From Spongiibacteraceae bacterium (GTDB lineage Bacteria > Pseudomonadota > Gammaproteobacteria > Pseudomonadales > Dasaniaceae): a DNA stretch of 52,137 nt. The translations under genes were made by a program, and so were the position numbers. The stretch covers positions 1 through 52,137 of the forward strand of contig JANQLG010000049.1 in assembly GCA_028280715.1 (NCBI GenBank), read 5' to 3'. The notes under the pieces are model-generated. The model worked only from the letters and a program-made list of their open reading frames with translations, was not told where the DNA came from and ran no database searches. This document shows positions 1 through 52,137 of the stretch, piece by piece. Each line of letters opens with the position of its first letter. The first letter of the stretch is position 1.

Positions 1-49
1 CGGCCTGTCACGCCGGAGGTCGCGGGTTCGAGTCCCGTCCGGTCCGCCA
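1..49 (+). tRNA. tRNA-Asp (GTC), 3' part
   Basis: This is the 3' portion of a tRNA whose 5' part lies before the window. The anticodon loop CTGTCAC carries GTC at 7-9 and is closed by CGGC/GCCG of the anticodon stem. The T arm GCGGGTTCGAGTCCCGT follows, and the sequence ends with an encoded CCA at 47-49. The sequence closely matches gammaproteobacterial tRNA-Asp as I remember it. Confidence 0.95.
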
Positions 50-71
50 TTTAAAAGAACGAAACAATTAG

Positions 72-93
72 ACACCCCCCGGGTGTTTTTTTA
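72..93 (+). terminator. Rho-independent terminator of the tRNA-Asp gene
   Basis: A six-base-pair stem ACACCC/GGGTGT with a CCC loop is followed at once by a run of T, 22 bases after the CCA end of tRNA-Asp. The short GC-rich stem plus T tract is a classical intrinsic terminator on the plus strand. Confidence 0.85.
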
Positions 94-285
94 TGTCTGC
101 GATTTATGATGAACCCGCGAAGCCGGAAGGAGCCAAAAGCCCTTAGGCTGTTTAGATTAATCCCATCTGATCCGCCATAACAAATCCACCTGTTCTACTA
201 AATGGATTTTAGGGACACAAAAAATATCAGTTACAGAAAAAATAAAGTGGTGGCAGTTGGGCGATCAGCTTGTCTTTGTTCTCAT

Positions 286-1230
286 TCATGCGCTTGAACG
301 AACATTCATCCGGTGTTCTTGCGGGCTTACGCCCCGAACACGTTTAAATGCTGCACTGAACGCGAATGGGGTTGCATAACCGACTTTCTCCGACACAGTG
401 CTTACTGTTTCATCGGGTTGACACAACAGATCAGCTGCCAAGGCCATCCGCCAATTCTTCAGGAATGTCATAGGTGGTTCACCTACCAGATGATGGAACC
501 GGCGCGCGAGTGATGCACGGGAAGCGCCTGACTCCATGGCAAGTTTGTCTATCGTCCACGGGTGAGCGGGGTTATCGTGCATGAGGCGCAGTGCTTTCTC
601 GACAATCCGGTCGCCTTGGAATCGCCACCATTCCGGGCGGCTATTGTCACGGTGTGCGAACCAGGCTTTAAGTACAGCTGTGACCAGAAGATCAAGTAAC
701 CGATCCAGTACCGCGGCTTGCCCCGGCTCGTCTTTAATAACCTCGTCGCAGAGCAACGGCACGAGTGGCGACTCCCAGTCGGCGTGCGTTAGCGATAGAA
801 CGGGTGGTAGTGCGTTTAACAGACGGTCACTGATATCGCTCAGATGTTCATAAGCGCCGACCAAAAAAACTGTCGAGCCATTAGGATCATTACCCCATGT
901 TCGAACACCGTGCGTCATTGTCTCCAGCACGGAGTTGCCATCCAAATCGCAACAACGCTGGCCAGGGTGGATACAGACGAGAGGGGATGTCGTGGGCGAG
1001 TCGGCGACATTGTAGTGGTCTGGTGCGCGCGTGATGGCAATATCTCCCGGGCCTATCCGCACCGGGTCAGCTTTGTCGGGCACAATCCAAATCTCTCCCG
1101 ACACACCGGCAATCAGCGTCAGTGGTGACTCGGCAAGGATTCTCAGCGACCAAGGCGAGTTCATGACTGTACGCAGGGCGAAGGCGCCACGTGCCCGCGG
1201 TGCGGCTAGTAGTCCACCTAACGTGTCCAT
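286..1230 (-). CDS. AraC family transcriptional regulator with cupin-type sensor domain
   Basis: The 314-residue protein has an N-terminal cupin-like effector domain of the AraC cupin_6 type (about residues 5-190). A C-terminal pair of helix-turn-helix motifs (about 215-310) contains ESGASRASLARRFHHLVG and the signature run VGYATPFAFSAAFKRVRG, followed by SPQEHR. It is divergent from the NmrA-like reductase and DUF1772 gene. Family knowledge suggests that such neighbours are often the targets of these regulators. Its GC content and codon use are visibly higher than in the genes after position 2900, which points to acquisition together with its two targets. The effector is unknown. Confidence 0.9.
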   Translation of the reverse strand: MDTLGGLLAAPRARGAFALRTVMNSPWSLRILAESPLTLIAGVSGEIWIVPDKADPVRIGPGDIAITRAPDHYNVADSPTTSPLVCIHPGQRCCDLDGNSVLETMTHGVRTWGNDPNGSTVFLVGAYEHLSDISDRLLNALPPVLSLTHADWESPLVPLLCDEVIKDEPGQAAVLDRLLDLLVTAVLKAWFAHRDNSRPEWWRFQGDRIVEKALRLMHDNPAHPWTIDKLAMESGASRASLARRFHHLVGEPPMTFLKNWRMALAADLLCQPDETVSTVSEKVGYATPFAFSAAFKRVRGVSPQEHRMNVRSSA

Positions 1231-1364
1231 CGAATGATTGTAGACGAATGCATATGAATCTGATTATCCCGAGAATGGTGTGTCACCGGTCTCCCCCTTA
1301 CTCTAATTAGCGTTGAAACCGACCTATTGGTCAAGCGCAAATGTATACAAACGGGAGAAAGATG

Positions 1365-2222
1365 ATGAAAGCGAAATCACGTACTTACGAAAACCAGGAG
1401 GGTGTCACCCTGGTACTGGGCGGCACCGGCAAGACCGGGCGTCGTGTCACAGAGCGACTACAGTCTCGTGGCGTCAAAACTCGCATTGCGTCCCGCTCCG
1501 CGAACCCTTCCTTCGAGTGGAACGATCCGGGCACGTGGGAGGCCGCCCTTGAAGATGTGACCGCGGCCTATATCACCTACGCTCCGGACCTAGCAATTCC
1601 GGGTGCGACAGCCTCGATTCGTGCGTTCGTAGAAAAGGCCGTCGCGCAGGGCGTTAAGCACTTGGTGTTGTTGTCAGGTCGCGGCGAAGAAGAGGCGCAA
1701 GCTTGTGAGCGGATCATCCAGGAAGCCGATGTCGAGTGGACAATTGTTCGCGCGAGTTGGTTTATGCAGAATTTCTCGGAAGGCGAGTTTCTCGATATGG
1801 TGCTGGGTGGCACTATCACGCTGCCGGCCGCAGATATTCCAGAACCTTTTGTTGACGTTAATGACATCGCCGATGTTGCAGTTGCCGCGCTCACCGAGGA
1901 GGGGCATGCCTACGAAATCTATGAGGTCACTGGGCCCCGCATGCTGACTTTCACCGAACTGGCGCGAGAGATCTCACAAGCTGTTGGCCAGAAAGTGCAG
2001 TTCGTTCAGGTCCCGAAAAAGGCTTTTGCGCAAGCCATCGCTGAATCGGGCGCACCGGACGACATTGCGTGGATGTTGAACTACCTGTTCGAAACGGTCC
2101 TCGATGGCCGCAACGCGTATATAACTGATGGTGTAAAGCGTGCTCTAGGTCGTGAGCCAACCGACTTCGCTGATTTTGCGCAGCGCATAGCCGCAACTGG
2201 GATATGGAGGGCCAGCGCATGA
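1365..2222 (+). CDS. NmrA-like NAD(P)-dependent oxidoreductase
   Basis: This is an SDR-type Rossmann protein of the NmrA/HSCARG family. The N-terminal dinucleotide motif VLGGTGKTGRRV is followed by a basic segment (TRIASRS) of the kind that selects NADP. The central HLVLLSGRGEE segment and WTIVRASWFMQNFSEG match the NAD(P)H-binding quinone reductase/NmrA pattern. The ATG at 1365 is preferred because GGGAG at 1353-1357 sits seven bases upstream; in-frame ATGs at 1341 and 1362 are alternatives. The stop overlaps the next start by four bases (ATGA), so the two are translationally coupled. The substrate cannot be told; a redox-sensing or quinone/flavin reductase role is plausible. Confidence 0.88.
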   Translation: MKAKSRTYENQEGVTLVLGGTGKTGRRVTERLQSRGVKTRIASRSANPSFEWNDPGTWEAALEDVTAAYITYAPDLAIPGATASIRAFVEKAVAQGVKHLVLLSGRGEEEAQACERIIQEADVEWTIVRASWFMQNFSEGEFLDMVLGGTITLPAADIPEPFVDVNDIADVAVAALTEEGHAYEIYEVTGPRMLTFTELAREISQAVGQKVQFVQVPKKAFAQAIAESGAPDDIAWMLNYLFETVLDGRNAYITDGVKRALGREPTDFADFAQRIAATGIWRASA

Positions 2223-2704
2223 GCACTGCAATGATGATTCTGGGTTTGGCATCGCTCTTGGGCGCCGCATTGATGACCGGCACGTTCTATGCGTTTTCGA
2301 CATTCGTGATGAAGGCCCTGGCTCGTGTTCCGGCTGCCGAGGGAATGGCCTCGATGCAGTCGATCAATGTCGTCGTGATCAACCGTTGGTTTCTAAGCGT
2401 ATTTATGGGAACCACGGTTTTGTCTGGGATCCTGGTGGGACTGGCGCTATTTGACCGGCAGCCAAGCTCGCTCTGGATGTTAAGTGGTGGGCTTGTCTAT
2501 GTGCTAGGCACATTCCTTGTCACGATGATCTGTAACGTCCCGCTCAATAACGAACTGGCGCGAGCGTCAGCGACGGAACTGGATGGGCATGATGTGTGGG
2601 TGCGGTATCTCGATCGGTGGACCAAATGGAATCACTTGCGAACGGTGTTTGCAGTGATCTCGACGTTACTGTTTGCGCTTGGCTTAATGGCAGCCGTGGA
2701 GTAG
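2219..2704 (+). CDS. DUF1772 (anthrone oxygenase-like) membrane protein
   Basis: The protein has about 161 residues and four hydrophobic segments (near residues 3-30, 50-75, 85-108 and 140-160). The conserved TGTFYAFSTFVMKAL near the N terminus and NVPLNNELA followed by WVRYLDRWTKWNHLRT near the C terminus are typical of DUF1772. Some fungal members have been called anthrone oxygenases; the bacterial members have no settled function. The ATG at 2219 is chosen because it overlaps the upstream stop as ATGA and has GGAGG 10-14 bases upstream; an in-frame ATG at 2204 is an alternative. It belongs to the GC-rich AraC/NmrA cassette. Confidence 0.82.
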   Translation: MSTAMMILGLASLLGAALMTGTFYAFSTFVMKALARVPAAEGMASMQSINVVVINRWFLSVFMGTTVLSGILVGLALFDRQPSSLWMLSGGLVYVLGTFLVTMICNVPLNNELARASATELDGHDVWVRYLDRWTKWNHLRTVFAVISTLLFALGLMAAVE

Positions 2705-2742
2705 GTGTTTTTATATTTTTAATAAATGCGTATTGAAGGGAA

Positions 2743-2760
2743 TCGAACCGAAAGGTTCGA
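2743..2760. other. Perfect 7-bp hairpin with GAAA tetraloop
   Basis: TCGAACC-GAAA-GGTTCGA forms a perfect stem with a stable tetraloop 38 bases after the DUF1772 stop. It has no T tract on the plus strand. It may help to end or protect the upstream mRNA. It also marks the boundary between the GC-rich cassette and the AT-richer DNA that follows. Confidence 0.4.
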
Positions 2761-2937
2761 CAAAATGTTACTTAGGAGTATTTTCTACGGATGACATTAT
2801 TGTGAAGTTCTGGATGATATTGTTACGAAGTTTTGAAGGGAGTAAAACAACCCGAATACTGTATATGACAGCGCTTTACTGAATCACAAGCAGACGACAT
2901 AATGTAGTCCATCATCGATCTGGATAATTTTAATGCT

Positions 2938-3399
2938 ATGAAGAATATTTTCTTTCTACCCACTCTAGTTATCTTGTTGTGTTTGTCTGCAAAAACTATC
3001 GCTGAAGGTAAGGTCTATGGTGAGGCTATGCCTGAGCAGTTGAATGCTGTTTCATTGGCCGATGCAATCGGTGCACTTGAAACTGACAAAAATCTTCCCC
3101 AAAAAATTACCGGTACAGTGACTCAAGTGTGTCAAAAAAAGGGCTGTTGGTTAATCCTTACCGATAATGATCGCTATGCCCGTGTTACTTTTAAAGATTA
3201 TGCGTTCTTTGTTCCTACAGATACCGTTAACCAAACAGGTACTGTCTATGGTGTCTTAATTGAGAGAATGCTTAGCCAGAGTGAAGCTGAGCATTATGCG
3301 AAAGATGCGGGCATGAAAAATACAGAAGAGGTGAAGGCGAGCAAAGAATATTCGATTGTAGCAGAGTCGGTTTTGTTTGAAATGGAAGTGTCTCAATAA
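2938..3399 (+). CDS. Exported DUF4920 domain protein
   Basis: The 153-residue protein has an N-terminal signal peptide (about residues 1-22, ending near TIAEG). The rest matches the DUF4920 pattern: KITGTVTQVCQKKGCW, then ARVTFKDYAFFVP and GTVYGVLIE. The Cys pair in VCQKKGCW is the conserved family feature and could bind a metal or form a disulphide. The fold is OB-like by family description. The function is unknown. It is monocistronic and convergent with msrQ. No convincing ribosome binding site is visible, but the signal peptide fixes this start. Confidence 0.8.
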   Translation: MKNIFFLPTLVILLCLSAKTIAEGKVYGEAMPEQLNAVSLADAIGALETDKNLPQKITGTVTQVCQKKGCWLILTDNDRYARVTFKDYAFFVPTDTVNQTGTVYGVLIERMLSQSEAEHYAKDAGMKNTEEVKASKEYSIVAESVLFEMEVSQ

Positions 3400-3564
3400 T
3401 GCCATTTGATTTACAAAATAAATTTTTCGTACGGTCATCCTGTATGATTCCGATATTGACCTGCTATCCATGCCAGTAACAACTATCGCGTTAAAATTAT
3501 AAAACCATGGCAATATAGTTGGCGCGGTTGAGATGTTTTTTATTTTCACAGTGCTGAACTGATA

Positions 3565-4248
3565 TTATCTTTTTGCCTCCATGCCGTCATCTTTAAGCGT
3601 ATTAGAGAAAATGGTGCTAAACAGTATTCTGTCTAACAATAATATGGCCAACAACAATGTGAAAATTACAGGGCGGTTATCGCCTAACTTGGCTAACCAA
3701 TAAAAATGTAGACAGGCAAGTACAGCTGCCAGGTACACGAATCGATGTAGCGTTCGCCAATATCGTCCCATTTTTCGCATACAGATATTGGGAGAAGTCA
3801 GTGCCAACAGGGTTAATATCAGCCATCCGGATATGCCAACTAATATAAAGGGTCTATCCTTTACGTCGTAATATAATTCTTCCCAATCAAGACCAATATC
3901 AAGCCATAAGTAAGCAGCGAGGTGTAAGCTAGCATAAAAGAAACAGAACAAGCCGATCATACGTCGGCATCGAATGATCCAATTCCAGTCAGCAAGTCTT
4001 CTACCGAATTTAACCTTCAATGCTCTGAGAAACAGACAAAGCCAGCGTCTGAGACTCGATACTAATAAACTCAACAATAGGCAGATAAACCCCCATTCAC
4101 CAGTAACGCCCATAATAGTTTTATGGGGATTAGTGCCGATAGTATTTTGTGAGTAGGTATAAAACAGTTGCGCAGCTGGATAGCTTAAGCAGAGAAAGAT
4201 AAAGCATTTCGCGACAATAACTTTATTTTTTTGAAGGCTGAATGGCAT
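3565..4248 (-). CDS. msrQ: MsrQ-like haem b membrane subunit of the MsrPQ methionine sulfoxide reductase
   Basis: This integral membrane protein has about six hydrophobic segments and belongs to the ferric-reductase-like transmembrane (YedZ/MsrQ) family. Histidines in membrane helices (YASLHLAAYLW, WRTLHRFVYLAA, LACLHFYWLAK) are the expected haem ligands. MsrQ passes electrons from the quinone pool or flavin reductase to periplasmic MsrP. The start is uncertain. The frame is open to a TTG at 4275, which would overlap the msrP stop, but the first ATG is at 4248, eleven bases past that stop. Its position directly after msrP supports the assignment. Confidence 0.85.
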   Translation of the reverse strand: MPFSLQKNKVIVAKCFIFLCLSYPAAQLFYTYSQNTIGTNPHKTIMGVTGEWGFICLLLSLLVSSLRRWLCLFLRALKVKFGRRLADWNWIIRCRRMIGLFCFFYASLHLAAYLWLDIGLDWEELYYDVKDRPFILVGISGWLILTLLALTSPNICMRKMGRYWRTLHRFVYLAAVLACLHFYWLAKLGDNRPVIFTLLLAILLLDRILFSTIFSNTLKDDGMEAKR

Positions 4249-4258
4249 TGAATACACG

Positions 4259-5137
4259 TTAAAAGTTAGCCTCAAGATCCATACCTTTATAGAGGTCGGC
4301 TACTTGATTTTCAAAACCATTAAACATTTTTGTTTTGCGTTTTTTTAATTCGCCAATTCTGACTTCTCTGCGCTGACTCCAGCGTGGATGAGCAACCGTT
4401 GGATTCACATTGGCATAAAAGCCATATTCGCTGGGACTTGATTTCATCCAGCTGGTGGTAGGCATCTCAGCGGTTAATTCAATCGATGTAATAGCCTTGA
4501 TACTTTTAAAACCATATTTCCACGGAACAACCAATCGAAGTGGTGCACCGTTTTGTTTAGGCAAAGGTTTATCATATAAACCCGTTGCCAAAATAGTGAG
4601 GGGATGCATGGCTTCATCAAGTCGCAATCCCTCTACATAAGGCCATTCCAACACATTTCTTCTTTGGCCAATCATTTCGGATGGACGAAACAGGCTGTTG
4701 AATTTTACATACTTTGCATTAGCTGTAGGTTTAACTTTTTCAAGTAATTGTTGAAGTTGAAAACCTTGCCAGGGTATCACCATTGACCAGCCCTCAACAC
4801 AACGAAGAGGGTAGACAAAACGTTTACTTTGAAAATCATTGAGCAGTTGGCTGACATCAATGACGAGTGGTTTTTCAACTTCTCCGCCGATAGTGATTTC
4901 CCACGGTGTGATGGCGAGGTCCTGTGCAAGAATGGCTATTGCTTCTTTATTGGTCGAAAACTCATAGTAATTATTGTAATGAGTGATGTCATGAAGAGAG
5001 GTGAGTTGTTCGTCAAGGGTGTTGGCAGCCAACACTTTATTAAACGCGCTGCTGGTTCCTAACAGACTGACAGCTGCAGCGATAAACTTTCGTCTGTGCA
5101 GATAAATGGATTCTTTTGTGATATCACTACCATTCAT
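4259..5137 (-). CDS. msrP: MsrP, periplasmic molybdopterin-dependent methionine sulfoxide reductase
   Basis: The 292-residue protein has a twin-arginine signal (HRRKFIAAAVSLLGTSSAF, residues 14-32) and an oxidoreductase molybdopterin-binding domain. The molybdenum-ligand Cys lies in YPLRCVEGWSMVIPW; other family segments are PLTILATGLYDKPLPKQNGAPLRL and VPWKYGFKSIKAI. It repairs oxidised methionines in envelope proteins, for example after hypochlorous acid stress, with electrons from MsrQ encoded immediately downstream. It is somewhat shorter than E. coli MsrP (about 334 residues). It lies 67 bases after the dihaem cytochrome gene on the same strand, so the redox run may be co-transcribed. 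Confidence 0.93.
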   Translation of the reverse strand: MNGSDITKESIYLHRRKFIAAAVSLLGTSSAFNKVLAANTLDEQLTSLHDITHYNNYYEFSTNKEAIAILAQDLAITPWEITIGGEVEKPLVIDVSQLLNDFQSKRFVYPLRCVEGWSMVIPWQGFQLQQLLEKVKPTANAKYVKFNSLFRPSEMIGQRRNVLEWPYVEGLRLDEAMHPLTILATGLYDKPLPKQNGAPLRLVVPWKYGFKSIKAITSIELTAEMPTTSWMKSSPSEYGFYANVNPTVAHPRWSQRREVRIGELKKRKTKMFNGFENQVADLYKGMDLEANF

Positions 5138-5204
5138 AATGTGAACATCTTAGTACAGATATTGGTGTGGATAATCAGTGGTATTTGATCTTATATAGTG
5201 AGTG

Positions 5205-5900
5205 TTATTCTCTTAGCGACTTGATGTATTGAATCACTGACAATATATCGTGTCGTGATAGTTCATCGCCCCAAGGTGGCATTTGCGGAGAACGCTGCAT
5301 AATCTCGCCACCTGTTGTAATAATTAATTCAAGGTAGCTATCATTTTGACGACTTTTGGTTAAATCAAAGGGTGGTGGGCTTTTAACAATTCTGGCCATT
5401 TTACCGTCCCCTTTGCCTTTGTCTCCATGACATCGGGTGCAATAGGTTTTATATAAAAGTTCACCATGACGTATATTCGGTTCGATGCGATTACTTTGAT
5501 TGCGTAGTAATTTAGTGCCCTCTGCCGGGTCGTTTTTTAGAAAAACAACAAAATCAGTTAACTGGTTAAGTTCTTCCTCATTAAACGCAGAATTCCAGGG
5601 TGGCATAAAGCTTTCTCTGCTATTCGTCTGACTGCCATTTTTAATAATCTCTAAAATATCTTCACGACTATTGGCTTTATTAGAGGTTAATAAGTTAGTC
5701 ATAGGGTAATCATCGATGACCAAGGCAAGAGGACCTTCGCCCATACCATTGACACCATGACACAGTGAACAAAAACGCCTGAATAAATAAGCTCCCTCAG
5801 AGATATTTTTTGCTTCTACATCTGCTACTACATTAGTACTGGCCGCGGCTATTGAATTTTGAAGCAGTAACAAACCAACAATAAAAATTACTTTTGACAT
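5205..5900 (-). CDS. Exported dihaem cytochrome c
   Basis: The 231-residue protein has a signal peptide (residues 1 to about 19) and two class I cytochrome c domains. CSLCHG starts the first domain and CTRCHG the second. Candidate axial methionines lie in SFMPPWNSAF and QMPPWGDEL, and the SFMPPW/QMPPWG repeat suggests an internal duplication. It probably carries electrons in the periplasm for the adjacent dihaem peroxidase and cupredoxin. It lies 32 bases downstream of the cupredoxin gene on the same strand. Confidence 0.9.
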   Translation of the reverse strand: MSKVIFIVGLLLLQNSIAAASTNVVADVEAKNISEGAYLFRRFCSLCHGVNGMGEGPLALVIDDYPMTNLLTSNKANSREDILEIIKNGSQTNSRESFMPPWNSAFNEEELNQLTDFVVFLKNDPAEGTKLLRNQSNRIEPNIRHGELLYKTYCTRCHGDKGKGDGKMARIVKSPPPFDLTKSRQNDSYLELIITTGGEIMQRSPQMPPWGDELSRHDILSVIQYIKSLRE

Positions 5901-5932
5901 ATAGCATCCTGCATTTTAACTACGTACATATT

Positions 5933-6256
5933 TTATTGGACTTCGATTGTCATTTTCATTGTTGGGTGGATAGCGCACTCAACTTCGACAGTTCCCTTGG
6001 TATCAAACACAACTTCTCTGGACTCTCCTTTTGGGAAAGAGCCAAGGTCAAAGAATTTGGCATCGGATAAACTGTATACATTATGAAAAAATGTATCTTC
6101 ATTTTTAAAGCTGACAGTATCACCCACTTTTATCGTCAGTTTATCTTTGGTAAACGATTTATTCTTTTGACCTACTTCATAGGTTTCGCCCCATGCCAGT
6201 AAGCTGAGTGGTGATAACGTGCAGAACAACAAGCCAATCATTGTATTTTTAGTCAT
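5933..6256 (-). CDS. Exported cupredoxin (plastocyanin/amicyanin-like)
   Basis: The 107-residue precursor has a signal peptide ending around LLAWGE. The mature part is a small blue-copper domain. The four expected copper ligands are His in TFFHNVYS, and Cys, His and Met in ECAIHPTMKM near the C terminus. Such proteins shuttle electrons in the periplasm. It is 12 bases downstream of the MauG/CcpA-like gene and 32 bases upstream of the cytochrome c gene, so it most likely serves as their redox partner. Confidence 0.9.
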   Translation of the reverse strand: MTKNTMIGLLFCTLSPLSLLAWGETYEVGQKNKSFTKDKLTIKVGDTVSFKNEDTFFHNVYSLSDAKFFDLGSFPKGESREVVFDTKGTVEVECAIHPTMKMTIEVQ

Positions 6257-6268
6257 AATGTAGATTTC

Positions 6269-7306
6269 CTATTTAGGTAAAATGGGCAGTAAAAATGCTT
6301 TTTTAGGTGAAGAAAGCGACAATAAGAATAATTCCAGATTTTCTTTATCGGTTTTGCTCAATGTTAGCTTTTTTAAATTCGGTGACAGGTTGGTTTTTAC
6401 ATCGCCACCGCGTTCATAAAAATCGATTAGCTCTTTTAGTGTCGCAACTGATCCATCGTGAAAATAGGGTGCACTGTATTCGATATCTCGAATAGTTGGT
6501 GTTTTGAAGGCACCTTTCATAAGTTTTAAAGGTACCTCGGCATATCGGCCGAGATCAGGATTTTCTTTTCCAAATGAAATTAGTCCGATATTGTGGAAAC
6601 CATCGTCGGTAAAATTATTGCCGGAATGACAGACGGCACAATTGCCTTTATCAGGATCGACAAAAACTTTAAAGCCTTCAATTTCAGCTTTTGACAAAGC
6701 ACTGGCATCGCCCTTTATCCAACGATCAAAACGGGAATTATTGGAAACAACAGTTCGTTCAAAAGAAGCAATGGCCTTTGATAGGCTGGCAGCAGCAATC
6801 GGTTCTCCCGGATAGGCTTTTGCAAACATAGCCTTATATTCTTCATTACTGTTTAGCCACTCGAACAGACTTTTAATATTCATGTTCATTTCTACGGTAG
6901 CTTCCATTGGCCCCATAGCCTGATCTTCGAGGGATTTTTTTCGCCCATCCCACATTTGTAGGTTGTTATAGGCTGTGTTGGTAATAACAGGAGTGGCTCT
7001 ATCCAATACTTTGCTTTGGAACCCCCTGGCTGTTGGTAAACCATCAGACCAGCCCATTAGTGGATTGTGGCAGGTGGCGCATGACATATTGCCATCACCA
7101 CTTAAGCGAGGGTCAAAAAAGAGTGCTTTGCCTAATGTGACTCTTGGCGGGGTAGGTTTATTGCCTTCAGGGTAGGGTGGCTGATCCGGTAGGATCCACT
7201 CTGAAAGGCTGGGGTGCCCGGCTTCAAACACTAAATTCGACATATCCTGTGCAGATATGTTGAAAGAAATGAGTAAAAAACAACAAGAAATGATAAAAGG
7301 TTTCAT
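6269..7306 (-). CDS. Dihaem cytochrome c peroxidase / MauG family protein
   Basis: The 345-residue protein has a signal peptide (residues 1-19, ending at NISAQ) and two c-type haem motifs, CATCHN (about residue 76) and CAVCHS (about residue 223). It keeps the family segments ATPVITNTAYNNLQMWDGR, LEDQAMGPMEATVEMNMN and TIRDIEYSAPYFHDGSVATL. Members either reduce hydrogen peroxide with electrons from cytochrome c or cupredoxin (CcpA) or carry out long-range oxidations (MauG); the sequence does not decide which. It lies 7 bases after the chemoreceptor gene and 12 bases before the cupredoxin gene. Oxidative-stress defence is the likeliest role given msrPQ downstream. Confidence 0.9.
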   Translation of the reverse strand: MKPFIISCCFLLISFNISAQDMSNLVFEAGHPSLSEWILPDQPPYPEGNKPTPPRVTLGKALFFDPRLSGDGNMSCATCHNPLMGWSDGLPTARGFQSKVLDRATPVITNTAYNNLQMWDGRKKSLEDQAMGPMEATVEMNMNIKSLFEWLNSNEEYKAMFAKAYPGEPIAAASLSKAIASFERTVVSNNSRFDRWIKGDASALSKAEIEGFKVFVDPDKGNCAVCHSGNNFTDDGFHNIGLISFGKENPDLGRYAEVPLKLMKGAFKTPTIRDIEYSAPYFHDGSVATLKELIDFYERGGDVKTNLSPNLKKLTLSKTDKENLELFLLSLSSPKKAFLLPILPK

Positions 7307-7313
7307 TTTGACC

Positions 7314-8939
7314 TCATTCTACTTTGAAACGGCTGACTGTCGCAGATAGTTCATCAGCAGCTTTGTGAACTTCACCAGAGTTTTCAAATGCAGTGCTGAC
7401 GTGTATAGCGGAATCTCCCATTGATGCCACTAACGAATGGACAGATTCAGTAATTTTTAAAATGCTGGCGTTTTGATCATGTATGACTTTGTGAATTTCA
7501 TTGACTCGTGTTGCTACGGTTGTTGCTGTTGTCGCGCTTTCATCGATTTGCTGAGCAGTCTGTTTTAATTTTTGAGTGCTGGCATCAGATTGTTCAACAT
7601 ATCGTTCTAATGTATTGGCTGTTTCAGCTATTTTGTCATTCACGTTATTGGTGATGGTTTCAATATTATTGACAGCTTCGGCGCTTCGTTGTGCAAGATG
7701 CCTTACTTCGTCTGCAACAACCGCGAACCCGCGACCCTGTTCACCTGCGCGTGCAGCTTCAATGGCGGCATTTAGAGCAAGCAAGTTGGTTTGTGCAGAG
7801 AGTTCGCTGATGGTTTGTGTAATAGCAGTGATTTCTTTAGCTGCATCGATAAGTTCGAAGGCCTGTTGCGCTGTTGTTTTAATGTTATCGTTGAGCGATG
7901 AGTAGCTTTCAACACTGGCTCCTATAACAGACATGGATTTAGAAGCAAGTTTAGAACTGGTTGAAGAAGATTCAGATATCTCTTCAAGGTTTTCTGTAAT
8001 TGAAAGAGAGCTGTCTTTTAGCAGAGCGCTTTCGTTTTCAATCTCTCGTGTCATTGTTTGAAGATTACTAAAAGCGTCGCTGAGTTGTGATGCGACAGCG
8101 TACATGCTGTCGGCACTACTTTTTAATGAAAAGGTTTTCCCACTCATTTGACTACAGGTGTCTCTTAAATTGCTGGCGGTGGTATTTACGTGCTCTAAGG
8201 TATTGCCAATTTCATCTTTTTGCGCTTCGTAGGGGTTGCTATTAGTCACAAGATTGAAGTCAGCGATTTGTCCCATACTCTTGCGTAAATAGAAGAGGGG
8301 CTTTAATAGTAATGACGTTAATCCCCATGTTATTAGCCAGCAAGCTAAAGCGCTGAAAAGAACTAGTAAACCAATAGTGTTGACTTGTTGTTGTCCATCG
8401 CTGGCCTGATCTTTAAGTGTTTGTTCCAATCTGCCTTCTGCCGATTTGAGCATTTGTACTTGCAGGCTTTTTATTTTCTTTAATATAGGCAGTAGTTTTC
8501 GAAAGGCGCTTAGTGCGCTTTCAATATCGTTTTGTCTTTTAGCTTTGATAAGTACTAATACGTTGGGCCTTGCCTGCTCAACTAAACTAACAATTTCTTC
8601 TCCCGGGCTGCCGTCGATATTATTAGCTGCATTGGTTGATGCTTCTTCAATTAATGAAAGTCCTTTTATCATATTCACTGAATATGACTTGATAACACTG
8701 ATGTCATTTTCTGCCAACATCGAACCAATGGATTCTTCAAATGCATTGGTTGCATCGTTGGCCTCGATGATTAAATCGATCAAATACTGGGTTTCTTCTA
8801 ACTTCGAACTTATGGTTCTTCCTGAGTCATAGATCACATAGGCCGCCAACGCGGAGACCAACGCGGAGAGAATAAAAGGACCAACTGACAAAACTAGGAA
8901 TTTGTATCTCCAGGAAAGGTTTCTTACAAGGTTGAGCAT
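7314..8939 (-). CDS. Methyl-accepting chemotaxis protein
   Basis: This is a transmembrane chemoreceptor. Helix 1 lies near residues 15-38, followed by a helical periplasmic sensor of about 150 residues. Helix 2 ([20 protein letters not shown]) leads into a HAMP-like linker and the cytoplasmic signalling domain. The highly conserved hairpin tip reads [20 protein letters not shown] then [21 protein letters not shown], which binds CheA/CheW. The ATG at 8939 is preferred: the frame is open to a TTG at 8948, but AAGG lies ten bases before the ATG. It is the first gene of the redox run, only seven bases from the peroxidase gene. The sensed signal is unknown, but that context suggests redox state or an oxidant. 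Confidence 0.92.
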
Positions 8940-9347
8940 GTACTTCAAGCCTTATGTGAATTAGTTATTTAGTGAATTCATGCGGTGCAGTTAAGTATAG
9001 GAAAGCATTACAATCTTGACGAATACAGTAGGTTATTTAATTTGCGCAGATTCAAATAAATGGCACTATAACTTTGCAATAAGTGAGTTATTTTTAGTTT
9101 GATCGCTAAATTTAACCATTCACCGCATAATTTGTATGAGGCTAGTATGTTTAATCGCTATATAAATAATTATTTAATAGCTTTTTGCGATTACATGATC
9201 GTTTAACGTTATGGTGGTGTGGATAGTGGAGCTAGATGGTAGAACTGGATAGTAGAGCTGGATAGGATGCACTGATGTGCATGAAAATCATGAAACCAAA
9301 AGGGGTGTGCCTCTTGGTTTCATATTTATAAATTTGAAAATACAGAC
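8940..9347. other. AT-rich intergenic region with two imperfect repeats
   Basis: There is no gene in this stretch between the divergent chemoreceptor start and the mmsA stop. It contains an imperfect direct repeat at 9221-9266 (GGATAGTGGAGCT and GGATAGTAGAGCT, 26 bases apart) and the hairpin annotated separately at 9290-9323. It separates the redox cluster from the catabolic locus. Confidence 0.6.
9290..9323 (-). terminator. Hairpin after mmsA, probable terminator
   Basis: ATGAAACCAA and TTGGTTTCAT form a perfect 10-bp stem around a 14-base loop, 24 bases beyond the mmsA stop in the direction of transcription. The T tract on the minus strand is poor (GATTTT), so termination efficiency is uncertain. 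Confidence 0.55.
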
Positions 9348-10835
9348 TTAATGCGTCGGCATGGCAAACTCAGCACCTAGTTCTGATTGAATCCAGCGTG
9401 CGGTGATTGCTTTGCGCTGCGTATAAAAATGTACGCCTTCCGGACCGTGCATATGGTTGGCTCCAAACAGTGAGCGCTTCCAGCCACCAAAACTATGAAA
9501 GGCCATCGGCACAGGAATGGGTACGTTTATACCGACCATTCCTACTTGAATACATTGGGTGAATTCTCTAGCTATGCCGCCATTATTGGTAAAGATTGAG
9601 GTACCGTTACCGTATTCGTGGGCATTGATCAATTCAACTGCAGTGGCAAAGTCGGGAACTCTGACCACAACTAACACGGGGCCAAAAATTTCCTGTTGAT
9701 AGATGGTCATATCCTGGCTGACCTGATCAAACAGGCAAGGGCCGAGAAAATACCCCTCAGGGTTTTCGTTATTCTTATAACCGCGACCGTCGAGTACCAA
9801 TTTTGCGCCTTCGCTGACGCCGGTATCGACCATGCTTTTTACTTTTGCCAGATGCTCTGCGCTGATTAATGGTCCCATATCTAAACCGGCTTCTACACCA
9901 TTACCAATTTTCAAGTTGCTGGCTTTTTCGGCTAACTTTTCTACTAGTGTATCGGCGATATCACCCACTGCAACGGCGACAGAAATAGCCATGCAGCGTT
10001 CTCCCGCTGAGCCATAGGCTGCGCCGATTAATGCATTCACAGCTGAATCGATATTGGCATCTGGCATGACAACCATATGGTTCTTGGCACCGCCTAAAGC
10101 TTGCACGCGTTTACCATGGGCGCATCCCTGTTGATAGATGTATTCGGCGATGGGTGTAGAACCGACGAAGCTGACTGCGCGAATGTCCGGATGTGCAAGA
10201 ATTCTATCGACTGCGGTTTTGTCACCGTTAACCACGTTAAAAACGCCATCAGGTAAACCGGCTTCTTTTAACCAACTGGCAATTAATTGTGATGCACTGG
10301 GATCTTTTTCTGAAGGCTTTAATACAAATGTATTGCCGCAGGCAATGGCCACTGGCCACATCCACATTGGCACCATCACTGGAAAATTAAAGGGCGTGAT
10401 ACCGGCCACTACGCCTAATGGTTGACTGATACTCCAGGCATCGACATCGCGACCGACTTGATCAGTATGGCTACCTTTAAGCAGCTCTGGAATACCACAA
10501 GCGAATTCGACAACTTCCAGTCCGCGAATAATTTCGCCGCGAGCATCTTCTTTAACTTTACCGTGTTCGCGAGTGACGCAAGCGATCAGTTCATCCATAC
10601 GTTGTTCGAGAATGTATTTAAACTGGAATAAAATTCTGGCGCGATTTAGTGGTGTGACGGCAGCCCAATCGTGGCTGGCATTTTTTGCAGCCTGTACCGC
10701 GTCATCAACTTCGTTATCTGAAGCCAAGGCAACCTGCGCGATGTTTTCGCCGGTCGCAGGATTAAACACTGCCGCCAAACGAGGGTTAGGTTCGTGTTGT
10801 GTGTTGCCGTTTATGTAGTGAGGGATAATTTGCAT
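9348..10835 (-). CDS. mmsA/iolA: CoA-acylating (methyl)malonate-semialdehyde dehydrogenase
   Basis: The 495-residue aldehyde dehydrogenase superfamily protein has the usual MmsA/IolA length. Diagnostic segments are [20 protein letters not shown], the NAD-binding segment [14 protein letters not shown] and the catalytic-cysteine segment [14 protein letters not shown]. The C-terminal region reads [19 protein letters not shown]. It oxidises malonate semialdehyde to acetyl-CoA (last step of inositol breakdown) or methylmalonate semialdehyde to propionyl-CoA (valine breakdown). iolC-iolJ and iolD at the other end of the window favour the inositol role. It lies 50 bases after the GH115-like gene as last gene of the leftward LacI-controlled run. 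Confidence 0.93.
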
Positions 10836-10885
10836 AGCGATTCCAATAGATGATACTGAGTATTCAATTTGATCAATAATAAAAC

Positions 10886-12997
10886 TTACGGCTTGACGGT
10901 TGTTGGCCAGCCGTTATTCAAATGATCTTCAATATTTTGTAGATCTGCTTCGTTGGGAAAACCATTGTTGGGTCTGCGTTTTTCTGGCGCATACCAGCCG
11001 GCCCAGCGCTCATTTAAATCACCCTGTTGACGACGGTTGTGTAAGGTGGCCAAGTGCGTTTTTGCCGTTGCGATGATTGATTTGGCTTCACTCAATAATT
11101 CCTGATCAGCAGTTTTAGCGTATTGTTGTTTTAGCTGCACTAATCGATGCAGATCATGGTTGTAATTCAGTAAGTCCTGATACAATTTAATCGGCAGATA
11201 AATATGGTCATGATAAAAGTGTGTGCTGTCTTGAATTTTGGCACGGCCACTTTCAGCGGCAGCAGCGGCATCTTCTAACAATGTCATACGGCGACGAACG
11301 GGCTCGATAATCGCTTCAATATCGTTAAAGCTAACAGGTATCGGTGTGCGGTCGGGGCGTTGGATAGGTTGATCCATTAAAAATGCAACAGACATTTTAA
11401 TTTCCCAGAGATGTTGCACGTAACCGACATTGTCAAATTGTGCATCGTGTAAGCGAGTGAGGGCCATAACCGTATCGTCAACAACGGAGATGTTGTTAAC
11501 TTCTGGGCTAGTATTAACTTCTGGATTGGAGTTAACTGCCGAGCTGGCAAAATAACGCGTTATCCAATCACGATAAAATTGTTGGCCGTCAAAATCTTCA
11601 GGAGACTGTGCAACCAAACTAAAAGCTTCCAGGTTGATCACAAATAATCGAAAGGTTTGACCGTTCACCATTAAGTAATGATCACCATTAAACCGTTCAA
11701 AAAAATCGGTCATCACTTGTTGGATTTTTTCAGGGTAGGGGTCGTGAACATCGTGGTTAAGCCAAAACCCGGCGTGCATGTAACTGCCAAATTTAAAGCC
11801 GTCGGTGCTTTCCGGTTCTAGTCGGAAGTCACCCCAGCCGTCGTCAGGCCAGGCAATAATGAAATTCTCTGGTGGTCTAAAACCTTCGTTATAGAGTTCC
11901 ATGCCATCGTCATAACACACACAGACTCGGACTGAATCTGGTTTATATTGATTCAATACATTATTGAGTTCGGCATAAACTTCATTGAATACTTGGACGC
12001 GATCTTCTTCACAACTGCTTCTATAAGGCCAGTCTAAAACTTGATTTCGTGGCCTTAAGGTAAAAATGTCGGCATCTTTGATGGGGGTTTCTGTTAAATA
12101 ATAAGTCCAGGTATCAATCCATTTTTGTTTGTGTTCGCGCCAACAATTGGATTCTTCCATGGTGATGGATTTAAAGGGGCGGCCCATCATCATGTCAATT
12201 TGAATATGCATGCCTTTTTGCTTGGCGTAATCGATCATTTTTTCCAGCAAAGGCATATTAAATTCATAATCGGGACGAATAGCTTTGTAGCCGGGGCGGG
12301 TATAAAACTCGACGCGACCCAGCATGTCGAAAAACTCGATGCCGTTGTAGCGTAACCGAACCAGTGAATCGATCATCTGGGTGTAGTTTTCCCAATCGTA
12401 TTCCAGATAGGGTTTCTTCATATTAGCGAGTTCGTCGACATCGTTTTCGAAGTACACTAAATAGGGTACTTGTGGTGGTTCGATAGTGCGCGCTTCAAAG
12501 TTATAGACATCCAGTTCGGGGTTAATGATTGGCTCAATGCCTGTCCAATAAGTGAGTGGATCTACGCCTAAAATATCGCGGCTATAGTCATAAGTTGCAT
12601 ATTGAGTGCCCTGAACATCGGAACCGGCTAATATGGCAATAGTTTTATTATCAAAAACAGTTTTCGCCCATATGCCGCCTCTTGATCCGGGCAAATCAGC
12701 GCTAAGTGTTAATTGCTGATTATTGACTAACGAATCAATCAAAGCGTGCTGCCCTACGGTACCGACAACAATGATTTTTTCAGTGTTCGGTAGTGTGCCT
12801 GTCCAGGATTCAACGGCAACGGATTGCTTGCCAATTTTTATCAAATCATTTTTTAAATCATTAGCGGTGATATGGTCAGTGATGTGCTCTTCTTCGCTAA
12901 TGATAATAGTAATGCCACTGCTACTGTCTGATGTATTACTGCAACCAGAAAGGAATTGAAGAAAAACAATAAAGACTAATAAAAGATATTTGGACAC
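10886..12997 (-). CDS. GH115-like glycoside hydrolase lipoprotein (candidate alpha-glucuronidase)
   Basis: The 703-residue lipoprotein has lipobox FLSGC near residue 19. The segment [27 protein letters not shown] resembles the N-terminal domain shared by GH67/GH115 enzymes. The segment [20 protein letters not shown], then WGDFR and [18 protein letters not shown], resembles the GH115 catalytic region (VPDDVTLLWCDDNWG-like). The central part diverges and the protein is shorter than many GH115 enzymes. GH115 members release alpha-glucuronic acid from xylan or arabinogalactan. The start is GTG at 12997, with GAGAG nine bases upstream. Divergent uxaC and uxuB support glucuronate release. The family call is from remembered motifs; another alpha/beta-barrel hydrolase is possible. 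Confidence 0.62.
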
Positions 12998-13035
12998 GGC
13001 ATTAACTCTCTAGATAATTTCGTTATAGACACACA

Positions 13036-14070
13036 TTAAATAGTATTGCTGGATTCTCTAATAATGAGTTGGCAATCCATCGTTACTTTTTTGTTAGTTT
13101 CAGTTTTATTAGTTTCAGCACTGCCAGCATTTCTATGATTGAATTGATCAATCAACATGGCTGCTGCGGTATGGCCAATATCGCCAAAGGGTTGGCTTGC
13201 CGTCGTTAAGCGAGGCCAGAGTTGTTGTGAAAAGGGTGTATCATCAAAACCAACCAGTGATATTTGTTCAGGAATTTTAATGCCGTGGTTGTGTATTTCG
13301 TACAGCACACCACATGCCATATCATCGTTACCCGCAAAAATTGCAGTGGGTCTGTTATCCCGTTCCAGCAATTCAACCGCGGCAGAACGGCCTGATACAT
13401 AACTGTTCATACCCTGTGCGATCAAAGATTCGTCAATATCAAGATGATGTTTTTGCATCGCTTCACGAAAGCCCTGTTCCCGTTGCAGACTGGATGCGAG
13501 ATCAGGATGGCCTTTGATATAAGCAATCCGTTTGTGTCCCAAGCTGATCAGGTACTCGGTTAGATCAAAGGCAGAGCGTTGATTGCTTATGCTAACGGTT
13601 AGACCGTGATCGGTGTCCTTGGGGTTGATACAGACGTAATTAATATTTCGTCGTTTCAGCATGTCGATTAACGGCTGCTGGTCACAGACGGGCGAGGGGA
13701 GAATAATGCCGTCTACTAACGTACTGGTGATCATGTGCTCGATATCTGCAACCAGGTCTGGCGATTTATAGCTGCATTCATGTAGGAATAATCCCATTCC
13801 TCTCGAATGACATGCAGCCAAGATGCCCTCTTGTAAATGCATTAAAAAGCTATGACTTGGGTTGTCGTATACCAATGCTATTAAATAGGAGCGTTTGTGG
13901 GCGAGGGCCAGCCCTATGGGGCTGCGTTTAAAATTGAGTGCTTCAATGGCCGCAAGTACTTTATCGCGCGTAGCCGGGCGCACATTGGGCTCGGAATTTA
14001 ACACACGGGAGACAGTTTTCTTGGATACCCCTGCGTGTTCTGCTACATCGACAATGGTTGCTTTAGTCAT
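13036..14070 (-). CDS. LacI family transcriptional regulator
   Basis: The 344-residue protein has a typical LacI helix-turn-helix (TIVDVAEHAGVSKKTVSRVL, residues 4-23) and a hinge helix. The periplasmic-binding-protein-like sensor domain follows (LIALVYDNPSHSFLMHLQEG, AIFAGNDDMACGVLYEIH, ISLVGFDDTPFSQQLWPRLT). It sits between the HAD gene and the GH115-like gene in the leftward run. The upstream bidirectional promoter carries TTGACACCGGTGTCAA, a LacI-type palindrome with central CG, so autoregulation is likely. The same operator precedes the GPH transporter and the TonB receptor. The effector is probably a hexuronate-pathway intermediate or a glycoside of the substrate. Confidence 0.93.
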   Translation of the reverse strand: MTKATIVDVAEHAGVSKKTVSRVLNSEPNVRPATRDKVLAAIEALNFKRSPIGLALAHKRSYLIALVYDNPSHSFLMHLQEGILAACHSRGMGLFLHECSYKSPDLVADIEHMITSTLVDGIILPSPVCDQQPLIDMLKRRNINYVCINPKDTDHGLTVSISNQRSAFDLTEYLISLGHKRIAYIKGHPDLASSLQREQGFREAMQKHHLDIDESLIAQGMNSYVSGRSAAVELLERDNRPTAIFAGNDDMACGVLYEIHNHGIKIPEQISLVGFDDTPFSQQLWPRLTTASQPFGDIGHTAAAMLIDQFNHRNAGSAETNKTETNKKVTMDCQLIIRESSNTI

Positions 14071-14138
14071 CAGTCTATTTCTTTAATCTGGATTGAAAAA
14101 AGGCAAAAAACATTTTTGCTTCTTTGCGTATTATTGTT

Positions 14139-14840
14139 TCAACCAGTGATTGCTAAGCTGTTAATTATTAATTGCTGCAGTTCTGTCATATCTTTAATCA
14201 AGATTGTGCCAGTGTTAAAGGGGCTGGATTTGCCCGTTGCAACAACACCAATAAACGGCATGCCATTTTCAAGCGCAGCATCCTGGTCGACCTTGCCATC
14301 ACCTATCATTAAACAGTTTTTAGCTGTCAGGTCATGACGCTGCAGAATATTAGCAATATTTTTTTCTTTACGCGTCGGTGTGCCGCGAATTTCAGTAAAA
14401 TGATTGGTTAAACCACGCGCAGTGATGATGTCCTGTAATTCTTTTTCTGGTGTACCTGAGACCACAAAAGTTTTTAGTATCTGAGGCAATGAATTCAAGA
14501 GTTGATAACTGCCATTAATCGCTTCGCAGTTAATCACTGCCTGCATCGATCGTTCTTTAAATTGCGCTGACAGTTGGTCAATTTCTTCTGTAGTGACTGG
14601 CTGTTGTAGTACATGCTGGAATATATGAAGCAATTTTTCCTGGCGCGAGCGCCCTGTGTATCGATAGAAAATATCAGCAATTTGTTGCTGCATGGTTTCC
14701 GGCTGATCGACAAATAGCGACATAAATGCCTGGGCTTTAATATCCACTGAATCGACGAGCACACCGTCAAAATCAAAGAATATTGCGGATAATCCGCTGC
14801 CAGTTAACTTGTCCAGATCTGTAAATCCAACGTTGTTCAT
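14139..14840 (-). CDS. HAD family hydrolase (phosphatase or phosphomutase type)
   Basis: The 233-residue protein has the HAD nucleophile motif DFDGV at residues 23-27, a helical cap, motif II VVSGTP, and the later Lys and acidic motifs (RKEKN and CLMIGDGKVDQDAALENG). This cap type occurs in phosphoglycolate-phosphatase and beta-phosphoglucomutase-like enzymes. It is the first gene leftward from the palindromic promoter, upstream of lacI, the GH115-like gene and mmsA. The substrate is unknown. Dephosphorylation of a sugar- or inositol-phosphate would suit the locus, but that is inference from context. Confidence 0.82.
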   Translation of the reverse strand: MNNVGFTDLDKLTGSGLSAIFFDFDGVLVDSVDIKAQAFMSLFVDQPETMQQQIADIFYRYTGRSRQEKLLHIFQHVLQQPVTTEEIDQLSAQFKERSMQAVINCEAINGSYQLLNSLPQILKTFVVSGTPEKELQDIITARGLTNHFTEIRGTPTRKEKNIANILQRHDLTAKNCLMIGDGKVDQDAALENGMPFIGVVATGKSSPFNTGTILIKDMTELQQLIINSLAITG

Positions 14841-14968
14841 GATGTGCTCGACGTAAATAGCCCGCGAATATATTTAAAATTCCTAGTGCATTTAAGCTCT
14901 TAGGAGAGCTGTTTGACTCTTATGAGTGCTTTATAGGTATTGTTTCTGGGACAACTCTCGATATTATT

Positions 14969-15020
14969 AGTGATTTATACTGCCAATTGACACCGGTGTC
15001 AATTGGCAGTATAAATCACT
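14969..15020. promoter_or_regulatory. Perfect 52-bp palindrome: mirror-image divergent promoters on one LacI-type operator
   Basis: The two 26-base arms are exact reverse complements. The centre is TTGACACCGGTGTCAA (14987-15002). On the plus strand TTGACA (14987-14992), a 17-base spacer and TATAAA (15010-15015) make a near-consensus promoter for uxaC. By symmetry the minus strand has the same arrangement (-35 at 15002-14997, -10 at 14979-14974), driving the HAD-lacI-GH115-mmsA run. Both -35 boxes lie within the operator and overlap across its centre, so one bound repressor would block both directions. Confidence 0.9.
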
Positions 15021-15028
15021 TTATTGAT

Positions 15029-15064
15029 GGTTTCAGGCGTTAGTCAGGTCTATTCACTGAAACC
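15029..15064 (+). other. Inverted repeat in the uxaC leader
   Basis: GGTTTCAG (15029-15036) and CTGAAACC (15057-15064) can pair in the predicted 5' leader of uxaC, with a 20-base loop. The repeat sits between the predicted transcription start near 15022 and the start codon at 15094. It may stabilise the leader or bind a regulator. Confidence 0.35.
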
Positions 15065-15093
15065 GTGTTTTTAAGATAAAGGCAGAATAAAAA

Positions 15094-16509
15094 ATGTCAC
15101 AAGCCCTAACACTACGTCCCGACAGGTTATTTTCATCTGATACCACGCAAAGAGCCATTGCGCAGCGGCTATTTCAGCATGTTGAAACGCTGCCGATTAT
15201 CAGCCCTCATGGCCATACGGATCCGCGATGGTTTGCTTATGATGAAAACTTTGCCAACCCCACGGATTTACTGATTCAACCGGACCATTATGTGTACCGA
15301 ATGCTGTATAGCCAGGGAATAACACTGGATGAGCTGGGTATTCCTCGCAGTGATGGCAGTGTTGCGGATGTTGACCCCCGTGAAGTGTGGCGCTTGTTTG
15401 CCAATCACTACCATCTGTTTAGAGGTACGCCATCGGCTTATTGGTTGAATTATGTGTTCAGCAGGGTATTTGAAATAGATGTGCGGTTAAGCGGTGATAC
15501 TGCCGACGTTTACTATGACACCATTAATAATGCGTTAGCCACTGATGCCTTCAAGCCGCGGGCATTGTTCGAGCGCTATAACATTGAATTGCTGGCGACT
15601 ACAGAATCTCCTCTCGATGAATTAGAACATCATCAGGCGATTCTCGATTCAGGTTGGTCTGGCAGGGTGATTACTGCCTTTCGGCCCGACCCAGTCATTG
15701 ATCCAGATTTTGAAGGCTTCATTGATAATCTAAAGAGCCTTGGTGAGATTACCGGTTTAGATTGCCTGAACTATACGCAATACCTGCAGGCGCTGCGCCA
15801 GCGTAGAGCCTATTTTGCCAAAATGGGTGCTACTTCAACGGATCACGGACATCCTACGGCACGAACGGCTGACTTAAGCACTCTCGAAGCGGAACAATTG
15901 TTCAACACCGTGACGTCGGGTGCTTTTTCCAAAGAAGATGCGGAATTATTCCGTGCTCATATGTTGATGGAAATGGCGGGGATGTCATTGGAAGATGGTT
16001 TGGTGATGCAAATCCATCCGGGTGCTTTCCGCAATCATAATGCGAGAGTGTTTGAACATTATGGGCGGGATAAGGGAGCAGATATTCCTTCGGCTACAGA
16101 TTATGTATCGGATCTTAAGCCACTATTGGATCGTTACGGCAATGAACCGAATTTAAATATTATTCTCTTTACGTTGGATGAAACCAGTTACAGTCGTGAA
16201 CTGGGACCGCTGGCGGGACATTATCCTGTGTTAAAACTTGGGCCGTCCTGGTGGTTTCACGATAGCCCGGAAGGTATGTTGCGTTTTCGTCGTTCAACCC
16301 ATGAAGTGGCTGGATTTTATAACATGGTTGGTTTTAATGATGACACGCGGGCATTTTTATCGATCCCTGCGCGCCATGATATGGCTCGTCGTATGGATTG
16401 CGTGCATCTCGCCGAGTTGGTTGCCACCCATCGCCTGGAGGAAGATGAAGCGGCGGAGTTGGCAGTAGATTTAGCCTATAACTTTGCTAAGCAAGCGTAC
16501 AAACTTTAG
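15094..16509 (+). CDS. uxaC: Glucuronate/galacturonate isomerase
   Basis: The 471-residue protein equals the usual UxaC length (about 470). Family segments are PIISPHGHTDPRWFAYDE with metal-ligand histidines, LFRGTPSAYWLNYVFSRVF, LEDGLVMQIHPGAFRNHN and KLGPSWWFHDSPEGMLRFRR, then GFYNMVGFNDDTRAFLSIPARHD. It converts D-glucuronate to D-fructuronate and D-galacturonate to D-tagaturonate in the cytoplasm. It is the first rightward gene from the palindromic LacI-type promoter and is followed by uxuB (57-base gap) and a thuA-like gene. Confidence 0.97.
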   Translation: MSQALTLRPDRLFSSDTTQRAIAQRLFQHVETLPIISPHGHTDPRWFAYDENFANPTDLLIQPDHYVYRMLYSQGITLDELGIPRSDGSVADVDPREVWRLFANHYHLFRGTPSAYWLNYVFSRVFEIDVRLSGDTADVYYDTINNALATDAFKPRALFERYNIELLATTESPLDELEHHQAILDSGWSGRVITAFRPDPVIDPDFEGFIDNLKSLGEITGLDCLNYTQYLQALRQRRAYFAKMGATSTDHGHPTARTADLSTLEAEQLFNTVTSGAFSKEDAELFRAHMLMEMAGMSLEDGLVMQIHPGAFRNHNARVFEHYGRDKGADIPSATDYVSDLKPLLDRYGNEPNLNIILFTLDETSYSRELGPLAGHYPVLKLGPSWWFHDSPEGMLRFRRSTHEVAGFYNMVGFNDDTRAFLSIPARHDMARRMDCVHLAELVATHRLEEDEAAELAVDLAYNFAKQAYKL

Positions 16510-16566
16510 TGCATAACAATAAGTATTTTTCGACAATGTTCAAGGGTAAATGTTCAGAGGTAATAG

Positions 16567-18099
16567 TTGACTAGTCAAGTGGATACATTAGAGCGTTTGC
16601 ATGAAGGACTTGTGTCTCGGCTTGCTTCCTCATCAGCGGCTTCACCGATCAGTGATGTGCGTTATGATCGTAAGTCTCGTGGCTACGGTATTGTTCATTT
16701 AGGTATTGGTGCCTTTCACCGTGCTCATCAAGCCGTGTATACCGATGATATATTGGCGAAGGAAGGCGGAGACTGGAAAATACTGGCAGTATCGCTGCGC
16801 AGTGCAGGTGTTAGAGATCAGTTACAATCACAAGATTGCCTGTATACCGTAGTGGAAATGGACAAAACGGAAACCGCCTATCGTATCATTGGTTCAGTAG
16901 GTGATGTGCTGGTCGCTCCAGAGAGCCCACAAGCAGTGATCGATGCCATGATTGATCAAAACTGCCGAATTATTTCGTTAACGATTACTGAGAAAGGGTA
17001 TTGTCATGATCCTGCCACTGGCAGATTGAATCAGCAACATCCCGATATTGTTCACGATCTCGCTAACCCCAAACAACCTAAGAGTGCGATTGGTTTTATT
17101 GTTGAGGCAATACGCTGTCGTCGTGAGCAGGGTTTACCGGTCGCAACGGTGATGTGTTGTGATAACCTGCCGAACAATGGTGCCACTCTGAAGCAGATTA
17201 TATTGGACTATGCTTCATTAATTGACGAACAGTTAGCACAATGGATTGATCAGCAAGTGCCTTTCCCCAATACCATGGTTGACCGTATTGTGCCTGCTAC
17301 ACAGGAAGAAGACATCCAGCAGTTGCAGCAGACTTACGGTTATAACGATTTAGGTATGGTGAAAACAGAGCGTTTCACTCAGTGGGTTATTGAAGATAAC
17401 TTCGCTTCAGGTCGTCCAAACTGGGAAGCGGTTGGCGCGATGTTGGTGGACGATGTTGAGCCCTTTGAATTAGCTAAATTGCGATTGCTTAACGGTACGC
17501 ATTCATCATTAGCCTATCTTGGATTTTTAGCGGGTTATGAGTATGTGCATCAGGTAGTTGCTGATAAAGACTTTTTAAAATTCTTACGGCAATTGATGTT
17601 GGAAGAAATTGCTCCAACCTTACAAGCACCAGCGGGAATGGATTTAACCGCTTATGCAGACAGTTTATTAGAACGCTTTGCCAATCCTGGCCTAAACCAC
17701 AAGACCTACCAGATTGCGATGGATGGTTCGCAAAAATTACCGCAACGTTTGTTAGGCACCTTGCGTGATCGTTTGGCTGCCGAACAAAGCATTGACTATC
17801 TGTCATTGGCCATTGCCGGTTGGATGCGTTACGTCATGGCCTTTGATGAGAAGGGCGATGATATCCCTGTTCAAGACCCGATGGCTGAGGTATTAAAAAC
17901 TGTTGAGCAAGATAGCTATGATACGGAAGAGAAATTGCTCGATATTCATAAGCTGGTTGATGGCTACTTAAGCATGAGTGAAATATTCGGCAGTGACTTA
18001 TTAGCTAACACTCATTTCAAAGAACGAGTAAGCTATTGGTTAGGCCATATACTGGCTAACGGTGTGGCCATTACACTGAAGATTTTTTTAACCCGCTAA
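16567..18099 (+). CDS. uxuB: D-mannonate oxidoreductase (fructuronate reductase)
   Basis: The 510-residue long-chain polyol dehydrogenase is related to mannitol 2-dehydrogenase. Diagnostic segments are GYGIVHLGIGAFHRAHQAVY (NAD binding), VMCCDNLPNNGATLKQII, PNTMVDRIVPAT and RLLNGTHSSLAYLGFLAG, the last around the catalytic Lys/Asn/His set. It reduces D-fructuronate to D-mannonate; ManD is encoded at 39537. The family also contains mannitol dehydrogenases, but uxaC upstream settles the role. The start is TTG at 16567, supported by AGAGG seven bases upstream. Confidence 0.9.
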   Translation: MTSQVDTLERLHEGLVSRLASSSAASPISDVRYDRKSRGYGIVHLGIGAFHRAHQAVYTDDILAKEGGDWKILAVSLRSAGVRDQLQSQDCLYTVVEMDKTETAYRIIGSVGDVLVAPESPQAVIDAMIDQNCRIISLTITEKGYCHDPATGRLNQQHPDIVHDLANPKQPKSAIGFIVEAIRCRREQGLPVATVMCCDNLPNNGATLKQIILDYASLIDEQLAQWIDQQVPFPNTMVDRIVPATQEEDIQQLQQTYGYNDLGMVKTERFTQWVIEDNFASGRPNWEAVGAMLVDDVEPFELAKLRLLNGTHSSLAYLGFLAGYEYVHQVVADKDFLKFLRQLMLEEIAPTLQAPAGMDLTAYADSLLERFANPGLNHKTYQIAMDGSQKLPQRLLGTLRDRLAAEQSIDYLSLAIAGWMRYVMAFDEKGDDIPVQDPMAEVLKTVEQDSYDTEEKLLDIHKLVDGYLSMSEIFGSDLLANTHFKERVSYWLGHILANGVAITLKIFLTR

Positions 18100-18128
18100 G
18101 TTATTGTCTGGGATATGAGTCACGAGCT

Positions 18129-18911
18129 ATGAGCATTAATGTCACAGTCTGGAATGAATGTCGTCATGAAAAAGAAGATGAAATCGTCAGGCAGATTTAT
18201 CCAGAAACGATTGGTGGTTGTATCGTAGAGGGTTTGAAGCCATACGATTTTAATGTAACGCTTAAAACATTGGATGATGATCAACAGGGCTTAACTAAAG
18301 AACTACTCGACAATACTGATGTGTTAGTGTGGTGGGGCCATCGCTATCATGGTGAAGTGGCTGATGAGCGTGTAGATTACATTCAACAACGAGTTCTAGA
18401 TGGTATGGGCTTGGTGGTTCTGCACTCAGGCCATCACGCCAAAATATTTAAACGCCTAATGGGTACCAGCTGTAATTTAGCCTGGCGTGAAGCCGATGAT
18501 GGTGAGCGGGAACGTCTGTGGGTTATTCAGCCATCACATCCTATTGCCGCTGGTATTCCTCCTTATTTAGAACTTCCTAAATCAGAAATGTACGGCGAAC
18601 CCTTTGATATACCAGAGCCCGATGAACTGGTATTCACCTCCTGGTATCAAGGCGGAGAAGTGCTGCGCAGTGGCTGTTGTTTTAAGCGGGGCAGGGGAAA
18701 AATCTTTTTCTTCGGTCCTGGGCATGAAACCTTTCCCATCTATCGTGATGAGCACATCATGCGGGTGATTGCCAATGGCATTGCCTATGTCAATCAGGCC
18801 CACACCGATGGTTGGTGTTTGCAAAATTGGGGGCGGCCAGAGCCTGCAGAAAACGCCGCACCGCGACAAACCAAATTCAAAAAACCTCGCAGGCGTAGTA
18901 AGCCTGGTTGA
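18129..18911 (+). CDS. ThuA-like domain protein
   Basis: The 260-residue protein resembles ThuA (glutamine-amidotransferase-like fold). Segments are VTVWNECRHEKEDE, LLDNTDVLVWWGHRYHGEVA, GLVVLHSGHHAKIFKRLMG and KIFFFGPGHETFPIYRDEHI. A basic tail (KFKKPRRRSKPG) ends the protein. ThuA is known from trehalose/sucrose use in rhizobia with the ThuB dehydrogenase, where 3-keto sugars are intermediates; the exact activity of most members is unknown. It is third in the LacI-controlled uxaC run and convergent with a Gfo/Idh/MocA oxidoreductase of the ThuB superfamily. Confidence 0.85.
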   Translation: MSINVTVWNECRHEKEDEIVRQIYPETIGGCIVEGLKPYDFNVTLKTLDDDQQGLTKELLDNTDVLVWWGHRYHGEVADERVDYIQQRVLDGMGLVVLHSGHHAKIFKRLMGTSCNLAWREADDGERERLWVIQPSHPIAAGIPPYLELPKSEMYGEPFDIPEPDELVFTSWYQGGEVLRSGCCFKRGRGKIFFFGPGHETFPIYRDEHIMRVIANGIAYVNQAHTDGWCLQNWGRPEPAENAAPRQTKFKKPRRRSKPG

Positions 18912-18938
18912 TTTATGAACTGACGCCCCCAGTGAGAT

Positions 18939-19934
18939 TTATTGGCAAGGCGTAGGTTGTCCATTAGCTTTTGCTGAAGCCTTAATTGCATCCCAGAGTT
19001 TGGCCATTTTTAGCCCCTGAGTCGCAGTAGAAGGATTATCGATTTCTCCTGCCCGTACTTGCTGAAAGATATCCATCAAGTTGTTAGCTGATTCCTGTTC
19101 CCGCCGTTCAATGGCCTTTCCGGGCCGTTCTATTTCAATCCAGCGCCCCCAGGCACACAATCGCACAATGGCTTGAGTAAAAAATAATTCAATACGAGAT
19201 TCACACACAGGAATAGTTTCGCCGGAGGCATGCAAGGTGAAAAGTGTGCCGTTAGTCAGGCGACCGATCGCAGTGGTAATGGCATCCACCGGGTAATTGC
19301 GCTGATCCATAAAGGCAGAGATACATTCAAACTCTGCACCACACACCATAGAAACGGTATTCATCATATGGGCGCCGGTATCAAACATAAAACCGCCACC
19401 GGAAATCTCTGGTTGTTGTTTCCAGTGATGCTGGTATTTAGTGGCCCATTCTTCCCAAATACAGGCATTGATACTGGTCAACTCACCGTAGGTATTGGCG
19501 GCAACGTCATTTCTCAATTGATGTACTAGTGGAGACAAGCCTCCCTGGTATGCCACTACTAATGCTTTGCCACTGTCTTTTTGTGCGGCGATAACTTGTT
19601 CGGCTTCATTTACGGTCATTACCATGGGTTTTTCCAGCAGCACATCGACATTGGCAGACAACGCTTCCACAGCCTGTTGGGCATGCCAGGCATGCGGTGA
19701 GGAGATATAGACAGCATCCAAATCATTGCCAATTTTTGTCAGCATGTCTTGCCAATCACCAAATAGGGCAGGGCATGTCTGCTGCTTGGCAGTGGTGATG
19801 GTGTTGACTTCCTCGAGTGCAGCCTCGTTTAAATCAGCAACGGCGACTATTTCCAGGTCGCTACGCTCAATCCAGGTTTCGAGATATTGGCGTGCTTTGA
19901 TACCGCAACCGATAATGGCAAGTTTTAGTTTCAC
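18939..19934 (-). CDS. Gfo/Idh/MocA family oxidoreductase
   Basis: The 331-residue protein has an N-terminal Rossmann motif (AIIGCGIKARQYLETW), then VYISSPHAWHAQQAVEAL and the family EKP motif (DVLLEKPMVMTVNEAEQVI). The C-terminal substrate domain carries GGGFMFDTGAHMMNTVSMV with the Asp/His pair typical of sugar or inositol dehydrogenases. The start is GTG at 19934, with AAGAGG about 12 bases upstream. It is divergent from the GPH transporter across a LacI-type operator. It could be an inositol, glycoside or 3-keto-sugar dehydrogenase. IolG cannot be excluded, although the sequence is not obviously IolG. Confidence 0.85.
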   Translation of the reverse strand: MKLKLAIIGCGIKARQYLETWIERSDLEIVAVADLNEAALEEVNTITTAKQQTCPALFGDWQDMLTKIGNDLDAVYISSPHAWHAQQAVEALSANVDVLLEKPMVMTVNEAEQVIAAQKDSGKALVVAYQGGLSPLVHQLRNDVAANTYGELTSINACIWEEWATKYQHHWKQQPEISGGGFMFDTGAHMMNTVSMVCGAEFECISAFMDQRNYPVDAITTAIGRLTNGTLFTLHASGETIPVCESRIELFFTQAIVRLCAWGRWIEIERPGKAIERREQESANNLMDIFQQVRAGEIDNPSTATQGLKMAKLWDAIKASAKANGQPTPCQ

Positions 19935-20052
19935 TGTTATTGTTACCTCTTGAATTGCTGCCAGTGCGCGGGTCTGTCTGAGACAGTGGGTTTAGCTCAT
20001 ATTGAGTCTAGATTAAACGCGACTTGCTTTTATTAAGAATAATCGTTTTTAA

Positions 20053-20080
20053 TTGACACCGGTGTCAATACGAATATTAT
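20053..20080. promoter_or_regulatory. LacI-type operator overlapping a divergent promoter region
   Basis: TTGACACCGGTGTCAA at 20053-20068 repeats the core of the 52-bp palindrome exactly. On the plus strand TTGACA (20053-20058), a 16-base spacer and TATTAT (20075-20080) would serve the GPH transporter. On the minus strand TTGACA (20068-20063), an 18-base spacer and GATTAT (20044-20039) could serve the Gfo/Idh gene. Confidence 0.82.
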
Positions 20081-20221
20081 AAGATGTCTATGATACAAGG
20101 CAACAGCAAGTTGGAGTGTTTGTAGTGCTCATTGGCGTTGCTTATCGGTATTGTTGCCAGAGCTAGTAACTATCTCTAATAGATAAATTCTAATAAATAA
20201 AAAAGTAGCAGGTGTAAGCCT

Positions 20222-21694
20222 ATGCAAAAGCAGGCCCGGGAAATAAAGCCAGTCAATATGGCGGCTTATGGTTGTGGTGATTTATTTGCCGGTATCACCG
20301 GAACCACGCTAGGTATTTGGATATTTTACTTTTATACCACAGTAGTGGGCTTAAGCCCGATTGAGGCGGGCTCTATTCTCGCCATAGCCCGGATTTGGGA
20401 TGGAATCACTGATCCGACCATGGGTTATATCACTGACAATACCCATAGCCGGTATGGACGGCGGCGGTTGTATTTCCTGATTGGTATTCCTCTTACGTTG
20501 AGTTTTGGTCTGCTGTGGATTGATGGCTTTGGCTACGCCTATTACCTGTTAACTTACCTTGCGTTTAATACCGTCTTTACTCTGGTGCAAGTTCCCTACG
20601 AAACCCTTGCGGCGGAAATGACTAATGATTTTAAAATGCGTTGCAAACTCACCGGTGTAAGGATGATATTTGCGCAAAGTGGTGCACTGATAGCCTCATG
20701 GTTGCCTGCTTATATCCTGCAACAGTATGACGATGAAGGCACGGCTTTTTTATATGTAGGGGGTATTCTGGCAATCTTGTGTATGCTGCCTTGGTTCTTT
20801 GTCTATAAAGGGACTTGGGAGCGAGAAAGCCAACTGCAACGAGATTCTGCTCCGTTTTTTAAAGAGATGAAAAAATTATTCGCAGAAATGTTTTCAACCT
20901 TTAAGTTGAGAATATTTCGGATACACCTGTGCATGTACGTCGGTGCATTTGTTGCGCTAGATGTTTTTAACGCCTCTTTTGTTCATTACCTAACCTTCGT
21001 ACTGGAACTCGATAAACTCACAATCGGTAATCTTGTTACGTTATTGGCGGTGATGCAATTTGCCGGCACACCGGTATATGCCTATTTGTGTATGAAGTAT
21101 GGCAATTCTGCCACTTACCGTGTGGCTGTTATCGTAGCAATGCTTGGCGTTATCCTATGGACCATCACGTCATCATTTGAAGCACCACTGATGTTGGCTT
21201 TCGTAGCGGCATTTGTTTTAGGTTCTTCGCGCGGCGGTATTTATTTAGTGCCCTGGAATATTTATAACTTTATCCCCGATGTTGATGAAGTGCTCACCAG
21301 CGAACGTCGTGAAGGTATTTATGCTGGAGTGATGACCTTAACCCGTAAAATTACCCAGGCCTTTTCCATTATGCTAGTGGGAGTGTTATTGGAATACAGT
21401 GGTTTCCAATCTGGTGCCGATACTCAAAGTGCCTCAGCGATTACTGGTTTGCAGGTGGCCTTGCTAGGCGGCACAGCAGTATTTTTAATCTTTGGCTTTA
21501 TTAACTCTTTCCGCTTTGGTTTGGATCACAAAAAACATAAAACACTGGTGGGTGAGATTGAGCGACTAAAAGCTGGTGGTAATTTGGCTGATGCGCACGT
21601 AGAGGCAAAAAGCATTATTGAAAGTTTGACTGGATGGAAACATGAGCATACCTGGGGTAACAATAATGTTTCCCATGCATCAAGAAGCAGGTAA
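20222..21694 (+). CDS. GPH family sugar:cation symporter (MFS)
   Basis: The 490-residue, 12-helix transporter is of the glycoside-pentoside-hexuronide:cation family. The signature loop ARIWDGITDPTMGYITDNTH followed by SRYGRRR lies between helices 2 and 3. Other family segments are FTLVQVPYETLAAEM and the later SSRGGIYLVPWNIYNFIPDV. It likely imports a hexuronide, a glycosyl-inositol or a released sugar across the inner membrane. It heads a run with the PI-PLC, phosphatase and GH28 genes (64-102-base gaps) and sits behind a LacI-type operator. Confidence 0.9.
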   Translation: MQKQAREIKPVNMAAYGCGDLFAGITGTTLGIWIFYFYTTVVGLSPIEAGSILAIARIWDGITDPTMGYITDNTHSRYGRRRLYFLIGIPLTLSFGLLWIDGFGYAYYLLTYLAFNTVFTLVQVPYETLAAEMTNDFKMRCKLTGVRMIFAQSGALIASWLPAYILQQYDDEGTAFLYVGGILAILCMLPWFFVYKGTWERESQLQRDSAPFFKEMKKLFAEMFSTFKLRIFRIHLCMYVGAFVALDVFNASFVHYLTFVLELDKLTIGNLVTLLAVMQFAGTPVYAYLCMKYGNSATYRVAVIVAMLGVILWTITSSFEAPLMLAFVAAFVLGSSRGGIYLVPWNIYNFIPDVDEVLTSERREGIYAGVMTLTRKITQAFSIMLVGVLLEYSGFQSGADTQSASAITGLQVALLGGTAVFLIFGFINSFRFGLDHKKHKTLVGEIERLKAGGNLADAHVEAKSIIESLTGWKHEHTWGNNNVSHASRSR

Positions 21695-21758
21695 TTAAAC
21701 TGTCATCGAATCAGTGGTACAACTAACGCGTCGATCAATGTCAAAGGTTGTATTAATT

Positions 21759-22829
21759 ATGAAGTTAAAACAGACATTAGGAATAGCATTTGTCTTATGT
21801 GTTGGATTGTCGGCTCTGAAGATCAATGCGGCTACCGATTCGGAAAATAATAAACGATTAAATGATATAACCATTATTGGTTCACATAATAGCTATAAAA
21901 GAAAAATTCCCGTTGAACTGCTTGCTCATATTGAAAATCATAATGCAAAGTTAGCGCGATCTATCAATTATTATCACTATGATTTGTACAGTCAGTTAGA
22001 TAGCGGCCTTCGCCAACTGGAAATTGATGTGCTGGCAGATCCAGATGGTGGACTCTATGAAAATCCATTAGCGATAAAGATTCTAAAGGAGTTTGATAAA
22101 ACCATTGGTGAACAACAGGGGTTTTATCAAAATGCGATGTTAGCATCGGGGATGAAGGTGCTGCACATACCCGATATTGATTTGTTTACCCATTGCGCCA
22201 CGTTTCAGTTATGCATGCAACAAATCAATAACTGGTCAGATGAAAATCCCGCTCATGAGCCATTATTTATTCTAATCAACATTAAAGAAAATGCTGTCGA
22301 TTGGGTTAATGGTGTTAAGCCCATTATTTTTGATAGTGCCATGTTTGATAAATTAGATGCAGAAATTCTCGAGGTATTACCGAGAGAAAAATTATTATTG
22401 CCTGACGATGTAAGAGGTAAATCGAAATCGCTTAAGCAAGCAGTAACAACAAATGGTTGGCCTGCCCTGGAAGATAGCAGGGGCAAAATAATCTTTATCT
22501 TTGATGGCAAACCTCGACAGGCTAACATCTATCGTGAGGGTCATAGTTCTCTAAGTGGTCGGGTTATGTTTGCTGCTTTTGATGAGTCTCAACAAGAAGC
22601 GGCGATTATGGTAGTGAACAAACCGATAGAAGAGCAGGAAAGAATAAAGCGATTAGTTACAGAGGGGTTTATTGTAAGAACCCGTAGCGATGCTGGTATG
22701 AATGAGTCACCGGAACAAATGCTCCGTCGTTATCAAGCGGCCGTGTCCAGTGGTGCGCAAATCATCAGCAGTGATTTTTATCCTGGCTCACCGAATAGAG
22801 AGATTATTGATTACGCACTGCCTCGTTAG
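21759..22829 (+). CDS. Exported Ca-dependent phosphoinositide phospholipase C-like enzyme
   Basis: The 356-residue precursor has a signal peptide (KLKQTLGIAFVLCVGLSALK, cleaved near INAA). The TIM-barrel motifs match the Ca-dependent PI-PLC family (PI-PLC-C1 type, known from Streptomyces). They are the catalytic-His segment ITIIGSHNSYKRKIP, LRQLEIDVLADPDGGLYE with metal-ligand acids, the second-His region HIPDIDLFTHCATF, and EPLFILINIKE. Such enzymes cleave phosphatidylinositol-type lipids to diacylglycerol (or ceramide) and inositol phosphate. The ATG at 21759 is chosen because it begins the signal peptide and has AAAGG upstream; the frame is open to a GTG at 21714. A phosphatase gene follows by 69 bases. 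Confidence 0.82.
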   Translation: MKLKQTLGIAFVLCVGLSALKINAATDSENNKRLNDITIIGSHNSYKRKIPVELLAHIENHNAKLARSINYYHYDLYSQLDSGLRQLEIDVLADPDGGLYENPLAIKILKEFDKTIGEQQGFYQNAMLASGMKVLHIPDIDLFTHCATFQLCMQQINNWSDENPAHEPLFILINIKENAVDWVNGVKPIIFDSAMFDKLDAEILEVLPREKLLLPDDVRGKSKSLKQAVTTNGWPALEDSRGKIIFIFDGKPRQANIYREGHSSLSGRVMFAAFDESQQEAAIMVVNKPIEEQERIKRLVTEGFIVRTRSDAGMNESPEQMLRRYQAAVSSGAQIISSDFYPGSPNREIIDYALPR

Positions 22830-22898
22830 CTGGAAAGACATATTAGTTAAAAAACGCGTTAGCTAGAAGAGCAGTATAGGAAAATAGGTTATAACGTT

Positions 22899-24149
22899 AT
22901 GAATATTCAAAAAATTCTCATCGTATTGGTCACATTAGTATTAGTCAGTTGTCAGTCGAGTGTTGAATTCGATAAGCAATCAACCGAATCTGATAATGAG
23001 ATTTCCATCATTGCCTTCGGTGATAGCGGTTATCATCCCGATTACCTGGAAAAAAAATATTACGAAAAACCTTTTACAACCAGAGAAGAATTTATTGCTG
23101 ATCATAGAAAAAACTGGCTGCGAAAAAATAAGCCAATTGATGAATTTACCGTGCCGGCAATGGAGTTTCATGCGCCTTCAGGCAGTTATATTGCTAAAAG
23201 CAGTCTTTATGATGTGGCAAATGCAATGATTTCCCACTGCGAGCAAAACGATTGTGATTTTTCTGTGATGCTAGGCGACAATATTTATCCCGATGGCGCC
23301 ACTTTGGGGGCAGACGGTATTGATGATGCAACGCGGTTTCGAGATATTCTTAGTTTGCCATTTGCGAAGTTAGGCGCAGGTGATCCAGATTTTAAAATAT
23401 ATGCCACGCTGGGCAATCATGACTGGATTACTTCCCGAGCTGGCGCTATGGCCCAGGTTGAGTTTTTGCAGCAAGATAAAAAATTCTATATGGACGGTTT
23501 ATTTTACTCAGTCTTACCACCTGCCGCTAACGGCGCGGTGGAAATATTTGTTGTCGATACAGAAATATTATTGGCTAGTACTAGAGTTAAAGTCGCACGC
23601 CTTAATAAGGACGGCACCGAACAACAGCACGATGATTATAAAACACCTAGAGCCTCGGCAGTACCGCAAAACGATAAAGAAAAAAATATGGTCAGTTGGT
23701 TAGAACAAGGCCTGAAAAACTCAACAGCACAATGGAAAATAGTGATGGGTCATCATCCCATGTGGTCTGCGGGCGGTTCCAAGTTTGAAGAGGGGAGAGC
23801 GATTAGGCGTCTGATTCGCCCATTAGTATGTGAGCATGCCGATATGTATCTGGCGGGCCATGAACACACGCTGGAAGCATATGCAGATAACTGTAGTGAT
23901 ATTGATGGTATGAAGCGCAATAAGGAGCTGCTGCATGTTGTCTCGGGTGCGGCTGGAAAAGTGCGTAGTGTCCATAGTACTTTTTTGGCCCAACAGAATA
24001 TAACCTATCCACAGAGAAAAACGTTATTTGCCATCGGTATGACAGCAGGGTTTTCGCAAATAAAAATGAAGGCTAATACTATTGAAATAGTCATGTTTAC
24101 TGTAACAGAGGACGGCGCTATCAATCGTGTTTATCAGCAGTTGTTTTAA
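22899..24149 (+). CDS. Purple-acid-phosphatase-like metallophosphoesterase lipoprotein
   Basis: The 416-residue lipoprotein has its lipobox (LVSC) at residues 15-18. It carries all five metallophosphoesterase blocks: IIAFGDSGYH, VMLGDNIYPDG, ATLGNHDW, VMGHHPMWSAGG and LAGHEHTLEAYA. This order and GHHPMWS resemble type 5/purple acid phosphatases, some of which act on inositol phosphates. It follows the PI-PLC-like gene in the same run, so it may strip phosphate from the inositol phosphate released outside the cytoplasm. That link is inference; the enzyme could equally be a general phosphatase. Confidence 0.85.
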   Translation: MNIQKILIVLVTLVLVSCQSSVEFDKQSTESDNEISIIAFGDSGYHPDYLEKKYYEKPFTTREEFIADHRKNWLRKNKPIDEFTVPAMEFHAPSGSYIAKSSLYDVANAMISHCEQNDCDFSVMLGDNIYPDGATLGADGIDDATRFRDILSLPFAKLGAGDPDFKIYATLGNHDWITSRAGAMAQVEFLQQDKKFYMDGLFYSVLPPAANGAVEIFVVDTEILLASTRVKVARLNKDGTEQQHDDYKTPRASAVPQNDKEKNMVSWLEQGLKNSTAQWKIVMGHHPMWSAGGSKFEEGRAIRRLIRPLVCEHADMYLAGHEHTLEAYADNCSDIDGMKRNKELLHVVSGAAGKVRSVHSTFLAQQNITYPQRKTLFAIGMTAGFSQIKMKANTIEIVMFTVTEDGAINRVYQQLF

Positions 24150-24251
24150 TGTTAATCGTAATCTAAAAACGCGGTTGGACTGAGTCAAATCAAGCGCACC
24201 AAGTCAAAAGCCGTATTAGTAAAAAGTGGGCTTAACAATATAGGCTTAAAT

Positions 24252-25865
24252 ATGAAAGATAATGAAGGTCGTGATGCAACAAACCGCCGCAATTTTTTAT
24301 CAAATAGTTTACAAACAGCTGTGTTTGGTGGCGTAGCATTAGGGTTTGCCTCGCAGCAGCTGGTAGCAGGACAACATGATAGTGGAGAGAGTGACAAGAG
24401 CGACGAGAGTGCGCAATCACGACTTTCTATTATTGATTTGGGCGCTGATGCTACAGGGACAAAATTAGCGACTGCTGTTATTCAGAAGGCGATAGACCAA
24501 TTGGCTGCAGCCGGTGGTGGCACGGTGGTGATACCCAGAGGAACATTTTTAACTGGAACGATTTTTTTAAAAAGTCATATTCAACTTGAATTGCAATTAG
24601 GCGCTACCTTGCTAGGTTCTCCGAATATTGATGACTACACGCCAATGACCTGGGGCCATAATAAAGATCGGCAACCATGGCATTTAATCTATGCCGACAA
24701 TATTGAAAATGCGGCAATAACGGGTTTAGGTACCATTGATGGTAATGGCGAATACTTTTGGCAGCCTTATGAACGCGATGAACAAGGACGTATGGTTGAA
24801 CCGCGTTGGATTAAAGCAAAAGATAAAAAAATCAGCCCGTTAATTGATATCAATAATTCCCGCAATATTCGCATTCACGATGTTACTGTTAAAACTGGCG
24901 GTGGCTGGAATATTCATTTGTTTGACTGCGATGAAGTGCAAATCAGGGGTGTAAGAATCACTAATTCTGTATACAGCCCTAACTCTGATGCTATTGATTT
25001 GTCGGGGTGTCGCGATGTGTCTGTGTCCGATTGTTATATTCGCACATGCGATGATGCTATCTGTTTAAAAACCTTGCCTGATAGTCGTACCACAGAACGC
25101 GTTGCGATTAACAATTGTGTGATTGAAACATTTTGTGTCGGTGTAAAACTCGGTGCGACTGAGTCCTATCAGGATATGCGAGATGTCTCCATTGCTAACT
25201 GCACTTTTAAAGGCACTTCACGCTTTTTTGCGTTGTACTCAAAAAACGGTGGTATGCTGGAAAATATTACTGTTACCAATATCAGTGGTGATACCAATGC
25301 CAAATTAGTATTGAGTAGGCCCATTCAGTTAATGGTGGAAAAAGCCAAAGACGGATCCATTGGCGGTATTCGCAATGTAGTTATTGATAATATGGTTTGT
25401 CATACCGATGGCAGAATTCTTATCACCTGTGATGATCAAGGTGTGATGGAAAATATCATACTGCGCAATATGGTAATGACTTATCCGCGAGTGGAAGATC
25501 CTCAACCGTTGGCTGCCGGCGCCACCAGTAACCAGTTTCCGCAAAGTCACCTAGCTGCTGGTGCCGCTAGGGCGGCAGTGGTAGTGGATAATGCAAAAAA
25601 CCTGATGATCGAAAATTTGATCGTCAATTGGCCTGCAGAGAATGCCGCTGTACCTCAAGCCTGGCAACACCTCGAACGTATTGAAAATGGCACCGAGCGA
25701 ATTCATCGCTACGATTATTCAAAGCCAAAGTTTGCCGAATTTCATGCAGTGTGGGTTAACAATGTCAGTGGGCTTTATTTGAATAACCCCTTCGTGCAAT
25801 CGTCATCTGATCAGTTGGAAAAATATCAATTGATGCACGTATCGCAGCAAGCTGTTATCAATTAA
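24252..25865 (+). CDS. GH28 family glycoside hydrolase, Tat-exported
   Basis: The 537-residue protein has a twin-arginine signal (RRNFLSNSLQTAVFGGVALG, RR at 12-13). The right-handed beta-helix carries pectate-lyase-superfamily start IIDLGADATGTKLATAVIQK and the GH28 active-site set SPNSDAIDLSG (Asp), RTCDDAICLK (Asp pair) and VGVKLGATES. GH28 enzymes hydrolyse galacturonan or rhamnogalacturonan bonds, often as exo-enzymes when inserted loops are present. It is the last gene of the run with the GPH transporter, PI-PLC and phosphatase. UxaC and UxaA could use released galacturonate. The exact substrate is open. Confidence 0.88.
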   Translation: MKDNEGRDATNRRNFLSNSLQTAVFGGVALGFASQQLVAGQHDSGESDKSDESAQSRLSIIDLGADATGTKLATAVIQKAIDQLAAAGGGTVVIPRGTFLTGTIFLKSHIQLELQLGATLLGSPNIDDYTPMTWGHNKDRQPWHLIYADNIENAAITGLGTIDGNGEYFWQPYERDEQGRMVEPRWIKAKDKKISPLIDINNSRNIRIHDVTVKTGGGWNIHLFDCDEVQIRGVRITNSVYSPNSDAIDLSGCRDVSVSDCYIRTCDDAICLKTLPDSRTTERVAINNCVIETFCVGVKLGATESYQDMRDVSIANCTFKGTSRFFALYSKNGGMLENITVTNISGDTNAKLVLSRPIQLMVEKAKDGSIGGIRNVVIDNMVCHTDGRILITCDDQGVMENIILRNMVMTYPRVEDPQPLAAGATSNQFPQSHLAAGAARAAVVVDNAKNLMIENLIVNWPAENAAVPQAWQHLERIENGTERIHRYDYSKPKFAEFHAVWVNNVSGLYLNNPFVQSSSDQLEKYQLMHVSQQAVIN

Positions 25866-25919
25866 ACAGACAAAAGGGACAATTTTAAAAAACTAACAAT
25901 AAACAAAATATAAAGATTA

Positions 25920-25932
25920 TTGGTCAGACCAA
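25920..25932. promoter_or_regulatory. TGGTnnnACCA palindrome, candidate FadR-type GntR operator
   Basis: TTGGTCAGACCAA is a perfect palindrome matching the TGGTnnnACCA pattern of FadR-subfamily GntR regulators. The same pattern occurs beside the gntR gene at 39393-39403. It lies 55 bases after the GH28 stop and 500 bases before the TonB receptor start. If real, it would join the GntR and LacI circuits at the receptor. Confidence 0.5.
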
Positions 25933-26242
25933 AAAGTCGCGCCATTTCCCCTGATAAAAATTTAGCTATATCTATTTGAAATAGCTAACATTTCAATTTG
26001 CAAATGTCATTAGGTAGGGGGTCGAAGTGTTATTAAAAATGTATCATTCGCAAAAGTTAGTTGACCGCAAGGCTTGGTTAATTTGGTAGTTATTAGCGGT
26101 AAATGAAGCTATTTTTATCATTTTTTGTCTTCACTTTTTTAGCTAATAACGAAGTTTCATCTTTCTGTAATAAAGATTATGTACAGTCCAACCAAGTCTT
26201 TTATCGTATTTTGTTATTAATGGTAGAAACTTTGTATTTTTT

Positions 26243-26271
26243 GTTGACACCGGTGTCAACATGGTTAGTAT
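26243..26271 (+). promoter_or_regulatory. LacI-type operator with promoter for the TonB receptor
   Basis: GTTGACACCGGTGTCAAC at 26243-26260 is an 18-bp perfect palindrome with the same core as the sites at 14987 and 20053. TTGACA at 26244-26249, a 16-base spacer and TAGTAT at 26266-26271 form a plausible sigma70-type promoter. The leader to the receptor ATG would be about 155 bases. Confidence 0.8.
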
Positions 26272-26433
26272 GTGATCTGTTCAAGGCATTTGGTCAAGCC
26301 AGTTGTGGTGAGTGACTTTAACGCCATAGCTGTGCAGGGATTGCATGGTGCCGTAGGGCTGCAGTGTTGCCCATGGGGGACAGGCTATTGCTAGAGCTAA
26401 TAATTAGAAAGTCAATATCTAGGAGACTAGGGT

Positions 26434-29178
26434 ATGAAAAAGAAAAGTCCGTTTCGTTTAAGTAAGTCCGGTTTATTGGGAGTTTGTGTGGCTGGTGTAA
26501 TGGCCGGTCAACTCAATCCTGCCTATGCACAAGAAAGTGAAGAACTGATACTTGAAGAAATCATCGTTCAGGGTTTTCGCGAATCTTTAATGAAAGCTAG
26601 GGATTTAAAGCGCGATGCAATTGGTTCGCGTGACAGTATTGTTGCGGAAGATATCGCTGATTTTCCTGACTTAAATTTGGCAGAATCCTTACAGCGTATT
26701 CCCGGTATTACTATTACTCGGGAAGGTGGCGAAGGCCGTCAGATCTCTTTGCGTGGGTTAGGTCCAGATTTTACCACGGTAGAACTCAATGGTATGCAAG
26801 TATTGGGTAACACCTCTTCGCCTATGGATAGTCGTGGTGCAGTCAGCAGAACTCGTGCCTTCGATTTTAATATTTTTGCTTCAGAATTATTTAATCGTAT
26901 CGATGTTCACAAGTCTTATTCAGCCGACTTAGATGAAGGTGGTATCGGTGGTACAGTCGGTCTTTACACTGCTAAGCCATTTGATCAGGAAGGTTTTCAT
27001 GGTGCTATCACCGGTCAGCTGGGTGATAACGAATTGACTGATGATAAAAGCCCACGCATTGCCGGCCTGATTTCTAATACTTGGGGTGATACCTTTGGTG
27101 CTTTAGCTTCTATTGCTTATAGCAAGCGCGATACAGTAGAGCGTGGCTATAATACATTCCGTTGGAGACAAAGAACACGCTCTAATGGCGATCCTTTGAC
27201 TACAGCTGATGATCAATATTCAACTTCTCTTGATCCTACTACACAGCAATTACTTGAAGATGGTGACCTGTGGTTCGCACGTGGTAACCGTTACACCGTT
27301 TGGGAAAATGAGCAAGAGCGCTTGGGTATTACCTCGGCATTTCAATTCCGCCCTAATGCAAATTTATCGTTTGGTTTAGATGCGTTGTACAGTAAATTGG
27401 AAAACAACCGTAAAGAGTGGCATTTGCCAACTTCAGGTTCCAGTAGTACTGCTTTGGGCTTTGTGGACGCTTTGGAATATGAAGAAAGAAAAGGTGATTT
27501 ACATGTTATCTACGGTGAATTTTCTGATGTGACGTTACGTACTGAAAGTCGTGTAGATGAAGCTGATACAACTTTTTATCAGTTAGTTTTTACTACCGAT
27601 TGGCAAGTTAACGATCGTACTAATGTTAGCGCATTGATTGGTACTGAATCATCGGAATTTGATCAGCCTGTTAGTGATAAATTGTATTTTGAAACCTCTG
27701 GTAGAAGTATTACCACTGATTTCAGGAGTGATCGCTTTTACGCTAAAAACACTTACGATTTCGATACTACAGATCCTAATAATTGGACTGTACGTGAACT
27801 AGATTTACGTGAGGACGAAATTACCAGTGAATTTGATACCGTAGAAGTTGACGTTGATTATGAACTTAATGAAATGTCATCTTTACAATTTGGATTGTCT
27901 TATAAAGTCTTTAACAATGAAGGTTATTCTCGTCGTGATGACAACTATGTTCGCAGTCAATCGACTCCGTTAAATGATGGTGTAACTACGATCGGTGATT
28001 ATGCCTTTGTTTATACATCACATCCTGATGCTAACTGGTTAGCGGGTAATGTAGCCGCTGCACAAGCGTTTTATGGTATTGATGCCAACCTGGGTCCCGA
28101 TAATAATCGTGATGGTAGCGTATTCGATGTTGAAGAAGAAACAATGGCCGCTTACATTCAGTATGAGTGGGAAACTGAGTTAGTGGGCAAGCCTTTACGA
28201 GGTAATATTGGATTTCGTTATTACGATACTGAGATTACTTCAAAAGGAGAACTCAACGGAAACTTGGGTGATGCTAGTGTAACGCAAAGTTATGACGGCG
28301 TATTACCTGCATTAAACCTTGCGATGGATTTAACGGATGAATGGGTGGTCCGCTTCAGTTACAGCGAAAATGTTACAAGGCCTGCGCTATCGGCTCTTTC
28401 CGTTGCTGGTAATGTTGATACTGATACGAGTTCTAATCCTGATCCTCGTATTAATGCAGGTAACCCTGCGTTGGAGCCTTTCGATTCAAAGAACTACGAT
28501 GCTTCTATCGAATGGTACTTTGACGAAGTCGGTTATGTATCTGTAGCACTTTTCTATAAAGATATTGAGAACTTCGTAGTAACTGAAAGCTTCCTTGTAC
28601 CTTATGGTTCAACTGGGTTCCCTTTGAGCCTATTGGAACCAGGTCAAGACGCTAATACCAATTTTCAGTATACGACTTTTGTAAATTCCGATGAAAGTAG
28701 TTTTGAAGGTTATGAATTACAGTTCCAAAGAGATCTAGACTTTCTACCATCACCTTTCGACAAGTTAGGCGTCATTGCTAACTATACCTATGTCGATGGT
28801 GAAACTGAGTATCGTAACGTTCAGAATAGTGGTGAAAATGTGAAAAAACCATTCCCTGGTCTATCAGAACGTACATACAACTTTACCCTTTACTACGAAG
28901 CTGAAGAATGGGGCGCGAGAGTTGCTACAGCCTATCGTGATGAATACATCTCAAGGGTTGAAGGTGGTCTAAGCGATGAAGATGAGCGTGGTTTCCATAA
29001 CACTACTTATGTAGATTTCTCTTCGTTCTATCATGTTAATGACAACTTGAAGTTGACTCTTGAGGCCATTAACCTGACTGATGAGAGAGAAGAGCAATAC
29101 AGTGACTCTAGTGACCGTGTTTATAACACTACCAATAGTGGCACGACTTTCTATGTTGGCTTTAACTATAAGTTTTAA
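26434..29178 (+). CDS. TonB-dependent outer-membrane receptor
   Basis: The 914-residue protein has a signal peptide (about 1-32, ending NPAYAQ) and a TonB-box-like segment after it (EEIIVQGF). The plug contains RDSIVAEDIADFPDLNLAES, LQRIPGITITREGGEGRQIS and LRGLGPDFTTVELNGMQV. A long beta-barrel follows and ends with an aromatic residue (FYVGFNYKF). Plugs with this wording are typical of carbohydrate-uptake receptors in marine gammaproteobacteria. The start has GGAG about 11 bases upstream. It has its own LacI-type operator and two hairpin terminators downstream. It is the only outer-membrane receptor in the window and so the probable entry point for the locus's substrate. Confidence 0.93.
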   Translation: MKKKSPFRLSKSGLLGVCVAGVMAGQLNPAYAQESEELILEEIIVQGFRESLMKARDLKRDAIGSRDSIVAEDIADFPDLNLAESLQRIPGITITREGGEGRQISLRGLGPDFTTVELNGMQVLGNTSSPMDSRGAVSRTRAFDFNIFASELFNRIDVHKSYSADLDEGGIGGTVGLYTAKPFDQEGFHGAITGQLGDNELTDDKSPRIAGLISNTWGDTFGALASIAYSKRDTVERGYNTFRWRQRTRSNGDPLTTADDQYSTSLDPTTQQLLEDGDLWFARGNRYTVWENEQERLGITSAFQFRPNANLSFGLDALYSKLENNRKEWHLPTSGSSSTALGFVDALEYEERKGDLHVIYGEFSDVTLRTESRVDEADTTFYQLVFTTDWQVNDRTNVSALIGTESSEFDQPVSDKLYFETSGRSITTDFRSDRFYAKNTYDFDTTDPNNWTVRELDLREDEITSEFDTVEVDVDYELNEMSSLQFGLSYKVFNNEGYSRRDDNYVRSQSTPLNDGVTTIGDYAFVYTSHPDANWLAGNVAAAQAFYGIDANLGPDNNRDGSVFDVEEETMAAYIQYEWETELVGKPLRGNIGFRYYDTEITSKGELNGNLGDASVTQSYDGVLPALNLAMDLTDEWVVRFSYSENVTRPALSALSVAGNVDTDTSSNPDPRINAGNPALEPFDSKNYDASIEWYFDEVGYVSVALFYKDIENFVVTESFLVPYGSTGFPLSLLEPGQDANTNFQYTTFVNSDESSFEGYELQFQRDLDFLPSPFDKLGVIANYTYVDGETEYRNVQNSGENVKKPFPGLSERTYNFTLYYEAEEWGARVATAYRDEYISRVEGGLSDEDERGFHNTTYVDFSSFYHVNDNLKLTLEAINLTDEREEQYSDSSDRVYNTTNSGTTFYVGFNYKF

Positions 29179-29187
29179 ATAAAATCC

Positions 29188-29215
29188 GCCGGCCCGAAGT
29201 TTGGGCCGGCTCTTT
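29188..29215 (+). terminator. Terminator hairpin after the TonB receptor gene
   Basis: GCCGGCCC and GGGCCGGC form a perfect 8-bp GC stem with a 7-base loop, ten bases after the receptor stop. It is followed by TCTTTGATTT, a weak T tract. Confidence 0.75.
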
Positions 29216-29247
29216 GATTTCTTCCGTCGGTCTCCCCCAGTGGAACT

Positions 29248-29297
29248 GCCTTGACAGTAAGTTTTTGATGTCTGTCGAGGCCTTTTTATTTTTTTAA
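29248..29297 (+). terminator. Second terminator after the TonB receptor gene
   Basis: GCCTTGACAG and CTGTCGAGGC form a 10-bp stem with one G-T pair and a 14-base loop, followed by a T-rich tract (CTTTTTATTTTTT). Together with the hairpin at 29188 it ends receptor transcription firmly. Confidence 0.75.
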
Positions 29298-29552
29298 TAA
29301 TAAATAATCCAGTGTTGTTGCTGATAAAAATAATCAATTTTTATCATCACTAATATTGTTAATTAGACATTTTTTAGTGTGTGATATCGGGGTAGTAAGA
29401 TTAGTTAAATCTTATATATTTCGGTAGCGATATCATATTTTTTAAACATACATTTCATAGTATAGGAGGTGTTTTATCTGATTATTTATTAGCAATTATT
29501 TTTTTGGATTTTAGTAGTACGAAATATTCTGATCATAATATGGAGATTAAGT
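29298..29552. other. AT-rich promoter region, no gene seen
   Basis: This AT-rich stretch precedes the VPS62-like gene. I see no operator of the LacI or GntR type in it, so the following gene probably lies outside the catabolic regulons. A GGAG-type ribosome binding site is found just before the start at 29553. Confidence 0.5.
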
Positions 29553-30383
29553 ATGAAATTTTTTGTAGCAAAAATTCCAGTTAGTAAATTTCTATTTTTA
29601 TATCTATTGTTGGCGTTGTTTTTAATCGGATCGCCAGTTCAGGCTGATGATAAAAGTCAGTTTCGCCCAGTGTTCAAGTTACGCGGTGACCTTGAATGTT
29701 GGCCTACTGCTCCCTCCCAAGGTAATAACAGCGGTATTTGTCGTTCAAAAGGTGACTTCCTAAATAATCCTCCCCGTGTCTATTGGGAAAAATATCAAGA
29801 AACTGTAAATGGTAAAGTACATAAGTTGATTACCTATTGGGGTTACTATGGTAATCAAAATGCCTGTTCTACATTAGGAGGTGCCCATGTGGATGATTGG
29901 GAAAACATTACGGTACATATTGTGGACCACCAGCTTAAGCACGTTACTTTTAGCCAGCACAACGGTCGTTATACGCTCGCAGCCGATAGTGTGGAGCTGG
30001 ATAGTACCCATCCAGTGGTGTATATCGGTAAATACTCTCATGGTAATTATCATGACCAGCGCTCTAAGTGCTCAGCGAATAACTGGTGTTATACCACGGG
30101 TCGTTACTGTTATTATTGGAGAGATCCACGCGGTCCCGGTGAAACTTGGTCGCCTCAACTGTCCAAGTTATCTAACGTTGGGCAAAGTTCAGTATTTCCT
30201 GGTTCCGAAAATCCATTGACTCGTGATTTGAGACCGCATGAAAGAACTGTTTGTAGAACTGATGGTGGTCGAGTTATTGGTGGTATCATAGACGGTACAG
30301 AGAATACCTGTGACCGTAATCCAAATTATCTGAAAGATGAAACCATGATTCTTAGAGATATGTTTTATCTGAATATCTATTAA
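29553..30383 (+). CDS. Exported Cys-rich protein resembling VPS62/NPP1-type domains
   Basis: The 276-residue precursor has a signal peptide ending near SPVQAD. The mature part is rich in Cys, Trp and Tyr, with about nine Cys. The segment AHVDDWENITVHIVDHQLKH, followed by VTFSQHNGRYTL and HPVVYIGKYSHGNYHD, resembles VPS62-related and NPP1-like folds, in which a DWE motif and a following GSHGNY-type motif line a metal site. NPP1 proteins are plant cytolysins that bind GIPC sphingolipids, but this protein lacks the classic GHRHDWE sequence. No function is claimed. It is monocistronic, with a strong terminator both before and after it. Confidence 0.6.
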   Translation: MKFFVAKIPVSKFLFLYLLLALFLIGSPVQADDKSQFRPVFKLRGDLECWPTAPSQGNNSGICRSKGDFLNNPPRVYWEKYQETVNGKVHKLITYWGYYGNQNACSTLGGAHVDDWENITVHIVDHQLKHVTFSQHNGRYTLAADSVELDSTHPVVYIGKYSHGNYHDQRSKCSANNWCYTTGRYCYYWRDPRGPGETWSPQLSKLSNVGQSSVFPGSENPLTRDLRPHERTVCRTDGGRVIGGIIDGTENTCDRNPNYLKDETMILRDMFYLNIY

Positions 30384-30393
30384 TGTCTTTTCT

Positions 30394-30416
30394 GCGCCGG
30401 ATTAACTCGGCGCTTT
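30394..30416 (+). terminator. Terminator hairpin after the VPS62-like gene
   Basis: GCGCCG and CGGCGC form a 6-bp GC stem with an 8-base loop, 11 bases after the stop. Only a short TTT follows. Confidence 0.6.
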
Positions 30417-30616
30417 ACTCACTTAATGAATGATGTTGCATAAAATAATAATTAAAGGCATTAAAGCGTTGATCAATCGATTTCATGAGATTATGTAAAG
30501 ACCACGAAAAATATGGAGGGAGTTAGCAGCGTGAGTTCGGCACAATAACAGTGGTCCTGTTTTTGTAGAGGCCCTGATATACTGGTGTTTTGAATCAAAC
30601 TATCAACAATTTAACC

Positions 30617-31417
30617 ATGAAGATAAATCTCCCTATCTACAGGAAGATGCTACTACTATTTGTAGTGACCATAGGCATTGGCATACTGGTCGGTATTTTT
30701 ATATTGTTACCCGTTAACGAGCTGGCCTATTATCACCGGCCCGACATGCAGGAAGATTATGGTCTCTGGTTTGCTCGAGATCAATTATATGCAGCTCTGC
30801 GTGGTGAAACACCGTTGAAAGTCACCTTTTACACTGTAGTGGGTGGCTTGTTGGGTTTAATCACTGCACTTATTTACATGCGCTTTCACTATCACCTGAC
30901 CAGTATCCAGCAATTAAGCAATGCCCTTGGTAAAGATATTGAATTATTAATAGCAAGAGGAGAAGGGCCGGAGCTTGAGTTTAAATCCTCCTTTCGTTGG
31001 GACTATCAACAACAATCTGTTAATCGCGCATTGGAATTTGTGATTCTGAAGACCATTGCCGGGTTTTTAAATGGTAGTGGCGGTACCCTGTTGATAGGCA
31101 TTAGCGACGATCAACAAGTACTGGGGTTGGAGCAGGATTTCAATTCACTTAAACGCAAGGATGAAGACGGTTTTGAACAAACCTTAATGACAGCCATTGC
31201 CAGTCAGTTAGGTACTGATATGTGCCAATATACCCATTGTGTATTTCATGCGATCAATGGCAAGGCAGTCTGCCGGGTTATTGTTGCTAAATCACCACGA
31301 CCTGTTTATATAAAAAAATCCGGCGATATAAAATTTTATTTGCGTTCCGGTGGTGGTACGCGGGAGCTGAATGTGCAAGAAGTAGTAGACTATACTGCCA
31401 GCCATTGGAAAAAGTAA
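30617..31417 (+). CDS. Membrane-anchored AlbA_2 (Schlafen-type) domain protein
   Basis: The protein has about 266 residues, with two transmembrane helices (about residues 12-35 and 75-95) around a short periplasmic segment. A cytoplasmic AlbA_2 domain follows: GEGPELEFKSSFRWDY, TIAGFLNGSGGTLLIGISDD and IKFYLRSGGGTRELN. AlbA_2 (Schlafen-like) domains are linked to nucleic-acid binding or ATP-dependent functions, but this membrane form has no defined role that I know of. The frame is open to a TTG at 30590; neither start has a strong ribosome binding site and the ATG at 30617 is preferred. No functional link to the sugar genes is visible. Confidence 0.78.
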   Translation: MKINLPIYRKMLLLFVVTIGIGILVGIFILLPVNELAYYHRPDMQEDYGLWFARDQLYAALRGETPLKVTFYTVVGGLLGLITALIYMRFHYHLTSIQQLSNALGKDIELLIARGEGPELEFKSSFRWDYQQQSVNRALEFVILKTIAGFLNGSGGTLLIGISDDQQVLGLEQDFNSLKRKDEDGFEQTLMTAIASQLGTDMCQYTHCVFHAINGKAVCRVIVAKSPRPVYIKKSGDIKFYLRSGGGTRELNVQEVVDYTASHWKK

Positions 31418-31773
31418 GGGCTAAAAAATTTACTTCACTCTTAGGGTTTTCGTAGAGTTATTGCAAAGTCCCGTTTGCTGCTAGCCCGGCAATATCATCA
31501 TAGGGATGTACTAATGACAAGAAAAGACAGTTGTATATAACATATACAAACAGAGCTCAAGCTAGAAGTGGCGTGTATAACGAAGGCGCCAGATCGCTCG
31601 GCTGGTGAGACTACTATAAACTTTTAGGGTAGATACACTGCCACATTGGATACACCTTCACTGCAATAGTAAAGATATTTTCATGCAATAAACCTCTAGT
31701 TTTCAATTAATAGACTAAAATAGTGAAATTCGAAAATTATTTCTTCACAAATTGAATAAAACTAGGCTTTTTA
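31418..31773. other. Intergenic region with a TTGTATAT/ATATACAA inverted repeat
   Basis: I see no gene in these 356 bases. The one clear structure is the inverted repeat TTGTATAT-AAC-ATATACAA at 31531-31549, a perfect 8-bp dyad of operator size. The remainder presumably holds the promoter of the GGDEF-EAL gene. Confidence 0.5.
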
Positions 31774-33399
31774 GTGAATATCCACCTACCGAAAAGATTA
31801 CGTCTAGACATAATTATTTCAATCGTCTCTATTAGCATTATTTCTATTCTGCTTCGTAAATTTGATGCCTTTGAAGTGTTGGTAGAATTTACCCGCGCTC
31901 ATGAAAGCTGGGAACTCGATGAATTGATTCTTGCTATGCTGGTGTCCCCTATATTTATTAGCTGGATTGCTATTCGTCTTTGGCGTGAGTCACTCGATGA
32001 AATTCATTTACGTAAAAAACGTGAGCAAGAGCTACTTGAAATACAAAAAGTGCTAGAGCATAACTCTGGACACGATATGCTCACAGGCTTACCCAACCGT
32101 AATATATTATTAGATCAAATGGAGCAAGTGATTGCATCTTGCCGCCGCCATGGGCACCATGCAGCTCTGCTTTATATTGATTTAGATTGTTTTAAAAATA
32201 TCAATGATTCCGTTGGGCATACCATAGGCGATAAGCTGCTGCAGGAAGTAGGCGAACGTTTAAAAATAAAGCTGCGCAAGGAAGATTTCGCAGCTCGATT
32301 GAATGGCGATGAATTTATTGTGGTTTTTGCGAAACTATCCAGTGATAAAGAAGAAGCAATACAATTAACACAACAGGCTGCTAAAAGATTACAAGACGCT
32401 TTGTCTGAACCGCTGCAATATGATGGTCACCATATCAGTGTTACTAGCAGTATTGGCATTACCATGATTCCGGAACAGGATGAAGAGGAGGCCAATGAAG
32501 ATGTTGATGAGGTGTTAAAACGGGCTGATATCGCAATGCATCGAGCAAAAAATGCAGGTGGTAATAGTATATCCTTCTTTACCCAAAGTATGCAGCACAG
32601 ATTAGAAGAACGTATAAAAATACAAAACGATCTATATAATGCTATTGTGCGAGAAGAATTTCACCTTCACTTTCAACCCAAAACAGATACTAAAGGAAAA
32701 ATTATAGGAGCAGAAGCGCTACTACGCTGGCAACATCCCGAAGTTGGAAATGTTGTTCCAGGCAGCTTCATTCCAATTGCAGAAGAAACGGGGCAAATTT
32801 TAGAAATTGGTCAATGGGTATTAACCAAGGCATTGACTCAACTTAAGATATGGCAAGAAAATGCCATAGACATTTCAACGTTTAACCTTTCAGTGAATGT
32901 AAGCCCGCAGCAATTTCGTCAGCCAGATTTTGTAGGTTTAGTTGAACGTACTCTAGTTAATACAGGTGCCAGTCCCGAATCTGTAACGCTTGAACTGACT
33001 GAAAATGTTCTTGTTGAAAATCTAGATGATACTATTACTAAAATTAAGTTACTTAAACGGCTAGGCATTCGCTTTTCGATTGATGATTTTGGTACCGGGT
33101 ACTCATCTCTTGCTTACTTGAAACGTTTACCTATTGACGAATTGAAAATTGATCAATCATTTATTCGAGATCTTGATAGAGATTCCAGTGACGCCAATCT
33201 CGTTGAAACCATTATTGTTATCGCTGGACATTTTAGCCTAGATGTCGTAGCCGAGGGTGTGGAGACAGAACAGCAATTAAGCTTCTTGACGGATAAAGGT
33301 TGTAGATATTTTCAGGGCTATTATTTCGGTCGCCCGCAATCGTCTGATGATTTTACTGCATTTGTAGAGAATAAAAGAAAATTAAAAGTGTGGACGTAG
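31774..33399 (+). CDS. GGDEF-EAL domain cyclic-di-GMP protein
   Basis: The 541-residue protein has two N-terminal hydrophobic segments (about 9-25 and 49-68), a GGDEF domain (about 95-260) and an EAL domain (about 280-530). The GGDEF signature reads LNGDEF, so the first Gly is Asn and synthase activity is uncertain. The EAL domain keeps EALLRW, ELTENVLVENL, IDDFGTGYSSL, KIDQSFI and VVAEGVETEQQ, so cyclic-di-GMP hydrolysis is likely. The start is GTG at 31774, with AGG a few bases upstream. It is monocistronic and convergent with the first GH92 gene. Confidence 0.92.
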   Translation: MNIHLPKRLRLDIIISIVSISIISILLRKFDAFEVLVEFTRAHESWELDELILAMLVSPIFISWIAIRLWRESLDEIHLRKKREQELLEIQKVLEHNSGHDMLTGLPNRNILLDQMEQVIASCRRHGHHAALLYIDLDCFKNINDSVGHTIGDKLLQEVGERLKIKLRKEDFAARLNGDEFIVVFAKLSSDKEEAIQLTQQAAKRLQDALSEPLQYDGHHISVTSSIGITMIPEQDEEEANEDVDEVLKRADIAMHRAKNAGGNSISFFTQSMQHRLEERIKIQNDLYNAIVREEFHLHFQPKTDTKGKIIGAEALLRWQHPEVGNVVPGSFIPIAEETGQILEIGQWVLTKALTQLKIWQENAIDISTFNLSVNVSPQQFRQPDFVGLVERTLVNTGASPESVTLELTENVLVENLDDTITKIKLLKRLGIRFSIDDFGTGYSSLAYLKRLPIDELKIDQSFIRDLDRDSSDANLVETIIVIAGHFSLDVVAEGVETEQQLSFLTDKGCRYFQGYYFGRPQSSDDFTAFVENKRKLKVWT

Positions 33400-33455
33400 A
33401 AAAGGTTCATCTCTAGCAAATGGCTATTTAGCCATCAATTCCGCTAGGTTTTTTG

Positions 33456-35744
33456 CTATTGTAAGGTTTTATTCTCAGATGGTCCCATTTCCAAAACCAG
33501 CTCACCTCCATTAACTATTTCACTATGTCGCAAAAAGGTTCTATCCAGGACTTTTCCATTAAGCGTGATTGATTGAATAAAACGATTACTATCTGAGTTG
33601 TTAACAGTTTTAATAGTGAACTGTTTGTCATCGTAGTAAGCAGGATCCAAATTAATTGAGATCTCATCAAAAATAGGACTGCCAATCCAGTAAATAGGGT
33701 CAGGTTCAGTTCCGCCAGTCAGTTGGAACAATCCGATTTTCATTAACACAGCAAGCGATCCCATAAGACCTTGGTCTTCATCACCGTTATAACCAGTTTC
33801 GGGAGAAAGGCCAGAAAATACTTGATTGACCACTTCCCGTGACCAGTACTGTGTTTTCCAGGGAGCGCCTGCGGCAGAAAAAATAAAAGCAGTTTGCATG
33901 CTGGGTTGGTTGCCATAGTTGATGGGGATGCGTCGGTAACGTTCATCCTTTTCATCTTTATGTGCTTTACCGGCGGTAAAACCCAGTTTTTCGGCTTCGA
34001 TAAATGTTTTATCCAAATGATCGATAAGCGCTTCGTTGCCGCCCATCAGTTCAGCTAGTCCGGCAATATCATGGCTGGCAAACCAGGTCATCTGTGAGGC
34101 ATTGGATTCGACAAAACCTTTTTCATAATCATAGGGATCAAAGTCTTGGCGCCAACTGCCATCGATTTCCTTTGGACGAATAAAATTGGTAGTGCTATCA
34201 AAAAGATTGCGGTAGTTTTGTGAGCGTTTGAAAAAATAGTCAGCATCCTGTTGCTGCCCAAGTGCTTTGGCGAATTGTCCCAAGGCATGATCCTGGAAGG
34301 AATACTCCATGGTTTGGCCGGCGCCTTTCCAGTGGTAGTGATAACCATCACTGCGGTCTGCATCTTCGGGGATGGGGTAGGGGATGTAGCCGCGCTCTAA
34401 ATAATATTTGAGTCCACCGCCTACTTGCGAATCATGCTCGTAACCAGCGCGTGACATAATGCCGTCCAATGAATGATTTTTTTTCAAGCCTTCATAGGCA
34501 AGTTTACTATCAAAATCGCGAATGCCTTTCATCCAGTTGGAAACAATAAATGGTGTTGACGAAGCGCCAGTCATTACGAAAGTGTAGTTACCGCCTGAAG
34601 GTCCACGAGGAATCAACCCACCATCTTGATAGTACTGCAATAAGCTATTGGTGAAGTCCGATGCCACTTTAGGGTAGGCCAAAGGCCATAAGGTACTGAT
34701 GGTCCATTGTGCACCCCAGAAAGAATCGGAATTGTGATGGTTAAATTTGGGTGCGCCACTTTCTGATAAAGGTAATTGTTTAATTTGTCGCGTGTCACTG
34801 GTTTGATCAGAGTATTTGCCATCGACATCGCTGATAATGCGGCGGCCTTGTAAGGCGTGCCATAAATCGGTGTAAAAACGCTGCTGTTGTTGTTTAGTGC
34901 CGCCTTTTACTGTGATGGTAGATAACCATTGATTCCATTCATTACTAGCTTCGGTTCTGACTTTATCAAAATCCCAATGAGATAATTCACTGTCTAAATT
35001 GGTTTTGGCGCCAGCAGCACTGGTATAGGAAATGCCGACTTTCATTAGTACTGGTCGGTCTGTATCAGCCAGTTGTAGCAGAGTATATGCTGTATTATCA
35101 GAGTCGATGCTTTTAATTGCTGTATCTAATTCAATGTGAAAGAACACTGGAGTCTCACGAGGTCGTCTTCTAGTGGCGTCATTGGTTACATAACCGGAAA
35201 GGGTGTATTCATTAAGTTGTGTGACCTCGGCATCAGTGAGATCGACCGGACCTAATTTACCACCATGTTTTAATAAAATTTTTGGCTTTTTATCAGTAGG
35301 AAAATGGTAACGGTGAAAGCCGACTCGGGTTGTTGCCGTCAGCTCAACATCGATTTGGTAGCGTTCCAGCCACACTTGGTGATAACCCGGTTGTGCAATT
35401 TCCCGATCATGGCTAAAAGTTGAAAAATAATCATCCTTCAATTGTTCTACAGGTAAAGTTGACACGACAGGCATTACTGACAAGGCTGACAATTGCCAGG
35501 CATGGACATGACTAAAGCCTTTGATAGTATCGCTATTGTAACGATAGCCACTGCCCCAGGCACCACCGAGTTCTGTATCGGGATTTAGGTTGACCATGCC
35601 GAAGGGGCGAGAAGCTGAGTCAAAGAAAAACCAGCGGCTGTTGGCGCTGTCTAAAAATGGATAAACAAGATCAACCGGTCGATTGGTTGTACAAGCGCTG
35701 AGAGTAATCAGTAAGCCTAAAAATAAAAAAGTAAAAAATCTCAT
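33456..35744 (-). CDS. GH92 family alpha-mannosidase-like lipoprotein (first copy)
   Basis: The 762-residue lipoprotein has its lipobox (LSAC) near residue 18. GH92 segments are RPFGMVNLNPDTELGGAWGS, GFSHVHAW, YTDLWHALQGRR, FWGAQWTISTLWPLAYP and GYNGDEDQGLMGSLAV, the last corresponding to the Ca-binding and catalytic region. GH92 enzymes are Ca-dependent exo-alpha-mannosidases of surface or periplasm. This copy deviates from the usual DDDDGTM form (DEDQGLM), so its specificity may differ. It is last in the gntR-dctPQM run, 98 bases after dctM. A second, more typical GH92 is at 46837. Confidence 0.88.
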   Translation of the reverse strand: MRFFTFLFLGLLITLSACTTNRPVDLVYPFLDSANSRWFFFDSASRPFGMVNLNPDTELGGAWGSGYRYNSDTIKGFSHVHAWQLSALSVMPVVSTLPVEQLKDDYFSTFSHDREIAQPGYHQVWLERYQIDVELTATTRVGFHRYHFPTDKKPKILLKHGGKLGPVDLTDAEVTQLNEYTLSGYVTNDATRRRPRETPVFFHIELDTAIKSIDSDNTAYTLLQLADTDRPVLMKVGISYTSAAGAKTNLDSELSHWDFDKVRTEASNEWNQWLSTITVKGGTKQQQQRFYTDLWHALQGRRIISDVDGKYSDQTSDTRQIKQLPLSESGAPKFNHHNSDSFWGAQWTISTLWPLAYPKVASDFTNSLLQYYQDGGLIPRGPSGGNYTFVMTGASSTPFIVSNWMKGIRDFDSKLAYEGLKKNHSLDGIMSRAGYEHDSQVGGGLKYYLERGYIPYPIPEDADRSDGYHYHWKGAGQTMEYSFQDHALGQFAKALGQQQDADYFFKRSQNYRNLFDSTTNFIRPKEIDGSWRQDFDPYDYEKGFVESNASQMTWFASHDIAGLAELMGGNEALIDHLDKTFIEAEKLGFTAGKAHKDEKDERYRRIPINYGNQPSMQTAFIFSAAGAPWKTQYWSREVVNQVFSGLSPETGYNGDEDQGLMGSLAVLMKIGLFQLTGGTEPDPIYWIGSPIFDEISINLDPAYYDDKQFTIKTVNNSDSNRFIQSITLNGKVLDRTFLRHSEIVNGGELVLEMGPSENKTLQ

Positions 35745-35842
35745 GGTTTTCTCGTTATCGAATTTATTCTAACAACTATTTAATTGCGATATTTCGCATC
35801 TAGCGTCCGACCTCTGACGTCCGACAGCCACCCTCAGTTAGC

Positions 35843-37126
35843 TCATTCCGCTATCAGGTTCGGCAGCCACAACGACACTTGCGGCACAAAAGTAATAAAC
35901 AACAATGCCAACACCAGCGCACCATAAAATGGCCACATCGATTTCACTGCTTGTTCCAGCTTTATTTTGCCGATAGCGCTGCCGACAAATAACACTGCGC
36001 CTACTGGCGGTGTGATTAAGCCGATACCTAAATTAAGAATTAATAGGATGCCGAATTGCACAGGATCGACACCAATTTTTTCTACCACAGGTAACAGAAT
36101 CGGTGTCATGATCATAATCAAAGGCGCCATATCCATAATGGCCCCCAGTAGTAATAACATTACATTGATTAATAACAGTAGCAATATTGGATTATCAGCC
36201 AGTGGTGCAATAAATTCTGCCAGTCGAACAGGCACTTCGTTAACAGCCAACACCCAACCGAAGGCAGCCGCACAACCGATCACAATCATTACCATTGATG
36301 TCGTTTGCAACGCGGCTGCAGTGGCGGCTTTAAACGCTTCCCAACCTAGTGAACGATAGACTAAAGTTGATACTAATAGCGCCCAAAAAACGGCAATGGC
36401 GGCAGACTCAGTCGCGGTGAAAATACCACTCATTACACCGCCCAAAATAATCACTGCTGTCATTAAGCCAGGCAGGCTTTGCACAAATGCTCGCAGTAAA
36501 AAAGACCAACCGGGGAAATCTTCGCGTGGGTAAGCGCGCTTTACTGATATGAAATAAACCACTGCAATCAGACATAGCCCGGTGATAATGCCGGGAACGA
36601 TGCCAGCGACAAACAGTGATGCAATGGAGACACTACCACCGGCAGCAATTGCATAAATAATCATATTGTGACTGGGCGGAATTAATAATCCTAAAATGGC
36701 AGAACTGGTGGTGACGTTAACACTAAAGTCACGGTGAAAACCGCGTTTCTCCATCATTGGAATTAACGTACTACCCAATGCCGATACATCGGCTACCGCC
36801 GAACCGGAAATCCCTCCGAAGGCCATCGATGATGACACATTGACGATGCCAAGTCCGCCGCGAATATGGCCAACGGCAGCGCCTGCTAATTTCAGTAAGC
36901 GGTCGGCGATACCACCGCGAGTCATCAGTTCGCCAGCAAAAATAAAAAAGGGTAGTGCCAATAAAGCAAATACATTGATACCGGAAATCATTCGCTGAAA
37001 GGCAATCACCGGGCTGATATCCATAAACAATAATGTCGCTACCGCTGAAAAACCGAGACAAAAGGCCACGGGTATACCGATGACGAGCAGACCAAAAAAT
37101 AAACCAAATAACAGCACTAACTCCAT
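35843..37126 (-). CDS. dctM: TRAP transporter large permease (DctM)
   Basis: The 427-residue protein is very hydrophobic, with 12 or so helices. DctM/SiaM family segments include LPFFIFAGELMTRGGIADRL, GISGSAVADVSALGSTLIPM, LIPPSHNMIIYA and LILNLGIGLITPPVGAVLFV. It forms the Na- or H-coupled channel subunit of a TRAP transporter for an organic acid. It overlaps dctQ by ten bases. ManD, KdgK and UxaA across the promoter make a hexuronate or aldonate the probable substrate. Confidence 0.95.
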   Translation of the reverse strand: MELVLLFGLFFGLLVIGIPVAFCLGFSAVATLLFMDISPVIAFQRMISGINVFALLALPFFIFAGELMTRGGIADRLLKLAGAAVGHIRGGLGIVNVSSSMAFGGISGSAVADVSALGSTLIPMMEKRGFHRDFSVNVTTSSAILGLLIPPSHNMIIYAIAAGGSVSIASLFVAGIVPGIITGLCLIAVVYFISVKRAYPREDFPGWSFLLRAFVQSLPGLMTAVIILGGVMSGIFTATESAAIAVFWALLVSTLVYRSLGWEAFKAATAAALQTTSMVMIVIGCAAAFGWVLAVNEVPVRLAEFIAPLADNPILLLLLINVMLLLLGAIMDMAPLIMIMTPILLPVVEKIGVDPVQFGILLILNLGIGLITPPVGAVLFVGSAIGKIKLEQAVKSMWPFYGALVLALLFITFVPQVSLWLPNLIAE

Positions 37127-37599
37127 GCGCTTTTTCCTCCGCTAATGTGTTCTGTTAGTGCTTCTATTGCAAATAGTGCAATGGCGCTGCCAGCAAATAA
37201 TAGTGCTAGATACTGAACGCCCATCGGTAAGGGCAGGCCGGGGATAATATAGGCCCAGGTTTGCATTGCCATTTGTACACCGTAAATCGCCATAGCAATA
37301 CCAAAGCTGCCGACAATCCAATGTTGCAGATGTCGTAGCCAATGTTGAGTATTGCTGGAAAATCGTTCCAGAAACCAACTGAGACCAAGGTGGTAGTTGT
37401 TGCGCACGCCCACCGCGGTTCCCAACATCACAGAATAAAGTAGTAATAACATTGCCAGTGGCTCGCTCCAGCTTGGGCTGTTATTCAATACGTAACGGGC
37501 AAATACCTGCCAACCGACAATTAACACCAGCATAGAAAAACCGGCCAAGGCCAGCCGCTGGTAAATTAAATGAACAGCAGTGCTGAGGGTTTTAATCAT
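37117..37599 (-). CDS. dctQ: TRAP transporter small permease (DctQ)
   Basis: The 160-residue protein has four transmembrane helices. The DctQ pattern VGWQVFARYVLNNSPSWSEP near residues 25-45 and the following LAMLLLLYSVMLGTAVGVRN are diagnostic. It partners with DctM and the DctP binding protein. It overlaps dctP by eight bases and dctM by ten, so all three are translationally coupled. Confidence 0.93.
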   Translation of the reverse strand: MIKTLSTAVHLIYQRLALAGFSMLVLIVGWQVFARYVLNNSPSWSEPLAMLLLLYSVMLGTAVGVRNNYHLGLSWFLERFSSNTQHWLRHLQHWIVGSFGIAMAIYGVQMAMQTWAYIIPGLPLPMGVQYLALLFAGSAIALFAIEALTEHISGGKSAWS

Positions 37600-38611
37600 T
37601 GGCAGCTTCCCGAATACGTTTGATCAATGCAGCGTAAGTGGGATTTTGTTCGAAGGGTTGGTAGAGCGGCGCTACTGCATCGGCAAAGGCGGTTAAGTCG
37701 ATGTCATCGATTACTGTGACGCCAGCTTTGGCGGCAGCGACCTGTGCTTCTTTTACTCGTTGTTCCCACAACTGACGCATTAACTGTGTCGCTTCCTTTG
37801 CTGCAGTTTTCAGTATTTGTTGTTCATTCGCATTCAGACGTTGCCAACGGGCGCGGGAAATCACAATCACTTCCGGCACCATGGTATGGGTATCCAGCGA
37901 GTAATAATTGGCTGCTTCAAGATGACGGGTCGATACATAGGAGGGCCAATTATTTTCCGCGGCGTCGATAACGCCGGTGATTAAGGATTCGTATACCTGG
38001 CCAAAACTCATCGGCGTGGCATTGCCGCCAAGATGCTCAACCATATCCAGGTACAGGTCGGTATTTTGCACGCGCACCTTCATGCCCTTTAAATCGGCGG
38101 GTGTTCTGATCGGACGAGTACTATAGAAGGAGCGGGCACCGGCGGTGAGGTAACTTAGACCGACCATACCGTGGGGCTCTAAAAATTTGAGAATTTCTTC
38201 GCCGATCTCACCTTCAATCACACGATAGAAATGTTCCTGATTTTCAAACAGGTAAGGTAATCCCAACAGTTGTAGCTCGGGTACCATGGTGCCTAAAGGG
38301 GCGGAACTAACACGGTTAATATCGATGGCGCCAAACAGGGTGGCCAGGATGGTGTCTTTTTCTTCGCCCAATTGTCTGGCGGGGTAAATTTTTAGCGTGA
38401 GTTCGCCGTCACTCATTTCGGCAACGCGCTCGGCCATATGTTGTAGCGCAATCACCGTGGGGTAGTTGGCAGGTTGAGTGTCAGCCACGCGTAAAATGGT
38501 GGCGGTCTTGGCAGTAGTAGCGGTCAACATCATAAGTAATATCAGTGACCATTGAACAAAACCTGACATCGGTATCATTTTTTTATGGATGTAGGCTTTG
38601 GAGAGATTCAC
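37592..38611 (-). CDS. dctP: TRAP transporter substrate-binding protein (DctP)
   Basis: The 339-residue precursor has a signal peptide. The mature DctP fold starts at ATILRVADTQPANYPTVIAL. Key segments are LKIYPARQLGEEKDTI, LKGMKVRVQNTDLYLDM with the Arg that normally binds the ligand carboxylate, and ITGVIDAAENNWPSYVST. The GTG at 38611, six bases after gntR, is taken as start; an in-frame ATG at 38578 is an alternative. The ligand is probably glucuronate or galacturonate (or a mannonate-type acid), judged from manD, kdgK and uxaA beyond the shared promoter region. Confidence 0.93.
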   Translation of the reverse strand: MNLSKAYIHKKMIPMSGFVQWSLILLMMLTATTAKTATILRVADTQPANYPTVIALQHMAERVAEMSDGELTLKIYPARQLGEEKDTILATLFGAIDINRVSSAPLGTMVPELQLLGLPYLFENQEHFYRVIEGEIGEEILKFLEPHGMVGLSYLTAGARSFYSTRPIRTPADLKGMKVRVQNTDLYLDMVEHLGGNATPMSFGQVYESLITGVIDAAENNWPSYVSTRHLEAANYYSLDTHTMVPEVIVISRARWQRLNANEQQILKTAAKEATQLMRQLWEQRVKEAQVAAAKAGVTVIDDIDLTAFADAVAPLYQPFEQNPTYAALIKRIREAAND

Positions 38612-38617
38612 CGGTGA

Positions 38618-39319
38618 TTACCCGAGAGTAAACTCTGAAAACTCTTGGTAAACCCGCCCAATATGCGCATGCATGGCCTCGCGGGCGGCTTCACTATCGT
38701 GGCGGGTAAGCGCCATCACAATCTGCTTATGGTCCTCAATATTGGGTTTTGAGCCAGATTCCCTGGCTTTTTCATGGAAGAAGCGACTGATTTCAGACTT
38801 GCTGCGCAGTTCCCATAACCAGTCTACGGTACTTACCAAAGCACTATTACGACTGGCTTCGGCGATAACCAGGTGAAACTTGCGATCGTTGGACTCTGTT
38901 TCCTCTGTCTGCCTTTCTTCAGAGGTTTCTTCCATTAAACGCACATAAACCTGCAGTTGCTGTAGTTCTTCATTACTGATTCTTTCAGCTGCTAAGGCTG
39001 CGGCTTCGCCCTCAATCAGTTTCCGTGCTTCCAGTATTTCGAGCGGGCCTGGCGCATCTTCATAGTCGATGCCAGTGGTACTTTTTCCAGGGGATTGCAC
39101 ATAAACGCCTGATCCCAGACGAATTTCGATGACGCCAGCGACTTCCAGGGCGATAAGGGCCTCTCTCACTGTTTGCCGGCTGACATCAAAGCGACTGGCC
39201 AGATCGCGCTCAGAGGGCAGGCGGTCACCGGCAGACATGCCTTCAATGCGTATAGAGTTAGCCAACTGATCCGCAATCTGTAAGTAGCGTCTGCGGGCGG
39301 TTTCGGGTTCTGCTGGCAT
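38618..39319 (-). CDS. GntR family regulator, FadR subfamily
   Basis: The 233-residue protein has a winged helix (RLPSERDLASRFDVSRQTVR, about residues 33-52) and EALIALEVAGVIEIRLGSGVYV. An all-helical FCD effector domain follows, with metal-ligand-type His residues (RKFHLVIAEAS, DHKQIVMALTRHD, MHAHIGRVYQEF). ExuR and UxuR, which sense hexuronates, belong to this subfamily. It heads the leftward TRAP-GH92 run and is divergent from manD. Three TGGTnnnACCA-like sites lie between gntR and manD. Confidence 0.93.
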   Translation of the reverse strand: MPAEPETARRRYLQIADQLANSIRIEGMSAGDRLPSERDLASRFDVSRQTVREALIALEVAGVIEIRLGSGVYVQSPGKSTTGIDYEDAPGPLEILEARKLIEGEAAALAAERISNEELQQLQVYVRLMEETSEERQTEETESNDRKFHLVIAEASRNSALVSTVDWLWELRSKSEISRFFHEKARESGSKPNIEDHKQIVMALTRHDSEAAREAMHAHIGRVYQEFSEFTLG

Positions 39320-39392
39320 ATTAGGTCCTATCTGCTCTCCCAGTGTGTTCTATCCGTTAAGGATTTATGCCCACAGGAGCGAATTAAATAAG

Positions 39393-39462
39393 TGGTTTGA
39401 CCAAAAAATCTATTGATTTAATTGGCTTGACCGGTTATTGTTTTTCAAAATCGGCTTGACCA
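39393..39462. promoter_or_regulatory. Three phased FadR/UxuR-like operator sites between gntR and manD
   Basis: Three similar sites occur at 39393-39403 (TGGTTTGACCA, perfect dyad TGGTnnnACCA), 39423-39433 (TGGCTTGACCG) and 39452-39462 (CGGCTTGACCA). Their starts are 30 and 29 bases apart, close to three helical turns, which would place bound dimers on one face of the DNA. Each contains TTGACC, a possible -35 box. The nearest good match sits about 75 bases before the manD start. They are the probable targets of the adjacent GntR regulator. Confidence 0.72.
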
Positions 39463-39536
39463 ATTTAAACCGAATCGCAAATTAAGTGCAACACCTTTTT
39501 CAAAGCTCGACCGATAGCCTCTCACAGGAGTTATGA

Positions 39537-40745
39537 ATGAAAATCACTGATGCCAAAGTCATCGTCACTTGTCCCGGCCGAAACTTTGTGACGCTAAAAA
39601 TAACGACAGATGAAGGAGTTTACGGTATCGGTGATGCGACATTAAATGGCCGTGAGCTGGCTGTAGCCAGCTATCTGGAAGATCATTTGATTCCCTGCCT
39701 GATCGGTCGAGATGCCGGCCAGATTGAAGATATCTGGCAGTTTTTCTACCGTGGTGCCTACTGGCGTCGAGGTCCAGTTGGTATGACCGCTTTGGCCGCT
39801 ATCGATGTGGCGCTGTGGGACATTAAGGCCAAGGCTGCTGGTATGCCGCTCTATCAGTTACTGGGCGGAAAGAGTCGCGATGGCGTTATGGTATACGGCC
39901 ATGCTAATGGCGCCGACATAGAGGATACAGTTGAAGAGGTTGGGCGTTATATCGATATGGGTTACAAAGCTATTCGTGCTCAATCCGGTGTGCCAGGTTT
40001 GCCCAGCACTTATGGTGTTTCCAAGGATAAGATGTTCTACGAACCAGCCGATGCTGACTTACCCACCGAAAATATCTGGTCAACGCAAAAATATTTAAAT
40101 CATGTCCCCAAACTATTTGAAACTTTACGCGAGACTTATGGTTACGATCATCATTTATTGCATGATGTCCATCATCGCCTCACTCCTATTGAAGCCGGCC
40201 GTTTAGGTAAAGAGCTAGAACCTTACCGCTTGTTTTGGTTGGAAGACACTGTACCCGCTGAATTGCAGGAAGGCTTCAGGTTAATTCGCCAACACACAGT
40301 CACACCGTTAGCGGTGGGTGAGGTGTTTGCGTCTATTCACGATTGCCAACAATTAATTACTGAACAATTAATCGATTATATTCGCAGCACCTTAGTGCAT
40401 GCCGGTGGTATTACTCATGTGCGCAGGATTGCCCATTTGGCAGAACTGTACCATGTCAAAACCGGCTTCCACGGCGCTACCGATTTGAGCCCGATTACTT
40501 TGGGAGCGGCGGTACATTTTGATACTTGGGTGCCTAACTTTGGCATTCAGGAATATATGCGCCATACACCTGAGACCGACGATGTGTTTCCTCATGATTA
40601 CACCTTTGCCGATGGCTACTTACATGCAGGTGAGACACCGGGACATGGCGTCGACATAAATGAAGAATTAGCCAAGAAGTATCCTTATAGCCGTGCGTAT
40701 TTACCGGTAAACCGGCTTGAAGATGGTTCTATGTTTAACTGGTAA
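39537..40745 (+). CDS. manD: D-mannonate dehydratase of the enolase superfamily (ManD/RspA)
   Basis: The 402-residue protein has the length and segments of Man[41 protein letters not shown] and [19 protein letters not shown]. Metal ligands are expected in [14 protein letters not shown] (Asp), [10 protein letters not shown] (Glu) and AVGEVF (Glu); the catalytic HGATDLSPI segment follows. It dehydrates D-mannonate to 2-keto-3-deoxygluconate, the step after UxuB. Some RspA relatives have weak activity, but kdgK and uxaA next door support a catabolic role. The ATG at 39537 has AGGAG six bases upstream. Confidence 0.9.
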
Positions 40746-40779
40746 GACTTAGTTTTTCGCCGATATCGAGTGAAGCACC

Positions 40780-41742
40780 ATGTTTAATTTGTCGCTAACA
40801 GAATCAGATATCCCGCGTATCAACTTACTTGGTGAGGTGATGGTCGAGCTATCTGCCGTTAGTGCAGAGCAAATGGTGGTGGGTGTTGCTGGCGATACAT
40901 TTAATACGGCTGTGGCACTTTCTCAGCTGGGTATGCAATGCGACTATGTCACAGCGTTAGGCAGCGATAGTTTCAGTAACAGAATTCGACAGGCAATGCA
41001 TGAATACGGCTTGAGTGATGCTTATGTTGCTACAGTCGACAATGCAGCACCGGGCTTGTATGCGATTGAAACTGATAGTAAGGGCGAGCGGAGTTTTACC
41101 TATTGGCGCGATAATTCTGCCGCCAGGCAGTGGTTATCAAATCCTGAGGCAGTGGCGGCCACTTTGTCAGCGTTGCCTGCCAGTCAGTGCTTCTATTGGA
41201 GTGGTATCACCCTTGCGTTGATGAGTCCTGCAGTGCGTGAGTACACCTTCGAATTTTTAACAGCCTATCGCGCCAGGGGTGGGGTGGTCGTTTTTGATAG
41301 TAATTACCGTTCCGTGCTGTGGTCCGGGCAAGATAATCCAACCGCTTATTACGATGCTGCGATAGCGCACGCCGATCTTTATTTGCCTAGCCTTGAAGAT
41401 GAGCAGTTGATTCACAATTACCCTGATGAAGAAGCAGTGATTAAGGCGTTACGACAACTGGATTGTGAGCACGTGGTGCTGACCTTAAGCGGTGAAGTGG
41501 TGTGGATTAATGCCGCTGATGTTAATCGTTATTCCGTGTCCGTGACTGAAGCCGTTGATACCACTGGCGCAGGCGATGCGTTTAGTGGTGGTTTAATTGC
41601 TGCACTATGTAGTGGAAAAACCATGCCCGAGGCCATTGGCTTTGCCCATCGCGTGGCCTCTGATGTGGTATTAGTGCGTGGAGCCATTTTGCCTAAAGAC
41701 TACTGGGACACACTCAAAACTGTTTTGAGTGGGAGTGGCTGA
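40780..41742 (+). CDS. kdgK: 2-keto-3-deoxygluconate kinase
   Basis: The 320-residue PfkB-family sugar kinase has the N-terminal signature GVAGDTFNTAVALSQLGMQC and the C-terminal ATP/anion-hole signature VDTTGAGDAFSGGLIAAL with the catalytic Asp. The segment VFDSNYRSVLW is typical of KdgK. It phosphorylates 2-keto-3-deoxygluconate made by ManD or UxaA to KDPG. The KDPG aldolase is not in this window. Its stop overlaps the uxaA start by one base (TGATG). Confidence 0.9.
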   Translation: MFNLSLTESDIPRINLLGEVMVELSAVSAEQMVVGVAGDTFNTAVALSQLGMQCDYVTALGSDSFSNRIRQAMHEYGLSDAYVATVDNAAPGLYAIETDSKGERSFTYWRDNSAARQWLSNPEAVAATLSALPASQCFYWSGITLALMSPAVREYTFEFLTAYRARGGVVVFDSNYRSVLWSGQDNPTAYYDAAIAHADLYLPSLEDEQLIHNYPDEEAVIKALRQLDCEHVVLTLSGEVVWINAADVNRYSVSVTEAVDTTGAGDAFSGGLIAALCSGKTMPEAIGFAHRVASDVVLVRGAILPKDYWDTLKTVLSGSG

Positions 41743-43292
41743 TGTCTGAATTGATTTTACATATGCATGACAAGGATGCTGTTGCCATAGCGTTACAGGC
41801 ACTTGCAGCAGATCAGCAAATTACCGATCAGGTTTGCTGTCGTGAAGATATTCCCGCCGGTCACAAAGTGGCGTTAACAGCGATTGCCAAAGGCGACGTT
41901 GTTTATAAATATGGGCAACAAATTGGTATCGCTAGCACTGATATTGAAGCGGGTGAACATGTACATGTGCACAATCTTCAATTTCAGCCGGTAGCAGCGG
42001 CAAGTAACACGCCTGAGCAGAAGTCAGCACACCATTCATCACACCAGCCATCACAAAAGCCATCTTCACAGTTGATGAATAGCGATTTAACCTTTGACGG
42101 TTATCACCGTGCAGATGGTCAAGTAGGTACGCGTAATTATATTGGTGTGATGGCCACGGTTAATTGTTCTGCCACGGTAGTCGCTCGAATTGCCAAACAT
42201 TTTAGTCAGCATCCGCTGTTAGAACAGTCCAATATTGATGGGATAGTCCCGATTACTCATCAGTCGGGTTGTGGTATCGCTGGTGGCGATAGCAATGAGT
42301 TGTCATTGTTACAACGCGTATTAACCGGTTATCTGAAAAATCCAAATTTTTATGCCTGGGTAGTGGTTGGTTTAGGTTGCGAAGTGAATCAAACCAAAAG
42401 TTTGGTGGATGCCAATAAAGCAAGTTTTTGTGTACCCGTACATACCCTAGATATTCAAGGTGAAGGTGGAACTACCGCAGCCACTGAAAAAGGCATCGCA
42501 CAAATAGAAGCATTGTTACAGGAAGCAGCAAAGTGCCAACGTCAACCTGCGCCATTATCAGCATTAAAGGTGGGCCTGCAATGTGGGGGTTCTGATGGCT
42601 GGTCGGGTGTCACTGCCAATCCTGCTCTCGGCGCTGCGGTGAACCACATAGTGAACAATGGTGGTAGTGCGATATTAGCGGAAACACCGGAAATTTATGG
42701 CGCTGAGCAATTATTATTGGCACGCGCCGCCAACTCCGACATTGCTGAATCGTTAGTAGAAAAAATTGATTGGTGGAAGGATTATTTGGCGCAACATAAT
42801 CAGACGATGAATAACAACCCTTCACCAGGAAACCTTGCCGGTGGCATTACGACTATTCTGGAAAAATCTCTGGGGGCTGTAGCGAAGAGCGGCACATCAA
42901 CGTTGCAAGGTGTTTTGTCTTACGCTGAGTCGGCCTCTACACGCGGTCTGTTATTTATGGATTCGCCGGGTTTTGATCCCTGTTCGGTCACCGGCGAAAT
43001 CGCAGCGGGCGCTAACCTGATTTGTTTTACTACCGGGCGTGGTTCTACCTTTGGAGCTGCCGGTGCACCAACATTGAAATTGGCTAGCAATCATCAATTG
43101 TACACACGCATGAGCGATGATATGGATGTTGATTGTGGTGCCATTGCCAGTGGTGATGCCAGTATCGAACAGATTGGTGAAGACATTTTTCAAACCATTA
43201 TTGATACCGCTTCCGGGCGTTTAACGGCTAGCGAGAAGTTAGGGCTTGGCGAATACGAATTTGTACCTTGGGCAATTGGGGCCGTGGTCTGA
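41742..43292 (+). CDS. uxaA: Altronate dehydratase
   Basis: The 516-residue protein is close to E. coli UxaA (about 495). It has an N-terminal SAF domain (about residues 1-88: AGHKVALTAIAKGDVVYKYG) and a Ser/Gln/His-rich linker near 90-110. The main dehydratase domain carries GTRNYIGVMATVNCSATVVA, ITHQSGCGIAGGDSNE and LQCGGSDGWSGVTANPALGA with the Fe-ligand Cys candidates. It dehydrates D-altronate (from galacturonate via tagaturonate) to 2-keto-3-deoxygluconate. The tagaturonate reductase UxaB is not in the window, so the galacturonate branch is incomplete here. Confidence 0.94.
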   Translation: MSELILHMHDKDAVAIALQALAADQQITDQVCCREDIPAGHKVALTAIAKGDVVYKYGQQIGIASTDIEAGEHVHVHNLQFQPVAAASNTPEQKSAHHSSHQPSQKPSSQLMNSDLTFDGYHRADGQVGTRNYIGVMATVNCSATVVARIAKHFSQHPLLEQSNIDGIVPITHQSGCGIAGGDSNELSLLQRVLTGYLKNPNFYAWVVVGLGCEVNQTKSLVDANKASFCVPVHTLDIQGEGGTTAATEKGIAQIEALLQEAAKCQRQPAPLSALKVGLQCGGSDGWSGVTANPALGAAVNHIVNNGGSAILAETPEIYGAEQLLLARAANSDIAESLVEKIDWWKDYLAQHNQTMNNNPSPGNLAGGITTILEKSLGAVAKSGTSTLQGVLSYAESASTRGLLFMDSPGFDPCSVTGEIAAGANLICFTTGRGSTFGAAGAPTLKLASNHQLYTRMSDDMDVDCGAIASGDASIEQIGEDIFQTIIDTASGRLTASEKLGLGEYEFVPWAIGAVV

Positions 43293-43344
43293 CACAAAGG
43301 TCTGATACAAACAATAACGTGATGATAATTAAAAAGGTGACACT

Positions 43345-44652
43345 ATGGCGGGACCTGTAAATACATCAACAGCACCAGTAATGGAAAATGAACAAAAGGG
43401 TAATTATCCCATTGCCTTTTTTATTATGACCACGCCATTTTTAATGTGGGGATTTATCACCGCACTGAATGATATTTTAATTCCTCATTTAAAAGGCGCC
43501 TTTGATCTCAGTTATACTCAGGCAACGCTAATACAATTTTGTTTCTTTGGTGCTTACTTTATTGTTTCACCCTTTGCTGGTCGCTTAGTTGAAAAAATTG
43601 GCTATAAAGGCGGCATTGTTCTTGGTTTTTTAACCGTTGGTGCAGGTTGTGGTTTATTTTATCCGGCTGCCGAAGTTGAAAAATATTTTCCCTTCTTAAT
43701 GGCGCTCTTTGTTCTCGCTTCCGGGATCACATTGCTACAAGTATCCGCTAACCCCTATGTTTCCGTGTTAGGGTCAGCACGCACCGCCGCCAGCCGTTTG
43801 AATTTGGCTCAAGCTATCAACTCCTCGGGCCATACCTTAGCGCCATTGTTTGGTGCCGCATTGATTTTAGGTGCTACAGCAACTGGTGAAGTCGCTTCTC
43901 CCAAGGCGGTGCAATTTCCTTATTTACTCTTGGCAGGGGCTGCCGTTATTTCTGCCATCGTCTTTTACCTGATTAAATTGCCGGATATTCATTACGTAAA
44001 AGAAGAGGAACAATTACAACAGGATTCTCTATGGAAACATCGTCCTCTGGTACTGGGTGCTTTAGCGATATTTCTTTATGTTGGTGCCGAAGTCACTATC
44101 GGTAGTTTTTTGGTGAACTTTTTTGCGCAAAGCCATATCGCCAATATGACAGAACAGCAGGCTGGCAATATGGTGTCCTACTACTGGGGCGCAGCGATGA
44201 TCGGCCGCTTTATCGGTGCCTGGATTATGCGTTATATCGCACCGTTTTATGTATTGGCTTTTAATGCGAGTGTCGCCATTGTGTTGATTGTGATTACCAT
44301 TTTCGGTCAGGGTGAAGTGGCGATGTGGAGTATCCTGGCAGTCGGACTATTTAATTCCATTATGTTCCCCACGATTTTTGCGTTGGCCATTCACGATCTG
44401 GGTGCATTAACCAGTCGCGGTTCTGGCCTTTTGTGTCAGGCGATTGTGGGCGGCGCACTGTTACCGGTAATACAAGGATTTGTGGCAGATATTACTTCAC
44501 TGCAATGGAGTTTTGTTGTGCCTGCATTGTGTTATGTGTATATCGGCTGGTATGCATTGTGGGGGCAGGAAGAAAATATCATTGCTTCCTATAAAACCAA
44601 CAGTGACGGCACACAAACAGAATCTGTTAGTGCGAAAGGAGATATCGCGTGA
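43345..44652 (+). CDS. FucP/GluP-type sugar:H+ symporter (MFS)
   Basis: The 435-residue, 12-helix MFS protein is of the FucP/glucose-galactose permease family. The signature TTPFLMWGFITALNDILIPH includes the helix 1 Asn/Asp used for proton coupling. Other segments are FFGAYFIVSPFAGRLVEKIG, LQVSANPYVSVLGS and LFNSIMFPTIFALAIHDLGA. The genes that follow (fructokinase and mannose isomerase/epimerase) suggest it carries D-mannose or D-fructose. The start has AAAGGTGA seven bases upstream. The stop overlaps the kinase start. Confidence 0.92.
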   Translation: MAGPVNTSTAPVMENEQKGNYPIAFFIMTTPFLMWGFITALNDILIPHLKGAFDLSYTQATLIQFCFFGAYFIVSPFAGRLVEKIGYKGGIVLGFLTVGAGCGLFYPAAEVEKYFPFLMALFVLASGITLLQVSANPYVSVLGSARTAASRLNLAQAINSSGHTLAPLFGAALILGATATGEVASPKAVQFPYLLLAGAAVISAIVFYLIKLPDIHYVKEEEQLQQDSLWKHRPLVLGALAIFLYVGAEVTIGSFLVNFFAQSHIANMTEQQAGNMVSYYWGAAMIGRFIGAWIMRYIAPFYVLAFNASVAIVLIVITIFGQGEVAMWSILAVGLFNSIMFPTIFALAIHDLGALTSRGSGLLCQAIVGGALLPVIQGFVADITSLQWSFVVPALCYVYIGWYALWGQEENIIASYKTNSDGTQTESVSAKGDIA

Positions 44653-45620
44653 TGCGGCCAGTGTTGTGCTTCGGTGAAGCACTAATTGATTTTTTGAACA
44701 CCGGCAATGATCCCGATGGGCCATTATCACTGCCGACCTTTCGCCAATATCCGGGCGGCGCTCCCGCCAATGCTTCAGTGGCAGTGGCCAAGTTGGGCGG
44801 TACCTCCCGTTTTGTTGGGCAGGTAGGTGATGATGCCTTTGGTCATTTTATTTTGTCTGCCTTGAAGCGATACGGTGTTGATACAGAATTAGTCAGTCTC
44901 CATCCCACTGCAAAAACGGCTCTGGCTTTTGTGATGCTGGACGAAGAGGGCGATCGCAGTTTTTCATTTCATCGCTATCAAACAGCCGACGTAGTCTTTG
45001 CCGAAAATCAGTTACAACAGGGCTGGTTTAACGAAGAAACGATTTTTCATTTTTGTAGCAATACATTAACGGATAACGATATCGCTACTGTGACTCAGCG
45101 AGCGGTGAATATAGCGCGTGACATGGGTGCAACAATCAGTTTTGATGTGAATTTACGTCACAACCTATGGCCTGATAATCGTGTCGATCACGATGTGGTT
45201 AACCGCTGCGTACACAGTGCGGATATTTTAAAGTTTGCCAGTGAAGAATTGGATTATCTTGCCCAGGGCAATTCCGAAGCCTATTTGCAAACCTGTTTGG
45301 ATCAGGGTGTGCAATTAATTTTGATTACTGATGGCCCCAATCACGTACGTTTTATCACCGCAAATATTGATGATTCCATTGCGTCACCAAAAGTCGATGC
45401 TGTGGATACTACCGCGGCCGGCGATGCCTTTAGTGGTGCCGTGTTGTATGGAGTGAGTCGAGCATCCAATCTTAAAGCGATTATTAATGATGCTGATCAT
45501 ATTCATGCACTGCTTAATTTTGCTGTGCACTGTAGTGCATTGACGGTTACCAAACCGGGTGCATTTCCAGCATTACCCAGCTTCGATGAAGTCAAAACAC
45601 ATTGGAAGGATATGCCATGA
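44649..45620 (+). CDS. Fructokinase (PfkB family)
   Basis: The 323-residue PfkB kinase reads like ScrK-type fructokinases: PVLCFGEALIDFL, RQYPGGAPANASVAVAKLGG, QVGDDAFGHFILSAL and the C-terminal VDTTAAGDAFSGAVLYGV with catalytic Asp. The usual DTTGAGD is DTTAAGD here, a conservative change. It would convert fructose from the mannose isomerase to fructose 6-phosphate. The GTG at 44649 has AAAGGAG seven bases upstream; an ATG at 44652 is the alternative. Its stop overlaps the next start as ATGA. Confidence 0.88.
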   Translation: MMRPVLCFGEALIDFLNTGNDPDGPLSLPTFRQYPGGAPANASVAVAKLGGTSRFVGQVGDDAFGHFILSALKRYGVDTELVSLHPTAKTALAFVMLDEEGDRSFSFHRYQTADVVFAENQLQQGWFNEETIFHFCSNTLTDNDIATVTQRAVNIARDMGATISFDVNLRHNLWPDNRVDHDVVNRCVHSADILKFASEELDYLAQGNSEAYLQTCLDQGVQLILITDGPNHVRFITANIDDSIASPKVDAVDTTAAGDAFSGAVLYGVSRASNLKAIINDADHIHALLNFAVHCSALTVTKPGAFPALPSFDEVKTHWKDMP

Positions 45621-46801
45621 ATCAGCAAGTGTCTTATCGTGACAAAGCATTTTTACTTGATCATATAAAAAGTATTTTGGCGTTTTACCACCCGAATATC
45701 GTCGATACATCGGGTGGTTTTTTTCAAAATTTTCTAGATGATGGCTCAGTATTTGATGGCGATAGTCGTCACTTGGTTAGCAGTACGCGGATGGTGTTTA
45801 TTTACTGCAAAGCCTATCAATTGTTTGGTGATGAAGAATATTTACGCCGCGCTGAACACGGTTTGGCTTACCTTCGTAACGTACATTGGGATTCAGAGCG
45901 TCAGGGTTATAACTGGACACTTAAAGCGCATGAAGCCGATGATCAAACCAATCACTGTTATGGTTTGGCTTTTGTCATATTAGCCTTTGCTACCGCATTG
46001 GAAACGGGATTCGAAGATGCTAGAGCTGATCTGGACAATGCCTACGCATTAATGGAGCAGCATTTTTGGCAAGCAGAAGATGGTTTGTATGCCGATGAAG
46101 CCAGTAGCGATTGGTCGGCAGTGTCTGATTATCGCGGTCAAAATGCGAACATGCATAGCTGTGAGGCAATGCTTGCGGCTTATGAGGCGACAAAGGATGC
46201 TAAGTTTTTAGATCGCGCTTATCAATTAGCAAAAAAATTCGCCGTCGAAATGGCAGACAAAGCAGATGGTTTGATCTGGGAACATTACAGCAAAGATTTA
46301 GCCATTGACTGGCAATACAATAAAGACGATCCAAAAAATCTTTATCGCCCCTGGGGCTTTCAGCCTGGTCATCAAACCGAATGGACAAAATTATTATTGT
46401 TGTTACACAGCCACCGGCCTGAAGACTGGATGTTGGAACGCGCGCAATCATTATTCGATCGTGCATTAGACGTTAGTTGGGATAATGAATTGGGTGGCAT
46501 TCTCTATGGCTTTGCACCGGATGGCAGTATTTGTGATGACGATAAATATTTTTGGGTACAAGCCGAGAGCTTTGCCGCGGCAGCGCGATTAGCTGTGGTA
46601 ACTGGCGATGAAAAATACTGGCAATGGTACGACCGTATTTGGGCCTATGCCGATGCACATATGATCGATCATCAATATGGCGCCTGGTACCGCGTGCTTA
46701 ATCGACAAAATCAAAAACTGTCAGATCAAAAGTCCACCGCAGGTGGCAAGTGTGATTATCACACCCTGGGCGCCTGTTGGGATGTGTTGCGTGTTATTTA
46801 A
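45617..46801 (+). CDS. AGE family epimerase/isomerase, probable D-mannose isomerase
   Basis: The protein has about 394 residues and an (alpha/alpha)6-barrel of the N-acylglucosamine 2-epimerase family. Expected catalytic His residues lie in NHCYGLAFVILAFAT, NANMHSCEAMLAAYEAT and FQPGHQTEWTKLLLLLHSH. The length and the lack of N-acetyl-sugar genes nearby fit mannose isomerase (mannose to fructose) better than the acylglucosamine epimerase. Cellobiose 2-epimerase is another related activity. The ATG at 45617 overlaps the kinase stop by four bases; the frame is open to a TTG at 45602. With the kinase it forms a mannose to fructose 6-phosphate route. Confidence 0.85.
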   Translation: MNQQVSYRDKAFLLDHIKSILAFYHPNIVDTSGGFFQNFLDDGSVFDGDSRHLVSSTRMVFIYCKAYQLFGDEEYLRRAEHGLAYLRNVHWDSERQGYNWTLKAHEADDQTNHCYGLAFVILAFATALETGFEDARADLDNAYALMEQHFWQAEDGLYADEASSDWSAVSDYRGQNANMHSCEAMLAAYEATKDAKFLDRAYQLAKKFAVEMADKADGLIWEHYSKDLAIDWQYNKDDPKNLYRPWGFQPGHQTEWTKLLLLLHSHRPEDWMLERAQSLFDRALDVSWDNELGGILYGFAPDGSICDDDKYFWVQAESFAAAARLAVVTGDEKYWQWYDRIWAYADAHMIDHQYGAWYRVLNRQNQKLSDQKSTAGGKCDYHTLGACWDVLRVI

Positions 46802-46836
46802 CTTTATAAACTTTGCAAACGTAGATTGAAAAAATA

Positions 46837-48996
46837 ATGAAAAAATATTTTCTATTAAGTACCGTTTTTTTATGTGCGCTAACCGCTTGTTCAGAATCAA
46901 CGCAAAATGATCAAACTGATTCTGAAAAAAGTGCTGATAATGTATTGCACTATGTTGACCCTTTTATTGGTACTGCCGGTGATCATGGTCAATTGCATCC
47001 AGCGGCAATGCTTCCCTTTGGTATGATTCAAGTCGGGCCTGATACGGTTGGTAAAAGTCACTCCGGTTATGACTTTGAACAAAATGAGCTGCTAGGATTT
47101 AGCCATAATCGTAGCGCTGGTGTCGGTTGCCGTGGTTCTGGTGGCGACTTGTTGTTGTTGGCAAGTTACAGTAACCGAGTTAGTGCAGACAATGAATTTA
47201 ATCCAGTCGCACTGAATAAAGAACAGGAGTTAGCAACACCTGGTTATTACAAAACAGCCTACGGTGAAGATGCTATTATTGCAGAGATGACGGCATCGGC
47301 CAGTAGTGGTTGGCAACGCTATACCTTTCCCAAAGCCGGTGAAGTGCTGTTGATGGGCGATTTATCGCACTCGCATGATAATTTTTATTCCGGCAGTTAT
47401 CGTATTGTAGAAGGTGCTGCCAGCGAATCATTCATTTTCGGAAGTATTGAAGCGTCAACGGTTTGCAGAAAAGGGAAATATCAAGTTCATTTCAGTTTAG
47501 GCACATCGCTTAATCCTGAACAAATAAAGAAGATCGGTGATCACCAGTTTGCTTTGGTATTTAATGTTGAAGCAGGGCAGCAACTGCTGGTACAAACTGC
47601 TTTTTCATCCATTGATTCAGAACATGCTGATTCATTGCGCAAGGCAGAAAGTGCCAACGATACTTTCCTAACCGTTAAGCAAAACGCTGAACAATTATGG
47701 CGCGACAAACTTAATCGGTTTGCTCTCGAAGGTGGCGAAGACTATAAAAAATTATTTTATACCCATTTGTATCATACCTATTCGTCGCCATTTAAAGTTG
47801 CCTCGCAGGGAGAAAAATATCGCGCTCCTGACAATGCCATATACACATCGGATGTTGGTGACCATTATCTTAGTTGGTCTATCTGGGATACCTTCAGAAC
47901 CAAGTTTCCGCTGTTAACGATCACCGATCCGGAAGCAATGATCGATATTACTCGTTCCCTGGCGCGTTTGTATTCGCAGGGTAAACAAGCCTGGGCGACG
48001 GAAACAGAACCCTATTTAACGGTAAGAACGGAACATTCCGGCATTGTGTTATTGGATGCATGGAATAAAGGCATTGCCGGTTTTAATCCCGAAGACATTA
48101 TCTCGCTATTAAGCGAAGAAGCCGATGCATTGGAAAGGAAATCTCCAGATCAAGTGTTGGAAGCGGCTTATGATGACTGGGCTGTTGCCGAGTTCGCTAA
48201 CATTATCGGTGATGACGACCTCGCCAATAAATATAGGCAAAGAGCTAGTAGTTATCGTCCATTATGGCTTGAAAAATTTAAAGTGATGGATGAAAACTCC
48301 GACATTATGCATGGTGATGGTTTATACGAAGGCACACTTTGGCAGTACCGCTGGTTTGTTCCCTTTGATACACAATGGCTAGTTGAACAGTTAGGTGGTA
48401 ACGAAGGATTTTCCACAGAGTTAAGTACTTTCTTTGCACAAGAATTATATAACATGGGCAATCAGCCCGATATCCAGTCGCCGTTTATGTTTAATTTTTC
48501 TTCGGCGCCTTGGAAAACGCAGCAAATAGTCAATCAAATTCTTACTAAGCCAATGAATCATTGGTATGGCACTCATGAAAAATTCGAAACGCCTTATTTT
48601 GGTAAGGCCTTTGATACTTCGCCTAAAGGTTATATTCGTGAGATGGATGATGACGATGGCACCATGGCGGCTTGGTTTGTGTTTGCGTCAATGGGTTTAT
48701 ATCCAGCCGCACCTGGGTTGCCACTATATAGCCTACACACACCAATATTTTCTGAAGTAACGATTAATCACGATAACGGTGATCAATTTCAAATCGTTAC
48801 GCATGATTTCAGTGAAGACAATATTTATATTCAAAAGACGGTACTGAATGACATGCCATTAGAACGCGCATGGTTGTCTCATGCAGAAATCATGCAGAGT
48901 GGTAAGTTGGAAATCTGGCTTGGCAGTGAGCCCAATAAACAGTGGGGTACCGATGACGTGCTGCAAACCAGTCTCGAAGAAGTCGCTACGCATTAA
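46837..48996 (+). CDS. GH92 family alpha-mannosidase-like lipoprotein (second copy)
   Basis: The 719-residue lipoprotein has its lipobox (LTAC) at residues 15-18. GH92 segments are DPFIGTAGDHGQLHPAAMLP, LGFSHNRSAGVGCRGSGGDL, YTHLYHTYSSPF, SWSIWDTFRTKFPLLTI, then MDDDDGTMAAWFVFASMGLY near the Ca site and the catalytic acids. This is the more canonical of the two copies. It likely removes terminal alpha-mannose outside the inner membrane. It lies 35 bases after the mannose isomerase gene and 38 before iolC-iolJ, which ties mannose release to inositol use in one run. Confidence 0.92.
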   Translation: MKKYFLLSTVFLCALTACSESTQNDQTDSEKSADNVLHYVDPFIGTAGDHGQLHPAAMLPFGMIQVGPDTVGKSHSGYDFEQNELLGFSHNRSAGVGCRGSGGDLLLLASYSNRVSADNEFNPVALNKEQELATPGYYKTAYGEDAIIAEMTASASSGWQRYTFPKAGEVLLMGDLSHSHDNFYSGSYRIVEGAASESFIFGSIEASTVCRKGKYQVHFSLGTSLNPEQIKKIGDHQFALVFNVEAGQQLLVQTAFSSIDSEHADSLRKAESANDTFLTVKQNAEQLWRDKLNRFALEGGEDYKKLFYTHLYHTYSSPFKVASQGEKYRAPDNAIYTSDVGDHYLSWSIWDTFRTKFPLLTITDPEAMIDITRSLARLYSQGKQAWATETEPYLTVRTEHSGIVLLDAWNKGIAGFNPEDIISLLSEEADALERKSPDQVLEAAYDDWAVAEFANIIGDDDLANKYRQRASSYRPLWLEKFKVMDENSDIMHGDGLYEGTLWQYRWFVPFDTQWLVEQLGGNEGFSTELSTFFAQELYNMGNQPDIQSPFMFNFSSAPWKTQQIVNQILTKPMNHWYGTHEKFETPYFGKAFDTSPKGYIREMDDDDGTMAAWFVFASMGLYPAAPGLPLYSLHTPIFSEVTINHDNGDQFQIVTHDFSEDNIYIQKTVLNDMPLERAWLSHAEIMQSGKLEIWLGSEPNKQWGTDDVLQTSLEEVATH

Positions 48997-49034
48997 CCGA
49001 TAAATGTCGAAAATTTTTTTGCAGGAAATCATGT

Positions 49035-50981
49035 ATGACAAGTGCCACTATTGCAGCTAATAACAAATCACTGGATGTTATTACTATTGGGCGCGCCAGT
49101 GTGGATTTGTATGGCCAACAAATTGGTGGACGGCTCGAAGATATGGGTTCCTTTGCCAAATATGTTGGTGGCTGTCCGGCCAATATCGCCGTTGGTACAT
49201 CGCGCTTGGGTTTAAAGTCAGCACTATTGACCGGTGTCGGTGAAGACCATATGGGACGTTTTATCATCGAACAATTGGAAAAAGAGGGCGTATGTATCGA
49301 TGGTATTAAAAGAGATTCAGAACGTCTAACGGCTTTGGTAATTTTGGGTATCAGAGATCAGGAAACCTTTCCTTTATTATTTTATCGTGAAAATTGTGCC
49401 GATATGGCACTGTGCAAAGCCGATGTTAATCCGGAGTTCATTCGCTCTTCCCGTTCAGTATTAATTACGGGTACGCATTTATCGACACCTACTGTTAGAG
49501 AAGCCAGTATGGAAGCGGTGCGATTGGCAAAAGAAAGTGGCGGCAAAGTTATTTTGGACGGTGATTATCGGCCAGTGTTGTGGGGTTTAACCACACCGGA
49601 GTTGGGTGAAGAGCGTTTTATTGCCAATGATGAAGTGACACAACAATTGCAGGAAGTATTGCCGCTGTGTGACTTAATTGTCGGTACCGAAGAAGAACTG
49701 CATATTTTGGCAGGCACAACCGATACCTTAAAAGCCATAAATATTATTCGTAATCTATCCAGTGCAACGATTGTTTGCAAGCGTGGTGAAAAAGGCGCGG
49801 TAGTATTTGATGGTGAGATACCTGCCGATTTGGATCAAGGCATCTCGCATCCCGGTTTTCCTATCGAAGTATTCAATGTGTTAGGTGCTGGCGATGCGTT
49901 TATGAGTGGATTCTTACGTGGCTGGTTGCGTGATATGCCGTTAGAAGAGTGTTGCAAATTGGCCAATGCCTCGGGTGCATTAGTGGTGTCGCGTCATGGT
50001 TGTGCACCGGCAATACCGAGTTGGGATGAAATCCAGTATTTCTTAAAAGAAGGTTCAAGCTATAGCGCATTAAGGTTGGATGAAAAACTGAACCATGTTC
50101 ATCATGCTTCGAACAGAGACGTTGAATATAACAATGTCATGATTGCCGCATTTGATCATAGAAGTCAGTTTGAAGAGATTGCTGCCAGCGTGGGTGCAGA
50201 CAATGCAAAAATCCCTGAATTTAAACAACTGATATTGAATGCCGTTAACCAGGTGAGTAATGATCAAAACGGATTAGGGATTCTGGCAGATGGTCGATTT
50301 GGATCAAGAGTATTGGAGCTGGCTGCCGATCACCCTTATTGGATTGGACGACCGATTGAATTGCCAGGCTCATGCCCACTTGAATTTGAAAGTTCGGCAG
50401 ATGTGGCTACAGAAATTAATGAATGGCCATTGAATCACGTGGTTAAGTGTTTGTGTTTTTATCACCCCGATGATCCGGAATCTTTAAAGATACAACAGGA
50501 AGCACAACTACTCAGATTGTACGATGCCTGCAGGAAAACCCGGCATGAGTTGCTACTTGAAATTATCTGTTCAAAAAACGGTGAGGTTGATCAGTTTACT
50601 GTCAGTCGAGCTATGCAACGGTTTTATGATTTAGGTATTTATCCTGATTGGTGGAAACTGGAACCAGCACGGGATAGCGAGACTTGGAAAAATATCGAAG
50701 ATACCATCAATAGTAACGATCCACACTGTCGCGGTATTTTGCTATTGGGTTTATCCGCAACGGAAGCAACATTAAAGGAAAAGTTTGCCATTGCCGCTGA
50801 CTGTAATGCAGTAAAAGGTTTTGCGGTAGGTAGAACTATTTTTGCGGAACCGGCAAAGCAGTGGTTTGCGGGTAATATCGACGATGCTGAAGCCGTGCAG
50901 CAACTAAAAACTAATTACCTCAATTTGATTAACATTTGGCAACAAGTCAGACCCTCTATCGGTAATGGCGTAACAGGCTAG
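49035..50981 (+). CDS. iolC: Fusion of 5-dehydro-2-deoxygluconokinase (IolC) and DUF2090 aldolase-like domain (IolJ)
   Basis: The 648-residue protein has two parts. Residues 10-335 are a PfkB kinase with DVITIGRASVDLYGQQIGGR, KYVGGCPANIAVGTSRLGLK and the C-terminal ATP motif NVLGAGDAFMSGFLRGWL, all typical of IolC. Residues 355-645 are a DUF2090 domain (VMIAAFDHRSQFEEIAASVG, LGILADGRFGSRVL, WWKLEPARDSETW, VKGFAVGRTIFAEPAKQW). The domain is thought to cleave 2-deoxy-5-keto-gluconate 6-phosphate to malonate semialdehyde and dihydroxyacetone phosphate. Fused forms are common in proteobacteria. MmsA/IolA at 9348 can use the malonate semialdehyde. Confidence 0.94.
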   Translation: MTSATIAANNKSLDVITIGRASVDLYGQQIGGRLEDMGSFAKYVGGCPANIAVGTSRLGLKSALLTGVGEDHMGRFIIEQLEKEGVCIDGIKRDSERLTALVILGIRDQETFPLLFYRENCADMALCKADVNPEFIRSSRSVLITGTHLSTPTVREASMEAVRLAKESGGKVILDGDYRPVLWGLTTPELGEERFIANDEVTQQLQEVLPLCDLIVGTEEELHILAGTTDTLKAINIIRNLSSATIVCKRGEKGAVVFDGEIPADLDQGISHPGFPIEVFNVLGAGDAFMSGFLRGWLRDMPLEECCKLANASGALVVSRHGCAPAIPSWDEIQYFLKEGSSYSALRLDEKLNHVHHASNRDVEYNNVMIAAFDHRSQFEEIAASVGADNAKIPEFKQLILNAVNQVSNDQNGLGILADGRFGSRVLELAADHPYWIGRPIELPGSCPLEFESSADVATEINEWPLNHVVKCLCFYHPDDPESLKIQQEAQLLRLYDACRKTRHELLLEIICSKNGEVDQFTVSRAMQRFYDLGIYPDWWKLEPARDSETWKNIEDTINSNDPHCRGILLLGLSATEATLKEKFAIAADCNAVKGFAVGRTIFAEPAKQWFAGNIDDAEAVQQLKTNYLNLINIWQQVRPSIGNGVTG

Positions 50982-51011
50982 AGAACGGACTATAGACGAG
51001 GCGAGAATACT

Positions 51012-52137
51012 ATGAAAACTGTTCGTTTAACCATGGCGCAGGCTTTAGTCCGGTATTTGTCGAATCAATATGTGCTTATCGATGGCGAAGAGCAGCCTTA
51101 TTTTCATGGTGTGTGGGCGATATTTGGTCACGGTAATGTCGCCGGCCTCGGTGAAGCGCTTTATGAGTATAAAGATAGACTCCCCACATATCGTGCCCAT
51201 AACGAACAAGGTATGGCACACGCGGCCATTGCGTTTAGTAAAGAAAAAGTCAGAACCCAAGCGATGATTTGTACAACATCAATCGGTCCTGGCGCTACTA
51301 ATATGGTTACAGCTGCGGCGCTTGCCCATGTCAATCGCTTGCCGGTTTTATTATTGCCGGGTGATGTGTTTGCTAACCGGCGACCTGATCCGGTACTGCA
51401 GCAAATCGAGGATTTTACCGATGGTACAATTTCTGCCAACGATTGTTTTAAACCGGTTTCGCGATATTTTGATCGCATTGTAAGGCCTGAACAAATTTTA
51501 ACTGCACTGCCACGCGCAATGCATACCTTTTTTGATGCGGCCAATTGTGGTCCGGTTACGTTATCGTTGTGTCAGGATATACAGGCTGAGGCCTATGACT
51601 ATCCAGAAAGTTTCTTTGAGAAAAAAGTCTGGCAACAGAAAAGAACTATTCCAGAACAAAATGATATTGAAAAACTGGTTAGCTTAATTCGTTCAGCCAA
51701 ACAACCGTTGATTGTCAGTGGTGGCGGTGTGCACTATGCGGGGGCCTGTGAAAGCTTATCAACATTTGCCACTGCAACAGGTATTCCTGTGGTAGAAACG
51801 CAAGCCGGTAAAAGTGCATTGGCTTGGAATCATTCGCAATGTTTAGGTTCGGTAGGTGTAACTGGAACTAGCGCTGCTAACCAGGCGGCAGAAACTGCTG
51901 ACCTGATCATTGCCATCGGGACACGGCTACAGGATTTTACCACGGCATCGCGGGCATTATTTGCTAACCCCGACAGGCAGCTAGTGCAGGTCAATGTCAA
52001 TATTTATGACAGTCATAAGCATGGTGCTATTGCGGTTCAGGCTGATGCCAGGTTGTGTATAGAAACACTACAAGAGCTTTTAGCTGATTATTATGTATCC
52101 GATAGTTGGCAAAAATTTTATCAACAACAGCAACAAT
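51012..52137 (+). CDS. iolD: IolD, trihydroxycyclohexane-1,2-dione hydrolase (cut by window end)
   Basis: About 375 residues of an expected 620 or so are present; the gene runs off the window. It is a thiamine-diphosphate enzyme of the acetohydroxy-acid synthase superfamily. IolD segments are MKTVRLTMAQALVRYLSNQY, GVWAIFGHGNVAGLGEALYE, YRAHNEQGMAHAAIAFSK (with the cofactor-activating Glu) and CTTSIGPGATNMVTAAALAH. It opens the ring of the inositol-derived dione to 5-deoxy-glucuronate. It follows iolC-iolJ by 30 bases. Confidence 0.95.
   Translation, partial: MKTVRLTMAQALVRYLSNQYVLIDGEEQPYFHGVWAIFGHGNVAGLGEALYEYKDRLPTYRAHNEQGMAHAAIAFSKEKVRTQAMICTTSIGPGATNMVTAAALAHVNRLPVLLLPGDVFANRRPDPVLQQIEDFTDGTISANDCFKPVSRYFDRIVRPEQILTALPRAMHTFFDAANCGPVTLSLCQDIQAEAYDYPESFFEKKVWQQKRTIPEQNDIEKLVSLIRSAKQPLIVSGGGVHYAGACESLSTFATATGIPVVETQAGKSALAWNHSQCLGSVGVTGTSAANQAAETADLIIAIGTRLQDFTTASRALFANPDRQLVQVNVNIYDSHKHGAIAVQADARLCIETLQELLADYYVSDSWQKFYQQQQQ

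Follow-up and report, generated by a model that had tools for sequence, protein, structure and literature searches.

The analysed stretch of DNA (52,137 nucleotides; hereafter the window) carries a block of genes that probably serves the utilisation of a glycosylated inositol phospholipid head group, most likely that of GIPC (Man/GlcN-GlcA-inositol-P-ceramide). All parts of the block appear to act on one glycosyl-inositol-phospho substrate, a reading that the sequence supports well. An earlier note on this DNA had proposed a locus for GIPC or a related glycosyl-phosphoinositide; its single inositol-phospho substrate has gained support from shared operators, from loci in Algibacter and from the linkage of inositol oxygenase (MIOX), while we infer that this substrate is GIPC itself, GPI-type or other inositol glycolipids being possible.

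Pfam and NCBIfam profile searches over the 30 proteins of the block recovered every family that the earlier note had named, so its gene list is real. UxaC, ManD, MmsA and an IolC/J fusion scored over their NCBIfam cut-offs; the UxuB-like, KdgK-like, fructokinase-like and AGE/mannose-isomerase-like proteins fell in the right Pfam family, below the specific NCBIfam cut-off. Two of its calls needed qualification: the GH115-like protein belongs to its family (PF15979) but is divergent, short and lacks the C-terminal domain, and IolD is present but cut at the contig end, with only the first 370 of 616 positions in the window. We also found families that the note had not listed, namely LacI, HAD, ThuA, GFO/IDH, a GPH symporter, GH28, a TonB receptor, a TRAP transporter, GntR and a UxaA/galactarate-dehydratase-like enzyme.

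The left half of the locus centres on a Ca2+-type PI-PLC (PI-PLC-C1; 21714..22829, + strand) with a signal-peptide-like start by eye. It matches PF16670 over the whole domain (E 6.9e-105; PDB 3h4w/5fyo) and retains conserved His and acidic residues: H58, E103, D105 and H151 are invariant across five aligned proteins. The gene is preceded by a GPH-family symporter (20222..21694, +; PF13347; TIGR00792 189.9 bits, cut-off 231 not reached) and followed by a calcineurin-like phosphatase (Metallophos; 22899..24149, +; PF00149) with a lipoprotein-type leader by pattern only, a GH28-family glycosidase (24252..25865, +; PF00295) and a TonB-dependent receptor (26434..29178, +; TIGR01782 687 bits). The receptor is 49-59% identical (best segment) to PI-PLC-adjacent receptors of locus L026 and of two Catenovulum and four Alteromonas loci. 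A Vps62-like protein (29553..30383, +) is a possible further member, since its relatives (62-63% identity) lie ~8 kb from PI-PLC in the same number of Alteromonas loci, four. The AlbA-domain and GGDEF-EAL genes at 30590-33399 appear unrelated to the locus.

Upstream lie UxaC glucuronate isomerase (15094..16509, +; PRK02925 581 bits, cut-off 387), a UxuB-like fructuronate reductase (16567..18099, +; PF01232/PF08125; PRK15037 475 bits, below the cut-off of 603) and a ThuA-family protein (18129..18911, +; PF06283). A leftward run begins with a HAD phosphatase-like gene (14139..14840, -; PF13419) and includes a LacI-family regulator (13036..14070, -; PF00356/PF13377), the presumed palindrome binder, which shares 47% identity with its LacI counterpart in the Catenovulum locus. 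A perfect LacI-type palindrome precedes UxaC/GH115/MmsA (14987..15002, TTGACACCGGTGTCAA, the middle of a 52-bp perfect palindrome at 14969-15020), GPH/PI-PLC/phosphatase (20053..20068) and the TonB receptor (26244..26259). Its 14-bp core, TGACACCGGTGTCA, occurs three times in the 3.83-Mb genome, every time in this locus, against ~0.014 copies expected in random sequence and 0 in a reversed control. These palindromes are predicted LacI operators, and as such would connect PI-PLC with GH115, with the genes for glucuronate and with MmsA. The Catenovulum locus has the identical core five times, before MIOX, GH115, LacI/PI-PLC and (twice) the TonB receptor, and L026 has one 1-mismatch and one 2-mismatch 16-mer before its receptor. 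The right half, ~4 kb from the left, is without the operator.

The shared operator bears on an alternative that we regard as unlikely, in which a core of TonB receptor, PI-PLC and phosphatase scavenges phosphorus from phosphatidylinositol or GPI lipids and the uronate, mannose and inositol genes merely lie nearby. Six sites in the window resemble a Pho box with three mismatches and none does so better, which is not above chance (4.37 expected), even if two of the six precede PI-PLC (21689) and the TonB receptor (26154). Among described systems the nearest is PUSI of Flavobacterium johnsoniae, itself such a core: it is reported as an outer-membrane TonB-type transporter (PusCD1) with PF16670 and PF00149 proteins, all with counterparts in the window, and as induced by Pi depletion, unlike CAZyme-bearing PULs (PMC8115612). 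Consistent with a core of this kind, 6 of 14 Flavobacteriaceae PI-PLC genomes had SusC and/or phosphatase near PI-PLC and none of the sought glycosidases within ~20 kb. However, the operator common to PI-PLC, UxaC, GH115 and MmsA is unique to this locus in the genome, and GH92, GH115 and MIOX are found repeatedly next to PI-PLC elsewhere. The window differs from PUSI in having glycosidases, of which GH115 and GH28 share a block with the PUSI-like genes, along with genes to catabolise uronate, mannose and inositol and with a LacI-type operator.

The short GH115-like candidate alpha-glucuronidase (10886..12997, -; lipoprotein-type leader by pattern only) matches PF15979 with E 3.5e-15 (56.8 bits, cut-off 27). 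In its predicted structure (pLDDT 78), the 11 best Foldseek chains were GH115 throughout (best E 9e-23; TM 0.55-0.63 of query, rmsd 6-8), with a bias towards such matches in that 9 of the 13 rows of the model's alignment were full-length GH115. Profile and fold both place the catalytic domain in GH115; the C-terminal domain PF17829, present in both scanned full-length forms, had no match in the window protein. D322 is invariant, and the E of full-length forms (..PYKEV..) aligns with D364 of the short forms; both are candidate catalytic positions. The protein is 43-50% identical to short forms of Catenovulum and Maribacter, and short GH115 directly adjoins a GH92a-type gene in all six Bacteroidota genomes where the short form was seen. 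Solved GH115 structures include alpha-1,2-glucuronidases. One of them, BtGH115A, is specific for decorated arabinogalactans by the title of its structure entry. The locus could be aimed at GPI-anchored plant arabinogalactan proteins or GPI anchors, with mannose, inositol and phosphate coming from the anchor and GlcA from the glycan. In Catenovulum, the locus carries GH2 and GH43, and its 40 kb examined contain no GH92; some further PI-PLC loci have GH43, GH2 or GH3. Yet no galactanase-type family appears among the Pfam matches of the window's block, and GH92 was present in all five GH115-bearing loci of an even Flavobacteriaceae sample; we consider this origin improbable.

The right half of the locus combines glucuronate, mannose and inositol catabolism in a single tightly spaced run from ManD to IolD (intergenic gaps -19 to 52 bp), which may be an operon. 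It comprises ManD mannonate dehydratase (39537..40745, +; NF043051 751 bits, cut-off 550), a KdgK-like kinase (40780..41742, +; NF052444 246 bits, below the cut-off of 400), the UxaA/galactarate-dehydratase family protein (41742..43292, +; PF20629/PF04295), a GluP/FucP-like permease (43345..44652, +; TIGR01272 341 bits, cut-off 203), a fructokinase-like PfkB kinase (44649..45620, +; PRK09434 212 bits, below 450), an AGE-family, mannose-isomerase-like protein (45602..46801, +; PF07221 E 3.2e-109; NF051846 230 bits, below 600), the alpha-mannosidase GH92b (46837..48996, +), the IolC/IolJ fusion (49035..50981, +; NF047869 772 bits, cut-off 600) and IolD (51012..52137, +; TIGR04377). On the other strand lie GH92a (33456..35744, -), TRAP transporter genes for DctM, DctQ and DctP (35843..38611, -; PF06808, PF04290, PF03480) and a GntR/FCD regulator (38618..39319, -; PF07729/PF00392) whose best NCBIfam matches, UxuR and ExuR, are below cut-off. 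Both GH92 proteins match PF07971/PF17678 (E 5.7e-140 and 3.4e-94) and have a lipoprotein-type leader by pattern only. In a tree, GH92a clusters with GH92s of Bacteroidota loci (support 100/100) and GH92b, on long branches, with GH92s of Algibacter and G049 PI-PLC loci.

A further alternative is that the locus degrades a glucuronomannan or a polysaccharide of that kind, inositol use forming a cluster of its own. Genome G123 has short GH115 and GH92 with no PI-PLC match anywhere, and GH28 and the UxaA-like gene suggest another uronic acid; neither has a role in the standard GIPC head group, and GH28 is unexplained. This reading nevertheless leaves unaccounted for PI-PLC, the phosphatase, their operator in common with GH115/UxaC, and the MIOX linkage, and we think it has little chance of being correct.

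For inositol itself, the window contributes, besides IolC/J and IolD, an MmsA/IolA-type (methyl)malonate-semialdehyde dehydrogenase (9348..10835, -; TIGR01722 680 bits, cut-off 448.5) 50 bp from GH115 and a weakly IolG-like GFO/IDH/MocA oxidoreductase (18939..19934, -; PF01408; TIGR04380 ~60 bits, cut-off 355). IolD resumes on contig C9 of the same genome (27-residue identical overlap), followed by iolB (PF04962). IolE had no family match in the window's own genome (98% complete), although the same search found it in seven of the 14 control genomes. All IolG candidates there were below cut-off; the inositol route therefore has a gap.

On the GIPC reading, exported lipoprotein mannosidases GH92a and GH92b would remove mannose, and the short GH115 would cleave alpha-1,2-glucuronic acid off inositol, leaving the inositol 2-OH free. 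This hydroxyl is the nucleophile in the PI-PLC mechanism, so its release by GH115 would allow PI-PLC to cut next and release inositol phosphate, which the metallophosphatase would convert to inositol. The pieces may be imported via the TonB receptor and the TRAP, GPH and GluP/FucP-like carriers. Glucuronate would then pass through UxaC-UxuB-ManD-KdgK, mannose through AGE and fructokinase, and inositol through IolC/J-IolD-IolB and MmsA. The corresponding linkage is named in the title of a report on tobacco GIPC, GlcNAc alpha1-4 GlcA alpha1-2 inositol (Hsieh, 1978).

The gene set recurs in other genera, while most PI-PLC loci lack it. Among 80 PI-PLC loci, counted within the DNA stretch covered around each, GH115 occurred in 11, GH92 in nine (all nine with GH115 too), MIOX in six, GH28 in six and GH89 in two; 69 had neither GH92 nor GH115. 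PI-PLC, alpha-glucuronidase, mannosidase and inositol catabolism are co-located in five genomes (G096, G102, G124, G175 and G250), with partial sets elsewhere. In Algibacter loci, relatives of both window GH92s, of its GH28 and of its PI-PLC occur with a GH115; in three Algibacter genomes, same-clade relatives of the two GH92s share one locus. Other genera show linkage of MIOX to PI-PLC or GH115: of 149 Flavobacteriaceae genomes, 10 of the 14 with full PI-PLC had MIOX, compared with 16 of the other 135 (Fisher p 3e-6), and in six it lay within 15 kb of PI-PLC, against 0.07 expected under uniform placement. Leaving out the centre genome G102, which had been picked for its locus, gave 9/13 against 16/135 (p 1.3e-5) and five linked. 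Since MIOX turns inositol into glucuronate, both units would join one pathway.

Whether the inositol and uronate parts travel together, which the earlier note had set as a test, has a mixed answer. They are linked in some Flavobacteriaceae and in Catenovulum, a gammaproteobacterium, where inositol use is by MIOX, but among 95 relatives, the window's own genome included, IolC/J was found in eight and PI-PLC in six, and IolC/J with full PI-PLC only in the own genome (in G057 both occur, though its PI-PLC is a weak, partial match). In favour of the GIPC reading, among same-genus genomes G002 encodes a 36% homologue of the phosphatase along with an inositol monophosphatase near an iol operon, and in G003 AGE adjoins PI-PLC and TRAP. 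Chance grouping of unrelated catabolic genes is very improbable: catabolic genes generally cluster, and the block includes the seemingly unrelated AlbA and GGDEF-EAL genes, but recurrence in two phyla and the genome-unique common operator indicate clustering beyond chance. Both rivals that the earlier note had allowed, glucuronomannan with separate inositol use and chance, are weakened by the operators, the Algibacter loci and the MIOX linkage.

Several observations count against the GIPC reading: the IolE gap, the distance between the halves and the operator-free right half, the GH28 and UxaA-like enzymes, the rarity of IolC/J with PI-PLC among relatives, the 69 of 80 loci without GH92 or GH115, the six glycosidase-free PI-PLC genomes of 14, G123, the GH92-free Catenovulum locus, and the lack of MIOX over cut-off in 10 of 28 hand-picked PI-PLC genomes, including two Alteromonas. 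To our knowledge, the window's organism has no plant link, which also counts against it. GlcA-IPC, moreover, is described as plant-specific (PMC9113257).

Other known systems share parts of the locus. SusC/D-type PULs of Bacteroidota likewise bring together glycosidases, outer-membrane uptake, catabolic genes and a regulator; in contrast, the TonB receptor of the window comes without a SusD-family partner among the Pfam matches of the 30 scanned proteins, and the predicted target is the head group of a lipid rather than a polysaccharide. BcGIPC-PLC1 of Botrytis cinerea is described as a phospholipase C that acts on plant GIPC to give inositol phosphate glycans, but this fungal enzyme is sphingomyelinase-like and cuts intact GIPC (PMC11496612), whereas the window enzyme is of PF16670 and accompanied by glycosidases. 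With iol operons the locus shares IolC/J, IolD, IolB and MmsA; it differs in the missing IolE match and in being joined to mannose and glucuronate genes. No bacterial GIPC utilisation locus was described among the open-access literature matches listed (subscription journals and preprints lay outside this scope), and no open-access paper there combined GIPC, polysaccharide utilization and inositol.

We see the case as evenly balanced for a broader proposal, that Bacteroidota, Catenovulum and the window organism share an undescribed type of catabolic locus that feeds on GIPC. In it, a dedicated GH115 branch (the short form, with or without a full-length form) would cut GlcA-alpha1,2-inositol and so unlock the lipid for PI-PLC; freed inositol would be turned into glucuronate by MIOX in some Flavobacteriaceae and Catenovulum, and be handled by Iol enzymes in the window organism. 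GIPCs have been termed the major sphingolipids on Earth (PMC7570276). If the proposal is true, it would name enzymes for a so far unassigned flow of carbon and phosphorus out of plant-type membranes, and would give the GH115 branch a new substrate and provide tools for cutting GIPC glycans.

The gene list behind the earlier note's proposal, a utilisation locus for glycosyl inositol phosphorylceramide (GIPC) or a related inositol glycolipid head group, held up well: profile searches found all of its families, part of them under specific cut-offs. The window is an entire contig (C2) of a 3.83-Mb assembly that is 98% complete and comprises 50 contigs; it opens with the 3' portion of a tRNA gene (1-46; Rfam RF00005). 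Gene order and gaps divide the locus into two blocks, each using both strands. In the left block (9348-29178), a leftward HAD-LacI-GH115-MmsA run (gaps of 38-68 bp) and a rightward UxaC-UxuB-ThuA run leave the same divergent region, while a second divergent region separates a leftward GFO/IDH gene from a rightward GPH-PLC-phosphatase-GH28 run (gaps of 19-102 bp), and a rightward TonB receptor gene lies downstream of a third, operator-bearing region. The PI-PLC is the single PF16670 match in the genome, and BLAST detected no recognisable homology between the window's phosphatase and four long phosphatases of related loci. The right block (33456-52137) consists of a leftward GntR-DctP-DctQ-DctM-GH92a run and a rightward ManD-KdgK-UxaA-like-FucP-like-FrK-AGE-GH92b-IolC/J-IolD run, which continues into iolB: the contig end breaks iolD, whose remainder, with 27 identical overlapping residues, lies at the end of contig C9 (20,779 bp) and is followed there by iolB. 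Between ManD and IolD neighbouring genes are spaced by -19 to 52 bp, so that a single gene run unites glucuronate, mannose and inositol catabolism and a mannosidase. We infer that the window's runs are operons. A 746-aa protein without a Pfam match adjoins iolB on C9 (L015:15920-18160).

Between the blocks lie genes for a Vps62-like protein (29553-30383), an AlbA-domain protein and a GGDEF-EAL protein. The Vps62-like protein may belong to the system: four Alteromonas loci (L055, L060, L072, L073) have genes 62-63% identical to it at roughly 8 kb from PI-PLC.

The perfect LacI-type palindrome TTGACACCGGTGTCAA occurs at 14987, 20053 and 26244, once in each of the left block's three regions named above; shuffles of the window gave 0.13 matches with up to three mismatches. 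The copy at 14987 is the centre of a 52-bp perfect palindrome (14969-15020) between HAD and UxaC, and the other two have arms of only 9-10 bp. All three genomic copies of the 14-bp core fall within the window. The locus of Catenovulum sp. 2E275 (L035), which encodes inositol oxygenase (MIOX), a short GH115, LacI, PI-PLC, a phosphatase and a TonB receptor, has the same core before MIOX, before GH115, in the LacI/PI-PLC divergence and, twice, before the receptor. LacI presumably binds the palindrome; the literature search found no paper pairing this core with LacI. The exact core was present in 6 of 177 loci, four from the window's own contig and two from Catenovulum. Two near-copies precede the receptor of L026, whose PI-PLC is the closest to the window's (53%) among the matches listed. 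That PI-PLC (L026:1382-3529) has about 385 extra N-terminal residues, counted from the predicted start, with no Pfam match there. Three-mismatch near-matches in L041, L072, L078, L081, L087, L098 and L173 were treated as background. A GntR-type palindrome, TTGGTCNGACCAA, has one exact copy at 25920, and we draw no conclusion from it, since three sites with up to two mismatches compare with 1.8 expected. Six Pho-box-like sites with three mismatches, none better, compare with 4.37 expected; two of them, within chance, precede PI-PLC and the TonB receptor.

Recurrence of the gene set was assessed in the best 80 PI-PLC loci (more exist), read up to 10 kb on either side, several being shorter; families were counted by BLAST and confirmed with Pfam for representatives. 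The fullest loci, in Algibacter, Maribacter and Flavobacterium, have varying selections of SusC/D, GH92, GH28, PI-PLC, MIOX, full-length GH115, metallophosphatase and a hybrid-sensor-like protein, plus GH125, GH29, GH3 or GH89; 69 of the 80 loci have neither GH92 nor GH115. GH115 occurs in 11 and GH92 in 9, always with GH115, alongside long metallophosphatase (16), MIOX (6), GH28 (6), GH125 (3), GH43 (3), GH89 (2), GH29 (2) and UxaC (1). Among 28 genomes hand-picked from this sample, MIOX exceeded its cut-off in 18 and did not in 10. Chance clustering, a rival raised in the earlier note, was rejected as very unlikely in view of the operator and of recurrence in other genomes. The window's GH28 gene (24252-25865) has counterparts beside PI-PLC in L040, L043, L045, L083, L095 and L100. 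Galacturonic acid is not expected in the standard GIPC head group, and GH28 may have another specificity. Seven Pontibacter/Pedobacter loci of the 80 (L050, L053, L054, L062, L069, L077, L080) encode an alkaline phosphatase relative (PF00245 in L053), and no long metallophosphatase was found in them.

The short GH115, a candidate alpha-glucuronidase, is rare: at E <= 1e-60, of 395 Bacteroidota genomes just 3 contain it, the sample's centre genome G102 among them, and, among 369 genomes of the window's class, this bacterium's only. It directly adjoins a GH92a-type gene in all six Bacteroidota genomes in which it was seen (L063, G102/L064, G107, G123, G124, G419); the 40 kb read of the Catenovulum locus yielded no GH92. 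G419 has MIOX about 12 kb away, GH28, and no PI-PLC within the 40 kb read, while G123 has no PI-PLC match genome-wide and no MIOX within the 40 kb read. In Algibacter lectus (G107) the set is split between a GH115-GH92-GH29-GH29-GH3-esterase-like-GH115-phosphatase-sensor-MIOX stretch and a PI-PLC with TRAP, UxaC and UxuA (L089). With its GntR, the latter is a compact PI-PLC and glucuronate set (L089:10001-17847), similar in G251. The fold model of the short GH115 matches GH115, an outcome favoured by 9 of its 13 alignment rows being full-length GH115 (pLDDT 78.1; a poor 57.6 from four sequences). In a tree of 20 GH92s, eight Bacteroidota copies join GH92a (33456-35744) at 100/100, and a second group, likewise 100/100, unites GH92b (46837-48996) with the G049 copy and four from Algibacter; long branches drew a treekit warning, and these clades are not demonstrable as special to such loci, because all 20 came from the window or from PI-PLC/GH115 loci.

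The link to inositol was also assessed in 149 Flavobacteriaceae genomes, sampled evenly at a requested completeness of at least 90. Of these, 14 encode a full-length PI-PLC (E < 1e-100) and 26 a real MIOX (E < 1e-90). Two genomes whose PI-PLC match was weak were excluded, although that of G184 passes the family cut-off, as were 38 whose MIOX hit was weaker, two of them above the family cut-off. MIOX is found in 10 of the 14 PI-PLC genomes versus 16 of the other 135 (Fisher p 3e-6). Without the centre genome G102, selected beforehand for its locus, the figures are 9/13 versus 16/135 (p 1.3e-5), with five linked genomes. Six of the ten genomes with both have them 6-13 kb apart (in G127 two stops interrupt the MIOX frame), whereas uniform placement of genes would predict 0.07 such pairs within 15 kb, an assumption that overstates significance because catabolic genes cluster. 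Around the 14 PI-PLCs, out to about 20 kb (13 kb on one flank in G232), GH92 was found in six and GH115 in five, all five also with GH92 and MIOX, and UxaC in three (G251, G266, G175). Six of the 14 showed no sought glycosidase there, only SusC and/or a phosphatase, with a distant aldehyde dehydrogenase besides in G245.

Other results count against the proposed locus. IolE had no match in the bacterium's genome, though 7 of the 14 control genomes were positive in the same search, and none of the bacterium's IolG-like proteins reaches the cut-off; the iol operons of relatives with IolC/J are more complete, and an IolE-like start was recognised in them by eye. Among 95 relatives, this genome included, PI-PLC occurs in six and IolC/J in eight, and the two coincide only here and in G057, where PI-PLC is weak and partial. 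In G048 and G053 the stretches read contain PI-PLC and none of the remaining glycan or inositol genes; in G003, of the same genus as the window's bacterium, PI-PLC has AGE on one side and a PfkB kinase/TRAP set on the other, and in G049 it lies one gene from a GH92.

Titles of structure entries place alpha-1,2-glucuronidases among GH115 members. Tobacco GIPC is GlcNAc(a1-4)GlcA(a1-2)inositol-1-P-ceramide, by a title (Hsieh 1978) cited in PMC7980081; passages of PMC9113257 add Man, Gal, Ara and Glc for Arabidopsis head groups and term GlcA-IPC plant-specific, and titles cited in PMC4820303 report inositol sphingolipids from red seaweeds. The fungal GIPC-PLC, as excerpted from PMC11496612, belongs to a different family from the window's PI-PLC and acts on intact GIPC. 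The closest described system, going by parts of PMC8115612, is PUSI, the phosphate utilisation system of Flavobacterium johnsoniae. Among the titles listed from the open literature, with subscription journals and preprints outside its scope, none describes a bacterial GIPC utilisation locus. GH92 and GH125 enzymes remove mannose, GH89 alpha-GlcNAc and GH43 arabinose. As PI-PLC uses the inositol 2-OH, GH115 should act before it in the proposed locus.
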